A DNA stretch of 64,000 nt from Pegoplata infirma (taxonomy: Eukaryota; Arthropoda; Insecta; Diptera; Anthomyiidae). The notes under the pieces were generated by a model. It did not search any database and had not been told where the DNA came from. It was given only the letters and a program-made list of their open reading frames with translations. This document shows positions 1 to 64,000 of this stretch, in pieces. The DNA lies in assembly GCA_963921195.1 (NCBI GenBank), contig OY992536.1:94531007-94595006 (forward strand), in the 5' to 3' direction. Both the position numbers and the translations under genes were made by a program. Position 1 is the first letter of the stretch. Every line of letters begins with the position of its first letter.

Positions 1-134
1 GATATCTTTTGAACGGGTCATCAAAAAAATCTGAAAATTTACCACGAAGTTTTCGAAGGGTACTAAAAACTGTAAACAAATTGGGAAAATCTAAAAAAAA
101 AGTTTTTCAAAGTGTCCTATTTCACATGGAATGC

Positions 135-841
135 CCCATATGTATATTCATGATCCTCGTTCGATTCTAAGACGATCTAGCGATGTCCGTCCGTCCGTCT
201 GTCTGTCACAGAAGCTCCTGAAGTTTGGCATATATATTGGGCATTTACCTGGTCAAGTTGGTATTGCAATCCAGAAAATCGCTCAAGTGGTTCAAAAGTT
301 ATGAGCAAAAAAGTGAATTTAGGCAAGGGTTTTTCACGAATTTACGAGATAAAACGCACGGTAACTTTCGAACGATAACTCTGAGAGTGCTGAAGTGTGG
401 CATATATATTTGTCGTTCCTCTGTCCCTGTTTGTTTTAAATCACAGCCAAATCAGTCCAGTGGTTCAACAGTTATAAGCAAAACTCTGGATTTCAGATTG
501 GTTTCACCTAAAATTCACGTGTTGGATTACCCGAGTTTGAAAAAAACAAGCTTTAAAAACAATGATAAGCCACAAAATTACTTTACATAGAATTTTGTCA
601 CTCAGAAATATTTGTACACAAAAATAAAAAAAATTTACACTCTAAAAAAATTTTACACTCAAAAAAAAAATCAGTAAATTATTTTTTTTTTACAAAAACG
701 ACAAAAAAAAGTTTTTTACTCAAAATAAAATATTTCTAATCAAAATTGTGAATTTTTTTTTACATTAAAAAATGTACTATCCTTTAAAAATGGCAATGTG
801 GAGGGTATTCATAGGTTCGGCCAACTTTCATACTTGTTATT
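135..841 (+). mobile_element. mini-me/DINE-1-like element, 5'-truncated
   Basis: The stretch starts in a TA-rich tract, carries the block GATTCTAAGACGATCTAGCG at 171-183 and onward, and then a GTCC/GTCT microsatellite at 185-206. This is the TA plus GTCY arrangement known for mini-me (DINE-1-type, Helitron-related) elements of Diptera. The body is homologous to the copy at 58.3-59.3 kb: both contain near-identical text around 'TTGGTATTGCAATCCAG' and 'GTGGTTCAAAAGTTATGAGC', then short runs of TTTTACACTCAAAAAA. The right end (798-841, GGAGGGTATTCATAGGTTCGG ... ACTTGTTATT) matches the right end of that copy. A 121-residue open frame here is a by-product of the repeat and not a gene. The left end with the ATACCCTCC start is missing. 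Confidence 0.75.
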
Positions 842-2140
842 CTTAAAATTAAAAAAAAAAAAAAATTTGAAAAAGCAAAGACCCAAATTTTGTTGCACAG
901 TGTGCAATGCACTCAATTTATAGGCAGTATGCCTAGAAGTTGGTTTATAACAAAAATTTTCGTTTTAAAAGAACAAAGTAGCAAATTGTGACAAAAGTAA
1001 AGAAAATTTTTGTTGGCGCCCAAAGTGGGCGTTGTTTTTTTTAACTCAAAGATAAGTTGTTTTAAAATAAAATTATTTTATACTTTTATTAATTTATAAC
1101 TTATTTTATTATTTTAATTGGGAAAGGGCTTAGACCTTTTTTTACGACGATTATTCAATAATAAATCAACAAATAAATTTCTTATATAAACCAATAAAAA
1201 AATTCCATAAATTTCTAATTTATTTGTAGATTTTTTATGTTATTTTACATAAAATATTCATCTTAAAAATAATGTTATGACGGTCACAAACAGTCACTAG
1301 TCTGCATAGCTCCATAAATTTAACAAAACTTCTCCTTTAATAAAATTTTAAAAATTGTTTTATACCACATTCACACTTTTATAAAACCCAAAATTTTTTG
1401 ACACTATAGTGTTAAGTTTGTTAAAGTTTCTAAACATAAAAAAATTTTATACTCACAAGTGTTTTCTTTGTATTCAATCTAAACATTGCTTAACTTTTCT
1501 TTCAATCTAGTGTTGTATAATTTTTTGTTATTTTTTTATAAATATTTATTTAATATTTATCTGAAAAAAAAACACAGCCTTTTGATTTTAAAACAAATAA
1601 AAACAAAACTTATAAACAAATTCAAAAAAATATTTTGTTATTTTTTTTTAAATTTTTTTCTATTATTTTTTTCTTAAAGACCCTTAACAAAATATTTACA
1701 TAAAAACAAAGCGCCATTCAAAAAAAAAAATATTTTTAGTTTTCATTTAGTCAAAATAACATTAAAAAAATATATAAAATAAATATAGTTTTAGCTGCAG
1801 TTTTTCCATATTTTTTCTTTACGCTAACAAATGTTTACATACGGTATTTTTTATTTTTTGAAAACATAATTTTAAATAAAATCTTTGACATATTCTTCAA
1901 CTAAATATATAGTACAAACTTCAATCATTTCTTTTTGATATTTTTCTTTTTAAAAAGTAAAATACAAATTCGTATATATTTGAAAAGGTTCATTGAACTT
2001 AAATTATAATATAAGAAATATTGAATTTCTCTATATTATTTCTATATTTTAACCCATTACAGAGCAAGTTACTTTTTTTGCTAAGAAATGTTTATTCATT
2101 GACTTCAAATGATTATTTTATTGTTTCTTTAGCACATAAT
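842..2140. other. AT-rich DNA without recognised gene
   Basis: Long A and T runs with no coding signal. The only marked site is one degenerate tRNA-Lys-type motif (TTGGCGCCCAAAGTGGGC) near 1013-1032. An open frame of 63 residues at 1486-1677 is Phe/Leu/Lys-rich low-complexity sequence and is not believed to be coding. Confidence 0.6.
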
Positions 2141-2149
2141 CCCTCTAAT

Positions 2150-5100
2150 TAACTAGGCCCCACGTTGGGCGCCATTTTCATAAAGTTATGATTCTGAGAA
2201 AATTGTTGTAGAAGATGAGAATTTTCTTAAGCAAAAAGATATCAGAATCTGCAACATTTTTCTGATAGAAAAATCAAACTTAAAAATCTCTCATACGACC
2301 TACAAAATTTTTTTGTTAGTTCAAGGGTTAATAATTTTTCTCTATCATATTTTTTTTTTTTATATTTTAAAAAGTCATTATTATGGAAATGATTTGAGCA
2401 TCTATTGTACATACATATGAGTACATTTATTGGAAAACATTATCATTACCATAATCTTCTTCATCATCATTATTATTTTACAATATTATTAACAAATTTT
2501 CAAATATACTTTATTGTAGTAGGGAAATAAACACTTATTTCGGGCGTTTATAAAGTCAACTACAGTTACTTTGACAATTTAGCAGACATTTGTATGTAGT
2601 TGTTAAAAAAAAATTTTAACCAAAATGTTGAACTTCCGAGTTATGCTTCAGTATTTAGTCACAAAATCAATTAAATAAAGCTGGCCCTTCGTTGGGCGCC
2701 ATTTAAAAAAAAAAATCTCTAAGATGCTGAAATAAATTTTTTAAAATATTTATTAGATTTTTTTTGTAGCAAACAGGATCTTAGACATTTTTGCTAAATA
2801 AAAGTCTAGATTAAAATGTTTAGACAAATCCTAAGTCATAAATTAAATGGCGCCCAACACAGGACCAAAAAGTTAGATTTTGATTCTTTATTGTAAAGAA
2901 CAAGTTTCTGACAATTTTCGCAAAAAAATGCAGATCTAATTGTAAGAAATGTTTCCTAACGTTTTCTACACACAAAAAATTATTGGCTAAAAAATTTCAA
3001 TTAAATCTGTTGATCAACAAAATTTAAGTGAGTCAATTATTGTTTTGATCAACATTTTTGTTATTTTCTATAACTGTCGAATAACAAATTTTCAACATTC
3101 CAGATTTTTTTTCGCTTTAATTTTTTTTGATTAGATTAATTAAAAAATATACAAAATAATCGGGCTTTACTTTTTTATTGTTGGCAAAAAATAAAAATCA
3201 ATTAATTGATTGACTTTCGTTTTCAATTCTTTCTGTGTAATATATTTTTCCAGATTCTTGAATAATTATTCTGTGGCAAAAAGATCTCAGAATTTAAGAT
3301 ATTTTTCTATCGTAAACGTAAAGACCAATCTTCGGTTGGCTTCCAACTTGGGGCTTTGATTTTTATATGGATTATGTTTCATTATTCTGAGATATTTTTA
3401 CATCCAAGTATCAGTGACTTTCAATTTTAGATTCTGAAACAATTTTCTTTTAAAAAAACTTTAATTTCAGGTAACATTGGACTCTATAGAAAATATTTTT
3501 GATTCCCACAAAAATGTTTTAGAAAATTAATTTTTTTTCGAAAAAAAAGGTCTCAAAATTTATGACAAATTTTCTATAGAAAGTCTTGAAAAAATTATAA
3601 AAAAAAGTCTGATGTTATAAATAAATGGCGCCCAACTTGGGGCCTTGTGTCCAACAAATAAAATACCATCCTTTTAAATCATTTTTTCTCTTATGCGGAG
3701 AAATTTTTCTTTTTCCGTATACAAAAATCTAAGACTCTAGAATAGTTTTGAGACATTTTTTCTATGTTTCTTTCTCAGGTTATTAAACATTTTTACAATA
3801 GAAAAATTTTAACTTTCTGAGACAATTTTCCTTTGAAAAATCCACAAGTTCAGGTTGTTATGCCACACTTTGGGCGCTTTATATAAAAAATATTTGCGAT
3901 TCTCTAAAAAAAGTTTCACAAGATGAAAATTTTTCGTGAAAACAAGGTCTCCAAATCTGTATAAAAGTCTAGAAAAAATTATAGAAAAATCTATAAAAGG
4001 TTTTTTAAAATTATGGCGCCCAACTTGGGGCCTTGTTCACAATAAATAAAACAAAATAAATTTCCTACAGAAAAGTCGACAAAAAATTATAGAAAAATCT
4101 ATCAGAGTTTTTAAATTAATGGCGCCCAACTTGGGGCCTTAATGTAAATAAAATGGCATCTCTTTAAAATATGTTTTCTATTGAAAAGGTCTAAGATGAG
4201 ACAGGTGACACATTTTTCTATATCAAAGTGAAACATCTTCCTTTTAGAAAAATCTAAGACATAAGGACAGTTTGGGATCATATTTCTTATTGAAAAATTC
4301 TTTGTTTATGAAAATTTTTTTCTGTATAGAAGCCAAAGATTTTTCTATTGAGAAAATCTAAGGCCCTTACCACAAGAAAACAAAAAGTCTATTTTAACAA
4401 AAGTTTTATTTTAAATTTCAAATTTTCAATACATTTTTTGAAGTCGATTTTAAAAACAATTTGTATGGAAATAAAACTAAAAGCTGATTTTAAATGTATT
4501 TTATTTTTCTATGGTAAGGCTGTAAGATTGTGAGACATTTTAATTTTAGAAATATTCTCTGATTGTGACATATTCCTTTATAAACAATTTACAAAAGACC
4601 TTCTTTAGGAAAATATTTATGATCTAAAACAATTTATTTTTAAAAAACTTGCAAGCCTTGGTACCGAGGCCCCAAGTTGGGCGCCATTGTTAAATATCGT
4701 CTCCAATTTAAAAACAAAAAATTTCAGAGGTTGAAAATTTTTATATAAAAAACAAATCTCTTTTTAACAAATGGCGCCCTAATTAGGACCTCGGTCACAA
4801 TGCATTAAATCCTTTACAACATTTTTCCTAAGACAGTTCTGAAACATTTTTCCTATTGAAAAAATCTTTGTTTTTAAAACATTTTTTCCGTCAAATATGT
4901 ACAAAAATTGTCAGATTTTAAGTTAATGTTTTTATATAGAAATTCTTATATTGTGATGCATTTTTCTTATAGAAATATTCTCAAAACTCTGACACATTTT
5001 TTCTATAGAAACGACTTTTGAAAACACCTCATTTTTAATCTTTTATTTACCTTAATTTAAAAAAAATGCAAATCTAGGTTTCCGGACCCCAAAATGGGCG

Positions 5101-6960
5101 CTACTTTTAAAAAATTTCTTCGATTTTTTAAAAAAATTGCTTCGATTTTTAGAACAAAATTTTAGAAGTTGAAAACTTTTTTATAGAACATAAGCCTAAT
5201 AATCTAAGACGTTTTTTCTAAAGAATAGTTTATGAAAAAAGTAGAGAAAAACCTATATCAGGTTTCTTGTAAATGGAGCCCAAGTTGGGGCTTCGGTTCT
5301 GTTGTATTATATGTCTTCATTCTAAACCATTCTTGATATAGAAAACAAGTCTCAGAATCTAAGACAATTTCCCTAAAGAAAAATTTAAGAAAAAAGTAAA
5401 GAAAAATCTAAATCAGATTTTTATAAATGGCGCCCAACTTGGAGTTTCTGCACTGGTATATTTTTGGCCATCATTATAAACCTCTCTTGCTACAGAAAAA
5501 GTCCCAGATTCTTAAAAATATTTATCTTATAAAATTAAATAGATTCTGAGAAAATTTTCCCGTTAAAAACGTTAAAAAATTCTCCGATTTTTTAAACAAA
5601 ATCTTAGAAGTTACAATATTTTGTATAGAACACAAGCCTAATAATCTAAGATGTTTTTTCTAAAGAATAATTTATGAAAAAAGGAATGATAAATCTATGT
5701 GAGGTTTCTAATAAATGGCGACCGACTTGCGGCTTCGTTTCTGTTGTATTATATGTCTGCATTCTAAACCATTCTTGCTATAAAAAACAAGTCACAGAAT
5801 TTAAGACAATTTTCCTAAAAAAAAATTTAAGAAAAAAAGTAATGAAAAATCTAAGTCAGGTTTTTCAAAAATCGAGCGCAACTTGGGGCCTCGGTCCCGG
5901 TGTATTTTATGTCATCATTATAAACCCCTCTTACTACAGAAAAAGCCTCAGATTCTGAAAAATATAAATAATCAGATTCTGAGAAAGTTTTCCTATTCAA
6001 AAATATTTAAAAAAAATTGCAATTCTAGGTTCAGTGGCCCCAAGTTGGGAGCCACTTTTAATTTTTTTTTTTTCTATTTGAGAAATAAATTTCAGAAGTT
6101 AAAAATTTTTATATAGAAAACAAGTCTAAGACAGTTTTCCTAAAGAATAATTTAAGATAAAAGTGAAGAAAAATGTATTTCAGATTTCTAATAAATGGCG
6201 CCCACCTTTGGGCTTAGGTTCTGTTGTATTAAATGTCTTAATTCTAAACCATTCTTGCTATAGAAACCATTCTTGCCGTAGAAAACAAGTCTTTGAATCT
6301 AAGACAATTTTCCAAAAGAATAATTTAAGAAAAAAGTTAAAAAAAATTAAGTCAAGTTTTTAATAAATGGCTCCCAACTTAGGGCTACGGTTCCGGTGTA
6401 AATTATGTCATCATTATAAACCCGTCTTGCTACAGAAAAGGTCTCAGATTCTTTAAAATGTTTTCCTAATAAAAATCTGAGAAAGTTTTTCTATTCAAAA
6501 ATGTATGCAAAATTTGCAATTCTAGGTTCCGAGGCCCCAAGTTGGGCGCCACTTTTAAAAAATTTCCCTGATTTTGAGAAACAAATCTCAGAAGTTGGAA
6601 ATTTGTATAAAGAAAACAAGTCTCAGAATCTAATTTTCTTAAAGAATAATTTAAGAAAGAAAGTTGTAAAAAATCTGTGTTTGGTTTTTAATAAATGGCG
6701 CCCACCTTGGGGCTTTGGTCCTAGTGTGTTCTATGTCATCAATTTAAACTGTTTTTTCTATAGAAACTATTATTGCCGTAGAAAACAATTCTCATTTTAT
6801 TTCCTTAATAATTTAGGAAAAAAATAAACAAAATTTGTTTTTTGATAAATGGCGCCCAACTTGGGGCTGCGGTTCCATTGTATTTTATCATCATTCTTAA
6901 CCATTCTTGCCATAAAAAAAGGTTAAAATTCTTTAAAATATTTATATTTTCTATTCGAAA
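2150..6960. repeat. tRNA-Lys-motif satellite, array 1
   Basis: About twenty copies of the block TGGCGCCCAACTTGGGGC, or its reverse complement, recur through this interval: + orientation near 2848, 3626, 4014, 4121, 4771, 5274, 5428, 5713, 5872, 6195, 6367, 6694 and 6849, and the opposite orientation near 2157 (perfect GCCCCACGTTGGGCGCCA), 2684, 4669, 5084, 6027 and 6530. The block is one base off the 18-nt complement of the tRNA-Lys(CUU) 3' end. Between motifs lie diverged strings of TTTTCTATAGAAAA and AGTCTCAGAATCTAAGAC, the same words that build the short satellites at 28.8 and 10.6 kb. Open frames here (for example 5674-5958, 6501-6827) arise from the repeat. Confidence 0.85.
5084..6960. 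repeat. ~500-bp higher-order repeat in array 1
   Basis: Within array 1 the motifs fall in the order one reverse copy then two forward copies, repeated: 5084r/5274f/5428f, then 5713f/5872f with the reverse motif missing, then 6027r/6195f/6367f, then 6530r/6694f/6849f. The step between equivalent motifs of the last two units is about 482-503 bp. The second unit is about 60 bp shorter because the stretch with the reverse motif (expected near 5565) is deleted. The forward motifs are followed by phrases such as GTATTATATGTC and ATTCTAAACCATTCTTGC that are shared between units. Confidence 0.8.
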
Positions 6961-7077
6961 ATGTTTAAATTGTGATAAATTTTCCTTTTATTTGTGGTAA
7001 TTGCTGTAATTTAAATTGCTGATTTAAATTTCGAGCTATTTACTCACTTTTATGAGTAACTGTTTTTATATGAGGGG

Positions 7078-7310
7078 GTTAGAGCACAAGGGGTTCAAGT
7101 GCCTTATATTTGATAATGAGAAAAAAGAGGTTAAAGTTAAATTGCAATAAAAAATGTTAGATGCTATCTATAATATTATTTTTTAGTTAATAGAGATCCT
7201 GAGATATATTTAATCTAACAAGTTAAAAAAATACCGTCTTTTACACCCTTTTGCACCCAAAAATTGCATCTGAAGTAAGTAAGTCGCACTTATACCCCTT
7301 GTGCTCTAAC
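7078..7310. mobile_element. 233-bp inverted-repeat element, copy 1
   Basis: Begins GTTAGAGCACAAGGGGT and ends ACCCCTTGTGCTCTAAC, perfect 17-bp terminal inverted repeats that continue imperfectly inwards (AAGTGCC / GGCACTT). Size and structure fit a MITE, but the copies here sit inside a longer tandem block, so target duplications cannot be read. No coding capacity. Confidence 0.75.
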
Positions 7311-7329
7311 TTTTTTTATAAATTTCTAT

Positions 7330-7562
7330 TTAGAGCACAAGGGGTTCAAGTGCCTTATTTTTAATAATGAGAAAAGAGGGGTTTAAGTAAAATTGCAATA
7401 AAAAATGTTAGGTGGTATCTAGTATATTATTTTTAAGGTAATAGAGCTCCTGAGATATATTTTTATCTAACAAGTTAAAAAAATACCGTGTTTTACAATC
7501 TTTTGCACCCAAAAATTGCATCTGAAGTAAGTAAGTGGCACTTATACCCCTTGTGCTCTAAC
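7330..7562. mobile_element. 233-bp inverted-repeat element, copy 2
   Basis: Same element as at 7078: TTAGAGCACAAGGGGTTC at the left, CTTATACCCCTTGTGCTCTAA at the right, and an interior that aligns throughout with copies 1 and 3, including the phrase ATACCGTGTTTTACAATC. It is followed by the acidic-tail coding remnant, as copy 3 is. Confidence 0.75.
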
Positions 7563-7643
7563 TTTTTTTTATAAATTTGTAAATTCGTAAAAGGAAAACC
7601 ACATTTTATTAAGAAAATGTGTAATGGTTATTTGTTTAATTTT

Positions 7644-7751
7644 TTAGTCGTCATAATCAGACTCCATGACATCATTGGGCTCATCTTCATCTTCATTAGG
7701 GCATCTCGTCAAATCTAAACTTTCGAATTTCGTATCATAATACCTGCCGAA
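7644..7751 (-). pseudogene. remnant of a C-terminal exon with acidic tail, copy 1
   Basis: Read on the minus strand and ending at the TAA at 7644-7646, this gives 35 codons without a stop, containing FGRYYDTKFESLD, then NEDEDEP and the last residues DVMESDYDD. Codon-like behaviour is visible by comparison with the copy at 8244-8362: the length difference in the acidic run is exactly 6 bp (in frame), and one Glu differs only by GAG versus GAA. Upstream the frame decays. I do not recognise the protein; a transposase or a captured host-gene C-terminus are both possible. It is too short to be functional alone. Confidence 0.5.
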
Positions 7752-7909
7752 AATTATTTAACCAAATCTGGCTCAAAAATTAGGAATTTTTGAGTACTTT
7801 ATGGGAAATTTTTTTTAAAAATTCCACTTTTGGTCCACAGATGCTGATTTTCAAACATAAAAATTATTTTTAACCAAATTGGTCTTAAAAGTTAAATTTT
7901 AATAATTGC

Positions 7910-8142
7910 TTGGAGCACAAGGGGTTTAAGTGCCTTAAATTTAATAATGGGAAAAAAGAGGTTATAGTTAAATTGCAGTAAAAAATGTTAGATGATATCT
8001 AGAATATTATTTTTTAGTTAATTGAGATCCTGAGATATATTTTAATCTAACAAGTTAAAAAAATACCATATTTCACAAATACAAGCACCCAAAAATTGCC
8101 TCTGAAGTATGTAAGTGGCACTTATACCCCTTGTGCTCTAAC
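7910..8142. mobile_element. 233-bp inverted-repeat element, copy 3
   Basis: Starts TTGGAGCACAAGGGGTTTAA and ends CTTATACCCCTTGTGCTCTAA. The left terminus has TTGG where copies 1 and 2 have TTAG, so the outermost bases of the two ends no longer pair. The interior aligns to copies 1 and 2. Confidence 0.75.
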
Positions 8143-8243
8143 TTTTTTTATAAATTTCTAAATTATGAAAAGAATGTTAGTTATTTGTAAAAGGAAAACC
8201 ACATTTTATTACAAAAGTCTTTAATGGTTCTTTGTTTAATTTT

Positions 8244-8362
8244 TTAGTCGTCATAATCAGATTCCATGACATCATCGGGCTCATCTTCATTAGGGCGTCC
8301 CTTGAAATCTAAACTTTCGAATTTCGTGCCGTGATACCTGCCGAACGATGGACATGGAGTAG
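8244..8362 (-). pseudogene. remnant of a C-terminal exon with acidic tail, copy 2
   Basis: Longer copy of the remnant at 7644. On the minus strand it reads ATPCPSFGRYHGTKFESLD, then NEDEP, and ends DVMESDYDD at the TAA 8244-8246. Immediately upstream in transcript sense lies TTTTCCCACAATTAG (AG complementary to 8363-8364), which looks like a 3' splice site, so this may be the beginning of a terminal exon. The frame is closed by a stop just before that AG. Product unknown; the acidic, Asp/Glu-rich end is the only clear property. Confidence 0.5.
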
Positions 8363-8379
8363 CTAATTGTGGGAAAATT

Positions 8380-9030
8380 TATGAAAAATTTTTGCAAGGT
8401 CATTTTTAGTCTGCAACCAGCGGTCAAAGTTTAAAAAATTACGTTTTTGGACCAAAATTTATATCTGAAATATTTAACCAAATCTGGGTCAAAAATAAGG
8501 AACTTTTGCGCGTTTTATGGGAAAAATATTTAAAAAATTTCAAAATTGCGATTTTGGTCCACAGATGCTGATTTATAAACATAAAAAATATTTTTAACCA
8601 AATTTGTCTTAAAAGTCGAAAAATGTTGAGTATTTTATGTGAAAAATTTTAAAAATAAACCCACGATTTTGGTCCAAACAAGCTGATTAGCATCTGTGTA
8701 TCAAAATCTTTGATCAGCATTTTTGAACGAAAATCGTGTTTTTTATATTTTTTTAATATTTTTTAGATAACTTGCTTTACATTTTCCAACTTTTGGGACC
8801 AATTTGGATAAAAAAAATAATATTTATGTTAAAAATCAGCATCTGTGGACCAATTTTTTTTTTTTTTGGGATTTTTTTTTTTATTTTTCCTATTATGTAC
8901 GCTAAAATTCCTAATTTTTGAGCCCAATTTGGTCAAAAAATTCGGACATGAATTTTGGTCGGAAATCGCCATTTTTTCACACATTAACCGCTGGTTACAG
9001 ACTGAAGATGCTCTTGCAAAATTTGATTAC
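8380..9030. repeat. large imperfect palindrome (~300-bp arms)
   Basis: The sequence 8385-8690 reappears inverted at about 8700-9025. Landmarks: TTTTGCAAGG ... CTGCAACCAGCGGT at 8390-8425 against ACCGCTGGTTACAG ... CTTGCAAAAT at 8986-9022; GGTCCACAGATGCTGATTT at 8560 against AAATCAGCATCTGTGGACC at 8833-8851; and CCACGATTTTGG at 8661 against GAAAATCGTG at 8729. Arms have diverged, so this is an old foldback structure or head-to-head duplication. Open frames over it are not genes. Confidence 0.7.
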
Positions 9031-9096
9031 TATTACTACAAGAACTTCTCGGAATTCAACCACTTGTCCAAGCGAAAAACTAAATTTTAATAATTG

Positions 9097-9145
9097 CTTG
9101 GAGCACAAGGGGTTTAAGTGCTCATATACCCCTTGTGCTCCAAGC
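9097..9145. mobile_element. 49-bp perfect-ended remnant of the 233-bp element
   Basis: GCTTGGAGCACAAGGGGT and ACCCCTTGTGCTCCAAGC face each other across a few bases. This is the two ends of the element at 7078-8142 with the interior deleted. Single-ended remnants follow at 9221 (CTCTTGTGCTCTGAAC) and 9298 (AACCCCTTGTGCTTTGAG). Confidence 0.7.
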
Positions 9146-9329
9146 AAAACAGGTATTTTAGTAACAAGAGCTAGAAATGGTCGCCATATCTCGCTAACGG
9201 ATAAGAATTTCACATTCACCTCTTGTGCTCTGAACTTCTGTGAACTTCACCTACTAATTCCATATGTTAACTCAATTTTTTTAAAAAAGTCACTTGAACC
9301 CCTTGTGCTTTGAGCCCCTCATATATCTT

Positions 9330-10565
9330 GTATGAGATTTTAAAAGATTTTATGATTGTGTATTTTTGTATCTATCTAAAGCCTTATGGTATGATGATTG
9401 AGCGTATGTGTTGAAAAAAATCAATAATTTTTAATGCTTAAATGTGCGGAAAATTTTTATGTCAAAGTTTTTTTTTTTTTTTTGAAAAACGATGGAAAAT
9501 GTTTTTCTTTTTTAGGTTAATCTTGGAATCTTAACCTTTTGTACATAATAAAAATATGTATATTTTTAAATTTTTTATATTGTAAATAAAACAATAAATT
9601 TTTTATACATTACTAATTTTTTCCATTTACTTTCTTCTCTTTTTAGGTAAGTTTTCAAATTGGGTATTGTTGAAAAAACAAAGATTTTGGTAAAAGGTAT
9701 TTAAAATTTTCCAAATATTTTACAAAAGTTTTAAAATAAAATAAAAATGCAGAAGTTATTTATTGAAGAACCTGAAAAAATTTAATAACATTTTGAGTCG
9801 ATTTTCAAAAACGTTTTTTATTTAAAAAAAAAATTTTAAATTTAAAATTTTTTTTTTTCCTTTCTTTCAATTACTTATTTATTTGCTTATAAATTCCATT
9901 TAATTTAATTAATTTTTGTTTCACAATTTACATTTCCAAAAACCCTTTAAGTGCCTAAGCATGATGATATTTTTTTAACCCTCTTTTAAGTTGTAAACTA
10001 TAATTGATTAAATTTACTACTCAAATGTTTAAAAATACATTAATATGTATTTGATTAAGGGTTGAGTGGAAATAGAAAAAATATCAATTACACTGTGGAT
10101 TTCTATTCATATCTAATCATGTCAGTTGTTTTTTTTTTCTATTTTTAAGAGGGTACTCATCACTTTGACAACTCTAAACATCTCGTGTCTTACACGGTTG
10201 TCAAGTTTAATGTTATCTTTTTTATTTCGAAATTATTTACCATGTAAACCTAAACCAAACATATACATTAACATACACGTGCCATATTTAAGGAAACATT
10301 TACACGTAAATATTTTTTTTTTAGTATTAAGTGGAAAATTTGACCCTAAGTAAACAACCCTTTTTTTGAAACATATAGGGGGGAGAAATGCATTTGCAAA
10401 AAAACCCTGTTATTTCGACAGATTGAGGGAAATATACACAAAACAATCAGTATTTACGCACGTTTGCACACGCATCACACATGTTGCTTACACAAAAATT
10501 TTTACGAGTATTTTTTTTATAATTTTTTTCAGAATAATAAAAATATTAAGGGGGTTCATATAATT
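9330..10565. other. AT-rich DNA, no gene recognised apart from the splice-like site
   Basis: Contains the ratchet-type splice site at 9611-9652 and a weaker pyrimidine-AG/GTTAAT site ending near 9515. Otherwise long A/T runs. Open frames at 10126-10563 have no family resemblance that I can see. Confidence 0.5.
9611..9652 (+). promoter_or_regulatory. candidate recursive (ratchet) splice site 1
   Basis: CTAAT branch-point-like sequence (9613-9617), an uninterrupted pyrimidine-rich stretch (TTTCTTCTCTTTTT, 9631-9644), AG at 9645-9646, and immediately GTAAGT at 9647-9652. Juxtaposition of a strong 3' splice site with a consensus 5' splice site is the hallmark of zero-length exons that subdivide very long introns in flies. 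No coding sequence continues downstream, which fits a ratchet point rather than an ordinary exon. A second such site lies at 53296-53335 on the same strand. Confidence 0.6.
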
Positions 10566-10571
10566 CATCAA

Positions 10572-11086
10572 CAGACTGATGACATTTTCTTATAGAAAAG
10601 ACATCATTATACTGATGACAATTTTCTATAGAAAAGTCTTCAGAACATTGATGACATTTTTCTGTAGAAAAGTCATCCATATACTGATGACATTTTCTTA
10701 TAGAAATTTTCACACTGATGCCATTTTAGAAAAGTATTCAGTAAACTTATGACATTTTCCTATAGAACAGTCATCAGTTCACTGATGACATTCTCCTATA
10801 GAAAAGTCATTAGCAAACTAATGACATTTTCCTATAGAAAAGTCATCAGTTTACTGTTGACATTTTTCGATAATAAAATTCATCAGTACACTGGTGACAT
10901 TTTCCTGTAAAAACGTCATAAGTACACTGATACATTATCGTAAAAGTATTCTGATAACTCTTCTATAACAAAATGTCATCAGTGTTCTGATGACATTTTC
11001 TTATAAAAAAGATATATAGAAAAGTCATCAGTACACTGATGATGTTGTGTTAAAAAGAAAATGTCTTCAGAATACTGATGACATTT
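10572..11086. repeat. ~35-bp bipalindromic satellite, GTCATCAG type
   Basis: Tandem units of roughly 35-37 bp that alternate the palindrome TTTTCTATAGAAAA with GTCATCAGTACACTGATGAC. About fourteen diverged units. The flanking AT-rich DNA changes abruptly at both sides. A remnant of the same units is found at 11480-11595. The first palindrome is shared with the satellites at 28.8, 41.3 and 49.8 kb. Confidence 0.85.
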
Positions 11087-11094
11087 AAAGTGCA

Positions 11095-11370
11095 ACAACT
11101 TCAAATTTTTTTGATCATATATTTGAGATCATAGTTCAATTCTACTCTAACGCTTCATACCAGATTTTTATTCCACCCAGTGGCTGCTGTGCAGGCTTTC
11201 AAAAAAGGCAAAAATCGCGTTTTTTAGCATTTTCAACCGCGAATAATTAAAATTCTAGACGTGATGGAAAAATTTGGAGCACAGATTTGGAATCAGCGAG
11301 TCAAAATCTTTGAAAATTATATATGAAACTTTAAACCGGAACCAAAAACCTTCGATTTGTTGAGCGGTGT
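11095..11370. other. unrecognised insert between satellite blocks
   Basis: Higher-complexity sequence (CCACCCAGTGGCTGCTGTGC, GCAAAAATCGCGTTTTTTAGC) that separates the GTCATCAG satellite from its remnant. No open frame, no inverted termini seen. Probably a fragment of an old mobile element. Confidence 0.4.
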
Positions 11371-11387
11371 AATCTATGTCAGGTTTC

Positions 11388-11600
11388 AAATAAATGGCGC
11401 CCAACTTGGGGCTTTGGTCCTTTTGTATTATATGTCATCAAGTTGAACTGTTTTCTATAGAAACTGTTCTTGCTATAGAACACATGAGTAAACTGATGAC
11501 ATGTTCCTATAGAAAAATAATGAGTTGACTGTTGACATTTTTCTATTAAAAAGTCAAAAAGTCGTCCATCAGCTCTAATGACATTTTTCTATAGGGTCAA
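11388..11600. repeat. junction unit: tRNA-Lys motif joined to GTCATCAG satellite
   Basis: An array-1-type monomer (TGGCGCCCAACTTGGGGCTT near 11395, then GTATTATATGTCATCAAG and TTTTCTATAGAAA) runs directly into units of the GTCATCAG satellite (ACTGATGACATGTTCCTATAG). This is the physical link between the tRNA-Lys-motif satellites and the short bipalindromic satellites. Confidence 0.75.
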
Positions 11601-11659
11601 TTTATAGTTGCATATATTGAAAAAGTACTTTTTAAAATAGTACTAAATAGCCCCATGTC

Positions 11660-12610
11660 TAAAATAGCCCCATGTTGGGCGCCAAAAATTTAGCAAATTT
11701 ATTTTGTAATTTAAGTGTTCATTTATTTTTGAATTCTATTATAAAAAAGTAAAAAAAAATAAATATTTTGTTTAAACTAAAAGACAAAAGTTTTTCGCCC
11801 CACGTTGGGCGCCAATAAAAAAGTTTTTGGAAGTAAAAGTTACAATTAAAAGTTATCAGTAACCTGATTACATTTTCCTATAAAAAAGTCAAAAGACTTT
11901 TTTCGATAAGGGCCCCACGTTGGGCGCCAATACGAAAATGTTTTTCATAGTGAAAGTTATAAGCATTTGTTGCCTATATTTTGTAACTACAATGAAAATG
12001 GAATTTAAAAACAAATTGCTAAAAACTTAATGTAATTTTAAAATCACTTATCGAAATTGTGAATGTTACTTTTGATAAATTCTATAGAAATATTTTGTTG
12101 CTTGCACTTTTAACGCGGAAATGACAATTTTGCTCATTTATTATTGGTTTTTAGTTAATTTTTAAAGTTTTTCAATAAAAACATTTTTTATTTATATAAA
12201 TATTACTAAATAATCAAGCTCGAGGTCTTTCTTCTTTATTTCATACCTCCAATATTTCGTTATTCATTGAATAACATCATCAGGGACAGTACAAAAGTTC
12301 TTATAAGCTAGTGCGTTGCAGTTGCTGCTATTGTCGTCATAATAGTACTCACCCTTTTGTCTGTTGATACTGCATGCTCTCCGTTGTTGTAAATAAGTTT
12401 AGTTGTTATTCGACCTTTTTCTTAATATAAATAATAGTAAATAATCAAGCTCGAGGTCTTTATTATATTTTAAAATCTTCTTTATTTCATTCCTCTAATA
12501 TTTCGTTATTTATTGAATAACATCAGGGACAGCACAAAGTTAAGTTTATTTACTTTAAACTTAAGAAAACACAATTCTTTTGCTTAAGCCCCACGTTGGG
12601 CGCCATAGAG
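11660..12610. repeat. scattered tRNA-Lys motifs, reverse orientation
   Basis: Three perfect copies of GCCCCACGTTGGGCGCCA occur at 11797-11814, 11912-11929 and 12588-12605, and one copy with a single mismatch near 11668. All four face the opposite way from most motifs in arrays 2 and 3, and their flanks differ from each other. No LTR-like direct repeats surround them. Confidence 0.8.
12210..12540 (+). mobile_element. two left arms of foldback family X
   Basis: Two stretches (12217-12365 and 12400-12537) match the left arm of the foldback at 51.83 kb: AATAATAGTAAATAATCAAG, CTCGAGGTCTTT, CCTCCAATATTTCGTTATTC, CATCAGGGACAG, and in the first also CTTATAAGCTAGTGCGTTGC. No right arms follow, so both are truncated or internally rearranged. 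Confidence 0.75.
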
Positions 12611-12619
12611 ATGTATGTA

Positions 12620-14775
12620 TGTATTTGAAAAGTAAAAATGTTTCTAATTTATTTTCCATATTTATTTTTTTAATGATTTCCCCTAATATGTACTCATTTT
12701 AATGCATATTTTTTCAGTTTTGCGTTTCTTATCAATAAAACATTATTTTTTACTGTATTGTGGTCTTGTTTTTCCATAGGGCTTGTATGTGGGTTTAACG
12801 GAAAGTGGTTTTAGTATTTTTTTTTTTTTTTTGAAGATAAAAAACAACATTTTGTATTTGTTTTATGAAAACTCCTCTAACATACCGTAGAGGGGTGCTG
12901 GGGCGAAGGAGGAGGTGGTTGAAAGGAAGTGCAAGTGTGTTTATTGTACCATTTTTGCGGTTGTCAATATTGTTTCATTTTTCCTATACATGTTGTTATC
13001 AGAAAAACATATCAAGAAATCTTTTTTAAATTTCAACTCAGTGAAACTGAAATAAATGTTATAAAAAACCGGCAGTTTTTGGAATTAAGAAAAACTGTAA
13101 ATGCAGTTGTGTAAACAAGACCTTGAACCATCACTGAGCAATGTTTAAGGATTACCCCACTTTATCCGTAAAAGTTACAGAGGGTTAAAGTTGAAAAATC
13201 GATAAAAATGGCTTGAAATAATCCATAGTTTTTACATTATTTCGCTTTTTTTTTTAAGTTCTCCTTATATTTCAATCTTTTCCGGCATAACACAAAGTCA
13301 GTACATATAAGAGATTATTTTAATGTTGGTTTGATAGATGCTTCATCGCTTGGTAAGAAGTTATAAGACGGTTAAATTTTGAAACCAAAAATTAAGTGTT
13401 TTTAAATTTTCGAGGTTTTTTGATCAGGGATTTCGGCCCCCTCTATAAAATGAAAAAAGTTGAACTAGAGTTGGTAGCTGTTGTAATTCTTAACATTTTG
13501 GAATTAATCCCGTTAATGTGCCACGAATAGTTAAGGAGTTTCAGCAGATCAAAGTTCGCAAGAAAAAACGTAATTTTTTTAAAATACCAGTTTTTCGCGA
13601 GGCACATTCGCGGTTTTATTCGAAATTTGGTGGACTCTTGCGTAAACCGAGTTTTTTGTGAATTTACATAAAAAAATCACTGGCGGGTTTATAAAAAATA
13701 AATTGCAAAAATTTTATGGCATTTTTGAAAATTGTGCGAAATTTGCAAATCTGTTTCCTATTTTTTTTAGTAGCAATTAATGCATCATGTTCATTTTAAT
13801 ACACCAAAAGACGTGCCTTTACGAGTAGAACTGATTTGCTTTTTGACTTTTTACTTTAAGCCATTCTGAGCGGAAAGCGCGATGATTTTATATAAACCTG
13901 TTTTGATCTGGCACATCCAAGGCTTTACACGAAATCGAATGAAATTTTTTTTAAATGAAAGCCCACTTGATGTGTCATCATAAAATCACAGGCGGGTTAA
14001 AAAATTTTGATGATTATAGATTTTTTGGACCATATTAAATTTTCTTGTTATAAAAAAGCATCACCGATTTTTTTTTAACTACTGGTACAATGATACGATT
14101 TTCCGTGATTTTCTTCAGTAATACCAACGCGCATTGCCTAAATATGTTATAAAAAATTGTGAAACTTTTCTTTTACCGCGAATTAATCGCGATTTTAGGT
14201 ACTTAGATATTTTTTTTTTTAAATCGGTTGGTCATTAAAGGGTTAATTTTATATCATATATTTTAGAAGAAATGATATATCCTGGCATGTTTTAATAACG
14301 CATGCAACAAATGTGTAGAAAATAAAATCTTTAAAATATTTTTAAGATTTTTAAAACCGCTAAATCTTAAAACCGCCATAACCTTTGACCCCCTTGCGCG
14401 ATTTAATTGACGCAAACGAATTTCTTATTCTTAAATAGCATCTAATATTTATGCCAACTTTCATCGATGTGCCATCAAAACAAAAATCACATATTTTTTA
14501 ACTCAAAATTTAAGTCTAAAACGGAACTCCTCATATGTGGCAGAGCACTATCAATTTTTTTTTTTTTTAGCAAAGAAATTTTCCCTTCCACTACAGCTCT
14601 TTGTGATAATGTTGCTGGCTGCTGCTGCTACTTGGATTTGTGGCCCTTATTTTACTTATACAATTTATATAATGATGTGGCAATTTTGTTGGCGTTGTTT
14701 TTATATGTCACATGGTGTACACCATATAAATATATATATTCTAGTGACCACAATCTTTAGGGAATTCTATTTACC
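12620..14775. other. no gene recognised; probable old repeat
   Basis: Slightly less AT-rich between 13.1 and 14.45 kb, with recurring phrases such as CGCGGTTTTATTCG, GGCGGGTTAAAAAA or GGCGGGTTTATAAA and GATGTGYCATCA (13971, 14467), suggesting internal duplication of a decayed element. Stops occur in all frames and no catalytic motif can be read. Open frames at 14467-14875 are Phe-rich and Cys-rich without family resemblance. Confidence 0.4.
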
Positions 14776-14777
14776 AT

Positions 14778-17325
14778 ATTTGTGTACAAAATATGTATGC
14801 AGTAGCTGTTCAGTAAAAAAAAAAAAGAAACAGATAATGCACAGTAGTTGGAAATGGCAAACAAATTGCTTGTAGTTTATGGCGCCCAACGTGGGGCCTT
14901 AATCGAAAAGTCTGTGTCATTGAGTTTAATCAGAACACTAATATGGGTTTTCTCTTAAGTAACACATGGCAAGAGTCTGGGAGTTTTAACTGTTTTTGTT
15001 TTTGACTTTTTTCTCTTAAGTATCAAATGGCTCCCAACGTAGGGCCACAATCGAAAGAGTTGTTTTTTAAAAATTATATCACAAAACTAATATGTATGCA
15101 GTAGCTGTTCAGCAAAAAAAAAAACAGCTAATGCACAGTATTTCGAAATAGCAAACATGGCGCCCAACGTGGGGCCACTGTCGCAAGAGCTGTATCATTG
15201 TGTTTCATTAAAAATTTCTTTGGGTTTTTTCTCAAGTAACCGATGGCACGAGTCATTGAGTTTTAACACCAAGTTTTTTGACTTTTCTTCTCTAAAGTAT
15301 CAAATGGCTCCCAACGTGGGGCTATAATCGAAAGTGTTGTTTTTTAAGAGTTTTATCACAAAAATAATTTGCTTTGTTTAAGTAACACAAAATGGGACAC
15401 GGATGAAATGGTTCTGTCGTTGAATTATATCACAAAATTAATGACGCCGAACATATGTTGCTCAATCGAAAGCGTAGCATCTTTGAGTTTTATCACACAT
15501 AAAATTAGTTATTTTTTCTTAAGTGGAGTAACAATCAAAAGAGTTGTGTTTTTGAGTTTTATCTTAAGATTAAAATGTTTTTTTCTTGAGTGTATTACTC
15601 AATGGCGCCCAACGTGGGGCTTAATTCGAAAGTGTGTCTTTGAGAGTTATCACAAAAATAGTTTGATTTTTTCTATTAAGTAAAACATAGCGCTCAATGT
15701 AAAACACAATCGGAAGAGTTGTATTTACAGTTTTATAAACATTAATTATGCTATTTTTGTTAAGTGACACATGGCGCTCAATAAAGGGTAAATCGAAATA
15801 GGGTTTTCTTTGAGTTTTTCACAAAGAAATAGTTGTGTTTGATTTTAATCAAAAAAGAAATACTTGTTTTTCTTAAATAACTCATGGCGCCCAACTGAGG
15901 ACACAATCGAAGGAGTTGTGTTGTTGAGTTTTATCACAAAATAAATGACGTAGGGCCACAATCAAAAGCGTAGGGTCTTTGAATAAAATTAGTTATTTTC
16001 TCTGAAGTTATACATGGCGCCCAATATTGGTTGCAGTCAAAAAAGTTGTGTTTTTGACACATTGCACCCAATGTTGAGCTTTACTCGAAAGTGTTGTGTC
16101 TTTGAGAGTTATCACAAAAATAGTTTGATTTTTTCTCTTAAGTACAACATAGCGCCCTATGTGGAACACAATCCGAAGAGTTGTGTTTACAGTGTTATAA
16201 ACATTTATTTTGCTATTTTTGTTAAGTGGCACATGGCGCTTAATATAGGGCCACAATCGAAATAGGGTGTTTTTTGAGTTTTATCACAAAGAGTTGTGTT
16301 TTGAGTTTTATCAAAAAAGAAATATTTTATTTTCTTAAATAACACATGGCGCCCAACTTAGGACACAATCTTTGGAGTTGTGTCGTTGAGTTATATAACA
16401 AAATAAATGATGTAGGGCCACAATCAAAAGCGTAGCGTCTTCGAATAAAATTAGTTAGTTTCTCTGAAGTTACACATGGCGCCCAAAGTCAGTTAACAGT
16501 CAAAAAGTTGTGTTTTCGCTTTTTATCGTAAAATTAAATTGTTTTTTTCTTAGCGCCCTAAGCGGAACTTGACTATAACAGTTGTTTCTTTGAGATTTAT
16601 AAAAAAAATATTTGATTTTTTTTTCTTAAATAAAACATAGCGCCCAATGTGGGTCAAAAATGTTTTTGAGTTTTATAAACATTTATTTTGTTATTTCTGT
16701 TAAGTAATACATGGCGCTCAATATAGGTTTACAATCGTCAAAGTTGTGTCTTTGAGTTTTATCACAAAGATAGAGTTGTGTTTTAAGTTTTATTAAAAAA
16801 GAAATAGTTTTTTTTTTCTTAAATAACACTTGGCGCCCAACTTAGGACACAATCGAAGGAGTTGTGTCGTTGAGTTTTATTGCAAAATATATGACGCAGG
16901 GCCCTAACCAAAAGCGTAGCGCCTTTGAGTTTTATCACAAATAAAATAGTTATTTTGTCTTTAGTTACACATGGCGCCCAATGTGGGGTAACAGTCAAAA
17001 AATTTGTTCTTTCGCTTTTTATCGTAAAATTAAATTGTTTTTTTCGTAAGTAACACATGGCATCCTACGCGGTGCTTGACTCGGCACAGTTGTTTCTTTG
17101 AGATTTATCACAAAAATATTTGATTTTTTTTTTCTTAAATAAAGCAGCGCCCAATGTGGGGCAAAAATGTTTTTTGAGTTTTATAAACATTTATTTTGTT
17201 ATTTCTTTTAAGTGACACATCGCGCTCAATATAGGGTCACCTTTAAATTAGGTTTTTTTTTTGAGTTTTATTACAAATTTTTCTCCTGTCAATACTTGGC
17301 GCCCAACATGGGGCCGCAATTGAAA
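14778..17325. repeat. tRNA-Lys-motif satellite, array 2
   Basis: About two dozen monomers of roughly 75-150 bp, each with a version of TGGCGCCCAACGTGGGGC in + orientation (perfect at 14880-14897, 15158-15175 and 15603-15620; one mismatch near 15305 and 17298; progressively decayed elsewhere). The motif is preceded by CTTAAGTAACACA and followed by CACAATCGAAAGAGTTGTG and TTTGAGTTTTATCACAAAAA. These flanks are unrelated to those of arrays 1 and 3. A ~75-bp segment (ATGTATGCAGTAGCTGTTCAG onward) precedes both the 14880 and 15158 motifs, which indicates local duplication. Open frames are products of the repeat. Confidence 0.85.
15771..17295. repeat. ~470-bp higher-order repeat in array 2
   Basis: Variant motifs recur in the same order. 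GCGCTCAATATAGG-type copies lie at about 15771, 16231, 16711 and 17219; ACTTAGGACACAATCGAAGG-type at 15884, 16347 and 16829; CATGGCGCCCAAWGT-type followed by CAGTCAAAAA at 16011, 16480 and 16969; and ATAGCGCCCAATGTGG-type at 15688, 16149, 16639 and 17144. Steps are roughly 460-505 bp, so the array grew by amplifying a multi-monomer unit after the monomers had diverged. Confidence 0.8.
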
Positions 17326-17329
17326 TATT

Positions 17330-18190
17330 TGTATCTTTCAACCGAATTGATGCAGCCAAAAAAAAAATTATTTTGTTTTTCGCTTTACTGTGCATTTTAT
17401 TCAATATATCTACTATATTGTTTATACTCTTGGGATCATAACTATTTATTAGAAAATTTTCTAGCGAAATTGCAAAAAAAAAAATATATACTAAAATGAA
17501 TAGAGAATATTTGTAATTCATTGTTTTTAGTTTTTTTTAGTATTTTTTTTTTTGTTTGCTATTATTTTATTCATATTTATTTTACAGTGTATCCCATGTA
17601 CTTTAAAGCTAATGTGAAAATACAATTTTTATAGCTGTCTAGGGAATTTTGAGTATGTTTTTTTTTTTTTTTTTTTTTTTATTTCATCACATCCTTCCTT
17701 TAAGTTTAAAATCGAATTGAATTCACATCTTTTATGCATCACGTTTGTTGGTTTGTAACCATATGCTATTTGTGTTTAACTGCAAATGGTTTGTCCAGAG
17801 TTTTCAAACCCTCAAAATATGTTGATATTGTTTTTTTTTTTTTGTGTTGGTCTCACGATGAAGTGTCAAATCATTTGGTTTTTGTTATTTTTTTCACCAT
17901 TTTCTTAAATTTTTTTTTGGTTCAATAAATTCTAGATACATGTTCGTTGTATGGTTTTTATACACAATTTGATAAACATGTGAAAGAAAACATGTTGAAA
18001 ATTCACATATTCTTGTTGGTGTGATGTACACTTTTTTTTTGTGTATTTCTCTCAAATTCGATAAATATTTAGAAAATTAATGGTTTTCATACTTGAATTT
18101 GAAAAAAAAAAATTTGTTGACAAATTTTTTGTTGCTACATGTTTTGTAGCTATCTTGAAAATTATCAGTAAAGAAAAGAAGATAAATGAT
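17330..18190. other. AT-rich DNA with long poly-T, no gene recognised
   Basis: A T run of more than 20 bases lies at about 17658-17680. Nothing else can be assigned. Open frames at 17212-17521 and 17734-17928 are not convincing as coding. Confidence 0.5.
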
Positions 18191-18199
18191 AGAAAATTT

Positions 18200-19850
18200 A
18201 AGTTGAATTAATAAAAAAAGAAAAATTTAAGGGAAAGTTTGTTTACAGGAAAAATACTTTACTTTTTGAAATATTTTTGGTATTTCTTTTTAACATTTTT
18301 GAAATTTTTTAAGTAAAATTATCGCAAATTTAAAATTTAATAAGTTTAATTGCAAATTTCGCAATATTACACAATTTTTTGTGTAATTTTAATACTTTGT
18401 TAGAGCTCACATACTTTTAGCCATTTATTTTTGTACTGTTTCCATATTTTAAGTACAAATTTAATAAATAAAACTTAAAAGTTCACCAATTTTAAAATTA
18501 CACAAATTTTTGTGTAATAAAAATATATCGTTAAAACTAACACACCGCACTTTTAGAATTTATTTTTTCCTTTTTTTTTAAATTTTTGAAGGAAAATGTT
18601 CTTAGATTAAAAAATCTGTTAAAAAATAAAATCCATTGGAAAATTTTAGTAGAATTTGAAAAATGTAAAAAATTTAAGGAAAAGTTTGTAAACAGGAAAA
18701 ATACTTAATTTTTTTTTAATATTTTTGTCATTTCTTTATTTTATTTTTGAAATTTTTTATTTAAAATTATCAAAAATTTTAAATTTATTATTTATTTCAC
18801 AATATTACACATTTTTTGTGTAATTTTACTACTTCGTTAGAACTTACATATGTAAACCATTATTTTTTTCCACTTTTACGTACTTTAAGTGCAAATTAAA
18901 AAAAATCTTAAAATTTCTACAAATTTAAAATTACACAAATTTTTGTGTAATAAAAATATATCGTTAGAACTAACACACCAGACTTTTAGATTTTATTAAA
19001 TCATAATTAAATATTTTAAAGAAAAATTTTCTTAAATAGAAAAATCTATTAAAAAAATAAAGTCTATGGAAAATTTTAGTAGAACTCCAAAAACGGAAAA
19101 TTTAAGGGGCAGTTTGTATACAGGAAAAATACTTTACTTTTTTTCCATTTTTGACAGTTCTTTATTCGATTTTTAAAATTTTTTAAGTAAAATTATTACA
19201 AATTTATAATTTATTAAGTTTAACTGCAACTTTCACAATATTACACAGTTTTTGTGTAATTTCAATACTTCGTTAGAACTTACACATTTAAACCATCTAT
19301 TTTTTCCACTTTTACATACTTTAAGTGCAAATTTAAAAAAGAAATCTTAAAAGTTCAACAAATACAAAATTACACAAATTTGTGTGTAATAAAAATATAT
19401 CGTTAGAACTAACTCACCAGACTTAAAGCATTTATTTATTCCTAATTAAATATTTTAAAGAAAAATTTTCTTAAATAGAAAAATCTATTAAAAACAAAAA
19501 AGTCTATTGGAAAATTTTAGCAGAATTTAAAAACAGAAAATTAAGGGAAAGTTTGTATACAGGAAAAATATTTTACTTTTTCAATATTTTTGGTATTTCT
19601 TTATTCAATTTTTGAAATTTTTTAAGTAAAATTATCAAAAATTTGAAATTTATTAAGTTTTACAGCAAATTTTCAATATTACACATTTTTTTGTGCAATT
19701 TCAATACTTCGTTAGAACTTCTACATTTTAACCATTTCTTTCTTCAACTTTTACATATTTTAAGTTCAAATTTAATAAACAAATCTTAAAAGTTCACCAA
19801 ATCTAAAATTACTCAAATTTTTGTGTAATGTAAATGTATCGTTAGAGTTA
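18200..19850. repeat. ~440-bp tandem repeat with TTACACA palindromes
   Basis: Four units, marked by GGGAAAGTTTGTTTACAGGAAA-type starts at about 18231, 18680, 19107 and 19545. Each unit contains two copies of the palindrome TTACACAATTTTTTGTGTAA, about 132 bp apart, then about 306 bp to the next. The phrases TCGTTAGAACTAACACACC and TTCAACTTTTACATACTTTAAG-like text recur in each. The palindromes are better conserved than the DNA between them. Confidence 0.85.
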
Positions 19851-19859
19851 ACATGTTTT

Positions 19860-21790
19860 TAGCGTTTATTTATCCCTTTTTAACATGTTTGAAGGAAAAT
19901 TATCTCAAATTGACAAATATATTAAATTTTGCAAAAAACTGCAATATTACACAATTTTTTTTGTAATTTCAATATATTCTTAGGTTCAGCACTTTTATAT
20001 ATTCTAAGTACAAATTTATTAGAAAATTCTAAAAAGTTCACCAAATTGAAAATTACACAAATTTTTGTGTAATATCAATTATATCGTTAGAACTTACACA
20101 CTTTTAGCATTATTCCCTTCTTTACCTTTTAAAAGGAAAATGGTCTCAAATTAAAAAATATATTAAATTTTGCAGAAAACTGTAATATTACACAAATGTT
20201 TGTGTAATTTCAATAATTTCAAACATTATTTAATTTCTCCTTCACCTTCTTTATTTATTCCTCCTCTACATTTTTTAAGCAAAATTTTCTCAAATTAAAA
20301 AATCTATTAAATTTTACTGGAAACAGCAATATTACACAAATTTTTGTGAAATTTAAGTAGATGCTCAGAAGTGACACACTTTAAACATTAATTTATTCCT
20401 TCTTCACATTTTTAAGCAAAATTCTTAAAAATAGAACAATATTTAAACTTACAGAAAAATTGAATATTACACATTTTTATGTGTAATTTTAATACTTTGT
20501 TAGAGTTCACATATTTTTAGCATTTATTTATTCTACTTTAACATATTTTAAGTATAATTTTCAAAAACTTCAAAAATCTAGTTAACATTATAGCAAATTG
20601 CTATGTTACACACATTTTTGTGTAATTTTAATACATCATTAAAACTATTACACTTTTAGACTTTATTTAAACTTCCTTTACATTTTTAAGTAAAATTCTC
20701 ACAAATTAAAAGATATATTTAATATTATAGAAAATGGAAATTTTACACACATATTTGTGTAATTCCAATACATAATTTTTACGTTATCATTTAGCACACT
20801 TTTAGGTTTAATTTATTTTGGCTTTACATTTTTAAAGTAAGACCTACAAAAATAAAAAAAAAATATTAAATTGTGTAGCAAATTGCAGTATTATTGCACA
20901 CATTTTTGTGTAATTTCAATGAATTACTAGCACTTATTTATTCCACATAAACACTTTTAAAGGGAAATGTTCACAAATTTAAAAAATCTAGTTAATTGTA
21001 TTAAAAATTGCCATATTACACATATTTTTGTGTAATTTCAATTCATCATTAAAACTAATACACTTTTAGACTTCCTTTACATTTTGAAGTAAAATTCTCC
21101 CAATTTAAAAGATCTATTAAATTGTATAGCAAATTGAAATTTTACACACAAATTTGTGTAATTCCAGTACATCATTACTACATAATCATTTAAACACACT
21201 TTTAGGTTTAATTTATTTCTCCTTTCCATTTTTGAAGTAAGATTTGCACAAACAAAAAACTGTGTAGAAAAATGCAGTACTATTACACACATTTTTGTTT
21301 AATTTCAATACATCTCTATAACTTACAACTTCTTGCCTTATTTTATTCTACTTTTACATTTTTTTAGCACAATTGTTCACAAATTAAAAATCTTTAAACT
21401 TACATTAAAATGTAATGTTACACATTTTTTGTGTACTTTCACTACATCAAGCATTTTTGATTTAGCATTTTTGATTCCTCTTAAAATATTTTTTAAGTAT
21501 GATTTTCACAAAGTGAAAAATTTGTTAAATTTACAGCACATTGTGGTATTACACAATGTGTAATATGTGTCATACACATATTTTTGTGTAATTTTCAAAA
21601 CATCGCTGGAACTTATACATTATTTTATTCCACTTTAAAATTGTTTAAGCTAATTTTTTCACATTTAAAAAAATAATTTAAATTTTCAGCAAAATGTAAT
21701 ATTGCACTTATTTTTGAGTAAATTTAATAAAAATGTTATATTACACTCTTTTGTGTGTATTTTAATTTAAATAAAATTGGAATAGAATAT
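19860..21790. repeat. ~137-bp periodic TTACACA palindrome array
   Basis: The TTACACAAATTTTTGTGTAA palindrome recurs about every 104-155 bp, most often 130-145 (near 19945, 20049, 20187, 20331, 20463, 20606, 20744, 20899, 21017, 21152, 21283, 21417, 21550, 21695). The intervening DNA is strongly diverged (TTTATTCCTYCTTTACATTTT and similar). This looks like the ancestral monomer of the neighbouring 440-bp unit. The small open frames here lie in repeat. Confidence 0.8.
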
Positions 21791-23200
21791 AAATACTTGG
21801 TTTGATGAAAATAAATGTACAATTTATAATACTACGTGAACATTTTCTGAAAGATTTATTTCATTAAAAAAATTACACAAAAAAATGTGTAATTTTTTAT
21901 TTTAAAGTACAAAAAAAAGTATAAATACCATGCTCTGTACTAAAATTTTTTAATTTACGTAAAAATATTTTAATTGAGAGATATACTTAAAAAAAGTGTA
22001 AAATTACACATTAACTTTAAAATGTGTGGATATAAGTTTAGTTAGGATTTTAACAAAATTTGTGTAAAAATACACTTAAAAAAACATTTTGATGTTGCAC
22101 TAAAAATATACTCCAAAAAAAACTTACAAGGGAGATTTTTCACTGGACACCAACCGATTGTCCTGAAACTTGCAATGGGAAGGAGGGGACAAAAATAAGA
22201 GTTACCTGTTTTTTGCTTATGAATGAATGCAAAATCAAAATATTTTAAATATTTAGATTTTTTTTCGCAACGCTTTTTTGATTTAAGATTTTACACCAAA
22301 AAATGTGGAAAAATACATTTACTTTAAGAAACCAGTCTCAGAAAGTAAAATAAGTGTAAAATTAGATGAACCTATTGTGTTTAACAAACATTAAATACCT
22401 ATAAAGAAAATACACAAAAAAATGTGTAAAATTACACCATTTGTATTTAATTTATAAAATATGTTTTTTTTCTACTTAACAACTAAAGAATTTAACTTTC
22501 TTTTCTATTTTTTATAATATTTAATAAAGGAAGTTTAAAAAATTGTTATTAAAATTAATTAATATTCAATTTAAAAGTGAAATCATATACTATACATAGT
22601 AATTTTTTCACAAACATATCCACACAATTATATGACTCCCATATAGTAAATATATATAAAAATATAATACAATTGCATTGTTATTGGTCAATTAATTGCA
22701 CAAAATAGTAATAATAACAATAATTAGAGAAAACCATTTTATTAAAAAAAAAAATCTATAACAATAAAACTTTCACTTTAAAAACATTTACTGGAGGTTT
22801 TTTTATGCTACTATAATTTTTACAGCAATAATAAAATAAAACAAATGAACGAAATAAAATGTTTTAAAATTATAGGAGTTTTAAATTACAATGTATTTTA
22901 TCTTATAATCAGTTCCATTATGTGTTATTATCATTATTCTTATTGTTATTGTGGTAGTTTGGTGTTTTTGTCATAATTTTACCATATTTTTAACCTACTT
23001 TTTTTGCTTTACAAAAAACTTCAAAATAAAACTTTAGGAGACATAAAAGGCACTTTTTTTTGAAGGGTTTAGACTGAAGCTTAAAAACCAAGCTAAAAGC
23101 TCAGAAACGGTTACCTAAATAAGATTTTGCAGCAATTTGTTAAAAATACAAAATTTCTAATATTACTTTTTAATTGCAAAATTAAAAAAAAAAAATTTGG
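21790..23200. repeat. decayed TTACACA-type repeats and AT-rich DNA
   Basis: Scattered palindrome halves (AAAAATGTGTAAAATTACAC near 21880, 22010 and 22415). From about 22440 to 23200 there is plain AT-rich sequence with A and T runs and nothing assignable. The phrase GTCCTGAAACTTGCAATGGG near 22160 is of higher complexity but has no recognisable identity. Confidence 0.5.
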
Positions 23201-24397
23201 GTTTTTTTTCGTTACAAATATTTATTTAATAAAAATACACAAAAAATGTGTAAACTGTTGTCCTTAAAACGGTTAAAAAATAATTTTACAAAAAGTTTAA
23301 AACCCATCCGAGTTTAAATTCCCAAATCCTTAAAATCGCAAATATATAAGTAAAATAAAGGATTAAACAACAAAAGTGTGTAAAATTACATTTTCATTTT
23401 AAAAGGCTTGCTTGGTTTATTTAAAATACTACTAAAATTCCAATTTAGCTAGTAACTAAATTTTAGTTTGTACAAAATATTTTAAATATTTGTTTTTAAA
23501 AAAATACAAGAAAAATGTGTAAAATTACATTTTCTTTTTAAAATGTTAAGAAAAATAATAAGTAATTCTTAAATTTATACAAACTATAAATAAGATATTC
23601 CAATTGAGGTATATCATGTATTCTTGTTATCAAAAATATTTGTTTGATAAAAATACAAAAAAAAATGTGTAAATTGACGTCTTTAAAACGGTAAAAATAT
23701 ATCAAATATACACACAAAAATGTGTAAAACTATATTTTTTCTTAAAATGTGTAAAACTATATTTTTTCTTGTTTAATTTATAAAAATAAGTTTCGAAATA
23801 AGCTAGAAAACATTTAAAATCAAATATTTGTTTCAAAACGATAATAGAAAAATGTGTAAAATTACATGTTTTTTTTTTTAAATTTTATGAAATATTGTAG
23901 AAATAATTCCACCGTTTATACAAACTATAAAAAACACATTCCAATTGAGATATGACCTGTATTCTTGTTATCAAAAATACTTATTTAATAAAAATACAAA
24001 AAATGTGTAAATTTACATATTTGAAACGGTAAGAAAAATTCTACAAATATTTTAAAACCCATCAAAGATTTGTTTTATATCTTAAAAATAAAATCCCAAT
24101 TTAGCTAGAACATACAATTCAAAATCAAATATTTCTTTTAAAAACACTACACAAAATATGTGTAAAATTACATTTTTATTTTAAAATCTTATGAAAAATA
24201 TTACAAGTAATTCTTAAATGTATACAAACTACAAATAACATATTCTAACTGAGGTTAAACTTGAATTCTTGTTATCAGAAATATTTATTTAATAAAAATA
24301 CTCAAAAAAATGTGTAAATTTACGTTTTTAAAATGGTAAGAAAATTTTTACAAATAGTTTTAGTTCAAGATAAAAACTGAATATTTGTATAAAAAAA

Positions 24398-24520
24398 TCA
24401 AATTCTATATTTTGAGTAGGTTTAGTCTAGCTCGAGGTCATTATTTCCTTTACTAATTTAAACTATAATAATATCATAGAATAATTTTCAAGAAAATAAT
24501 TTTTTTATATTTTAACTATA
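24398..24520 (+). mobile_element. solo left arm of foldback family Y
   Basis: TATTTTGAGTAGGTTTAGTC, then CTAGCTCGAGGTCATTATTT, then TTTCAAGAAAATAATTTTTT. It matches the outer part of the complete foldbacks at 50.8 and 52.7 kb. The right arm is absent. Confidence 0.7.
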
Positions 24521-25949
24521 AAAAACACATTCCAATTGAGATATGACCTGTATTCTTGTTATCAAAAATATTTATTTAATAAAAATAAAAAAAATGTGTA
24601 AATTTACATCTTTGAAACGGTAAGAAAAATTCTACAAATATTTTAAAACCCATCAAAGATTTGTTTTATTTCTAAAAAATAAAATCCCAATTTAGCTAGA
24701 ACATACAATTCAAAATCAAATATTTCTTTTAAAAACACTGCACAAAATATGTGTAAAATTACATTTTTATTTTAAATGTTATGAAAAATATTACAAGTAA
24801 TTATAAAATGTATACAAACTGCAAATAACATATTCTAATTGAGGTATATCCTGAATTATTGTTATCAGAAATATTTATTTAATAAAAATACTAAAAATGT
24901 GTAAATTTACATCTTTGAAACGGTAAGAAAAATTCTACAAATATTTTAAAACCCATCATAGATTTGTTTTATTTCTAAACAATAAATCCCAATTTAGCTA
25001 GAACATACAATTCAAAATCAAATATTTGTTTTAAAAACACTACACAAAATATGTGTAAAATTTCATTTTTATTTTAAAATGTTATGAAAAATATTACAAG
25101 TAATTCTTAAATGTATACAAACTACAAATAACATATTCTAACTGAGGTTTAACTTGAATTCTTGTTATCAGAAATATTTATTTAATAAAAATACTCAAAA
25201 AAATTTGTAAATTTACGTTTTTAAAATGGTAAGAAAATTTTTACAAATCGTTTAAAACCTGTCTGAATTTAAGCAGCAACCATTAAAGAAAAATCGTAAA
25301 TATATAAATAAAATAAAGGTTTAAACTGCAAAAATGTGTAAAATTACATTTTCACTTTCAAAGGTTTTTAATTTATAAAATTAATTTAGTTTTTAGTTTA
25401 TAAGAAATAAAATCCTAATTTTGCTAAATAAAACATTCAAAATCAAACATTTGTTTTTAAAAAATACACAAAAAATATACAAAATTACATTTTATTTTTA
25501 AAATGTTAAGGAAAATAATTCAAATAATTTCAGCACTTATACAAACTAACCAAATTAAGATAGTTCCTTCACCTTTATTGCAAATATTTATGTTAAATAA
25601 AATACAAAAAAAGTGTAAAATTACATTTTTAATATAATTTATTTACAGACAAATAAAATGCAATCATACTCAAGATAAAAACTTTGTCTTTGTATAAAAA
25701 AAAATCAAATACTTTTTTAAAGTGCACAAAAAAATGTGTAAAATTGCGTTTTTTTCTAAAAAATGATAAAAAAAATTACTGCATATACCAATTGAGACAC
25801 AACCTGTATTCTTGTTATTAAAACGAAAAATTTTTAAATTGTTTATATTTTTTAAATTTTTCTTTAATAAACTTAAAATGTGTAAAAATTCATTTTCTTT
25901 TTTAAATATTTAGAAAATGTGTTTTAATTTTTATTAAATAATAAAAATT

Positions 25950-26140
25950 GTTGTTTGACCTTTAAAATATATTTTGAGTAGGTTTATTCTAGCTCGAGGT
26001 CATTATTTCCTTTACTAATTAAAACTATGATATTCTCATAGGATAATTTTTAAGAAAATTATTTTTTTGTGTTAAATTTTTTTTGTTTTTCATTTTATCA
26101 AGACTTAATCGACGCGTGTTGTATAAAAAACAAGAAAAAT
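25950..26140 (+). mobile_element. solo left arm of foldback family Y, longer
   Basis: Begins TTGTTTGACCTTTAAAATAT and continues GAGTAGGTTTATTC, CTCGAGGTCATTATTTCC and AGACTTAATCGACGCGTGTT, which is further into the arm than the copy at 24.4 kb. It stops where the palindrome repeats resume. Confidence 0.75.
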
Positions 26141-26447
26141 ATACTTTTTTAAGTACACAAAAAATGTCTAAAATTACACTTTTCTTCAAAATGTTTACAA
26201 AAATACTTCATATAACAATTGTTATTAAATCCTGTATTCTTGTTATTTAAAAGAAAAAATTTTTAATTGTTTAATTTTTTAATAAACTTTAAAATGTGTA
26301 AAAAAATATTTTATAAAAAAATAAATATATTAAAAAAAAATACACATAAATTGTGTAAAATTACATTATCAATTTAATTTGTTTAGGAAATAATAAAAAC
26401 AATCCTGCTCAAGGTAAAAACTGAATATTTCTATAAAAAAAATCAAA

Positions 26448-26580
26448 TTCTATATTTTGAGAAGGTTTAGTCTAGCTCGAGGTCATTATTTCCTTTACTA
26501 ATTAAAACTATAATAATCTCACAGAAATTCAACTCTAAATATAATATTTTAAAGGTCGAAAAAAAACAATGTTTTAATAA
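26448..26580 (+). mobile_element. internally deleted foldback family Y
   Basis: Left arm (GAGAAGGTTTAGTCTAGCTC onward to AACTATAATAATCTCACAG) joins directly to the outer right end (TAAATATAATATTTTAAAGG then TCGAAAAAAAACAA). Both ends are present and the middle is gone. Confidence 0.65.
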
Positions 26581-27019
26581 AAGTTAATCAAAATTTAAAA
26601 AATCAAATACAAAGTTTTACACAAAAAAGTGTAAAATTACATTTTCTCTCCAAAATGTATAAAAAATTACTACATATACCAATTGAGGTATAATCTGTTT
26701 TCTTTTTATAAAAAAATATTTTAAAATTGTTCAATTTTTTTAAGACACTTTAAAATGTGTAAATATTTATTTTCTTTATTAAATATTTTGCAAATTACGA
26801 AAAATATTTTTTTACTTTACCAAATGAAGATAATTCCTAAATCTTTATATTGAAGAATATTAATATTGTATAAAATACACAAAAAATGTGTAAAATTACA
26901 TTTTCAATTAAATTTGCTTAGAAAATAATAAAAAAAGAAAAGCAAAACTGTATTCTTTTTATAAAAAATATAAAATACTTTTTTAAGGTACACAAAAAAA
27001 TGTGTAAAATTAAACTTTT

Positions 27020-27895
27020 TCTCCAATATATTTAGAAAACGACTACTTATACCTAAATAATCCACTGTAATAGAAAACATAAATATTTTAGAAGTCAGTC
27101 TAAACCTTATATTCACCAAACAATAACTATGTGAATGACTGAGCTGCTGTTGCTGTTGATGATGAAATGCATTTAGCATTATTTAACAACTAATATTTCC
27201 TTGTTTTTATTCTGGAGTTTCGTTTTTTTTTTTATTTCATTCTTTAAGTAGTAAAACATCTTCTTTGAAATATTTTTATTATTTTTTTTTTCCAACAATG
27301 ATATAATTTTGTGTTTTGTTCTAAATAAACCGGTCTAAATATTATGGTTACGTACCACTATTTGCTATGTCAGCAAGTAGCCAAGATTCAACAACCTAAA
27401 ATACAAAACTTCTTCATGTGATTTTAAACAAACAACAATTGACTCTTGACTTATTTTTCAGTTTTGTTTTTTCTTTTTTAGCCACTAGGCATTTTTTGTT
27501 TTATTAAATGTAACCATATATTTTATTTACCTCAGAATTTTTGAATTTTTTTTATATTTTTTTGGAATTACACCATCATTATTATAAATACCATGGGTGT
27601 TAACTGTTTTTTTTTTTTTCATAATAATGTTGGAGTTTCTTGAAAAAAAAACTCTTTTTATTGTCAGTTCATTGACACTTTTTTGTGTAAGAAAATACGA
27701 TTTGGTTTTTATTGTTTAAATACAATAAATAGCTTAAATAAAGAGAAATGTGTTTTGTAAAAGACTGTTTAAATAGCAATTTTATACTTATTTTTGTTAT
27801 CATACCTTTGTTAATGTTTAATATTAATAATTGTACAATTTTTCCAGAAATACAAATATTTTTTTTTTTAATTTCTTTTAAAAATGTTTGTATTT
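27020..27895. other. AT-rich DNA, no gene recognised
   Basis: Contains a short CTG/TTG-rich stretch near 27140-27165 and long T runs. The 91-residue minus-strand open frame ending at 26904 starts with a Gln-rich run but continues into repeat sequence and Phe/Lys low complexity, so I do not call it. Confidence 0.5.
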
Positions 27896-28430
27896 AATGA
27901 ATTACACATAAATTTGTGTAAAATTACATTTATTTTATTTTTTGGTTTTTAGAGCATACATTTTTCATTTTAATATTTTTTTTTGTGAGTTGATACGTAT
28001 TTTTTTTAACTTGTGCTGTGGGCAACACAGTTATGCATTTTTACTTAAAATTGTGTAAAATTACACTTTGCTTAAAACATCTTCAAAAAACTATCTAAAC
28101 GATAGCAATAAAGATAGACAAATAATAAAGATTGTAAATACTTTTTTTTTTGTAATATTGTAATGTGTCATATTTTATAAAATATTTAATTTTGTGTAAT
28201 ATTACAGTTTTTAAATCGCTTCGAAAAATCAATTGTTTTTGTTAATTAAATTGCCAAATTTAGTTTCTAATTGTTTACACTAAAATTAAAATTTTATAAA
28301 TATTCAATGATACCAAAATACATAAAAAATATGTGTAAAATAATGTTGATTGGGAAATTACTCACAAATTCCAATAATTTTCTTTAAATTTTTTTTACAT
28401 CAGTTTGTGGATTAAACAAAAATTGTGTAA
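27895..28430. repeat. scattered TTACACA-type palindromes
   Basis: TTACACATAAATTTGTGTAA at about 27902-27921, then single copies near 28053, 28196, 28330 and 28425 in increasingly decayed form. Spacing is about 130-150 bp, as in the array at 19.9-21.8 kb. Confidence 0.65.
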
Positions 28431-28435
28431 AAATT

Positions 28436-28577
28436 AATTTGGAAAAGTGTCCCCCAACGCCTCCCACCAACTCCCTCCAAAAAACGACCCTGCCAATTTT
28501 TTTTATTTTTTTTTTTTCAATTTGGGGGGTATTAAAGATTCATCACATCCGAATTTAACCCTCTCACTTGTTTAACA
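28436..28577 (+). mobile_element. mini-me-like element, right-end fragment
   Basis: C-rich stretch (CCCCCAACGCCTCCCACCAA), T-rich tract, GGGGGTATTAAAG, then TCCGAATTTAACCCTCTCAC followed by TTGTTT. This is the same order as the right part of the copy entering at 63547 (CCCCCTAACGTCTCCACCAA) and the right ends at 30.68 and 59.3 kb. Confidence 0.6.
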
Positions 28578-28763
28578 CATTTTTTTTTGTATTTTGATTA
28601 AACAAATGTAACAATTTTATGTCAGAAGAGGTTCAAACGTCTATGCTTTGACCCAGGAGGATTAAAAAAGGAATTTATTTTGGTCCGCCTCTTTTTGTGG
28701 GCGTGTATATAAAAAAATAAGTTAAATAATGATCAATTGGTATTCCTTAATTGCAAAAAGTGA

Positions 28764-30026
28764 AAAGGTCTCATGATCCGAAACATTTTCTATACGACAA
28801 ATGTCACAGAATCTGTGACTATTTCTATACGAAAAGTGTCTCAGAATCTAAGACGTTTTTTTTTATCAAAAATGTCTCAGAATCTGAGACTTTTACTATA
28901 CGAAAAATGTGTCAGAATTCAAGAATTTCTTTATACGACAAATGTCTCGGAATCTGAGACTCATTCTGTACAAGAAATATCTCAGAATCTGAGACTTTTT
29001 CTATACGAAAAGTCTTTCAGAATCTGCGACTTTTTCTGTACAAAAAATATCTTAGAATCTGAGACTCTTTCTATACGAAAAATTTCTCAGAATCTGAAGC
29101 TCTTTCTATACGAAAAATTTCTCAAAATCTGAGAATCTTTCAAAACGAAAAAAATGTCTGAAAATCTGATAATTTTTCTATGCGAAAAATATTTTAGAAT
29201 CTGCGACTTTTTCTATATAAAAAATTTTTCATAATCTTACTTTTTCTACACGAAAAATTTCTCAGAATCTGGGACTTTTTCTTTAAGGAAAATATCTCAG
29301 AATCTGGGACTTTTTCCTTACGGAAAATATCTTAGAAACTGAGACTTTTTTATACGAAAAATTATACTTTTTTCAGTTTTCAGAATTTGAAAATTTTTCT
29401 ATCCGAAAAATGTCTCAGAATCTGAAATTTTTTCTATATGAAAAATGGCTTGAAGTTTTTTCTGTGCGAAAAATGTCTCAGAATCTGAGACTCTTTCAAT
29501 ACGAAAAATATCTCAGAATCTGAGAATTTTTCTATGCGAAAAATGTCTAAGAATCTGAGAACTTTTCTATACAAAAAATGTCTCAGAACCTGAATCTTCT
29601 GAAAAATGTCTGAAAATCTGTGAATTTTTCTATAAGAAAAATTTTTCAGAATTTGAGACTCTTTCTGCACGAAAAATTTCTAAGAATCTGAATATTTTTC
29701 TTTACCAAAAATGTCTCAGAATTTGAGACTTTTTCTAAACAAAAAATGTTTCAGAATCTGAAACTTTTTCTATACGGAAAATGTCTCAGAATCTGAGACA
29801 TTTTCAGATTCTGAGACATTTCTATACAACAAATGTCTCAGAATCTGGGACTTTTTCTATACGAAAAATTTCTTAGAACCTGAGACATTTCCTATACCAT
29901 AAATGTCTGAGAATCTGGGACTTTTTCTATACGAAAAATATCTAGGAAACTGAAAATTCTATACGAAAAATGTCGCTGAATCTGATACTTTTTCTATGCA
30001 AAAAATGTTTTAGAATCTAAGACTAG
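28764..30026. repeat. ~35-bp bipalindromic satellite, GTCTCAG type
   Basis: Roughly 35 units of about 35 bp, reading TCAGAATCTGAGAC then TTTTTCTATACGAAAAATGTC. Two palindromes alternate: GTCTCAGAATCTGAGAC and an imperfect TTTTTCTATACGAAAAA. Many units keep the outer bases and vary inside. Flanked on both sides by fragments of mini-me-like right ends (28436 and 30571). A copy in the opposite orientation is at 49797-50158. Open frames within are repeat translations. Confidence 0.9.
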
Positions 30027-30048
30027 TGTATGCAAATAATACACTCAA

Positions 30049-30440
30049 AGAATTATGTAGGTAAATTCCACTGAATATTCACTTAAAACAAATGAAATTT
30101 TATTTAAAAACCATTCCACTGTTTTTTCATTTAAAATAAAAATACATTACAGTCAATTTTAAATGTTAATTTAATGACTAACCAAAACATTAAAAAACAA
30201 GTGAATATTCAGTTATTTTGTATTGAAAAACAGTAAAGCTGTAGAAGAAATTTTTTACTGCCGAAATTAAATGTAACAGAAAATTCGTTTTTAATACAGT
30301 AAATTATTTTTTTTAAACTACAGAAACAGTAAAAAAATTAAATCCTTTATAAAATAAGTGATTTTTCTTTTAAAATTACTTTACTGATTACTTTTTAAAA
30401 TAACCTACAAACAGTTAATGACATAATTTTCTTAGTGTAC
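30049..30440. mobile_element. candidate insertion inside the GTCTCAG satellite
   Basis: The satellite is interrupted by about 390 bp of different sequence. Its edges read ACACTCAAAGAATTATGT (30049) and ACATAATTTTCTTAGTGT (about 30423-30440), imperfect inverted repeats of 18 bp. The target duplication could not be fixed. The interior has no open frame. Confidence 0.45.
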
Positions 30441-30447
30441 CTATACA

Positions 30448-30570
30448 AAAAAATGTCGATGAATCTAAAACTTTTTCTATACGAAAAATCTCTTAGAATC
30501 TGAGACTTTTTCTATAGGAAAAATGTGTCAGAGTCTGAGGCTATTACTGTACGAAAAATGTCTTAGAATC
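30448..30570. repeat. GTCTCAG satellite, short right block
   Basis: Three to four units of the satellite resume after the insert (ATACGAAAAATCTCTTAGAA and similar). Confidence 0.75.
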
Positions 30571-30690
30571 TACATCCTCGGTGGAACCTCCGTGACCCCC
30601 AAAAGGAACGCCCTGACAATTTTTTTACATATTGGAGTGTATAAAACATTCGGCACAGCCAAAATTTAACACTCTCACTTGTTTTCGTTA
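30571..30690 (+). mobile_element. mini-me-like element, right-end fragment
   Basis: GGTGGAACCTCCGTGACCCC, ATTGGAGTGTATAAAACATT, CGGCACAGCC, then AAAATTTAACACTCTCACTT and GTTTT. The TTCGGC...GCC hairpin followed by ATTTAAC..CTC.CTTGTT is the common right terminus of these elements. Confidence 0.6.
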
Positions 30691-30835
30691 AATTTTTTAA
30701 ATAAAAAAAAAATTGTATCCATTTTTTTATCAAATGTACTTCCTTCTATAATTTTTTTCAACATTACATTTGTACCAATTTTTTTACCAAATATTTTTAT
30801 TTTTTAATACATCTTTTAAAATCTAATCTTAACTT

Positions 30836-31240
30836 GTGTGTAAAATTACATTTTTTCTTAAAATTAATTTAAAATGTTAAAATACTGCAGTAAGTAGGTT
30901 TATTTTTTTTACTAGAGTACTGCAGTTGTGCTGTTAATCATTTAAAATGTGATTGTGTGTAAAATTACATTTTTTCTTAAAATTAATTTTAAAATTATAA
31001 AATACTCAAGTTATTATGATGTTTATTATTTTTGACTAGAGTACTGCAGTGGTGGTGTTCATAAAATCATGAGGTTTTACGTTAAAGTGTGTAAAATTAC
31101 ACTTTCCTAAAATGTATGGGAAAAACATTTTAACAAGCAAATTTGTATATACAATTGTTAAGACCAATAACTTATCAATGCTTCATTTAACTTACGATGT
31201 CAAGAAAATACACAAAAAAATGTGTAAAATTACATTTTTT
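30836..31240. repeat. ~125-bp tandem repeat, three units
   Basis: TGTGTGTAAAATTACATTTT followed by TTCTTAAAATTAATTTTAAA recurs at about 30836 and 30956, with a diverged unit near 31085 and a last palindrome at 31210. The first two units also share TACTAGAGTACTGCAG-type text (30910-30925, 31035-31050). Confidence 0.7.
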
Positions 31241-31244
31241 CTTT

Positions 31245-32600
31245 AAACTGCCTGCATTTAAATTTAATTTCTTTATGTTATGGATTTTTTCTAAATTCGT
31301 TAAAGTTTTTATTAAAAATAACTTCTTAAAAATCTTATATACAATTTTTTTCTCCTCTAAATCCTTAAAAATTTATATTCATAATCTAGATATGTACATC
31401 AAAAAAAATTATTTTCTTACAAATAACCATTAGTCTTCCTTAGTCGTATTTTGGCTGTTAACAAAACCCAAGTTTCTTAACCTTCACAGTCAAACAAATT
31501 TTTCACCAAAGACAAAAGCCATCATGATGTAGTTTTTCATATTATTTTCAGTTTTTTTTTTTTTTTTTTTTTTGGAGGAAGCTCAATTTTGTATGAACAT
31601 CATTACAAGAGATGGTGATGATGATGAAGAAGAACAACAAGGAACTTAAGGCAATTTGCTTTCATTTCATTACGTTAATAAAGTTTCTAACAACTCTTAA
31701 AGGCTCTTTACACACTGGGTGGTTGGCAGTTCTATGTAAAGTATGAAAAATAAAACAAGTAGTCAAAACTTGTTCTATAAAATGATTATATAGAAATTTT
31801 TTTAACGGTTTCTTAATACATCTTTTGGATTTTTATTTTGGAATAGAAATGAGTAGGGTGGTGGCGGTTTTCTAAATAGCGGACATAACAAGTAAGCAAA
31901 CCCAAAATGATATTGAAAATTATAAAACGGCATATTTTGCATGCCAAGTAGCACACGCCAAATATAATAGTCTTCGACGCGGTTTTTTTTTTTTTGTTGT
32001 TTTCCTTAAATGGTAAAAAGTGAAAAAGTCTTTTAAGAAATGAAAAAAAGCAAAAAAAAAATATTTTTTGATGAATACAATAAAGGCGAGAAAGTATTTA
32101 AGGCATTTCCTCAAAAATATTTGACTACAAAAAAGCATTAGATGGCATTAGAAAAGACAGAGGGAGAGGTATTTCTTTTTATAAGAAGTATAAGTTGGTA
32201 ATAGCAAAAGAATTCTATTGTTAAAATTGTGAAAATTTTCTAAGGGTGCGGTTTTTGTATAAGATGAGTTCTATATTCAAATATTTTTTTTTTTGTATTT
32301 GTTCTATTTAAAAACATGATGTTTTATGTCATTAAATTAATATGAAATGTAATGTCTAACTAGATAAGTAATAGATTTTTTTTTACATATTTTGGGTTAC
32401 TTAAAAATAAATTTGTTATTATTTTCTTAAGTTAATAAATTTAATAAAAGTCTATATTGTGATAAAAATTGTAATAAATTAAATTTTTGAGGTTAGTGTA
32501 ATAGGAAAAATATGTTTAATGCTAAAGATTTTGGTTAAAGAAAATGTTAAATTTAAACATTTTATATGAAATTGTTTAAAAATAAAGTTTTAAAAGTTAA
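31245..32600. other. AT-rich DNA, no gene recognised
   Basis: Long T run at about 31551-31575 and a short GATGATGATGAAGAAGAAC stretch near 31620. Open frames at 31197-31433 and 31920-32138 are low-complexity Phe/Lys/Ile sequence and are not called. Confidence 0.5.
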
Positions 32601-33442
32601 AATCTTGGTATCAACAATTAAAAATGTAATATTACACTTCTCTTTTTAATAAAAAACTAAAATTTCAAGTGTAATTTTAATAAGAAAATTATCAGTTGGT
32701 TTTTTGTTTATTTTAGAATTTATGTTTTAAAAAACAATTTAAAAAATGTTTTTACACATTTTTTTGTGTAATTTATTTTCAGTGATAAGTTTTACATCCA
32801 ACAAAAACAGAAGTGGCTTTCTTTCAATTTTAATTTGCCCAAAAAGTATATTTTTAGGTTTTTTTTTTTATTTTAGAAACTTAAGTTTGGCAAAAAAAGT
32901 GAATTTTTTATTTTACACATTTTTTGTGTAATTTTGTATTTAATTGAAATAACTGGATTAAAAAACCTTTGCACAATTTATGTGTAAATTAACATACATA
33001 TACACTATAAATAAGTTTTAAGCCTGTAAAATGTAATGAAAATGTATTTGAATTATAGTAAAATGTAAAAATAAGATCACTTCCTTAATATTAACAGGGT
33101 AAATTTTTTACAGAATTATGTTTTTCACTTGAAAAAAGTTGAAATTAATCCAATTTATTAAAGAAAGTGTTCAATTTAAACATTTTAAATGAAACTTGTT
33201 AAGAATACAGTTTTAAAATGTAAAAGTTTAGTATAAACAATTTAAAATGTAATATTACACTTCTCTTGTCAATATAAAAAAATAAAATATAAAGTGTAGT
33301 TTTAAAAAGAAATTTTTATTTTGGTAGTTTTTTTGTTTATTTTAAAAAGGAAATTTATGTTTTACATAACAATTTCGAGACAATTTAAAAAAATATTTTT
33401 TCACTGTTTTTTGTGTAATTTATTTTTAGGGATTAGTTTTAT

Positions 33443-33702
33443 ATCGTCGCTGCGCCTAAAAATGGAGTCATGTGTTAAAATTTTATTTTTGAAGAGGCCC
33501 AAGAAACAGTCAAAAAGTGGTTCTTTTGCGGCACTTTTATGAAAAAAACTTGACGTAAATATTAAACCAATATTATAAATTTAATGTTGATTACAAGTTG
33601 ACTTTTAAAAATTATTGCGAAAGGACCAAAAAATGCTGTTTCTTGGGCCTCTTTGAAAAAAATTGAAAAACACATGACTCCATTTTTAGGCGCAGCGACG
33701 AT
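33443..33702. mobile_element. 260-bp foldback MITE with long inverted ends
   Basis: The first 33 bases (ATCGTCGCTGCGCCTAAAAA ...) are the exact reverse complement of the last 33, and pairing continues, with mismatches, through GAAGAGGCCCAAGAAACAG (33491-33509) and its partner CTGTTTCTTGGGCCTC, giving arms of about 110 bp. It splits the repeat phrase TTAGTTTTACATCCAACA that is intact in the neighbouring units, so the empty site is known to within about 2-4 bases (AT-rich). Open frames on both strands follow from the palindrome. Confidence 0.85.
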
Positions 33703-35285
33703 ATCCAACAAAAACAGAAAAGTTTTTCTTTTAAAATTGTATAATTTGCACAACAGGAACATTTTTAGATGTTTTTCATTTAAAAATTCAAAGTTTTGCA
33801 AAAAACTGAGTTTTTTATTTTACACATTTTTTGTGTAATTTTGTATTTAGTTAAAATAAGTGGTTTAAAAAAACTTTACACAATTTATGTGTAAATTAAC
33901 ATACATTTACACTATAAATAAGTTTAAAGCATGTAAAATGTAATAAAATTGTATTTGAATTATAATAAAATGTAAAAATGAGATCACTTTCCTACTATTA
34001 ACGGGGTAAATTTAACAAAATTATGTTTTCTACTTAAAAAATAGTTGGAATTAACCCAATTTATTAAAGAAAGTGTTCTATTTAAACATTTTAAATGAAA
34101 CTGTTTAAAAATAAAATTTTAAAAGTTAAAATTTAAGTATCAACAATTAAAAATGTAATATTACACTTCTCTTTTTAATAAAAAAAATCAAACAAAAATT
34201 TAAAAAAAAAAAATCTGTTAGATTTTTTGTGTTTATTTTAGAAAATATTTTTATGTTTAAGATAATAATTTTGAGGCCATTTAAAAAAAAAATAATTTTA
34301 CACTGTTTTTGTGTAATTTATTTTTAGTAATTAGTTTTACATCCAACAAAAACAAGAGTTTTTCTTTCAAAACTCTTATATAACTTTGCACAAAAATATT
34401 TTTTATTTATTTTAGAAATCAAAGTTTTTCAAAAAAGTGAGTTTTTAATTTTACACATTTTTTGTGTAATTTTGTATTTAATTAAAATAACTTCTTTTAA
34501 AAAAACTTGTACAATTTATGTGTAAATTAACATACATTTACAGTATTAATAAGTTTTAAGCATGTAAAATGTAATTCAAATGTTTTGAATCATTATAATA
34601 AAATGAAGGAAAATGTAACTAAAATGAGATCATTTTCTTACTATTAACAGTGTAAATTTAACAAAATTATGTTTTCTACTTATAAAAAGTTGAAATTACC
34701 CCAATTTATAAAAGAAGGTGTTCAATTTAAACATTTTAAATGAAACTGTTTAAAAATAAATTTTTAACAGTTAAAATTTTAGTATCAACAATTAAAAATG
34801 TAATATTACACTTCTCTTTTTTATTAAAAATCAAAAATTGCGGGTGTAATTTAGAAAAAAAAATAGTCAACTGTTTTTTTTTTATTTTAGAAAGATTATG
34901 TTTTACATAACAATATAAAAAAAAAATAATTTTACACTGTTTTTTGTGTAATTTATTTTTAGTGATTATTTTTACATCCAAGAAAAACAGAAGTGTTTTT
35001 CTTTCAAAACTCTATATAATTTTGCACACAACGAAAATTTTAAGATGTTTTTTAATTTAGAAAGTTGTGCATAAAAGTGAGTTTTTTATTTTACACATTT
35101 TTTGTGTAATTTTGTATTTAATTAAAATAACGGGTTAAAAAAAAACTTTTCTTAGTTTATGTGTAAATTAACATACATTTACACTATAAATAAGTTTTAA
35201 GCATATAAAATGTAATTCAAATGTATTTGAATTATTAACATAAAATGTAAGAAAATTTAACTAAAATGAGATCACTTTCCTACTA

Positions 35286-35781
35286 CAGTCAAACTCGGTT
35301 ATAACGAACTCGGTTATAACGAATTCTCGGTTATAACGAACTAATTCTAAAGTCCCGACGTTTTGGCATCAATTTTCACACAAAATACTTCTTTTATAAC
35401 GAACTCGGTTATAACGAATCCTCGGTTAAAACGAACTGCTTATTATGCTCCCACGAACACAATTTCATGTGTATTTACCTTTTTATAACGAACTTCCATA
35501 AATATTTTTAAATAAGTGGCAATAATGTTTATCAAACTAACAAAAGGTTGCAATTTTTTGGTTTATATTATAATTTTTATAAAATGTATTAATATTTTTA
35601 ATGATTTCTTCTCAATAAGTAGTTTATTTACGGAAAAAAACACCAAATAAAACAAAATTATATCTATTTTTTTGGAAAAAAAACTGGGTTAATAAAAAAT
35701 ATACCCCGCTTATAGCGAACTTCGCTTATAACGAACTATTTTTACTGGTCCCTCGGAGTTCGTTATAACCGGGTTCGACTG
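35286..35781. mobile_element. pogo/Tigger-like non-autonomous transposon with TA duplication
   Basis: Left end CAGTCAAACTCGGTTATAAC, right end GTTATAACCGGGTTCGACTG, with repeated (C)TCGGTTATAACGAA words just inside both ends, as in pogo/Tigger family elements. It is flanked by TA at 35284-35285 and 35782-35783. The neighbouring satellite unit provides the unoccupied site CCTACTATTAAC (about 33991-34002), matching CCTAC-TA-element-TA-TTAAC here. The interior is AT-rich with no transposase. Confidence 0.9.
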
Positions 35782-36276
35782 TATTAACAGGGCAATTTTT
35801 TAACGAAATTATGTTTTCTACTAAAAAAAAAAATTAAATGAATCCAATTTGTTGAAGAAAGTTATGAGTTATGTTTTGCATAACAATTTGGAAGCAATTC
35901 TAAAATATAATTTTACACTGCTTTTTGTGTAATTTATTGTTAGTGATAAGTTTTACATCCAATAAAAAAAAAAGTGTGAAAAAGAAAATTTTTAGATATT
36001 TTTCTCTTGAAAAACTCAAATTTTCAAAAAATTTTACCTTTTAAGTAAGTTTTTAATTTTACACATTTTTTTGTGTAATTTTTTATTTATTTAAAATAAT
36101 AACTTTATGAATTTTTGTACAGATTGTGTGTAAATTAACATAAATTTACACTTTAATTAAGTTTTAAGAATGTAAAATGTAATTTAAAAAAATTAAAATG
36201 AAAAAAATATCACTTTTCTACTATTTCCTAGGTAAATTTAACTAAATTGTGCTTTCTGCTAAAAATAAGTTAAAAT

Positions 36277-36670
36277 TAACCCATTTTATAGTAATTTATA
36301 ATTGGAATCTGCTGAAATTTATGCTATTTATAGTAGGAAGCTGATTTCGTTTTTTTAAGTGTGATTATTTTTAACTACCCAAGTAAAAATGTGATCATTT
36401 TGCGGATGAAATCACATCTAATTTGGATGAAATCACATCTAATTTTATACAACCATATAAAAATATATCCGATAACATCTGAAAAGATGTTATTTTATCC
36501 AAATAATGGACAAATTTTTGACAGGGTATTTACGACAGTGTAGTTTTACACAGGTTTTTTACATTAAATTTAATTAAATGGTTATGAAAACTAAAATTTA
36601 AAATTTTTCTGTTTTTCTGTAAAGACAGTTGAGCTCAGGCTCTAATTATTATTATGTATTATAATTTTTT
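36277..36670. other. no gene recognised; possible small element
   Basis: Includes a doubled phrase GATGAAATCACATCTAATTT (36403-36444) and GATGTTATTTTATCC. The edges ACTACCCAAGTAAAAATG and TTTTTGACAGGGTATTTAC might be ends of an element, but they do not form convincing inverted repeats. Confidence 0.3.
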
Positions 36671-36676
36671 AATCAT

Positions 36677-37127
36677 GTTATATATGGTTTGAATTGAGAA
36701 AGGTGTGAAAGAAAAATTTATTTTTCTAAAAATTTAAGACATCCTGGTTCGTTTTTTACTAGTTTCATATAATCCAGTTATTATAATCATCAGAACAACC
36801 ACACAAGAATTGAAAAACCATGATTTAGTTGATACTTGCTTAACAGCCAACTTAGCGTATCGGTCTAGAGTGATCGTACCTAAGAGGCAGTTAATAGCAA
36901 AAACATTACAGATCATGGGTTCAATCCCTGGCGGCTGCGATCTGTTAATAATTTTCACATATAGAATAAAATTGACTATTAACTGAATAAATTTGACATT
37001 AAAAGTTTTTCTGATGATTATAATAACTGGATTATATGAAACTAGTAAAAAACGAACCAGGATGTCTTAAAATTTTAGAAAAATAAATTTTTCTTTCACA
37101 CCTTTCTCAATTCAAACCATATATAAC
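36677..37127. mobile_element. foldback element with near-perfect ~118-bp arms
   Basis: 36677-36795 and 37009-37127 are reverse complements with only a few differences (GTTATATATGGTTTGAATTG at one end, CAATTCAAACCATATATAAC at the other; TAGTTTCATATAATCCAG inside). The loop of about 210 bp contains a tRNA-like stretch. TTAAT occurs just outside both ends and may belong to a target duplication. Diverged relatives of the arm occur near 50745 and 58100. Confidence 0.8.
36851..36940 (+). ncRNA. tRNA-like (pol III A/B-box-like) stretch inside the foldback loop
   Basis: TTAGCGTATCGG (36852-36863) resembles an A box, and GGTTCAATCC (36918-36927) resembles a B box, followed by CTGGCGGCTGCGA. Their spacing is wider than in a standard tRNA and I cannot fold a complete cloverleaf, so a SINE head or a decayed tRNA copy captured by the foldback is more likely than a functional tRNA. 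Confidence 0.4.
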
Positions 37128-37189
37128 TTAATATTTTTATTTTGAAACGTTATATTCTTATTTTTTATTAGGCATTATTATTTTTGTAG

Positions 37190-38600
37190 GCATTTTATGT
37201 CAAGTGTAATTTTACACATCTTTTGTGTAGTTTTATTAATTAAAAAGTTTGAGTAAAAGCACACTTACTTTAAGCATGACATCGTATTCATTCTTGTAAT
37301 TCACATATTACAAAAATACGAAATTGTTAGATATTTTTAGCTATTTATAACAGTGTAAATTCACACATTTTTTTATTATATTTAGTGTATTCAAAAGGTT
37401 ATAAAAACTAAAATTCAATTATTTTTTTAAACGTTTTATTCTTTTATTTTTGTAGATATTTTAAGACAGTTGTAATTTTACACATAATTTTACATAATTT
37501 TTAGGTCTTTTTAGTACAATCAAATGTTTGTAAAAACTTAGTAGTAATAGAGTAGTTTTGTAAAAAACACTAATATTCTGTAACCAACATGTAAGTTAAT
37601 ATGAATCTGTATTTATTCTGCAAATTTTTAGAAAAGGGTAATTTTACACATTTTTTGTTTTTGTATTATTGACTTCAATATTTAAAGTAAAACGCAAATA
37701 TATTTGAAAATTTATATTTACTTATAATACAATATGTATTAAAAAAAAAACTCATGACATACCTTTTTTTAGCTGTTCTTAAATTAAGTGTAATTTTACA
37801 ACAACTGTGTATTAATTTCAATCAATTGTTTTTTAGAGACTTGAAAAACATGCATCAGACGTTAACGCGTTGCAGATGAAAAAATATGGTTTTCATAAGG
37901 ATTTTCTGTCGACTTAAAAAACATGCATCATACATTAACGCATTGCAGATGAAAAAATATGGTTTTTATAAGGATTTTCTGTCGATTCTATTAAATTCCT
38001 ATCAATAAAAAGTTCAAGTTGAAAAATAAAGCTTAAAAAGTGGGGCCGCTAAATAGCGGTACCGAGCATTAGAGGGTTAAGTCATTCCTTTAACAATAAG
38101 TTTTAAAAATGTGTATTTTTACACGTTTTTGTGTATTAAGTAAAATGAAAACTAATTTTTAGCATCAAATCGTATTTAATTTTGCTTTTAAAAACAAAAA
38201 ACATCAAGACCGACATGCTTTTATATTTTTAGTTTTACACAAATTTAAGGGTAATCCTTAATCACGTCTTTATGAAAAGGTAGATAAGATAATTTTATAA
38301 AAAAAAATATGTTTTCCTGTAACAACACTTTAACTTACTTTATTTATATCATTTAGTTTTTCTAGATATTTTAATAAAACTGTAATTTTACTCATAATTG
38401 CGTATTATTATTTGAAAAATGAATTCGTATAAACACACTTTTTTAAAGTAAACCTCATATTGAATTATCAACTATACTGTTTGTCATAAAGTCTCGCATT
38501 AAAACAAAATGTAAGACTTTTAAAGCATTTATCATACTGTGTAATTTTACACTTTTTTTATACGTTTTGTTTATAAAATAAAATGTTTATGCATAATTTG
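37190..38600. repeat. sparse TTACACA-type repeats
   Basis: GTGTAATTTTACACATYTTTT recurs near 37205, 37470, 37640, 37790, 38115, 38385 and 38540, separated by diverged AT-rich DNA. Interrupted by the short duplication at 37839. Confidence 0.55.
37839..37984. repeat. ~72-bp direct duplication with adjacent hairpin
   Basis: GACTTGAAAAACATGCATCA ... GATTTTCTGTC occurs at 37839-37911 and again at 37911-37984 with few changes (GTTAACGCGTTGCAG versus ATTAACGCATTGCAG). About 55 bp further, CCGCTAAATAGCGG (38045-38058) is a 5-bp stem hairpin in locally GC-rich sequence. Confidence 0.75.
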
Positions 38601-38999
38601 TTCTAGCAGGGATTTGAATAGAAAATTTCATTTTAATTTCAATTAAGGTTTTCTTAAGCATCTGAAATAGAAGTTTATTTTTACTCAAATTGTGCGTATT
38701 TTATAAGACTGTTTTAATACCCTCCACCTTGTGAAATTTACAATAAAATTTACTTTTTCCCAAATTTCGGTAAAATTGAAGAAATATTATCGATTTATTG
38801 ATTAATAGCTTCTAAGGCGATAATAAAATTAAAAACCCGATGTACCTGGAATTGATACCTATAATTTAATTACCTTTATTTAAAACAAAATGTTTAATCC
38901 ACTGATTTGTTCCGGAAATATTTTCATTTAAGTAAAATCACTTTTTTAAAGTTGAAAGTTTGAGAAGTTAGCAATATCTCGAAAAATTTTCAGATTAAA

Positions 39000-39480
39000 C
39001 GCAAGATTTTACATGTAAAATTAATGCAAAATGTCTTGGATCGCAATTTTTTAATTTGTACGCTAGTAATATTAATCAGAGATCGATTCTAAGACATTCT
39101 ACCGACGTCCATCTGTTGAAATAGCGATCTGGGCCAAAATATTACACAGATATGACTGAGACTTAACATATTTATTTGTTGTTGTTCTGAGAAGTTTGGT
39201 ATTGCATTTGAGCGATATCGGTTCAGCGGTTCAAAACTTATGAACGAAAAATTAAGGACTTGTCGAAATTTTTAGTACATTCCACATAACCTAAAAATAC
39301 AAAATGCTTTAATTCGGCTGCTGGTGAACATATGGGAACAGAAGTGGATACCAGATTAAACAAGTACAAACATATTTTTTACACAAAAATTTGTTTTCGC
39401 GGAATTTATTTTTTCACCAAAAATTTTATTTTTTTCGCGGATTTTTTTTTTTTTAAACATTTTAACAAAAAATTTAAAAA
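39000..39480 (+). mobile_element. decayed mini-me-like element
   Basis: GATCGATTCTAAGACATTC near 39080 followed by a single degenerate GTCC-type word, then TTTGGTATTGCATTTGAGCG and GGTTCAAAACTTATGAACG, which align with the body of the copies at 135 and 58311. The microsatellite is nearly lost. Confidence 0.55.
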
Positions 39481-40260
39481 ATAATATTTTTTACATTGCA
39501 TCAGAATGACAAAATTTATTGTTTTTTGTTTAAATTAGTATTTTTTTTTTACTTTTACTGTTTACAAACAAATTTGGTTTTAACAAAATTTATAGATTTG
39601 TAAATTTATATAATTTTTGTGTATTTCATGGAATTTTTGAAGAAGTGTTTTTTTTAACTTTTTATCTAAAATTTTACCAATTTTAAACTTTTTCTGTAAG
39701 TTCCAATTTTTAAGTCAAAATCTTTAGTAGTAATATTACACATTGTAAGTAAAGAATTACACAGTTGCACCACTATAGTAAATTTACATTTTTGTTATTT
39801 TTTTTTTTTATTTCCCAATTTAAAATTTTTTTGTTTAAATTTTAAAGAATTTTTGTTTAAAATGAAGTAAGTAGATTTACATAATTTTTGTGTATTTGAT
39901 GGAATTGAACTAGTGACTTTTTGAACATTTTCTTTAAAATATCCCAATTTTACACTAATTTCTTTAAATTTTAAACAGTTTTAAGGTCAACATCTGTAGT
40001 AGTTATATTACACATTTAAAGTGTAAAATTACACAATTACACTAAAGTAGTCATTTTACATTTTTTCTTCAGTTTCCAAATTTAACCATTTTTTGTTAAA
40101 ATTTTAAACAATTTTTGTTTAAATTTAAGGTAGTAATTTTACACATTTTACATATTTTAACACTTTTTTCTATAATTTCACTACTTTTTTTTAAAAAACT
40201 AACATAACAGTTTTTTCTTAATATTCCTATTCCCTTTTGTCTATAAATCACTTCATATTT
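39480..40260. repeat. ~290-bp duplicated block with TTACACA words
   Basis: TTTACATAATTTTTGTGTAT followed by TTGATGGAATTG recurs at about 39605 and 39880, with TAGTAGTAATATTACACATT-like text after each (39728, 40005). Two units and part of a third. Confidence 0.65.
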
Positions 40261-40264
40261 AAAT

Positions 40265-41270
40265 CATTGTTTTCAGATTCATTGAATTGTAAAAAAATTT
40301 AGCTGGAAATTTTTTAGCTGTTTTTCATATTTGCCTACTTTAGCAATTTATGTTCTGCATATTTTTGGGTTATTCTCTACACGATATTATCACGATTTTT
40401 CCTATTGTTCATAGTGTGACATACTAAAAAAATGTTGTATTGAGGTCCAAAATATAAATTGTTTTTGGGTTATTTTTTACATGCTTCTTTTATAGCTTTT
40501 ACTGCATTACGGCCAAGTATAAAAAACATAAAAACTAGTGCTTGGGCTTTAAGGAGTAGAGGATTAAAGCAGTAGAAGGGGAAGGGGAAGGGTGAGGTAG
40601 GGGTCCACACTAAGGGTAATAACAGCAGCAGGCTTGCTAAAAAAAATCTGCATGTGAATTAATAAATCATATCAACAAACAAAAGAGCTTTGACATGTAT
40701 TATGTTTGTTGTTGGTTATGTTGACACTTTCCCTTTTTACAGTTTATTTTTGTCAAAGAAAGGACATGGTTATAGAAGGGGGTTGTAAAAGGATGTTTCT
40801 GTGTGTGTGTTTTTTAAGGAGGACAGCAAATTTGTGGTCACTGTTACCGACAACAGTTTATGATCTTTATGTTTTTTATTTTACAACAGGGTGAAAGGAA
40901 GGATGAAAAATTATTTTAAAATGCTGGTTGAAGTTTCTTTCATTTTAAATTTAAATTCTTTAGTTTTGAAAAAAAAATTATTTCAAAATGTTTTGTTATT
41001 ATTTCTCATTTGTCAATAGTTTCTTTACACATTTTTACATGTAAATTTTTTAAATTATTCTTTTTGTTACAAAATTCCTTGTACTCGTTTGAAAAATTCT
41101 TTTTGATTTAGAGTTTATACTTTGTTTTACAAACGTTTGAAATATTTTCTTTTACATGATAATTTTTTACATGGAAATATTTTACATAAAACTTTTATTT
41201 TGATAGTATTTTTGTATAAAAAGTCATCTTTGTAGTATTATTTTTTATTTTTTTGTATAATATTTAAGAA
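40265..41270. other. no gene recognised
   Basis: One purine-rich tract (GAAGGGGAAGGGGAAGGGTG near 40577-40597) stands out against the AT-rich background. The 62-residue open frame at 40706-40894 has no recognisable features. Confidence 0.5.
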
Positions 41271-41273
41271 TTT

Positions 41274-43611
41274 TGATAAAGTTTTTTCTATAGAAAACCT
41301 TATCGGATAAAATTTTTTTCCATAGAAAATTTTATCGGATAAAGTTTTTTCTAAAGAAAACTTTATCGGATAAAGTTTTTCTAAAGAAAACTTTATCGGA
41401 TAATGTTTTTTCTATAGAAAACTTTATCGGATAATTTTTTTTATAGAAAACTTGATCGAATAAAATTTTTTTCTATTGAAAACTTTATCGGATAAAGTTT
41501 TTTCTATAGAAAACTTTATCGGATAAAGTTTTTTCTATTAAAAAATTTATCGGATTAAGTTTTTTCTATAGAAAACTTTATCGGATAAAGTTTTTCCCAT
41601 AGAAAATTTTATCGATAAAGTATTTTTATAGAAAAACTTTATCGATAAAGTTTTTCTATAGAAAATTTGATCGATAAAGTTTTTTTTCTATAGAGAACTT
41701 TATCGGATAAAGTTTTTGCTATAAAAAACTTTATCGGATAAAGTTTTTTCTATAGAAAACTTTATCGGATAAAGTTTTTTCTATAGAAAACTTTATCGGA
41801 TAAAGTTTTTTCTATAGAAAACTTTATCGGATAAAGTTTTTTTCTATAGAAAACATTATCGGATAAAGTTACTTCTATAGAAAACTTTTTCGTATAAAGT
41901 TATTTCTATAGAAAACTTTATCGGATAAAGTTATTTCTATAGAAAACTTTATCGGATAAAGTTATTTCTACAGAAAACTTTAATGGATGAAGTTGTTTCT
42001 ATAAACTAATTTATCGGATAAAATGTTTTTTATAGAAAACTTTATCGGATAAAATATTTCTATAGAAAACTTTATCGGATAAAGTTTTTTCTATGGAAAA
42101 CTTTATCGAATAAAGTTTTTTCTATAGAAAACTTTGTCGGATAAAGTTTTTTCTATAGAAAACTTTACTGGATTTAGTTTTTTCTGTAGAAAACTTTATC
42201 GGATAAAGTTTTTTCTATAGAAAACTTTGTTGGATAAAGTTTTTTCTGTAGAAAACTTTATCGGATAAAGTTTTTTCTATACTAAACATCATTAAATAAA
42301 GTTTTTTCAATAGAAAAATTTATCGGATAAAGTTTTTTTTCTATAGAAAACTTTATCGGATAATTTTTTTTATAGAAAACTTGATCGAATAAAATTTTTT
42401 CTATTGAAAACTTTATCGGATAAAGTTTTTTCTATAGAAAACTTTATCGGATAAAGTTTTTTCTATAAAAAAATTTATCGGATTAAGTTTTTTCTATAGA
42501 AAACTTTATCGGATAAAGTTTTTCCCATAGAAAATTTTATCGATAAAGTATTTTTATAGAAAAACTTTATCGATAAAGTTTTTCTATAGAAAATTTGATC
42601 GATAAAGTTTTTTTCTATAGAAAACTTTATCGGATAAAGTTTTTTCTACAAAAAACTTTATCGGATAAAGTTTTTTCTATAGAAAACTTTATCGGATAAA
42701 GTTTTTTCTATAGAAAACTTTATCGGATAAAGTTTTTTTCTATAGAAAACCTTATCGGATAAAGTTACTTCTATAGAAAACTTTTTCGTATAAAGTTATT
42801 TCTATAGAAAACTTTATCGGATAAAGTTATTTCTACAGAAAACTTTAATGGATGAAGTTGTTTCTATAAACTAATTTATCGGATAAAATGTTTTTTATAG
42901 AAAACTTTATCGGATAAAATATTTCCATAGAAAACATTATCGGATAAAGTTTTTTCTATGGAAAACTTTATCGGATAAAGTTTTTTTAAAGAAAACTTTA
43001 TCGGATAAAGTTTTTTCTATAGAAAACTTTATCGGATAAAGTTTTTTCTATAGAAAACTTCATTGGATAAAGTTTTTTCTATGGAAAACTTTATCGGATA
43101 AAGTTTTTTAATAGAAAACTTTATCGGATAAAGTTTTTTCTACAGAAAACATTGTCGGTTAAAGTTTTTTTAATAGAAAACTTTATCGGATAAAGTTTTT
43201 TCTATAGAAAACTTTATCGGATAAAGTTTTTTTTTATAGAAATCATTATCGGATAAAGTTTTTTCTATTTATTTTATCGGATAAATTTTTCTCCATAGAA
43301 AACTTTATCGAAAAAAGTTTTTTCTATTAAAAACTTTATCGGATAAAGTTTTTTCTATAGAAAACTTTATCGGATAAAGTTTTTTCTATTGGAAAGTTTA
43401 TCGTATAAACTTTTTTCTATAGAAAACTTTATCGGATAAAGTTTTTTCTACAGAAAACTTATGGGATAAAGTTTTTTCTACAGAAAACTTTATCGGATAA
43501 AGTTTTTTTCTACAGAAAACTTTATCGGATAAAGTTTTTTTCTACAGAAAACTTTATCGGATAAAGTTTTTTCAATAGAAAACTTTATCGGATAAAGTTT
43601 TTTTCATAGAA
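41274..43611. repeat. 31-bp bipalindromic satellite, CTTTATC type
   Basis: Tandem array with consensus GGATAAAGTTTTTTCTATAG followed by AAAACTTTATC. Length divided by period suggests about 75 units. Each unit joins the palindrome TTTTCTATAGAAAA to CTTTATCGGATAAAG, itself palindromic except for the central base pair. It begins and ends abruptly in unrelated AT-rich DNA. Unit length is nearly constant, and most variants are single substitutions or changes in T-run length. Confidence 0.95.
41420..42960. repeat. ~0.9-kb higher-order duplication inside the 31-bp satellite
   Basis: A series of rare variants appears twice in the same order: CTTGATCGAATAAAAT at 41451 and 42380, TTCCCATAGAAAATTTTATC at about 41586 and 42524, and TAATGGATGAAGTTGTTTC at 41981 and 42846. 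The offset falls from about 929 to 865 bp, equal to a loss of about two 31-bp units in the second copy. Confidence 0.85.
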
Positions 43612-43614
43612 AAT

Positions 43615-44930
43615 TCTTATTAATCCAATAATTCCTCCATTTTTGTGAAATATAATCGCATCGAAATCTCTTTATCTAAAAATTTTATTTTTTAATCACG
43701 AAATTTAATTATTCCAATATTAAGAATTTTTCAAAATATTCAATTCTATAACAACTTTTCAATCATCTACATATTTGAGTATCATTCAAGTTAAATCGTA
43801 CAGCAAAAAAACACTATATACGGCCATTGCCTCTTAAAATATATGTAAATTTTAAACATGTTCTCGTCATCAAATAAGGAACTTCTTATATATACTACAA
43901 TATATTCATCCAGCCAGTTGATGAAAAGCCAACAAGCAGCATTCCTCGATAGTCCCAAACAAGAAAATGCAAAAAAAAAACGTACTTTAAATATTCATAG
44001 GAAAAATCCATTTCCCATGAACGTATGAATGTTTTTGAAGTTGGTCACTATTCGGTTTTTTTTTACTCTTTTTTTTGCTGGTATTAACATTGTTGAGTAT
44101 GTGTTGAGTTTTAAAGCAATTCACATACATTCTCATAACGAATAGAGTGGAATGGAAGAAACAAGAAACAAATTTTTGAATGTAACAAGAATAATTTAAT
44201 TTAAAAATTTACTTTATTTCATTTGTAGGTACTTTTTAAAAAGATTACTAAAATTAGGTGTTTTTTGAGTAATTTTAAGCAAAAATTGTTTAAAAAGAAA
44301 ATATTTATATTTTTAGCGGTTTTAATAAAAGCAATAACTCAGGGAGTAGGTGTTGATCTTTTTTTTTATTTCTGGATCCTAAACAAAAATATATTTTTCC
44401 ACATATTTTGTTTAAAATTACACTTTTAATTCTATATCCACCAAAACCTTTAAAAAAAATTAAAAAAAAACATGTCTTCCTTATTTTTTCATTTCTCGCC
44501 TTCTCTAATACTCACCCATTCCAAATACATTGAACAGGAGTATGTGTACATGTGTTAGTTTGTAGACACATACAAAAACACATACTTATGGCACACTTGA
44601 AAATATCATTTGCAGTGCGTGCTTGAAAATATTTTAAAGGGTTTAAACCATTCTCGTATTTCTTTTTTGTACGTTTTTTTTTTGTATTTTGGTGAATTCT
44701 TTTTTTTCGCCATACTACGGGGGATTTTATTTTTCATTTGTGATATGTTGTTTGTCTGTGTGTGAAATTTTAAATGTTTATTTGTATTTTAAACGTATCG
44801 CCCTGTTTTCACTCACTCCTCATAATTCACATAAGTTAACCCTTTTAAGAGTACTCTAATTATTACATATCAAAACAGCAAAAATTGTAAAATTATTTCA
44901 ATTAGCTTTCTGACTTCAAAAAAATAACAG
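43615..44930. other. AT-rich DNA, no gene recognised
   Basis: No repeats, motifs or plausible exons seen. Ends where the third tRNA-Lys-motif array begins. Confidence 0.5.
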
Positions 44931-45984
44931 TTCAGCGGGTTTTTTTTTTTTGGCGCCCAACGTGGGGCAACAGTCGGATAATGAAGCATTTACTTATTGT
45001 AACGTTAATTCTTATTTACAAAATTTGGGTTAATAACTACACAAGCAAAAATTGATGACTGTTTTAAAAAAAGCGTTCCAAAAGTACTATAACATAAAAG
45101 AAATCACTCTGAAAATTCCCTTTTCAAAAAGCGTTTGAGATATTTGATTTACAAAATATATGATTGTTCCAAAACGTAAAAGTTTGTAAAGCATTTTGAA
45201 AGTCCTCATAAAGCAAAATTTATGATTGTTGGAAAAATTAAATGGTTTCAAATCTATACTTTCAATTTGCAAATTTGTGTAAAATTCTTTCAATTAGTTT
45301 TCTGACTCAAAAAAAGGAACTTTGATCGATTTTAAGGTTTCGCCTGTAACACCTAGAATCCAAAAAGTGTTTTATTTAATCCTGCATAAAAAGACATAAC
45401 CTTCAAAACAAAGTTGTTTTATTGGCGCCCAACGTGGGGCCAGGGTTTAAAATGAAGAAACTTATGCTTGACTTATTTTACTGTTAATTTTTATTTAAAT
45501 ATGTTTTAAGTTCTCTGTTTTTCTTCAATTTTGTATGAAATAATACCATTATGTATCTCGATTACTTTAACAATTTCAAATGTTTCAATGGCTGATTTTT
45601 GTATCTAGAATATCGTGTAAAATTATTTCAATTAGCTTTATGACTCCAAATGAGGAACTTTATCGATCCTGAGGTTTCGTCTGAAAAACATCGTGTCCAA
45701 AAAGTGTCTTTTTTTATTAAAACACAATCATCCTAAAAGGTTGATTTTTTTTTGGCGCCCAACGTAGGGCCAACGTGTAAATTTTTTTCAATAAGGTTTT
45801 TGACTTCAAGGAATAAATCTTGAGATTTCGACGTCAAGTTCAAGCCCGAATGGAAGAATACAACCATAGACACAATGTTGTTTTATTGGCGTCCAACGTG
45901 GGACGGGAGGAAAAAAACTGAGTAGCTTCTATTTACTCATTTTATTACCTACCAATTAATTTTCCATTAAATTAGAAGAAAAAC

Positions 45985-46801
45985 ATGTAAGAAAGTTATA
46001 GTCGGTCAAGACCGACCATATAATACCCTACACTAGTGTTTTCCGAAAAATGGGTCCCAAGTCCAAACATGGACCGATTGGATCTATCTTTTGTTAGATC
46101 TTTAATTAGTGTAGAAAACACACACAGACAAAATTTTAGTGGAATTGGCTTATTTTTGTTTCCAATAGACCGATTTAACTTAATATCGGTCGAAATTTTT
46201 ATAAAGGGGACCAAGTCCAAAAATGATCTGAATATATTCAGGTAAAAGTAAGTTACCAAAGCACACCTTTAGCACCTAAAACGAAAATTTGAATCAAATA
46301 TTTCCAACTTTCATGAATTTTGAGAGATTTATGTGAATATCGGGAGGGTGGTTTGTATGGGGACTAAAAGAGGAACTGGTCCGATTCCTTTTAAATTGGA
46401 AATGATAATTTATGAATACAAAAAACGATTACCTACCAAATTTTGAAAGGGTACCTGTTATAATACGCTAATAAGAGTCACTTGAGTCAAATTAAAGGGG
46501 ACGTTTATATGGGGCTAGGTCTAAACATTTACCGATTTTTCCCAATTTCAATAGGCTTCGTCCTTGGGGCAAAAGAAGATTAAGTTTCAAATTTCAGCCA
46601 AATCGGTTGATAATTGCGACGTGTTTCGTGTTTAACACGTTTACATGGACTGACAGACAGACAGACGGACGGACGGACAAAAAGTTATTCTGAGTTGATC
46701 GGTATACTTAAAGGTGGGTCTAGGACCAATATTTCGAGTAGTTACAAACATCAGCACAAACTCATTATACCCTGTACCACAGAGTGGTGTAGGGTATAAA
46801 A
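45985..46801 (-). mobile_element. Helitron/mini-me-like element, subfamily 2, copy 1
   Basis: On the minus strand it starts TATACCCTACACCACTCTGT, carries GTCC/GTCT repeats (complement at 46653-46678), and ends with the perfect hairpin GTCGGTCTTGACCGAC followed by TATAACTTTCTTACATGTT. The same termini occur at 53856-54655 and 60563-61370. The hairpin just inside the 3' end and lack of terminal inverted repeats resemble Helitron-type ends. Open frames on both strands belong to the repeat. Confidence 0.8.
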
Positions 46802-46985
46802 ATTTAGAGTTTAAACACACAGAAGATAAGAAGATGCAGAAAATTTGGTGATTAATGAAAGTGAACCGCGGAGTAGAGCAAATTATATTTTAAAATTATT
46901 TCAATTAGCTTTTTGGTTCCAAAGAATTACCCTTATCGATCTCTTTTGTCGGTAAAACATGGTGTCCAAAAAGTGCATTATTTTA

Positions 46986-47175
46986 TTTTTTTATTTTATT
47001 TTATTAAGAATTACCATATAATTACAAATCATATACTAATTTTACCTAACCGAGAACTGGTTACAATGACCTTCGTCTCGTTGTAGCGAAACAGACCAAG
47101 GCCTCTGGTGGGAATCGAACCCACGACCCCCAGACTCATAGGCTAGCACGCTACCAACTAGCCTACTGGGGCGCC
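46986..47175 (-). mobile_element. tRNA-derived SINE with 12-bp target duplication
   Basis: On the minus strand: a tRNA-like head beginning near GCCCCAGTAGGCTAGTTGG, with an A-box region (complement of 47149-47163) and a perfect B box GGTTCGATTCC (complement of 47110-47120) inside a 5-bp T stem GTGGG/CCCAC. A short body and a (TAAAA)n tail at 46986-47012 follow. TGCATTATTTTA flanks it at 46974-46985 and 47176-47187. The acceptor-stem halves pair at five of seven positions. This is the signature of LINE-mobilised insertion; the partner LINE is not in the window. Confidence 0.9.
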
Positions 47176-48834
47176 TGCATTATTTTAGTAAAGCACAGTC
47201 TTTACAAATGGTTAATTTTTTTGGCGCCCAACGTGTAAATCGTTTTCAATAAGGTTTCTGAATTCAAGGTGTTGAGACCATCGACACAAGGTTGTTTTAT
47301 TGGCGCCCAATGTGGGGGATGAGGGGAAAATCGAAGCTGCTTCCTCGATTTACTTATTTTATTATTAACAAATTAATTTTTCCATTAAATTCACTCTTTT
47401 AATGTTGTATTAATGCTTTGAATGTCTTTACAAATGATTTTTTTGGCGCCTAACGTGGGGTGAACGTGTAGATATTTTTCAATAAGGTTTCTGACTTCAT
47501 GGAATAAATTTTGATATATATTGAGACCATCGACACAAAGTTGTTTTTTTGGCGCACAATGTGGGGTTGAGGGGAAAATCGAAGCTGCTTCCTCGATTAA
47601 CTTATCTTATTATTTACAAATTAATTTTTTCATTTAATTCACTCTTTTTTAATATTGTATTAATGCTTTGAATGTCTTTACAAATGGTTAATTTTTTTGG
47701 CGCCTAGCTTCGGGCGAAAGTGTAAATATTTTTCAATAAGGTTTCTGACTCGTAGCTGCTTCCGCGATTTACTTATTTTATTTTTTACAATTAATTTTAT
47801 TAAATTCACTCTTTTAATTTTGTATTAATGCTTTGAATGTTTAGGTTTTGGTATTTCTAAATTTCTAAATATTCGAATTACAATTTAAACAAAGAAACTT
47901 CTTAAATTATTTCAATAAGCTTTCTGACTTCAAGAAATAAAATTAAATCAATCTTTGGATATATACAGGATTCCTGCAGTAAATACTCGTAAAAAAATTA
48001 ACCAACAAGTGTTTAAATTAAAATTGGCGCCCAACATGGGGTCAGATGGAAAGATGCTCGTATTTATTTACAATTTAAATGTCAATTGTTATTAATTAAT
48101 TATATTTTTTAATTAATTAATCAACCAAGTTTTTTTATTTAAAACCAAATGGCGCCCAACACGGGGCCAGAGGAAGAAAATGAAACAGCTCAATTTTTAT
48201 CACATATTTTATTGTTAATTTTCATTAATAAATTTTGTGTTAAAGTTGCTCATTTAATTTACGTTAATATTAATGAAATCCAGCCTTTAGATATCTCAAC
48301 TACCTAAAAAAAAATTTTAATGAAGATTTTTTAATTTTTGGTATTGAACAATTTATTTTCTATACAAACAAGAAAAAATGCTAGACTATTTCAATTAATT
48401 TCTTGAAACCCACAAAAGGTACTGAAATAAATTTCTTACAATCATTTAGACTGAATGGGAAAGGTGCAACCTTTGGAACAATGTTGTTTTATTGGTGCCC
48501 ATCGTGGGGTAAATAAAAAAAATTCAGCTTTTACTTAATTTATGGAAAATTGTTTTTAATTCATTTCGCATTTTACTCAATGTTTTGATTTAGACTGAAT
48601 GGGAAAGGTGCAACCTTTGGAACGATGTTGTTTTATTGGCGCCCATTGTGGGACAAATCAAAAAATTCAGCTTTTACTTAATTTGTGGAAAATTGATTTT
48701 AATTCATTTCGCATTTTACTCAATGTTTTGATTTTGTTTAAAATTTTGCCTTAATGTCTTTTAAATACTTTTAGATTTTTAAAATTTCAGTTTTTGGCGC
48801 CCTATGAGGGGCATACAAAGTTTGAAAACATTTC

Positions 48835-49790
48835 CAAAAGGTTTTTTTATGTAAATGCGAATTAAAAAAATGAAAACTTTGGAAAAAGTTTCTTTTACTT
48901 TAGTCTTTATTGGGTTAAATAAAATATATATATTTTATTTTTTTAAATAAAATATAACAAACCAATATGCATGAATGTGAAATCAAATGCTTGTTTCCGT
49001 TTCCGCTGTGGTAGTACTTTTGCAATACATACATAACCCTACCAATATGTCTCTCTCCTCTTGTAAATCTGAATACATATATAAAAAATGTTTTTATCAC
49101 CCGATTAAGTATAAGGAAAAGTGGAAAATGGATTCCTGAGCAAAAAAAAAAAAACGAAATGTGTTAATGTTTAAACATATCATATGTTGTATATTTTATA
49201 ATCCACTTTTTTCTCTTCTGCAAACGTAAGAATCCCCTTTCATATTTCTTTTGTGGAAGGTTCAGGGCTTTTTTATGTAGGGTCTCCTGTTCATATGAGT
49301 TTGACAGGAAATTTTATTTCATCAAATGTTTGTTTGTTTCTTCTTTACATGATGTGGGTGTTTTTTTTTGTTTTCAGTGAGATGTGAAGGAAAGGGTCTT
49401 TCGAATGGTCAAGCGGAAATTTAATTCAATTTGTTGATTTCGAGCAGTTTTTATTTTCTTTTTATTTTATCAATTTTCAACATGTCTTGTCAGTTATTCT
49501 GTTATCATTTCAACCCATTTTCATTAGAGAGTTTTTACGTTGTAGTATTTCTTAAAATTCAATTTGTCATATCTCGTATTTTTCAAGATATGTAAATTTT
49601 AATCCCAAGACGGATAGGTTTTCACTTTGAGAGGTGAAACAAATAAGACAGGAACGTATTGCGAAACAACCAAAAAATGCTTTCACAGATTTTGAGAAAT
49701 TTTAAAACCTTTCAAGCACAGTATATGTGTAACGGATCGAAATATCAGTCGGGGTCCCCATAAAGTTATATCTATTATTAATACATGATA
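48835..49790. other. no gene recognised
   Basis: AT-rich with T runs. The minus-strand frame 48915-49100 has no recognisable features. Confidence 0.5.
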
Positions 49791-49796
49791 GATTCT

Positions 49797-50158
49797 AAAA
49801 CATTCTATGAAAGACTCAGACTCTGAACCATTTTTCGTATAGAAAAGTTCTCATTTTTCGTATAGAGTATTTCTCAGATTCTGAGACATTTTTCGTATAT
49901 AAATTCCTAAATTCTGCGGCATTTTTCTTATAGGAAAACTCTCAGACTTTGAGACATTTTTCGTACAGAAAAATTCTCAGATTTTTCGTATAGAAAAATT
50001 CTCCTATTATGGGACAATTTTCTTATAGAACAATTCTCCCAACCTGTGACATTTTTCGTATAGAAAAAATTTGCAGATTCAGAACTTTTTAGATTCTGGG
50101 ACATTTTTCGTAAAGAAAAATGAGACACTTTTTATGTAGAAAAATTCTCAGATTTTCA
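49797..50158. repeat. GTCTCAG bipalindromic satellite, inverted block
   Basis: About ten units read AGATTCTGAGACATTTTTCG then TATAGAAAAATTCTC, which is the reverse complement of the array at 28.76-30.03 kb. A run of A and the words TGGCGATCCGTGACA follow at 50179; the same 15-mer is found at 54758. Confidence 0.85.
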
Positions 50159-50279
50159 AAATTAAAAAAAAAAAAAAAATGGCGATCCGTGACATGACAA
50201 AAATTTTTTTAATTTAAAAATGTGTTTTATCTTAAATCCTTTATATGGATTTAGGTTAGTCGTCACAAATTTTTATTAA

Positions 50280-50345
50280 TTTAATAAAAAATTATCGTCT
50301 GTTCCGAGAATCGAACTCAAACACTCATGATTGCTAATGTAGAGC
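50280..50345 (-). mobile_element. decayed tRNA-like (SINE) head
   Basis: On the minus strand: GAGCTCTACATTAGCAATCA then GAGTTCGATTCTCGGAACAG, a plausible T arm with B-box-like GTTCGATTC. No A box, tail or target duplication could be identified. Confidence 0.35.
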
Positions 50346-50744
50346 TCAACAAAACTTCAAATATTTCAAACTCAATGATTTTGCCATTGATCCCTACCTT
50401 ATATTCAGTTCTACGAACCATCTCCAAAAAAAAAAAAAATATTTCTTCAAACAACGCTTTCACTCGAACACGTCCCTGTTTACTTTACAGCTGGCAAATG
50501 CATGCATGAAGGTTCATTTCATGCATACGCTCATATAAACTTGATTACCCTTAGGTTTTAAGTTTAAGTCTATATGTTAACATGGAAATATATTTCATAT
50601 TTCATATGTATATTTATACATATTTGAACATGTACAGATTTCAATTGGCTTGGTATAGCGTCACCTGAAATACAAAAGGGCGTGATTAACAAAAACTGCA
50701 AAATTTCTTTGTTTAAATTCTGATTAATTTTTTATTAAAAAATA

Positions 50745-51290
50745 AAAATGGTTTTGAATTGAGAAAAGTGTGAAAGAAAAATTTAATTGTTTTATTCGAC
50801 CTTTAAAATATTATATTTAGAGTAGGTTTATTTTAGCTCGAGGTTATTTTTTTTCTTTATTAATTAAAACTTTAATATTCTCAAGGAATAATTTTCAAGA
50901 AAATTATTTTTCTGTTTTAAATTTATTTATGTTGGTCGCTTTTGCAAGATTTAATCGACACGTGTTTCGGAATTTATCAGATTTCATTGTCAAGATTAGA
51001 TTATTAGATTAGATTATTTTGATTATTAACAATTTGTCATTAAAATTCCTTTGCTTCTTTTATAGGGTTTTTATATTTACTAACTAATCTTGACAATGGA
51101 ATCTGACAAATTCCGAAATATGATTCGATTAAGTCTGAGCAAAAATGATTAACATAAATAAATTTCAAGCTGAATAATAATTTTCTTGAAAATAATTCTA
51201 TCAGAATATCATAGTTTTAATTAGTAAAGGAAATAATGACCTCGAGCTAGAATAAACCTACTCAAAAATAATTTCTTTGTTTATTTTATT
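50745..51290. mobile_element. foldback element, family Y, complete
   Basis: The left arm runs from about 50785 (GTTTTATTCGACCTTTAAAA) through AGCTCGAGG, TTTTCAAGAAAATTATTTTT and ATTTATCAGATTTCATTGTC to about 50995. The right arm repeats this inverted from about 51080 (TCTTGACAATGGAATCTGAC) to CCTCGAGCTAGAATAAACC and TACTCAAAAATAAT at about 51285. Arms are about 200 bp and diverged. No coding sequence in the loop. Confidence 0.8.
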
Positions 51291-51294
51291 ATAA

Positions 51295-51825
51295 AGTTTT
51301 CGTTTTTTTTTTTACCAGAACTTAAAGTTTTATGCTCTTGATTTGTAGTTAGTTACGTCCTTTTGCATTTCAGTTGACGTTATATAAATTTCCTTTATAT
51401 TATTTGTTAAATTGTAGTTGTTGTATTCATGCTTAAAACCAACAACTCAACTTTTTCGGTTATGAATTTTCGCATTTTTTTTTGTAAATTTTTCCATCAT
51501 GAATATTTGCATTTCATCGTGAATAAGAGTGGGTGCCAAATGTGATGAGTTTAAAAATCATCATCATCCATCCCGTCCAAATGACTGACCAACCCATCAT
51601 ATATGAAGAAGGCTTATGATATTTTAATTGTGTTTATTTAATGTTGTTACACCGGGTATATAAATTCTATTAACTCAAAAATTCTTGATATTTAAACAAA
51701 CTGAAAAAAAAGAGATGAACTTTGTATGTGCCAAATGGAGTTTATACGATTAACCCTCTGTTTTCGGTAGATTTTAAGATTGTGTTAAGGCAAACCCAAT
51801 AGTTTCTTTAAATTTTAGAAATTTA
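51295..51825. other. no gene recognised
   Basis: AT-rich DNA of moderate complexity between two foldback elements. Nothing assigned. Confidence 0.5.
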
Positions 51826-51832
51826 TATAAGT

Positions 51833-52205
51833 TTGTTGTTATTCGTCCATTTTATTAATATAAGTAATAACAAATAATTAAACTCGAGGTCGTTATTTTA
51901 TTTAAAAATCTTTTTTTATATCATTTCTCCAATAGTTCGTTATTCATTGAATGACATCATCAGGGACAATAAAACAAATTCTTATAAGCTAGTGCGTTGC
52001 TGCTTTCATCGTCATAATTGTACTCAAGTTAGTACTATTATGACGACGATAGCAGCAACGCACTAGCTTATAAGAATTTTTATACTGTCCCTGAGGATGT
52101 TATTCACTGAATAACGAAATACATATTGGAGAAATAATATAAAGAAAATTTTTAAATAAAAAAAAGACCTAGAGCTTGAGTATTTATTACTTATTTTAGA
52201 AATTT
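51833..52205. mobile_element. foldback element, family X, complete
   Basis: Left arm: GTTATTCGTCCATTTTATTA, CTCGAGGTCG, CAATAGTTCGTTATTCATTG, CATCATCAGGGACA, TTCTTATAAGCTAGTGCGTT, GACGATG-like centre. Right arm from about 52037 repeats these inverted (AACGCACTAGCTTATAAGAA, CTGTCCCTGAGGATG, AGACCTAGAGCTTGAG). Only a few bases separate the arms near 52030. Family relatives lie at 12.2, 12.4, 59.3 and 61.6 kb. Confidence 0.85.
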
Positions 52206-52209
52206 TTAA

Positions 52210-52740
52210 AGTTGAGTTTCTGAATCTGTCAATCTGAAACATGTGACAATCCTAAAAAAATTAAAATTGAGCAAAACAATATTTAATTAATACTACGCAG
52301 TTTTTAATTAAATCAACAATTTTTTTAATTGAATCAATTAAAATAGATCAAATTTAATTAATTTCCATTTTTCCTTAACTTCTTAATTGAAATTAGACTT
52401 TACACTGTGTTTTTTCGAGATTTTTATCAACAAATTGTGGTATTTGTGCCGTAATTCTCTAGAGTGTTAATTCTTACTCCTGTTATTTAGTTTTTTCCAT
52501 TATTTCCACAAATTGTGAATATTTTTTTTGAGATTTTATTTGCCAAAAAAAAAATTTCAATTATATATATACAACATTTTAAGCTGTTCAACACATCACA
52601 CCATCAACCACCACATTCATTTCAATCATTCAAGTTTATTTATTTGTAATTAATTTTAATTTAATTTGTTTTTAACATTTTTATAACACATATTTAGCAG
52701 ACATTAAAAATTAAAATTATTTTAGTTGTTTAATGGAAAA
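52210..52740. other. no gene recognised
   Basis: AT-rich stretch with ATTAATTTAATT-type words; nothing assignable. Confidence 0.5.
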
Positions 52741-52764
52741 TTTTAAATGGTTCTAATAATTTTA

Positions 52765-53170
52765 TTTAAATATTTTGAGTAGGTTCATTCTAGCTCGAGG
52801 TCATTATTTCCTTTACTTATTAAAACTATGATATTTTCATAGAATAATTATCAAGAAAATTATTTTTCTGTTTTAAATCTTTTTATAATGGTAATTTTTG
52901 AGAGACTTAGTCGACAAGTGTTTCGAAATTTGTCAGATTCCATTTATTCATTATATTTGCTAACTAATCTTGACAATGGAATCTGACAAATTCCGAAACA
53001 CATGTCCACTAAATCTGGCAAAACTGATCAGCATAAATAAATTTTATACAGCAAAAAAATTGTTCTTGAAAATTATTCTATGAGAATATCATAGTTTTAA
53101 TTAGTAAATAATGACCTCGAGCTAGATTAAACCTACTTTAAATATAATATTTTAAAGATGGAATAAAACA
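52765..53170. mobile_element. foldback element, family Y, second complete copy
   Basis: Left arm from TATTTTGAGTAGGTTCATTC through CTCGAGGTCATTATTTCC and AATTTGTCAGATTCCATT. Right arm from TCTTGACAATGGAATCTGAC back to ATGACCTCGAGCTAGATTAA and AATATAATATTTTAAAGATG at about 53160. Same structure and junction words as the copy at 50.8 kb. Confidence 0.8.
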
Positions 53171-53295
53171 ATTTTTATTTTTTAATAAAAATTTTTATAA
53201 AGTTGTTTCTAACAATTTTATTTTGATATTTATTTTGAAAAACGTTTACAAAATCTTAATAATTTAAAAAAAATTTTAAATTTTTTTCAAAAATT

Positions 53296-53335
53296 CTAAT
53301 TTTTTCTTTCTCTTTTCTTCTCTTTACAGGTAGGT
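53296..53335 (+). promoter_or_regulatory. candidate recursive (ratchet) splice site 2
   Basis: CTAAT branch-point-like word (53296-53300), 26 bases of almost pure pyrimidine ending CTTTACAG (AG at 53328-53329), followed at once by GTAGGT (53330-53335). The branch-to-AG distance of about 29 nt is normal. The 5' splice part is one base off GTAAGT. Same strand and same architecture as the site at 9647; no exon-like sequence follows. Confidence 0.6.
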
Positions 53336-53496
53336 GACAATGTATGTGGATTAGTGTATTATAATTTTATAAAAGCTATGTTGGTGAAGTATAAATATGA
53401 GATTTTAATTTAGATAGGGTGATTCTGAAATATTAATTAGCAAAAGCTAAGATAAAATACCTTTAATTTTGTACTTTTGTCCAAAACCTTATAACA

Positions 53497-54732
53497 CAGG
53501 GATGGAAAAGTTAGTACTTTAGTACTTTTTTCAGTACTTTCCACTCTCAAAAATACCGTAGTACCCCCGCGACTGATTTAGTACCTTTTCTATACCAGTC
53601 GATTTCATACATTTTTCAACCAAAACTAAAAAAAAAAAATCCGAAAATCGACCGATTTTCATTGGAAAAATGTTTCAAAAGCTTCATATAAATGATATTT
53701 TTGATTTTAACCAACCTTTATTGAAGTTTTCTCTAAAAAAATAAATAAATGAATAAGGATATCCTTAATTTAAGAACTTTTCTATTGAATTATGCCTAGT
53801 TTCTTCTTATTCGTCGCAGACGAACGGAGTTTGTCGTACAGAAACCGGACTTTAATTATACCCTGCACCACTCTGTGATTCAGGGTATAATGAGTTTGTG
53901 CTGTTATTTGTAACTACCCGAAATATTGGTCCTAGATCTACCTTCAAGTATACCGATCGACTCAGAATTACTTTTTGAGTCGATTTAGCGATGTCCGTCC
54001 GTCCGTCTGTCCATCTATCGGTTTAAGCACGATACAGGTCGCAATTTTCAATCAATTGACTTGGAATTTGAAACCTAAGGACGAAGCCTATTGAAATTGG
54101 AGAAAATCGGTCCATGTTAAAACCTAGCCCCCATACAAACGCCCCCTTTGGATTAGGCTTAAATGACTCTAATAACCGTATTATAATAGATATCGCTTTG
54201 AAATTTAACAGGTAATCAAATTTTGTTTGCATGAATCATCATTCTAAATTTCAAAGGTCAGTCCTTCTGGTAGACCCCATACAAACCACCCTCCCGATAT
54301 TCACATAATTCCCTCAAAACTCATGAAAATGTAAATATTTGATAAAAATTTTATTTTAAGGTGTTAAGTGTGTACTTTAGTAACCTAATCAAATCGGAAT
54401 ATAATTGAACCATTTTTGGACTTAGTCCCCCATAAAAAAATTTCGACCGATATTCAGTTAAATCGGTCTATTGGAAAAAATAAAACAATTCCACAAAAAT
54501 TTGATCTGTGTGTGTTTTCTACACTTAATAAAGATCTAACAAAAGGCAGATCCAATCGGTCCATGTTTGGACTTGGGACCCATTTTCCGGAAAACACTGG
54601 TGTAGGGTACCATATGGTCGGTCTTGACCGACAATAACTTTCTTACTTGTTTTTTTAGTACCGTCGAGGGCGAAAAAGTACTTTTTTGGTTGAGCTCCAG
54701 TACCATTTCAAAATTCCGATTTTCCATCCCTG
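53497..54732. mobile_element. non-autonomous hAT transposon with 8-bp duplication
   Basis: Terminal inverted repeats CAGGGATGGAAAA at 53497 and TTTTCCATCCCTG ending at 54732, flanked by TTATAACA at 53489-53496 and 54733-54740. An 8-bp target duplication with CAGGG-type ends is characteristic of the hAT superfamily. Subterminal GTACTTT/AGTACT words repeat inside both ends. Of its 1236 bp, about 800 are a later insertion (53856-54655), so the hAT core is about 430 bp and has no transposase. Confidence 0.9.
53856..54655 (+). mobile_element. Helitron/mini-me-like element, subfamily 2, copy 2 (nested)
   Basis: Starts TATACCCTGCACCACTCTGT, carries GTCCGTCCGTCCGTCTGTCC near 53994-54012, and ends with GTCGGTCTTGACCGAC (54617-54632) and AATAACTTTCTTACTTGTT. 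It lies inside the hAT element at 53497 and is therefore younger. Homologous over its length to 45985-46801 and 60563-61370. Confidence 0.85.
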
Positions 54733-54744
54733 TTATAACATAAT

Positions 54745-55278
54745 TAAAATTGTTGATGGCGATCCGTGACAGGATCCGTACTGGAACTTGTAGATGATGT
54801 ACTATTAGAGCCATTTTTTTTAATTTTTTATTTTCCCAGTGTCTGAGCAATTTTTTATTCTAATAGACCTTAAAATTATGTGGTAAAAATTTAAGACCAG
54901 TAGAATTAAATTAACCCGTGGCGACAGTGATTTGGGTCTTTTAAAATTTATTTTGGAGCGCTAAACATATTTTTCGAAAAACACTGGTGTAGGGTAGTAA
55001 AGGTCGGTCTTGACCGACTATAATTTTCTTATCTGTTTTTAAATTGTTAATTTTAATGTACTTTTTTTGTTATGATCATTATTTTTGGGTTGTTAAATTT
55101 ATTGTTTCTTCCAAGAATCTATTGTTAAGAAGATCATAAATTTCTTTAAAACAAATTAGAATTGTTATTTTATTATTTTAAAACATAAAATCTAAGCAAG
55201 TTTAAGTTTTTAAATAAGATTCATTATTTTTTAAGGGGATAGTGTTCTAACTAAAGCTAACAAATTTCATAATGATTG
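54745..55278. other. AT-rich DNA with one element end
   Basis: An isolated right end of the subfamily-2 element lies at 54964-55038 (AAAACACTGGTGTAGGGTAG, GGTCGGTCTTGACCGACTAT, TTCTTATCTG). The rest is AT-rich and unassigned. Confidence 0.6.
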
Positions 55279-55286
55279 ATTTTAAC

Positions 55287-57725
55287 CAGTGTTGGCTACC
55301 GTTACCCTTTTAATACCGTTACCGATTAAAAACCCTTTAATATTGACAACCGTTACCGTTACCAATACCGAAATAAAAAACTTTAAATACCGTTACCGAT
55401 AAAAAACCATTACCTTTATTCGGATTTTTACCGGTATTATAACGGTGTTGTTTCGGTTGTCTGAATATTACTAATTTTAGATTTTTTGCAGATAAAAAAC
55501 AAAGTAAAATATTTTGAATGTACCTAAAATAAAACAAAAAAATGTTGTTCATTGCAAATCGTATTGTTATTTGGTCAAAAACAATGAGGAAATCGGTCCA
55601 ACCAATGCACAGAGGGCCAGAATGATCCAATTCCGGCCAAAAGTCTTTATCGTTGTTGGATACGCCTGAAAATTTGCTTTTAGGGGAATTCGAGGTCGCT
55701 GATTTCAAAATTTAGCTAAAAACTAAAAAAAAATCAAAATGGCGGATCCAATATGGCGGACAATTTTTTTTTAAAAATTGTCCGATTGGACTCAAATTTG
55801 GTTTATGCGGGTCTTGGAGTTACTGAATAAGAATTGTTACTCCGAATTTTGAAAAACAAAATGGCGGACTAAATATGCTTCTTAAAGTTTAAAGAATGAC
55901 CCATCTCCGGACAAAAGTCTTTATCGTTGTTGGATTCGGCAGAAAATGTGCTTCTAGAGTATTTCGGGACGATGATTTCAAAATTTAACTTAAAAACTAA
56001 AAAAATCAAAATGGCGAATCCAATATGGCGGACAATTTTTTTTTAATAATTGGCCGATTTAACTCAAATATTGTTTTAAGGGGGTCTTGGAATTACTGAA
56101 TCTGATTTACTGGCGTGAATTTTAAAAAACAAAATGGCGGACTAAATATGCTTATTAAAGTTTGTTACAAGTAATTAAAAAACAGTTATATTCCTTTTCT
56201 TTGTTGAAGCTAGCTGAAAGTGTGGCCTAGTAAATTTCCGGGCCTGTTATCTTAAAATCGAACTGATAAAACTCAATATGGCGGAAACAGTATGGCGGCT
56301 AGATTTTTTAACTTTGTCTGATCTAACTAAAAATTAGTTTTAAGAGTATTAAGAGTGTCTGAAGTTAAATCTACGCACAAAAATTTTATATATATTTTTT
56401 TTTTATTTTTGATATAAATATGGAAATGGTGTAAATGACTTACTTAGTTTCAGAAAAGCTTTTGGAAATGGTGACGACAAATTATTCACTTTTTTTCTAT
56501 ATTTTGGAAATTCAATAAAAAATCTTTGAATTTAATTGGAAATGGTGTAACTGATATTTTCCATAATTCTACAAAAAAACTAGAAATGTAGATAATATTT
56601 TTTCCTACACTTAAGGCACTCTCTGACGATAAAAAACTATTCAAGCCGTAAAACATTATTTTGGGTTAAATTATTTTTTTAAAAACAAATCTCGGACCAC
56701 TGCATATATAGCTGTAATTTCGCCATTTATCATTTCGAGCAAGTTTGGGCAACTTTTTTCGAAAGATATGGATCCACTCTATATCAAAAAAAATGTAGAG
56801 CGATTGTATCGAACTGAGGATCGCTGAGGATTTTTTCGGCGCGAGGTAAATAGCTAAAAAATTATGACTTTTTCCACAAAAAACGCGAATTACTGCCAGG
56901 AAATTAAGTTATATTTGTCTATGTTATTTTCGTTACAAATGCTTATATATAAAGTTGAACCACTCAAACAAAAAGTTAAACATTAGCATTAGAAGTTTGA
57001 AAAAAAAAATTAAAAAAGTATCTCAACTTTTACAAATTTTTTAACAACTTTTTTAACTTTGAGGACCTGGCGGTTGGCGGTGTCATCCACGCGGTCTCTG
57101 GAGTAAAATACACATGAGAAAAACTGTCTCGAAAAATCAGTAAAACATCTTTGAATTAGTTTGAATTAGAAAACTTTTACCAGATTTTTCTGCTAAAATG
57201 AATACTTTAACTAAATATTAAGTATAAAAAAATAAAAGAAATTTTTCGGTATTTTTGCAGACTCTGTTTGCTGATTTAAAAAAAAATTTCTAGAGACTCT
57301 ACCTTAACTGGCTCAAAATGCGGATTTTTTGCGTGGCTCAAAATGCAGATTGGACAGAGATAAGTATTTCATAAACACGTTAAAAATCAAAATTTTTTTT
57401 GTTGAATTACAATATTGCGTGAATATTTTAATTCAATTCTGAGTTTTTTAATAAAACAAAATACTACTATGTAACTTTGTGTTAAAAATGCACTAAATTT
57501 ACCTTTTTTCGGAATTTTTACGTGTTTTAAACAAATTTGTGACTTTTTAACATTTTTGTTAAATTTTATTCATAATACCGGTACGTACCGGTATCGATGT
57601 TTCGGTAACGGTTTGTCGTTACCGAAATAATCGAAAATACCGTTACCTTTACCGTTACCGATATAAAAAATATGTAATACCAATACCGTTACCAATACCG
57701 TTATTCGTTTCGGTAGCCAACCCTG
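55287..57725. mobile_element. 2.4-kb non-autonomous hAT-like transposon
   Basis: Ends CAGTGTTGGCTACCG and CGGTAGCCAACCCTG (one or two mismatches as inverted repeats), flanked by ATTTTAAC at 55279-55286 and 57726-57733, an 8-bp duplication typical of hAT. Both subterminal regions are built of TACCGTTACCG words in opposite orientation (55295-55440, 57575-57715). The interior holds a duplicated block of about 280 bp (GTCTTTATCGTTGTTGGAT at 55640 and 55924; AAAATGGCGGATCCAATATG and AAAATGGCGAATCCAATATG) with recurring ATGGCGGA words. No transposase can be read; the minus-strand frame 55337-55708 is not convincing. Confidence 0.9.
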
Positions 57726-57734
57726 ATTTTAACA

Positions 57735-58305
57735 AACAAAACAGTAAAAAAACACTTATTGGTACTTTTGAAAATGTATAGTAAAAAGTACCAGTGAGTG
57801 GTTTTTATTATGTTTAAAGGGGTATGAGAGCCTGGAGCTTTGAAAAATACTAATTTTACAAAAAAGAATTTGTTTGCACAAGCTAAAAAATTTATAATCA
57901 CTTTTTGTATAAAAAAAGTTACCATTAGTACCATTTTCTGAACATTTGAAAAGTACCAAAAAGCTGTTATATTTTTATTGTATGGGAAAAATTTTTTTTG
58001 TTTAAATTATTATTTAAATTATTATGTACCGAAAAAGTTACCAGTGAGACCCACTTTTATTAGTGTTTTTTCTGTAATTATATTTGTTATAAGGGTTCAA
58101 GTTGAAAAATGCAGAAGAAAAATTTAATTTCTAAAAATTATAGACATTTCTGGTATTCCCATACCGGTTTTAAACACCTCAGTTAGTGTTATCATCAGTA
58201 GAATTTAAAATGTCGATTTGTCTTGTTGACACTTTTAGTGGTACTTTTTTGAAAGTACCAAATTATTTTCTTTTCATGTTAAAATTGAGAAATTTTAATA
58301 AAATT
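57735..58305. repeat. GTACTTTT-rich repeat remnants
   Basis: AAAAGTACCAGTGAG, GAAAAGTACCAAAAAG and GTGGTACTTTTTTGAAAG recur here, and related phrases occur at 61.46-61.51 kb and 63.41-63.43 kb. They resemble the subterminal words of the hAT element at 53.5 kb. A diverged arm of the 36.7-kb foldback (TTCAAGTTGAAAAATGCAG) lies near 58090. Confidence 0.5.
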
Positions 58306-58310
58306 ATTAT

Positions 58311-59320
58311 TATACCCTCCACTCTAGTGATAGAGGGTATATATAAGTTTGTCATTCCGTTTGTAACACCTCGAAATATTGGTCTAGGACCCCATAAAGT
58401 ATATATATTTATGATCCTCGATCGATTTTAAGTCGATCTAGCGATGTCCGTCCGTCCGTCCGTCCGTCCGTCTGTCTGTCTGTCCGTAGAAAACACGCTA
58501 ACTTTTGAAAGACTTTACAGAGGCTACTGAAGTTTGGCATATATGTTTGTCATTTACCTGGTCAGGTTGGTATTGCAATCCAGCCAAATCGGTCCAGTGG
58601 TTCAAAAGTTATGAGCGAAAGAGTAAATTTCGGCAAGGGTGTTTCGCGAATTTACGAGATAAAAAACACGATAACTTTCGAAAGACAATAATGAGACTAC
58701 TGAAGCTTGGCATGTATCTTTGCCGTTCCCCGGGTCTGTTTGGTATTAAATTTCAACTCAATCCGTCTAGTGGTTCAAAAGTTATAAGCAAAACCCTGAA
58801 TTTCACATTAGTTTCATCTAAAATGCCACGTGTTTTACCAAGTTTTAAAAGCATTGGTGGTAACTAAACAATGGTTTTCAAACTTGTTTAATTATAAAGC
58901 AATGCTTTTTAAACTTGTTTAGTTTTAAAAGCATTGGTAATTTAGAAATTACACTCGAAAAAAATTTTACACTCAAAAAAAATTTTCACTCAAAAAAAAT
59001 TTTACACTCAAAAAAAAAATTAGTTTTTTTTTTTACAAAAATGACAATATTTTGTGTACATACGTACGTGCATTCACTCAGAAATATTTTAACAGTAAAA
59101 AAAACATTACACTCGAAAAAAATTTTACACTCAAAAAAAATTGTAATTTTTCTTTAAAAAAAAAAAAAAAATTACAAAAAAAGAGTTTTTTACTCAAAAT
59201 AAAATTTCTAATCAAAATTGTTAATTTTTTCACGTTAAAAAATATACTACCCTTTAAAAAAATGCATTGTGGAGGGTATTCATAGATTCGGCAAAGTCGA
59301 ATTTAACTTTTCTACTTGTT
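58311..59320 (+). mobile_element. mini-me/DINE-1-like element, full length
   Basis: Starts TATACCCTCCACTCTAGTG with the matching TAGAGGGTATA (a hairpin), then a TA-rich tract near 58400 and a GTCC/GTCT microsatellite at 58447-58485, a ~400-bp body shared with the copy at 135, A-rich TTTTACACTCAAAAAA repeats, and a right end with the hairpin TTCGGCAAAGTCGAA (59287-59301) followed by TTTAACTTTTCTACTTGTT. The TA plus GTCY pair on either side of a conserved core matches mini-me as described in flies. Several open frames are repeat translations. Confidence 0.8.
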
Positions 59321-59326
59321 ATTAAT

Positions 59327-59590
59327 TAAGTTCAGCTGTTATTCGACCTTTTTATTAATATAAATAATAGTAAATAATCAAGCTCGAGGTCTTTCTTTTA
59401 TTTAAAAATCTTCTTTATTTCGTTCCTCCAATATTTCATTGAATAACATCATCAGGGACAGTACAAAAAATTCTTATAAACTAGTGTGCTGCTGCTACCG
59501 TCGTCATAATTGGACAATTGAAAGAGTACAATTATGACGACGGTAGCAACAACAGAAACACACTGTCCCTGATGATGTTAATAAAAAAAG
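59327..59590. mobile_element. foldback family X, shortened copy
   Basis: Complete left arm (GTTATTCGACCTTTTTATTA, CTCGAGGTCTTTC, CATCATCAGGGACAG, TTCTTATAAACTAGTGTGCT, CCGTCGTCATAATTG) and a truncated right arm (AATTATGACGACGGTAGC, CACTGTCCCTGATGATGTTA). Its TTCTTATAAACTAGTGTGCT stretch is the unoccupied version of the site that carries an insertion at 61.75 kb. Confidence 0.8.
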
Positions 59591-59722
59591 ATAGCCCAAA
59601 TGTGAGCGATTTTTAAAAGTAAAAAAAAATAAATTTCATCAAAATCGATTTAAAAGTTTTTGCGCTGATTTAGTCCTTAAAAAAAAGAATTCTGAAATTT
59701 AGTGGCAAGCCTGCCAATTCTA

Positions 59723-60020
59723 CACCATTTACAGATGTAATTCGTAAAAGATCAATTGTAATTCGAAGATTCTACTTGTAATTCGAAGACTCCATTTATA
59801 ATTCGAAGATTCCATTTGCAATTCGAAGATTCCATTTGTAATTCGAAGATTCCATTTGTAATTCGAATACTCCAATTGTAATTCGAAGATTTCAATTGTA
59901 ATTCGTAAAAGATCAATTGTAATTCGTACAAGATCAATTGTAATTCGTAAAAGATCAATTGTAATCGAAAAAGATGAATTGTAATTCGTTAAAGATCAAT
60001 TGTAATTCGAAAAAGATCAA
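59723..60020. repeat. 20-bp tandem repeat element, left half only
   Basis: Starts CACCATTTACAGATGTAATT after TA, then about fourteen units of roughly 20 bp with consensus TTGTAATTCGAAGATTCCAT and a variant TTGTAATTCGTAAAAGATCA. The left terminus is identical to that of the complete element at 61747-62185. There is no inverted right half; it ends at the mini-me-like copy. Minus-strand reading gives an apparent Glu-Leu-Gln repeat protein, which is an artefact of the 20-bp repeat. Confidence 0.85.
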
Positions 60021-60537
60021 TGGGGGGCGTCGGCAGTGGCAGTAACAATATTTTTTAATCCACGCCCACAAAAGGGGGCGGGCCAAAAAAAAACAATATT
60101 TTCTAATACCCCGGTTCCAAATGCAGAACTTTGAGCTTTTTGAGGCATACAAATGTTGCATTTGTTATATAAAAACACAAAAAATCATGTAAAAATATGG
60201 TGTTTTCAGAGGTTGGTTTAGTTCTCAAGGGGGAACTTTTTTCCTTCTGGTCCGATTTTGCCCATCTCCGAACTTAAGCAGCCTATGACAATAAGACATA
60301 TTTGTGGCAAACTTCAGTAGTCTAGCTTTTTTATTTTGGGCTGTATCGTGTCTTCCACAGACAGAAGGACGGACAGACGGACGGACGGACAGACGGACGG
60401 ACATCGCTAGAATGTCTTAGAATCGATCACTGATCAATAATATATATACTTTATGGGGTCCTAGACCTATATTTCGATGCGTTACACACGGAATGACAAA
60501 GTGAGTATAGCCCCATACTGTGTTGGAGGGTATAAAA
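60020..60537 (-). mobile_element. mini-me-like element
   Basis: On the minus strand it starts TATACCCTCCAACACAGTAT, carries TATATATA and GTCC/GTCT repeats (complement at 60359-60402), the core GATCGATTCTAAGACATTC, and a body shared with the copy at 63547. The left (3') boundary near the GC-rich CCACGCCCACAAAAGGGGGC is uncertain. Confidence 0.75.
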
Positions 60538-60562
60538 ACAGAATTTAAAACTATTGCGTATT

Positions 60563-61370
60563 TATTATACCCTACACCACTCTGTGGTACAGGTATAATG
60601 AGTTTGTGCTGATGTTTGTAACTACCCGAAATATTGGTCCTAGACCTACCTTCAAGTATACCGATCGACTCAAAATTACTTTTTGAGTCGATTTAGCGAT
60701 GTCCGTCCGTCCGTCTGTCCATCTATCGGTTTATGCACGATACAGGTCGCAATTTTCAATCAATTGACTTGAAATTTGAAACTTAAGCATGTTTAGGCCC
60801 AAGGACGAATCGGTCCATGTTAAGACCTAGCCCCCATACAAACGCCCCCTTTGGATTCGGCTTAAATGACTGTAATAACCGTATTATAACAGATATCGCT
60901 TTGAAATTTAGTAGGTAAACTTTGTAAATTTTGTAAGCACGAATCACCATTCCAAATTTCAAAGGAATCAGGTCAGTCCTTCTGGTAGTCCCCATACTAA
61001 CCACCCTCCCGATATTCACACAATTCACTCAAAATTCATAAAAATGGAAATATTTGATAAAAATTTTATTTTTAGGTGTTAAACGTGCACTTTAGTAACC
61101 TAATCAAATCGGAATATATTTGGAACATTTTTGGACTTAGTCTCCCATATAAAAATTTCGACCGATATTCAGTTAAATCGGTCTATTGGCAAAAAAATAA
61201 ACCAATTCCACTAAAATTTGATCTGTTTGTGTATTCTACACCAAATAAAGATCTAACAAAAGGCAGATCCAATCGGTCCATTTTTGGACTTGCGACCCAT
61301 TTTCCGGAAAACACTGGTGTAGGGTATCATATGGAAGTCTTGACCGACTATAACTTTCTTACTTGTTTTT
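60563..61370 (+). mobile_element. Helitron/mini-me-like element, subfamily 2, copy 3
   Basis: TATACCCTACACCACTCTGT start, GTCCGTCCGTCTGTCC near 60704, right end GAAGTCTTGACCGACTATAA then CTTTCTTACTTGTT. It aligns along its length with 53856-54655; the terminal hairpin has lost bases on its left side. Confidence 0.85.
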
Positions 61371-61374
61371 TTAT

Positions 61375-61585
61375 CACTGTTTAAAAATTGCTCACATTAT
61401 GGGTATCTTTTTTGTTTAATCCGCCCTTAGCAAGAAGAGTAAATAATTTGGTACTTCCAAAAATGTACCAGAAAAAATGGATCTCAGTGGTACTTTTTCC
61501 GTACATTTTGAAGCTATTGTTTGTTTAATCTTTTTTTTTAATTCCCCCTGAATGTTAATAAATTTTAGTTAAAATTATTATTAAA
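61375..61585. other. short unassigned stretch with GTACTTT words
   Basis: TTTGGTACTTCCAAAAATGT and CAGTGGTACTTTTTCCGTAC resemble the repeats at 57.7-58.3 kb. Nothing else seen. Confidence 0.4.
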
Positions 61586-61746
61586 TATGTTCAGTTGTTA
61601 TTCGACATTTTTATTAACATTAATAATAGCAAATAAGCTCGAGGTCTTTCTTTTTTGTAAAAAATCTTCGTTATTTCATTCCTCCAATATTTCGTTATTC
61701 ATTGAAAAACATCATCAGGGACAGTACAAGCAATTCTTATAAACTA

Positions 61747-62185
61747 CACCATTTACAGATGTAATTCGTAAAAGATCAATTGTAATTCGAAGATTCTACT
61801 TGTAATTCGTAGATTCCATTTGTAATTCGAAGATTCCATTTGGAATTCGAAAATTCTACTTGTAATTCGAAGATTCTATTTGTAATTCGAAGATTCTATT
61901 TGTAATTCGAAGATTCCATTTGTAATTCGAAGATTTCAATTGTAATTCGTAAAATATCAATGGAAATTCAGTTGATATTTTTCGAATTACAATTGGAATC
62001 TTCGAATTACAAATGGAATCTTCAAATTACAAATAGAATCTTCGAATTACAAGTATAATCTACGAATTACAAATGGAATCTTCGAATTACAAATGGAATC
62101 TTCGAATTACAAATGGAATATTTGAATTACAAGTAGAATCTTCGAATTACAATTGATCTTTTACGAATTACATCTGTAAATGGTG
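61747..62185. mobile_element. 439-bp TA-flanked element made of inverted 20-bp arrays
   Basis: Ends CACCATTTACAGATGTAATT and its exact reverse complement AATTACATCTGTAAATGGTG; the inverted identity extends for about 60 bp. Between them are two head-to-head arrays of 20-bp units (TTGTAATTCGAAGATTCCAT). TA lies on both sides (61745-61746, 62186-62187). The empty site is preserved at about 59470-59490 (ATAAACTAGTGTG), where ATAAAC-TA-element-TA-GTGTG stands here. Structure and TA duplication fit a Tc1/mariner-mobilised MITE, but the superfamily is not proven. Confidence 0.9.
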
Positions 62186-62319
62186 TAGTGTGCTGCTGCT
62201 ACCGTCTTCATAATTGGATTATTGTAAGAGTAAAATTATGACTACGGTAGCAGCAACAGCAACAAACTTGTTTATAAGAATTTTTGTACTGTCCCTGATG
62301 ATGTTATTCAATAAATGAA

Positions 62320-63248
62320 TGTGGGTGTGGAACAAGGTGCTATAATCCAAAAACAAAATTGTTCAGGAGAAACAAAAAACTAAATAAGTCGCGAAAAAAA
62401 ATATTTTTCTGAAATTTCTTTCTGCAGCTCGACGAAGATGGATCATATGCATCTATGTACGAAATTTCATTAAAAACAAATGAGCGGAAGTAGCAAAAAA
62501 ATGCATGTGAAATTTTGTTCTAGTGGAATAAGGTGCTATGTTACAATTTCTACTAGGAATTTCAATACATTTGCCAAGTAGTTTTAAGTTTTTTGTGTTA
62601 TTTTTTAAAAATTTAAATTAAGCGTGATGAATTCTGCAAAATTTAGACGGGGTCCAGCAGTAATAATTTTTATATAAAAATAATAAAAAGCAGTTAATTT
62701 AACAAAAAAAAAAATAACTGTTATATGGTTTATTTTAAACAATTTTTCCCATAATGGGTTAAAAAATTTGCACAATTTATGATATAAGTTCCTAACCATA
62801 AAATTTTAAAGATTGAACTCAAAAATTTTATAGATTTTCAAAATCCACCCTTAGTAGTACGTAAAACAATATTATGTTTTTATATGGATATATCACCTTT
62901 TTCCAGTTTACACTTTTACTATCGATAGATTAGATAATAAAGCGTTTTTTGCCAAACCAATGGGCACATGTTAAAGCCAAGGATGTTTTCTAAACGTTAA
63001 CCATCTCACATGTAAAAATTTAAATATATGACCTTTAGTTTAACTGCAAAACACAAGTTTGTATCCGGCAAAAAGTATAAAATATTCCCAAAAATTTTTA
63101 AAATTGAACTTTTAAGGTCACTTTTATGACAGAAAACGATCAAGTTTTTAACAAATTTGTTTACAAATAGGTCGCACTATTGTAGGAAGGCACAATTTTG
63201 CAAAAAAAACACGATTTCCAAAAATTGGATTAAGTATAGCACACATAC
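62320..63248. mobile_element. candidate ~930-bp insertion in a foldback arm
   Basis: Separates the two halves of the family X right arm. The sequence next to the breakpoints is TTCAATAAATGA (about 62307) and TTCAAATAATGA (about 63249), a possible but imperfect target duplication. The phrase GGAACAAGGTGCTATAATCC-like occurs twice (62330, 62525). No open frame or family motif seen. Confidence 0.5.
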
Positions 63249-63339
63249 ATTCAAATAATGAAAAATTGGAGGAATGAAATAAAGAAGATTTTTAAATAAA
63301 ATGAAGACCTCGAACTTGATATATATATTATTATAATTC

Positions 63340-63546
63340 ATAGTTTCAGGCTGTCCTGCTCCTTTGAACCCGTTTTTTTTTCTTTGTTGCCTCTTTTTAT
63401 AAATATTGAAAAGTACCAAAAAGTGGTACTTTTTTATTTAATTAAACAAAATTTTTTCCAAACAAGAGAATTCTGGGAAATCTTTGTAGCACCAGTTTTT
63501 TATCTCCTTAAGCATAAATTATAAATTAGTTTGATGTTAACATTTT
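63340..63546. other. short unassigned stretch
   Basis: Contains GAAAAGTACCAAAAAGTGGT (63408-63427), part of the GTACTTTT repeat group. No gene. Confidence 0.4.
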
Positions 63547-64000
63547 TATACCCTCCAACCACAGTATGGGGGTACACTCACTTTGTCATTCCGTGTGTAG
63601 CGCATCGAAATATCGGTCTAGGACCCCATAAAGTATATATTTTATTGATCAGTGATCGATTCTAAGACATTCTAGCGATGTCCGTCCGTCCGTCCGTCTG
63701 CCCGTCTGTAGAGGACACGATACAGTCCAAAATAAAAGAGCTAGACTTCCGAAGTTTGGCACGAATATGTCTTATATTCCTAGACAAGTTAAGTTCGGAA
63801 ATGGGCAAAATCGGACAAAGAGGAAAAAAGTTCCCCCTTGGAGAACTAAACCAACCCAAGAAAAACCGCATATTTTGCAGAGTTTTTTGTACTTTTGGTA
63901 AGCAAATGCAACATTCTTATCTCAGAAGAAGTTCAAAATCGCAAAGGGAAGGTGCCCCCTAACGTCTCCACCAACCCCCCCCCCCCCCCAAAAACAAATA
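63547..64000 (+). mobile_element. mini-me-like element, runs off the window
   Basis: TATACCCTCCAACCACAGTA start, core GATCGATTCTAAGACATTC, GTCCGTCCGTCCGTCTG near 63680-63700, then a body homologous (inverted) to 60020-60537, ending in a C-rich region with a run of about 15 C at 63976-63990. The 94-residue frame across it begins in the GTCC repeat (SVRPSVCPS) and is not a gene. Confidence 0.8.

Follow-up and report, generated by a model that had tools for sequence, protein, structure and literature searches.

A short primer-binding sequence for tRNA-Lys(CUU) shared by otherwise unrelated satellite arrays of Pegoplata infirma, and its possible recognition as DNA

The data presented here suggest that something in the cell recognises 18 bases that are common to thousands of mostly unrelated repeat units in the genome of Pegoplata infirma. 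These bases, the published primer-binding site (PBS) for tRNA-Lys1,2 (PMC1084362), were analysed both genome-wide and in a single 64-kb stretch of DNA (64,000 nucleotides, hereafter the window). Our tentative reading, to which we give a little less than an even chance, is that the copies lie in old PBS-derived satellite arrays, in which the 18-mer has been kept via recognition of double-stranded DNA by a host factor.

With up to three mismatches allowed, the window contains 44 copies of the tRNA-Lys(CUU) PBS 18-mer, as against none in each of 100 dinucleotide shuffles, and an iterated weight matrix yielded 64 copies, 61 of which score at least 13 bits. An initial annotation of this DNA had arrived at about 60 copies by hand, a count that the weight matrix bears out, and all nine copies that it reported as perfect are exact matches. 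A weaker copy at 1014 lies upstream of 2157, where that annotation began the series. When base 12 is ignored, 18 of the 64 window copies are intact, compared with 6.2 expected if the mismatches were spread evenly. The perfect copies and the arrays are as follows.

2157..2174, minus strand: perfect 18-mer, exact match
11797..11814, minus strand: perfect 18-mer, exact match
11912..11929, minus strand: perfect 18-mer, exact match
12588..12605, minus strand: perfect 18-mer, exact match
14880..14897, plus strand: perfect 18-mer, exact match
15158..15175, plus strand: perfect 18-mer, exact match
15603..15620, plus strand: perfect 18-mer, exact match
44951..44968, plus strand: perfect 18-mer, exact match
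45423..45440, plus strand: perfect 18-mer, exact match
1014..6867, mixed strands (7 copies minus): array A, 22 copies, base-12 T form predominant
11395..12605, 11395 plus; 11667, 11797, 11912 and 12588 minus: minus-strand group together with one array A copy, 3 of the 4 minus copies perfect
14880..17314, all plus strand: array B, 23 copies in a 462-507 bp higher-order unit of several monomers
44951..48812, all plus strand: array C, 14 copies with at least 3 flank types

Between 5274 and 6867, array A is built of a higher-order unit of about 440-500 bp in the order + + -, with spacings of mostly 154-172 bp; in array B, the 18-mers are mostly decayed in the higher-order part and better preserved at 14880-15620. 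When the window copies were grouped by their flanks, without the motif, the number of groups was 25, 21 or 17 according to the threshold chosen. The flanks can be aligned within each family. From one main family to another (six in all), identity is 0.46 for the flanks, the same as for random 40-mers (0.46), and 0.73 for the motif. The earlier description of the flanks as unrelated therefore holds at the level of between-family identity, although in profile comparison some families remain weakly similar to one another, such as C2 and C3 in their upstream flanks (z 9.3, with rows that are not independent). When used in genome-wide searches, the array A flank at 6640-6920 had five of its six matches inside the window and one 45-bp match outside, and the array B flank at 14820-15000 had three of its seven inside and four short matches outside; the DNA similarity search ignores very common words, so that these and other genome match counts are lower bounds. 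Searches with flank profiles found the motif at 10/10 upstream and 12/18 downstream matches for array A (the remaining six being partial, profile positions 28-59), and at 17/19 upstream and 22/27 downstream matches for array B, where it has been lost from five of the 27 flank-defined monomers.

Across the one genome searched (1.384 Gb, 813 contigs), a search with two mismatches, of the kind that the initial annotation had proposed, returned 10,037 copies of the 18-mer (5,254 forward and 4,783 reverse) and none of the same pattern written backwards. As yardsticks, the same tolerance gave 716 copies of the tRNA-Lys(UUU) PBS (two backwards) and 194 of the tRNA-Gln PBS (five backwards). Scans of viral and prokaryote sequences for the 18-mer gave 1 and 50 stretches, where simple arithmetic leads one to expect about 30 in 257 Gb, and we read these matches as chance. 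For a view of the surroundings of the copies we took 60 loci of 3-7 kb around perfect copies from 100 matches listed, all of them located within the first 81 Mb on contig 1, a sample that is tilted to perfect copies on one contig. These loci hold 217 copies at up to four mismatches (base 12 free), 98 of them intact, and at 23 of the loci there is just one copy. Full flanks are available for 211 copies, which fall into 109 flank clusters; 105 of these clusters are confined to one sampled locus; since two window flanks are also nearly unique, the units of the arrays seem not to disperse.

In the window, the information in the weight matrix is limited to bases 1-18, with 1.2 and 1.6 bits at the two ends, a maximum of 2.9 in the interior, a minimum of 0.7 at base 12 and 0.3 in the adjoining outside bases. 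Taking one copy from each of the 109 clusters in the 60 sampled loci again gave a conserved block of 18 bases, with 0.3 and 0.5 bits beside it. Conservation extending well beyond the 18 bases, which the initial annotation had regarded as the mark of an ordinary repeat, was thus seen neither in the window nor in the sampled clusters. Base 12 is free and its neighbours are less variable: it is G in 32, T in 22 and A in 10 of the window copies, and G in 94, A in 30, T in 21 and C in 6 of 151 non-seed genome copies, and the T form alone has 864 exact copies in the genome. The information content amounts to 30.7 bits in the window and 34.0 bits in the non-seed genome copies, far above the 18.1 bits that suffice for 10,037 sites. 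Such an excess would be unusual in a binding site, and it keeps models based on copying alive. No second shared box containing G/C was found in the flanks, where the most enriched 6-mer was TTAATT, downstream (9/23 representatives against 2.0 expected).

The 18-mer most likely originated as a retroelement PBS for tRNA-Lys(CUU), since the identity spans exactly 18 bases, the CCA has been copied, LTR elements of this genome share the site, and some single copies are the ordinary PBS of LTR elements. The earlier argument for a PBS rather than a tRNA gene as the source is upheld: the TGG end, a copied CCA, is kept in the motif, none of the eight distinct tRNA-Lys(CTT) genes seen at tRNA loci (all of the base-12 G form) is followed by CCA, and a comparison with the LTR elements of the species, which had also been proposed, found elements that use exactly this tRNA-Lys site. 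No tRNA gene was found at the window copies. A tRNA gene or tRNA-derived SINE was also rejected as the source because the next 14 bases have an identity of 0.237 to the tRNA arm, as against 0.223 after shuffling, and because the TGG end is present. Rfam gave no match at the gathering score.

At locus L061, the 137 bases preceding the PBS are found again on the same strand 13.8 kb downstream, and other contigs have similar pairs; L126 contains a Retrotrans_gag frame, and 0.8-1 kb downstream of the PBS a RING-H2 frame is present at L065, L130, L131 and L132. An LTR-end signature (YACA, 0-8 bases, then the PBS) marks 9/23 single-copy loci, against a background of 7.2%. Features of LTR retrotransposons (two LTRs, a PBS just after the first, gag) were in this way found for single copies, never all three at one locus; in a positive control with the tRNA-Lys(UUU) PBS, repeats resembling LTRs, shared flanks that contain long frames, or gag were found in 4/6 loci (L135, L136, L138 and L139). 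The existence of such elements, with the gag frame of L126 and the LTR pair of L061, speaks for an explanation by neutral remains, in which many LTR families primed by tRNA-Lys(CUU) seeded different arrays and the shared 18-mer decays like all else. So do the signatures at single-copy loci and in the window, where 12/64 copies carry one, namely 11/23 in array B and the copy at 12588. In array B, CA precedes 20/23 copies. The copies of this array are mutually related, with no second LTR or gene found, and given the 11 YACA signatures the array may descend from an LTR-PBS junction. Against neutral remains stand arrays A and C, which show no sign of such descent (the signature is present in 0/22 and 0/14 copies, and CA within 5 nt upstream in 3/22 and 2/14, with a background of 27%), and arrays elsewhere, where an LTR end occurs at about the background rate (9/111 copies at up to one mismatch and 3/49 clusters; 7.2%).

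The initial annotation had noted an absence of LTRs and retroelement genes nearby. For genes this agrees with our scans of window frames, since neither the 32 of 39 listed frames that were scanned (1-18,000 and 44,000-49,500) nor five frames elsewhere had a Pfam match above the cut-off. Protein searches with two frames found no relatives at E 0.001. For LTRs it applies to arrays A and C, which have no LTR end, and has to be qualified for array B, where the bases directly upstream of the motif look LTR-like. Full LTR elements at each cluster, which that annotation had named as the alternative to a motif of its own standing, are likewise missing from the results: no LTR element was found at the window clusters.

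The 3' region of tRNA-Lys(CTT) has 15 matches in the genome, five at tRNA genes identified by ARAGORN and ten elsewhere. All ten of the latter begin with TGG and nine extend past base 18, the exact match being 66 bases long at L089, 48 at L093/L094, which are an inverted pair at one place, and 24-25 at six; L086 has 17 tRNA-matching bases, after which the sequence is degenerate. The best interpretation is that tRNA primers were copied into the genome here. One arm, on the side of the TGG, is common to L093, L062, L063, L068 and L124, and three of these loci (L062, L093 and L124) form palindromes with the PBS in the middle. Searching with the arm of L093 gave at least 56 matches (40 of 349 first-look candidates having been scored), several of them inverted pairs that overlap at the PBS.

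Copying of this kind could also have spread the motif, if array transcripts or LTR-derived RNAs were reverse-transcribed from tRNA-Lys, so that only units with a working PBS spread and the PBS was rewritten each time. This selfish process would account for tRNA complement, CCA included, in DNA at the PBS (66 bases at L089, 48 at L093/L094), for a dispersed palindromic family with the PBS at its centre, and for the edge of conservation at base 18, where copying of a tRNA primer normally stops. It sits poorly with the confinement of 105/109 flank clusters to one sampled locus and with two window flanks that are nearly unique genome-wide, and rewriting from a tRNA whose genes (8/8) have the other form would tend to erase the base-12 T, of which 864 exact copies exist. 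We therefore consider it distinctly unlikely. A general derivation of the arrays from the palindromic family was rejected, the arm profile matching only three flank stretches (L128, L073 and L121; 0 in shuffled and 0 in random sequence), as were palindromic flanks as a general feature, found at 4/212 copies and 7/217 control places.

As for the history of the arrays, clusters with unrelated flanks within a locus have the same orientation in 93/107 pairs from 29 loci, where shuffling gave a mean of 52.8 and never as high a value in 5000 trials; for neighbouring copies of different clusters the figure is 62/93. The spacings between copies in the sample are concentrated, by eye, near 150 and 325 bp. 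Because of this shared orientation, which counts against neutral remains, the clusters look like diverged monomers of common tandem arrays. Array A, with its mixed orientation, is an exception. Other candidate histories were tried and rejected. The motif does not behave as a recombination junction in the window, since one-sided flank homology is 0.38 at the motif, compared with 0.50-0.75 at offsets of at least 60 bp, and only a few pairs (16 and 26) share one flank side only. Selection for a hairpin has no clear compensatory pattern to support it, the central pair being T-A instead of C-G in 5/64 copies. Nor were clean empty sites for an 18-bp insertion found in the window or elsewhere: the array B monomer at 15481-15563 is exactly 18 bases short, but has differences next to the gap; 3432-3530, in which the motif is missing, aligns at 72% to copy 3862 on both of its flanks; and outside the window there are 80 motif-less spanning matches (53 distinct places), of whose best 25, which we inspected, the strongest keep motif fragments or miss extra bases and the weaker ones are minisatellite or of low quality.

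An indication that the motif itself is held comes from comparing related monomers. In 275 pairs from 21 loci (pairs that are not independent, with copies found by the motif at up to four mismatches, which lowers measured motif divergence), divergence at G/C sites is 0.076 in the motif and 0.350 in the flanks, 4.6 times less in the motif; GC-rich control windows, which could be taken for 188 of the 275 pairs, give 0.232. The motif diverges less than the flanks in 21/21 loci. As flank identity falls from 0.9+ through 0.8-0.9 and 0.7-0.8 to 0.5-0.7, flank divergence climbs from 0.087 through 0.218 and 0.358 to 0.535, while motif divergence goes from 0.021 through 0.057 and 0.091 to 0.094, a plateau near 0.09 that neutral remains would not be expected to produce. 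A search by one flank only located 180 monomers at 30 loci, of which 48 have an intact motif, 42 have one mismatch and 20 two (110 at 0-2), and a further 10 have 3-4, 17 have 5-9 and 43 have 10-13 mismatches, the median for random places being 11. Such monomers thus mostly carry the motif either near-intact or lost, and seldom half-decayed. The best flank-spanning matches without a motif retain partial remains of it, so that loss looks like deletion.

The window gives a weaker contrast than the sampled loci. Over its 109 alignable pairs, total identity is 0.761 in the motif and 0.762 in the flanks, and G/C-site divergence is 0.182 in the motif and 0.362 in the flanks, about two times less. The pattern of tandem monomers with one box much more conserved than the spacers is accordingly clear in the sampled loci and fainter here. 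In the few recent duplicates that families C2 and C3 contain, identity is lower in the motif than over the 18 bases upstream of it, and the finding that changes in close duplicates are at least as frequent in the motif as in the flanks favours neutral remains, an explanation that we nonetheless hold to be rather unlikely. The initial annotation had left a choice between a piece of retroelement leader amplified several times and a motif that is itself maintained; since change within arrays is smaller in the 18-mer than in its flanks, the balance of the data is on the side of the second, and the first is less favoured.

A maintained motif might be read as RNA or as DNA. For RNA, array transcripts would be preserved as complements of tRNA-Lys or of its 18-nt 3' fragments, or would yield piRNAs matching the PBS of every tRNA-Lys-primed element. 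The length of 18 bases, equal to that of a PBS, would suit such pairing, as would the uniform orientation of most sampled loci that hold several clusters and the at least 15 contiguous paired bases that PIWI slicing is described as requiring (PMC10338343). Pairing, however, would favour the wobble-compatible change C>T, and this is no commoner per site than G>A: outside base 12, the sample has 7.0 C>T and 7.3 G>A changes per site, and the window has 19 C>T events at 6 C sites and 26 G>A at 8 G sites. Moreover, with T at base 12 the contiguous pairing is cut to stretches of 11 and 6, and yet the genome has 864 exact copies of this form. The suggestion that the motif is maintained by pairing with tRNA or 3' tRNA fragments is not borne out, given that base 12 is free though 8/8 tRNA genes have one form and that there is no preference for wobble-compatible changes. 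The data thus speak against pairing with tRNA or small RNA, which we judge very unlikely. Together, the free base 12 and the equal per-site rates of C>T and G>A point to recognition of DNA rather than to pairing of RNA or to rewriting from the tRNA.

In the reading that we prefer, locus-specific old satellites would descend from sequences that carried the tRNA-Lys(CUU) PBS of LTR retroelements. Their spacers drift freely, and a large proportion of the monomers keep the 18-mer free of point mutations, as seen in the sampled loci and, less strongly, in the window. The most likely reason would be a putative host DNA-binding factor that recognises the 18-mer as double-stranded DNA, for example a multi-zinc-finger repressor that targets the PBS of retroelements. 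The arrays would then form dense binding platforms, plausibly for heterochromatin, like the CENP-B box in alpha satellite. In primates, the short CENP-B box of alpha satellite is held by a DNA-binding protein and occurs in a subset of monomers, as the box does here. Matched against the nine essential CENP-B bases, the 18-mer agrees at 6/9, which 7.8% of shuffled 18-mers reach (P = 0.078).

Short boxes common to unrelated satellites are already known. Meloidogyne satellites are described as sharing a 17-bp CENP-B-box-like Box 1 (PMC3694981), and the arrays resemble them in that one short box is kept (the satellites there being otherwise 32-64% identical), in their higher-order monomers, and possibly in degenerate boxes within some of these (PMC3694981). 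They differ in that Box 1 resembles the CENP-B box and is described as marking the points at which monomers switch (PMC3694981), whereas the box here equals the tRNA-Lys PBS and switches, as assessed in the window, are not enriched at it. TRIM elements, reported to carry a PBS beside a terminal repeat and to form tandem arrays (PMC6934838), also combine tandem repeats with a PBS. Unlike TRIMs, arrays A and C have no LTR end, and the window copies have no excess of PPT, a PPT-like tract lying within 300 bp of 3/64 (background 7%); a TRIM origin was rejected. In mammals, KRAB zinc-finger silencing targets the PBS (PMC10602909, PMC7472051), the vertebrate zinc-finger proteins ZFP809, ZFP961 and ZNF417/ZNF587 being named as targeting PBS sequences (PMC10602909). 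There the PBS is recognised at the level of DNA (PMC10602909, PMC7472051), as we propose by analogy for the arrays, which lie outside that system, described for higher vertebrates (PMC10602909).

Among the open-licence literature, covered mostly at the level of titles, we found no satellite box equal to a tRNA PBS. A bolder version of our reading, which we regard as rather doubtful, is that thousands of PBS boxes in diverged satellites are bound by a host factor, so that the most constrained sequence of a retroelement would have become a genome-wide docking site, serving either as a permanent guard against every element primed by tRNA-Lys or as a chromosomal counterpart of the CENP-B box. If the constraint is real, the arrays would offer a testable case in which, beyond the KRAB system of vertebrates, an invariant sequence of retroelements has come to be maintained as an element of the chromosome, and for which the roughly 10,000 copies, with their free and fixed positions mapped, are ready material.

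Within the plus-strand array C (44951-48812), one copy of a 0.8-kb dispersed repeat sits between copies of the array, which therefore probably predates the insertion of that repeat in its midst. The three copies of the repeat in the window are 80-89% alike. Array C also holds a SINE-like insertion headed by a tRNA, in which the part resembling tRNA-His was placed at 47100-47172 by ARAGORN. Read by eye, the insertion has a tail rich in A and is flanked by a 12-bp duplication (TGCATTATTTTA).

Repeats in the window
10575-10936, palindromic minisatellite
28763-30024, palindromic minisatellite
41275-43613, palindromic minisatellite
49815-50090, palindromic minisatellite
45979-46802, 0.8-kb dispersed repeat
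53852-54664, 0.8-kb dispersed repeat
60561-61380, 0.8-kb dispersed repeat
46974-47187, minus strand, tRNA-headed SINE-like insertion within array C

The palindromic minisatellites have periods of 31-36 bp, with halves resembling CTATAGAAA and TCTCAGAATCTGAGA, and the spacers of array A (1014-6867, with a further copy at 11395) are similar to one of them. At both edges of the 2.3-kb stretch at 12605-14880, copies of the 18-mer primer-binding site for tRNA-Lys(CUU) point outward and have outer flanks that look alike by eye, an arrangement resembling what the inversion or splitting of an array at this place would leave.

Elsewhere in the genome, tRNA-Lys primer-binding sites at four loci (L065, L130, L131 and L132, the last two 96.8% alike across 2.9 kb) are followed 0.8-1 kb downstream by open frames for RING-H2 fingers. 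A perfect 18-mer at L076 is followed, after 263 bp, by the start of a C2H2 zinc-finger frame with at least six fingers, a proximity that may be due to chance. Locus L138 resembles a small non-autonomous LTR element: two 1018-bp direct repeats (99.8% alike) are separated by about 540 bp, and a tRNA-Lys(UUU)-type site lies about 44 bp past the first.

The tRNA-Lys(CUU) site also forms the centre of a dispersed palindromic repeat family, found at L062, L124, L093 and other places in the genome (at least 56 matches, with 40 of 349 candidates scored), many members of which are inverted pairs overlapping at the site. At L089, L093/L094 and L086, the complement of tRNA-Lys, including the copied CCA, lies beside either a palindromic arm or a sequence that resembles an LTR end; the complement is exact over 66 bases at L089 and 48 at L093/L094. 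These complements are probably traces of a tRNA primer copied into DNA.
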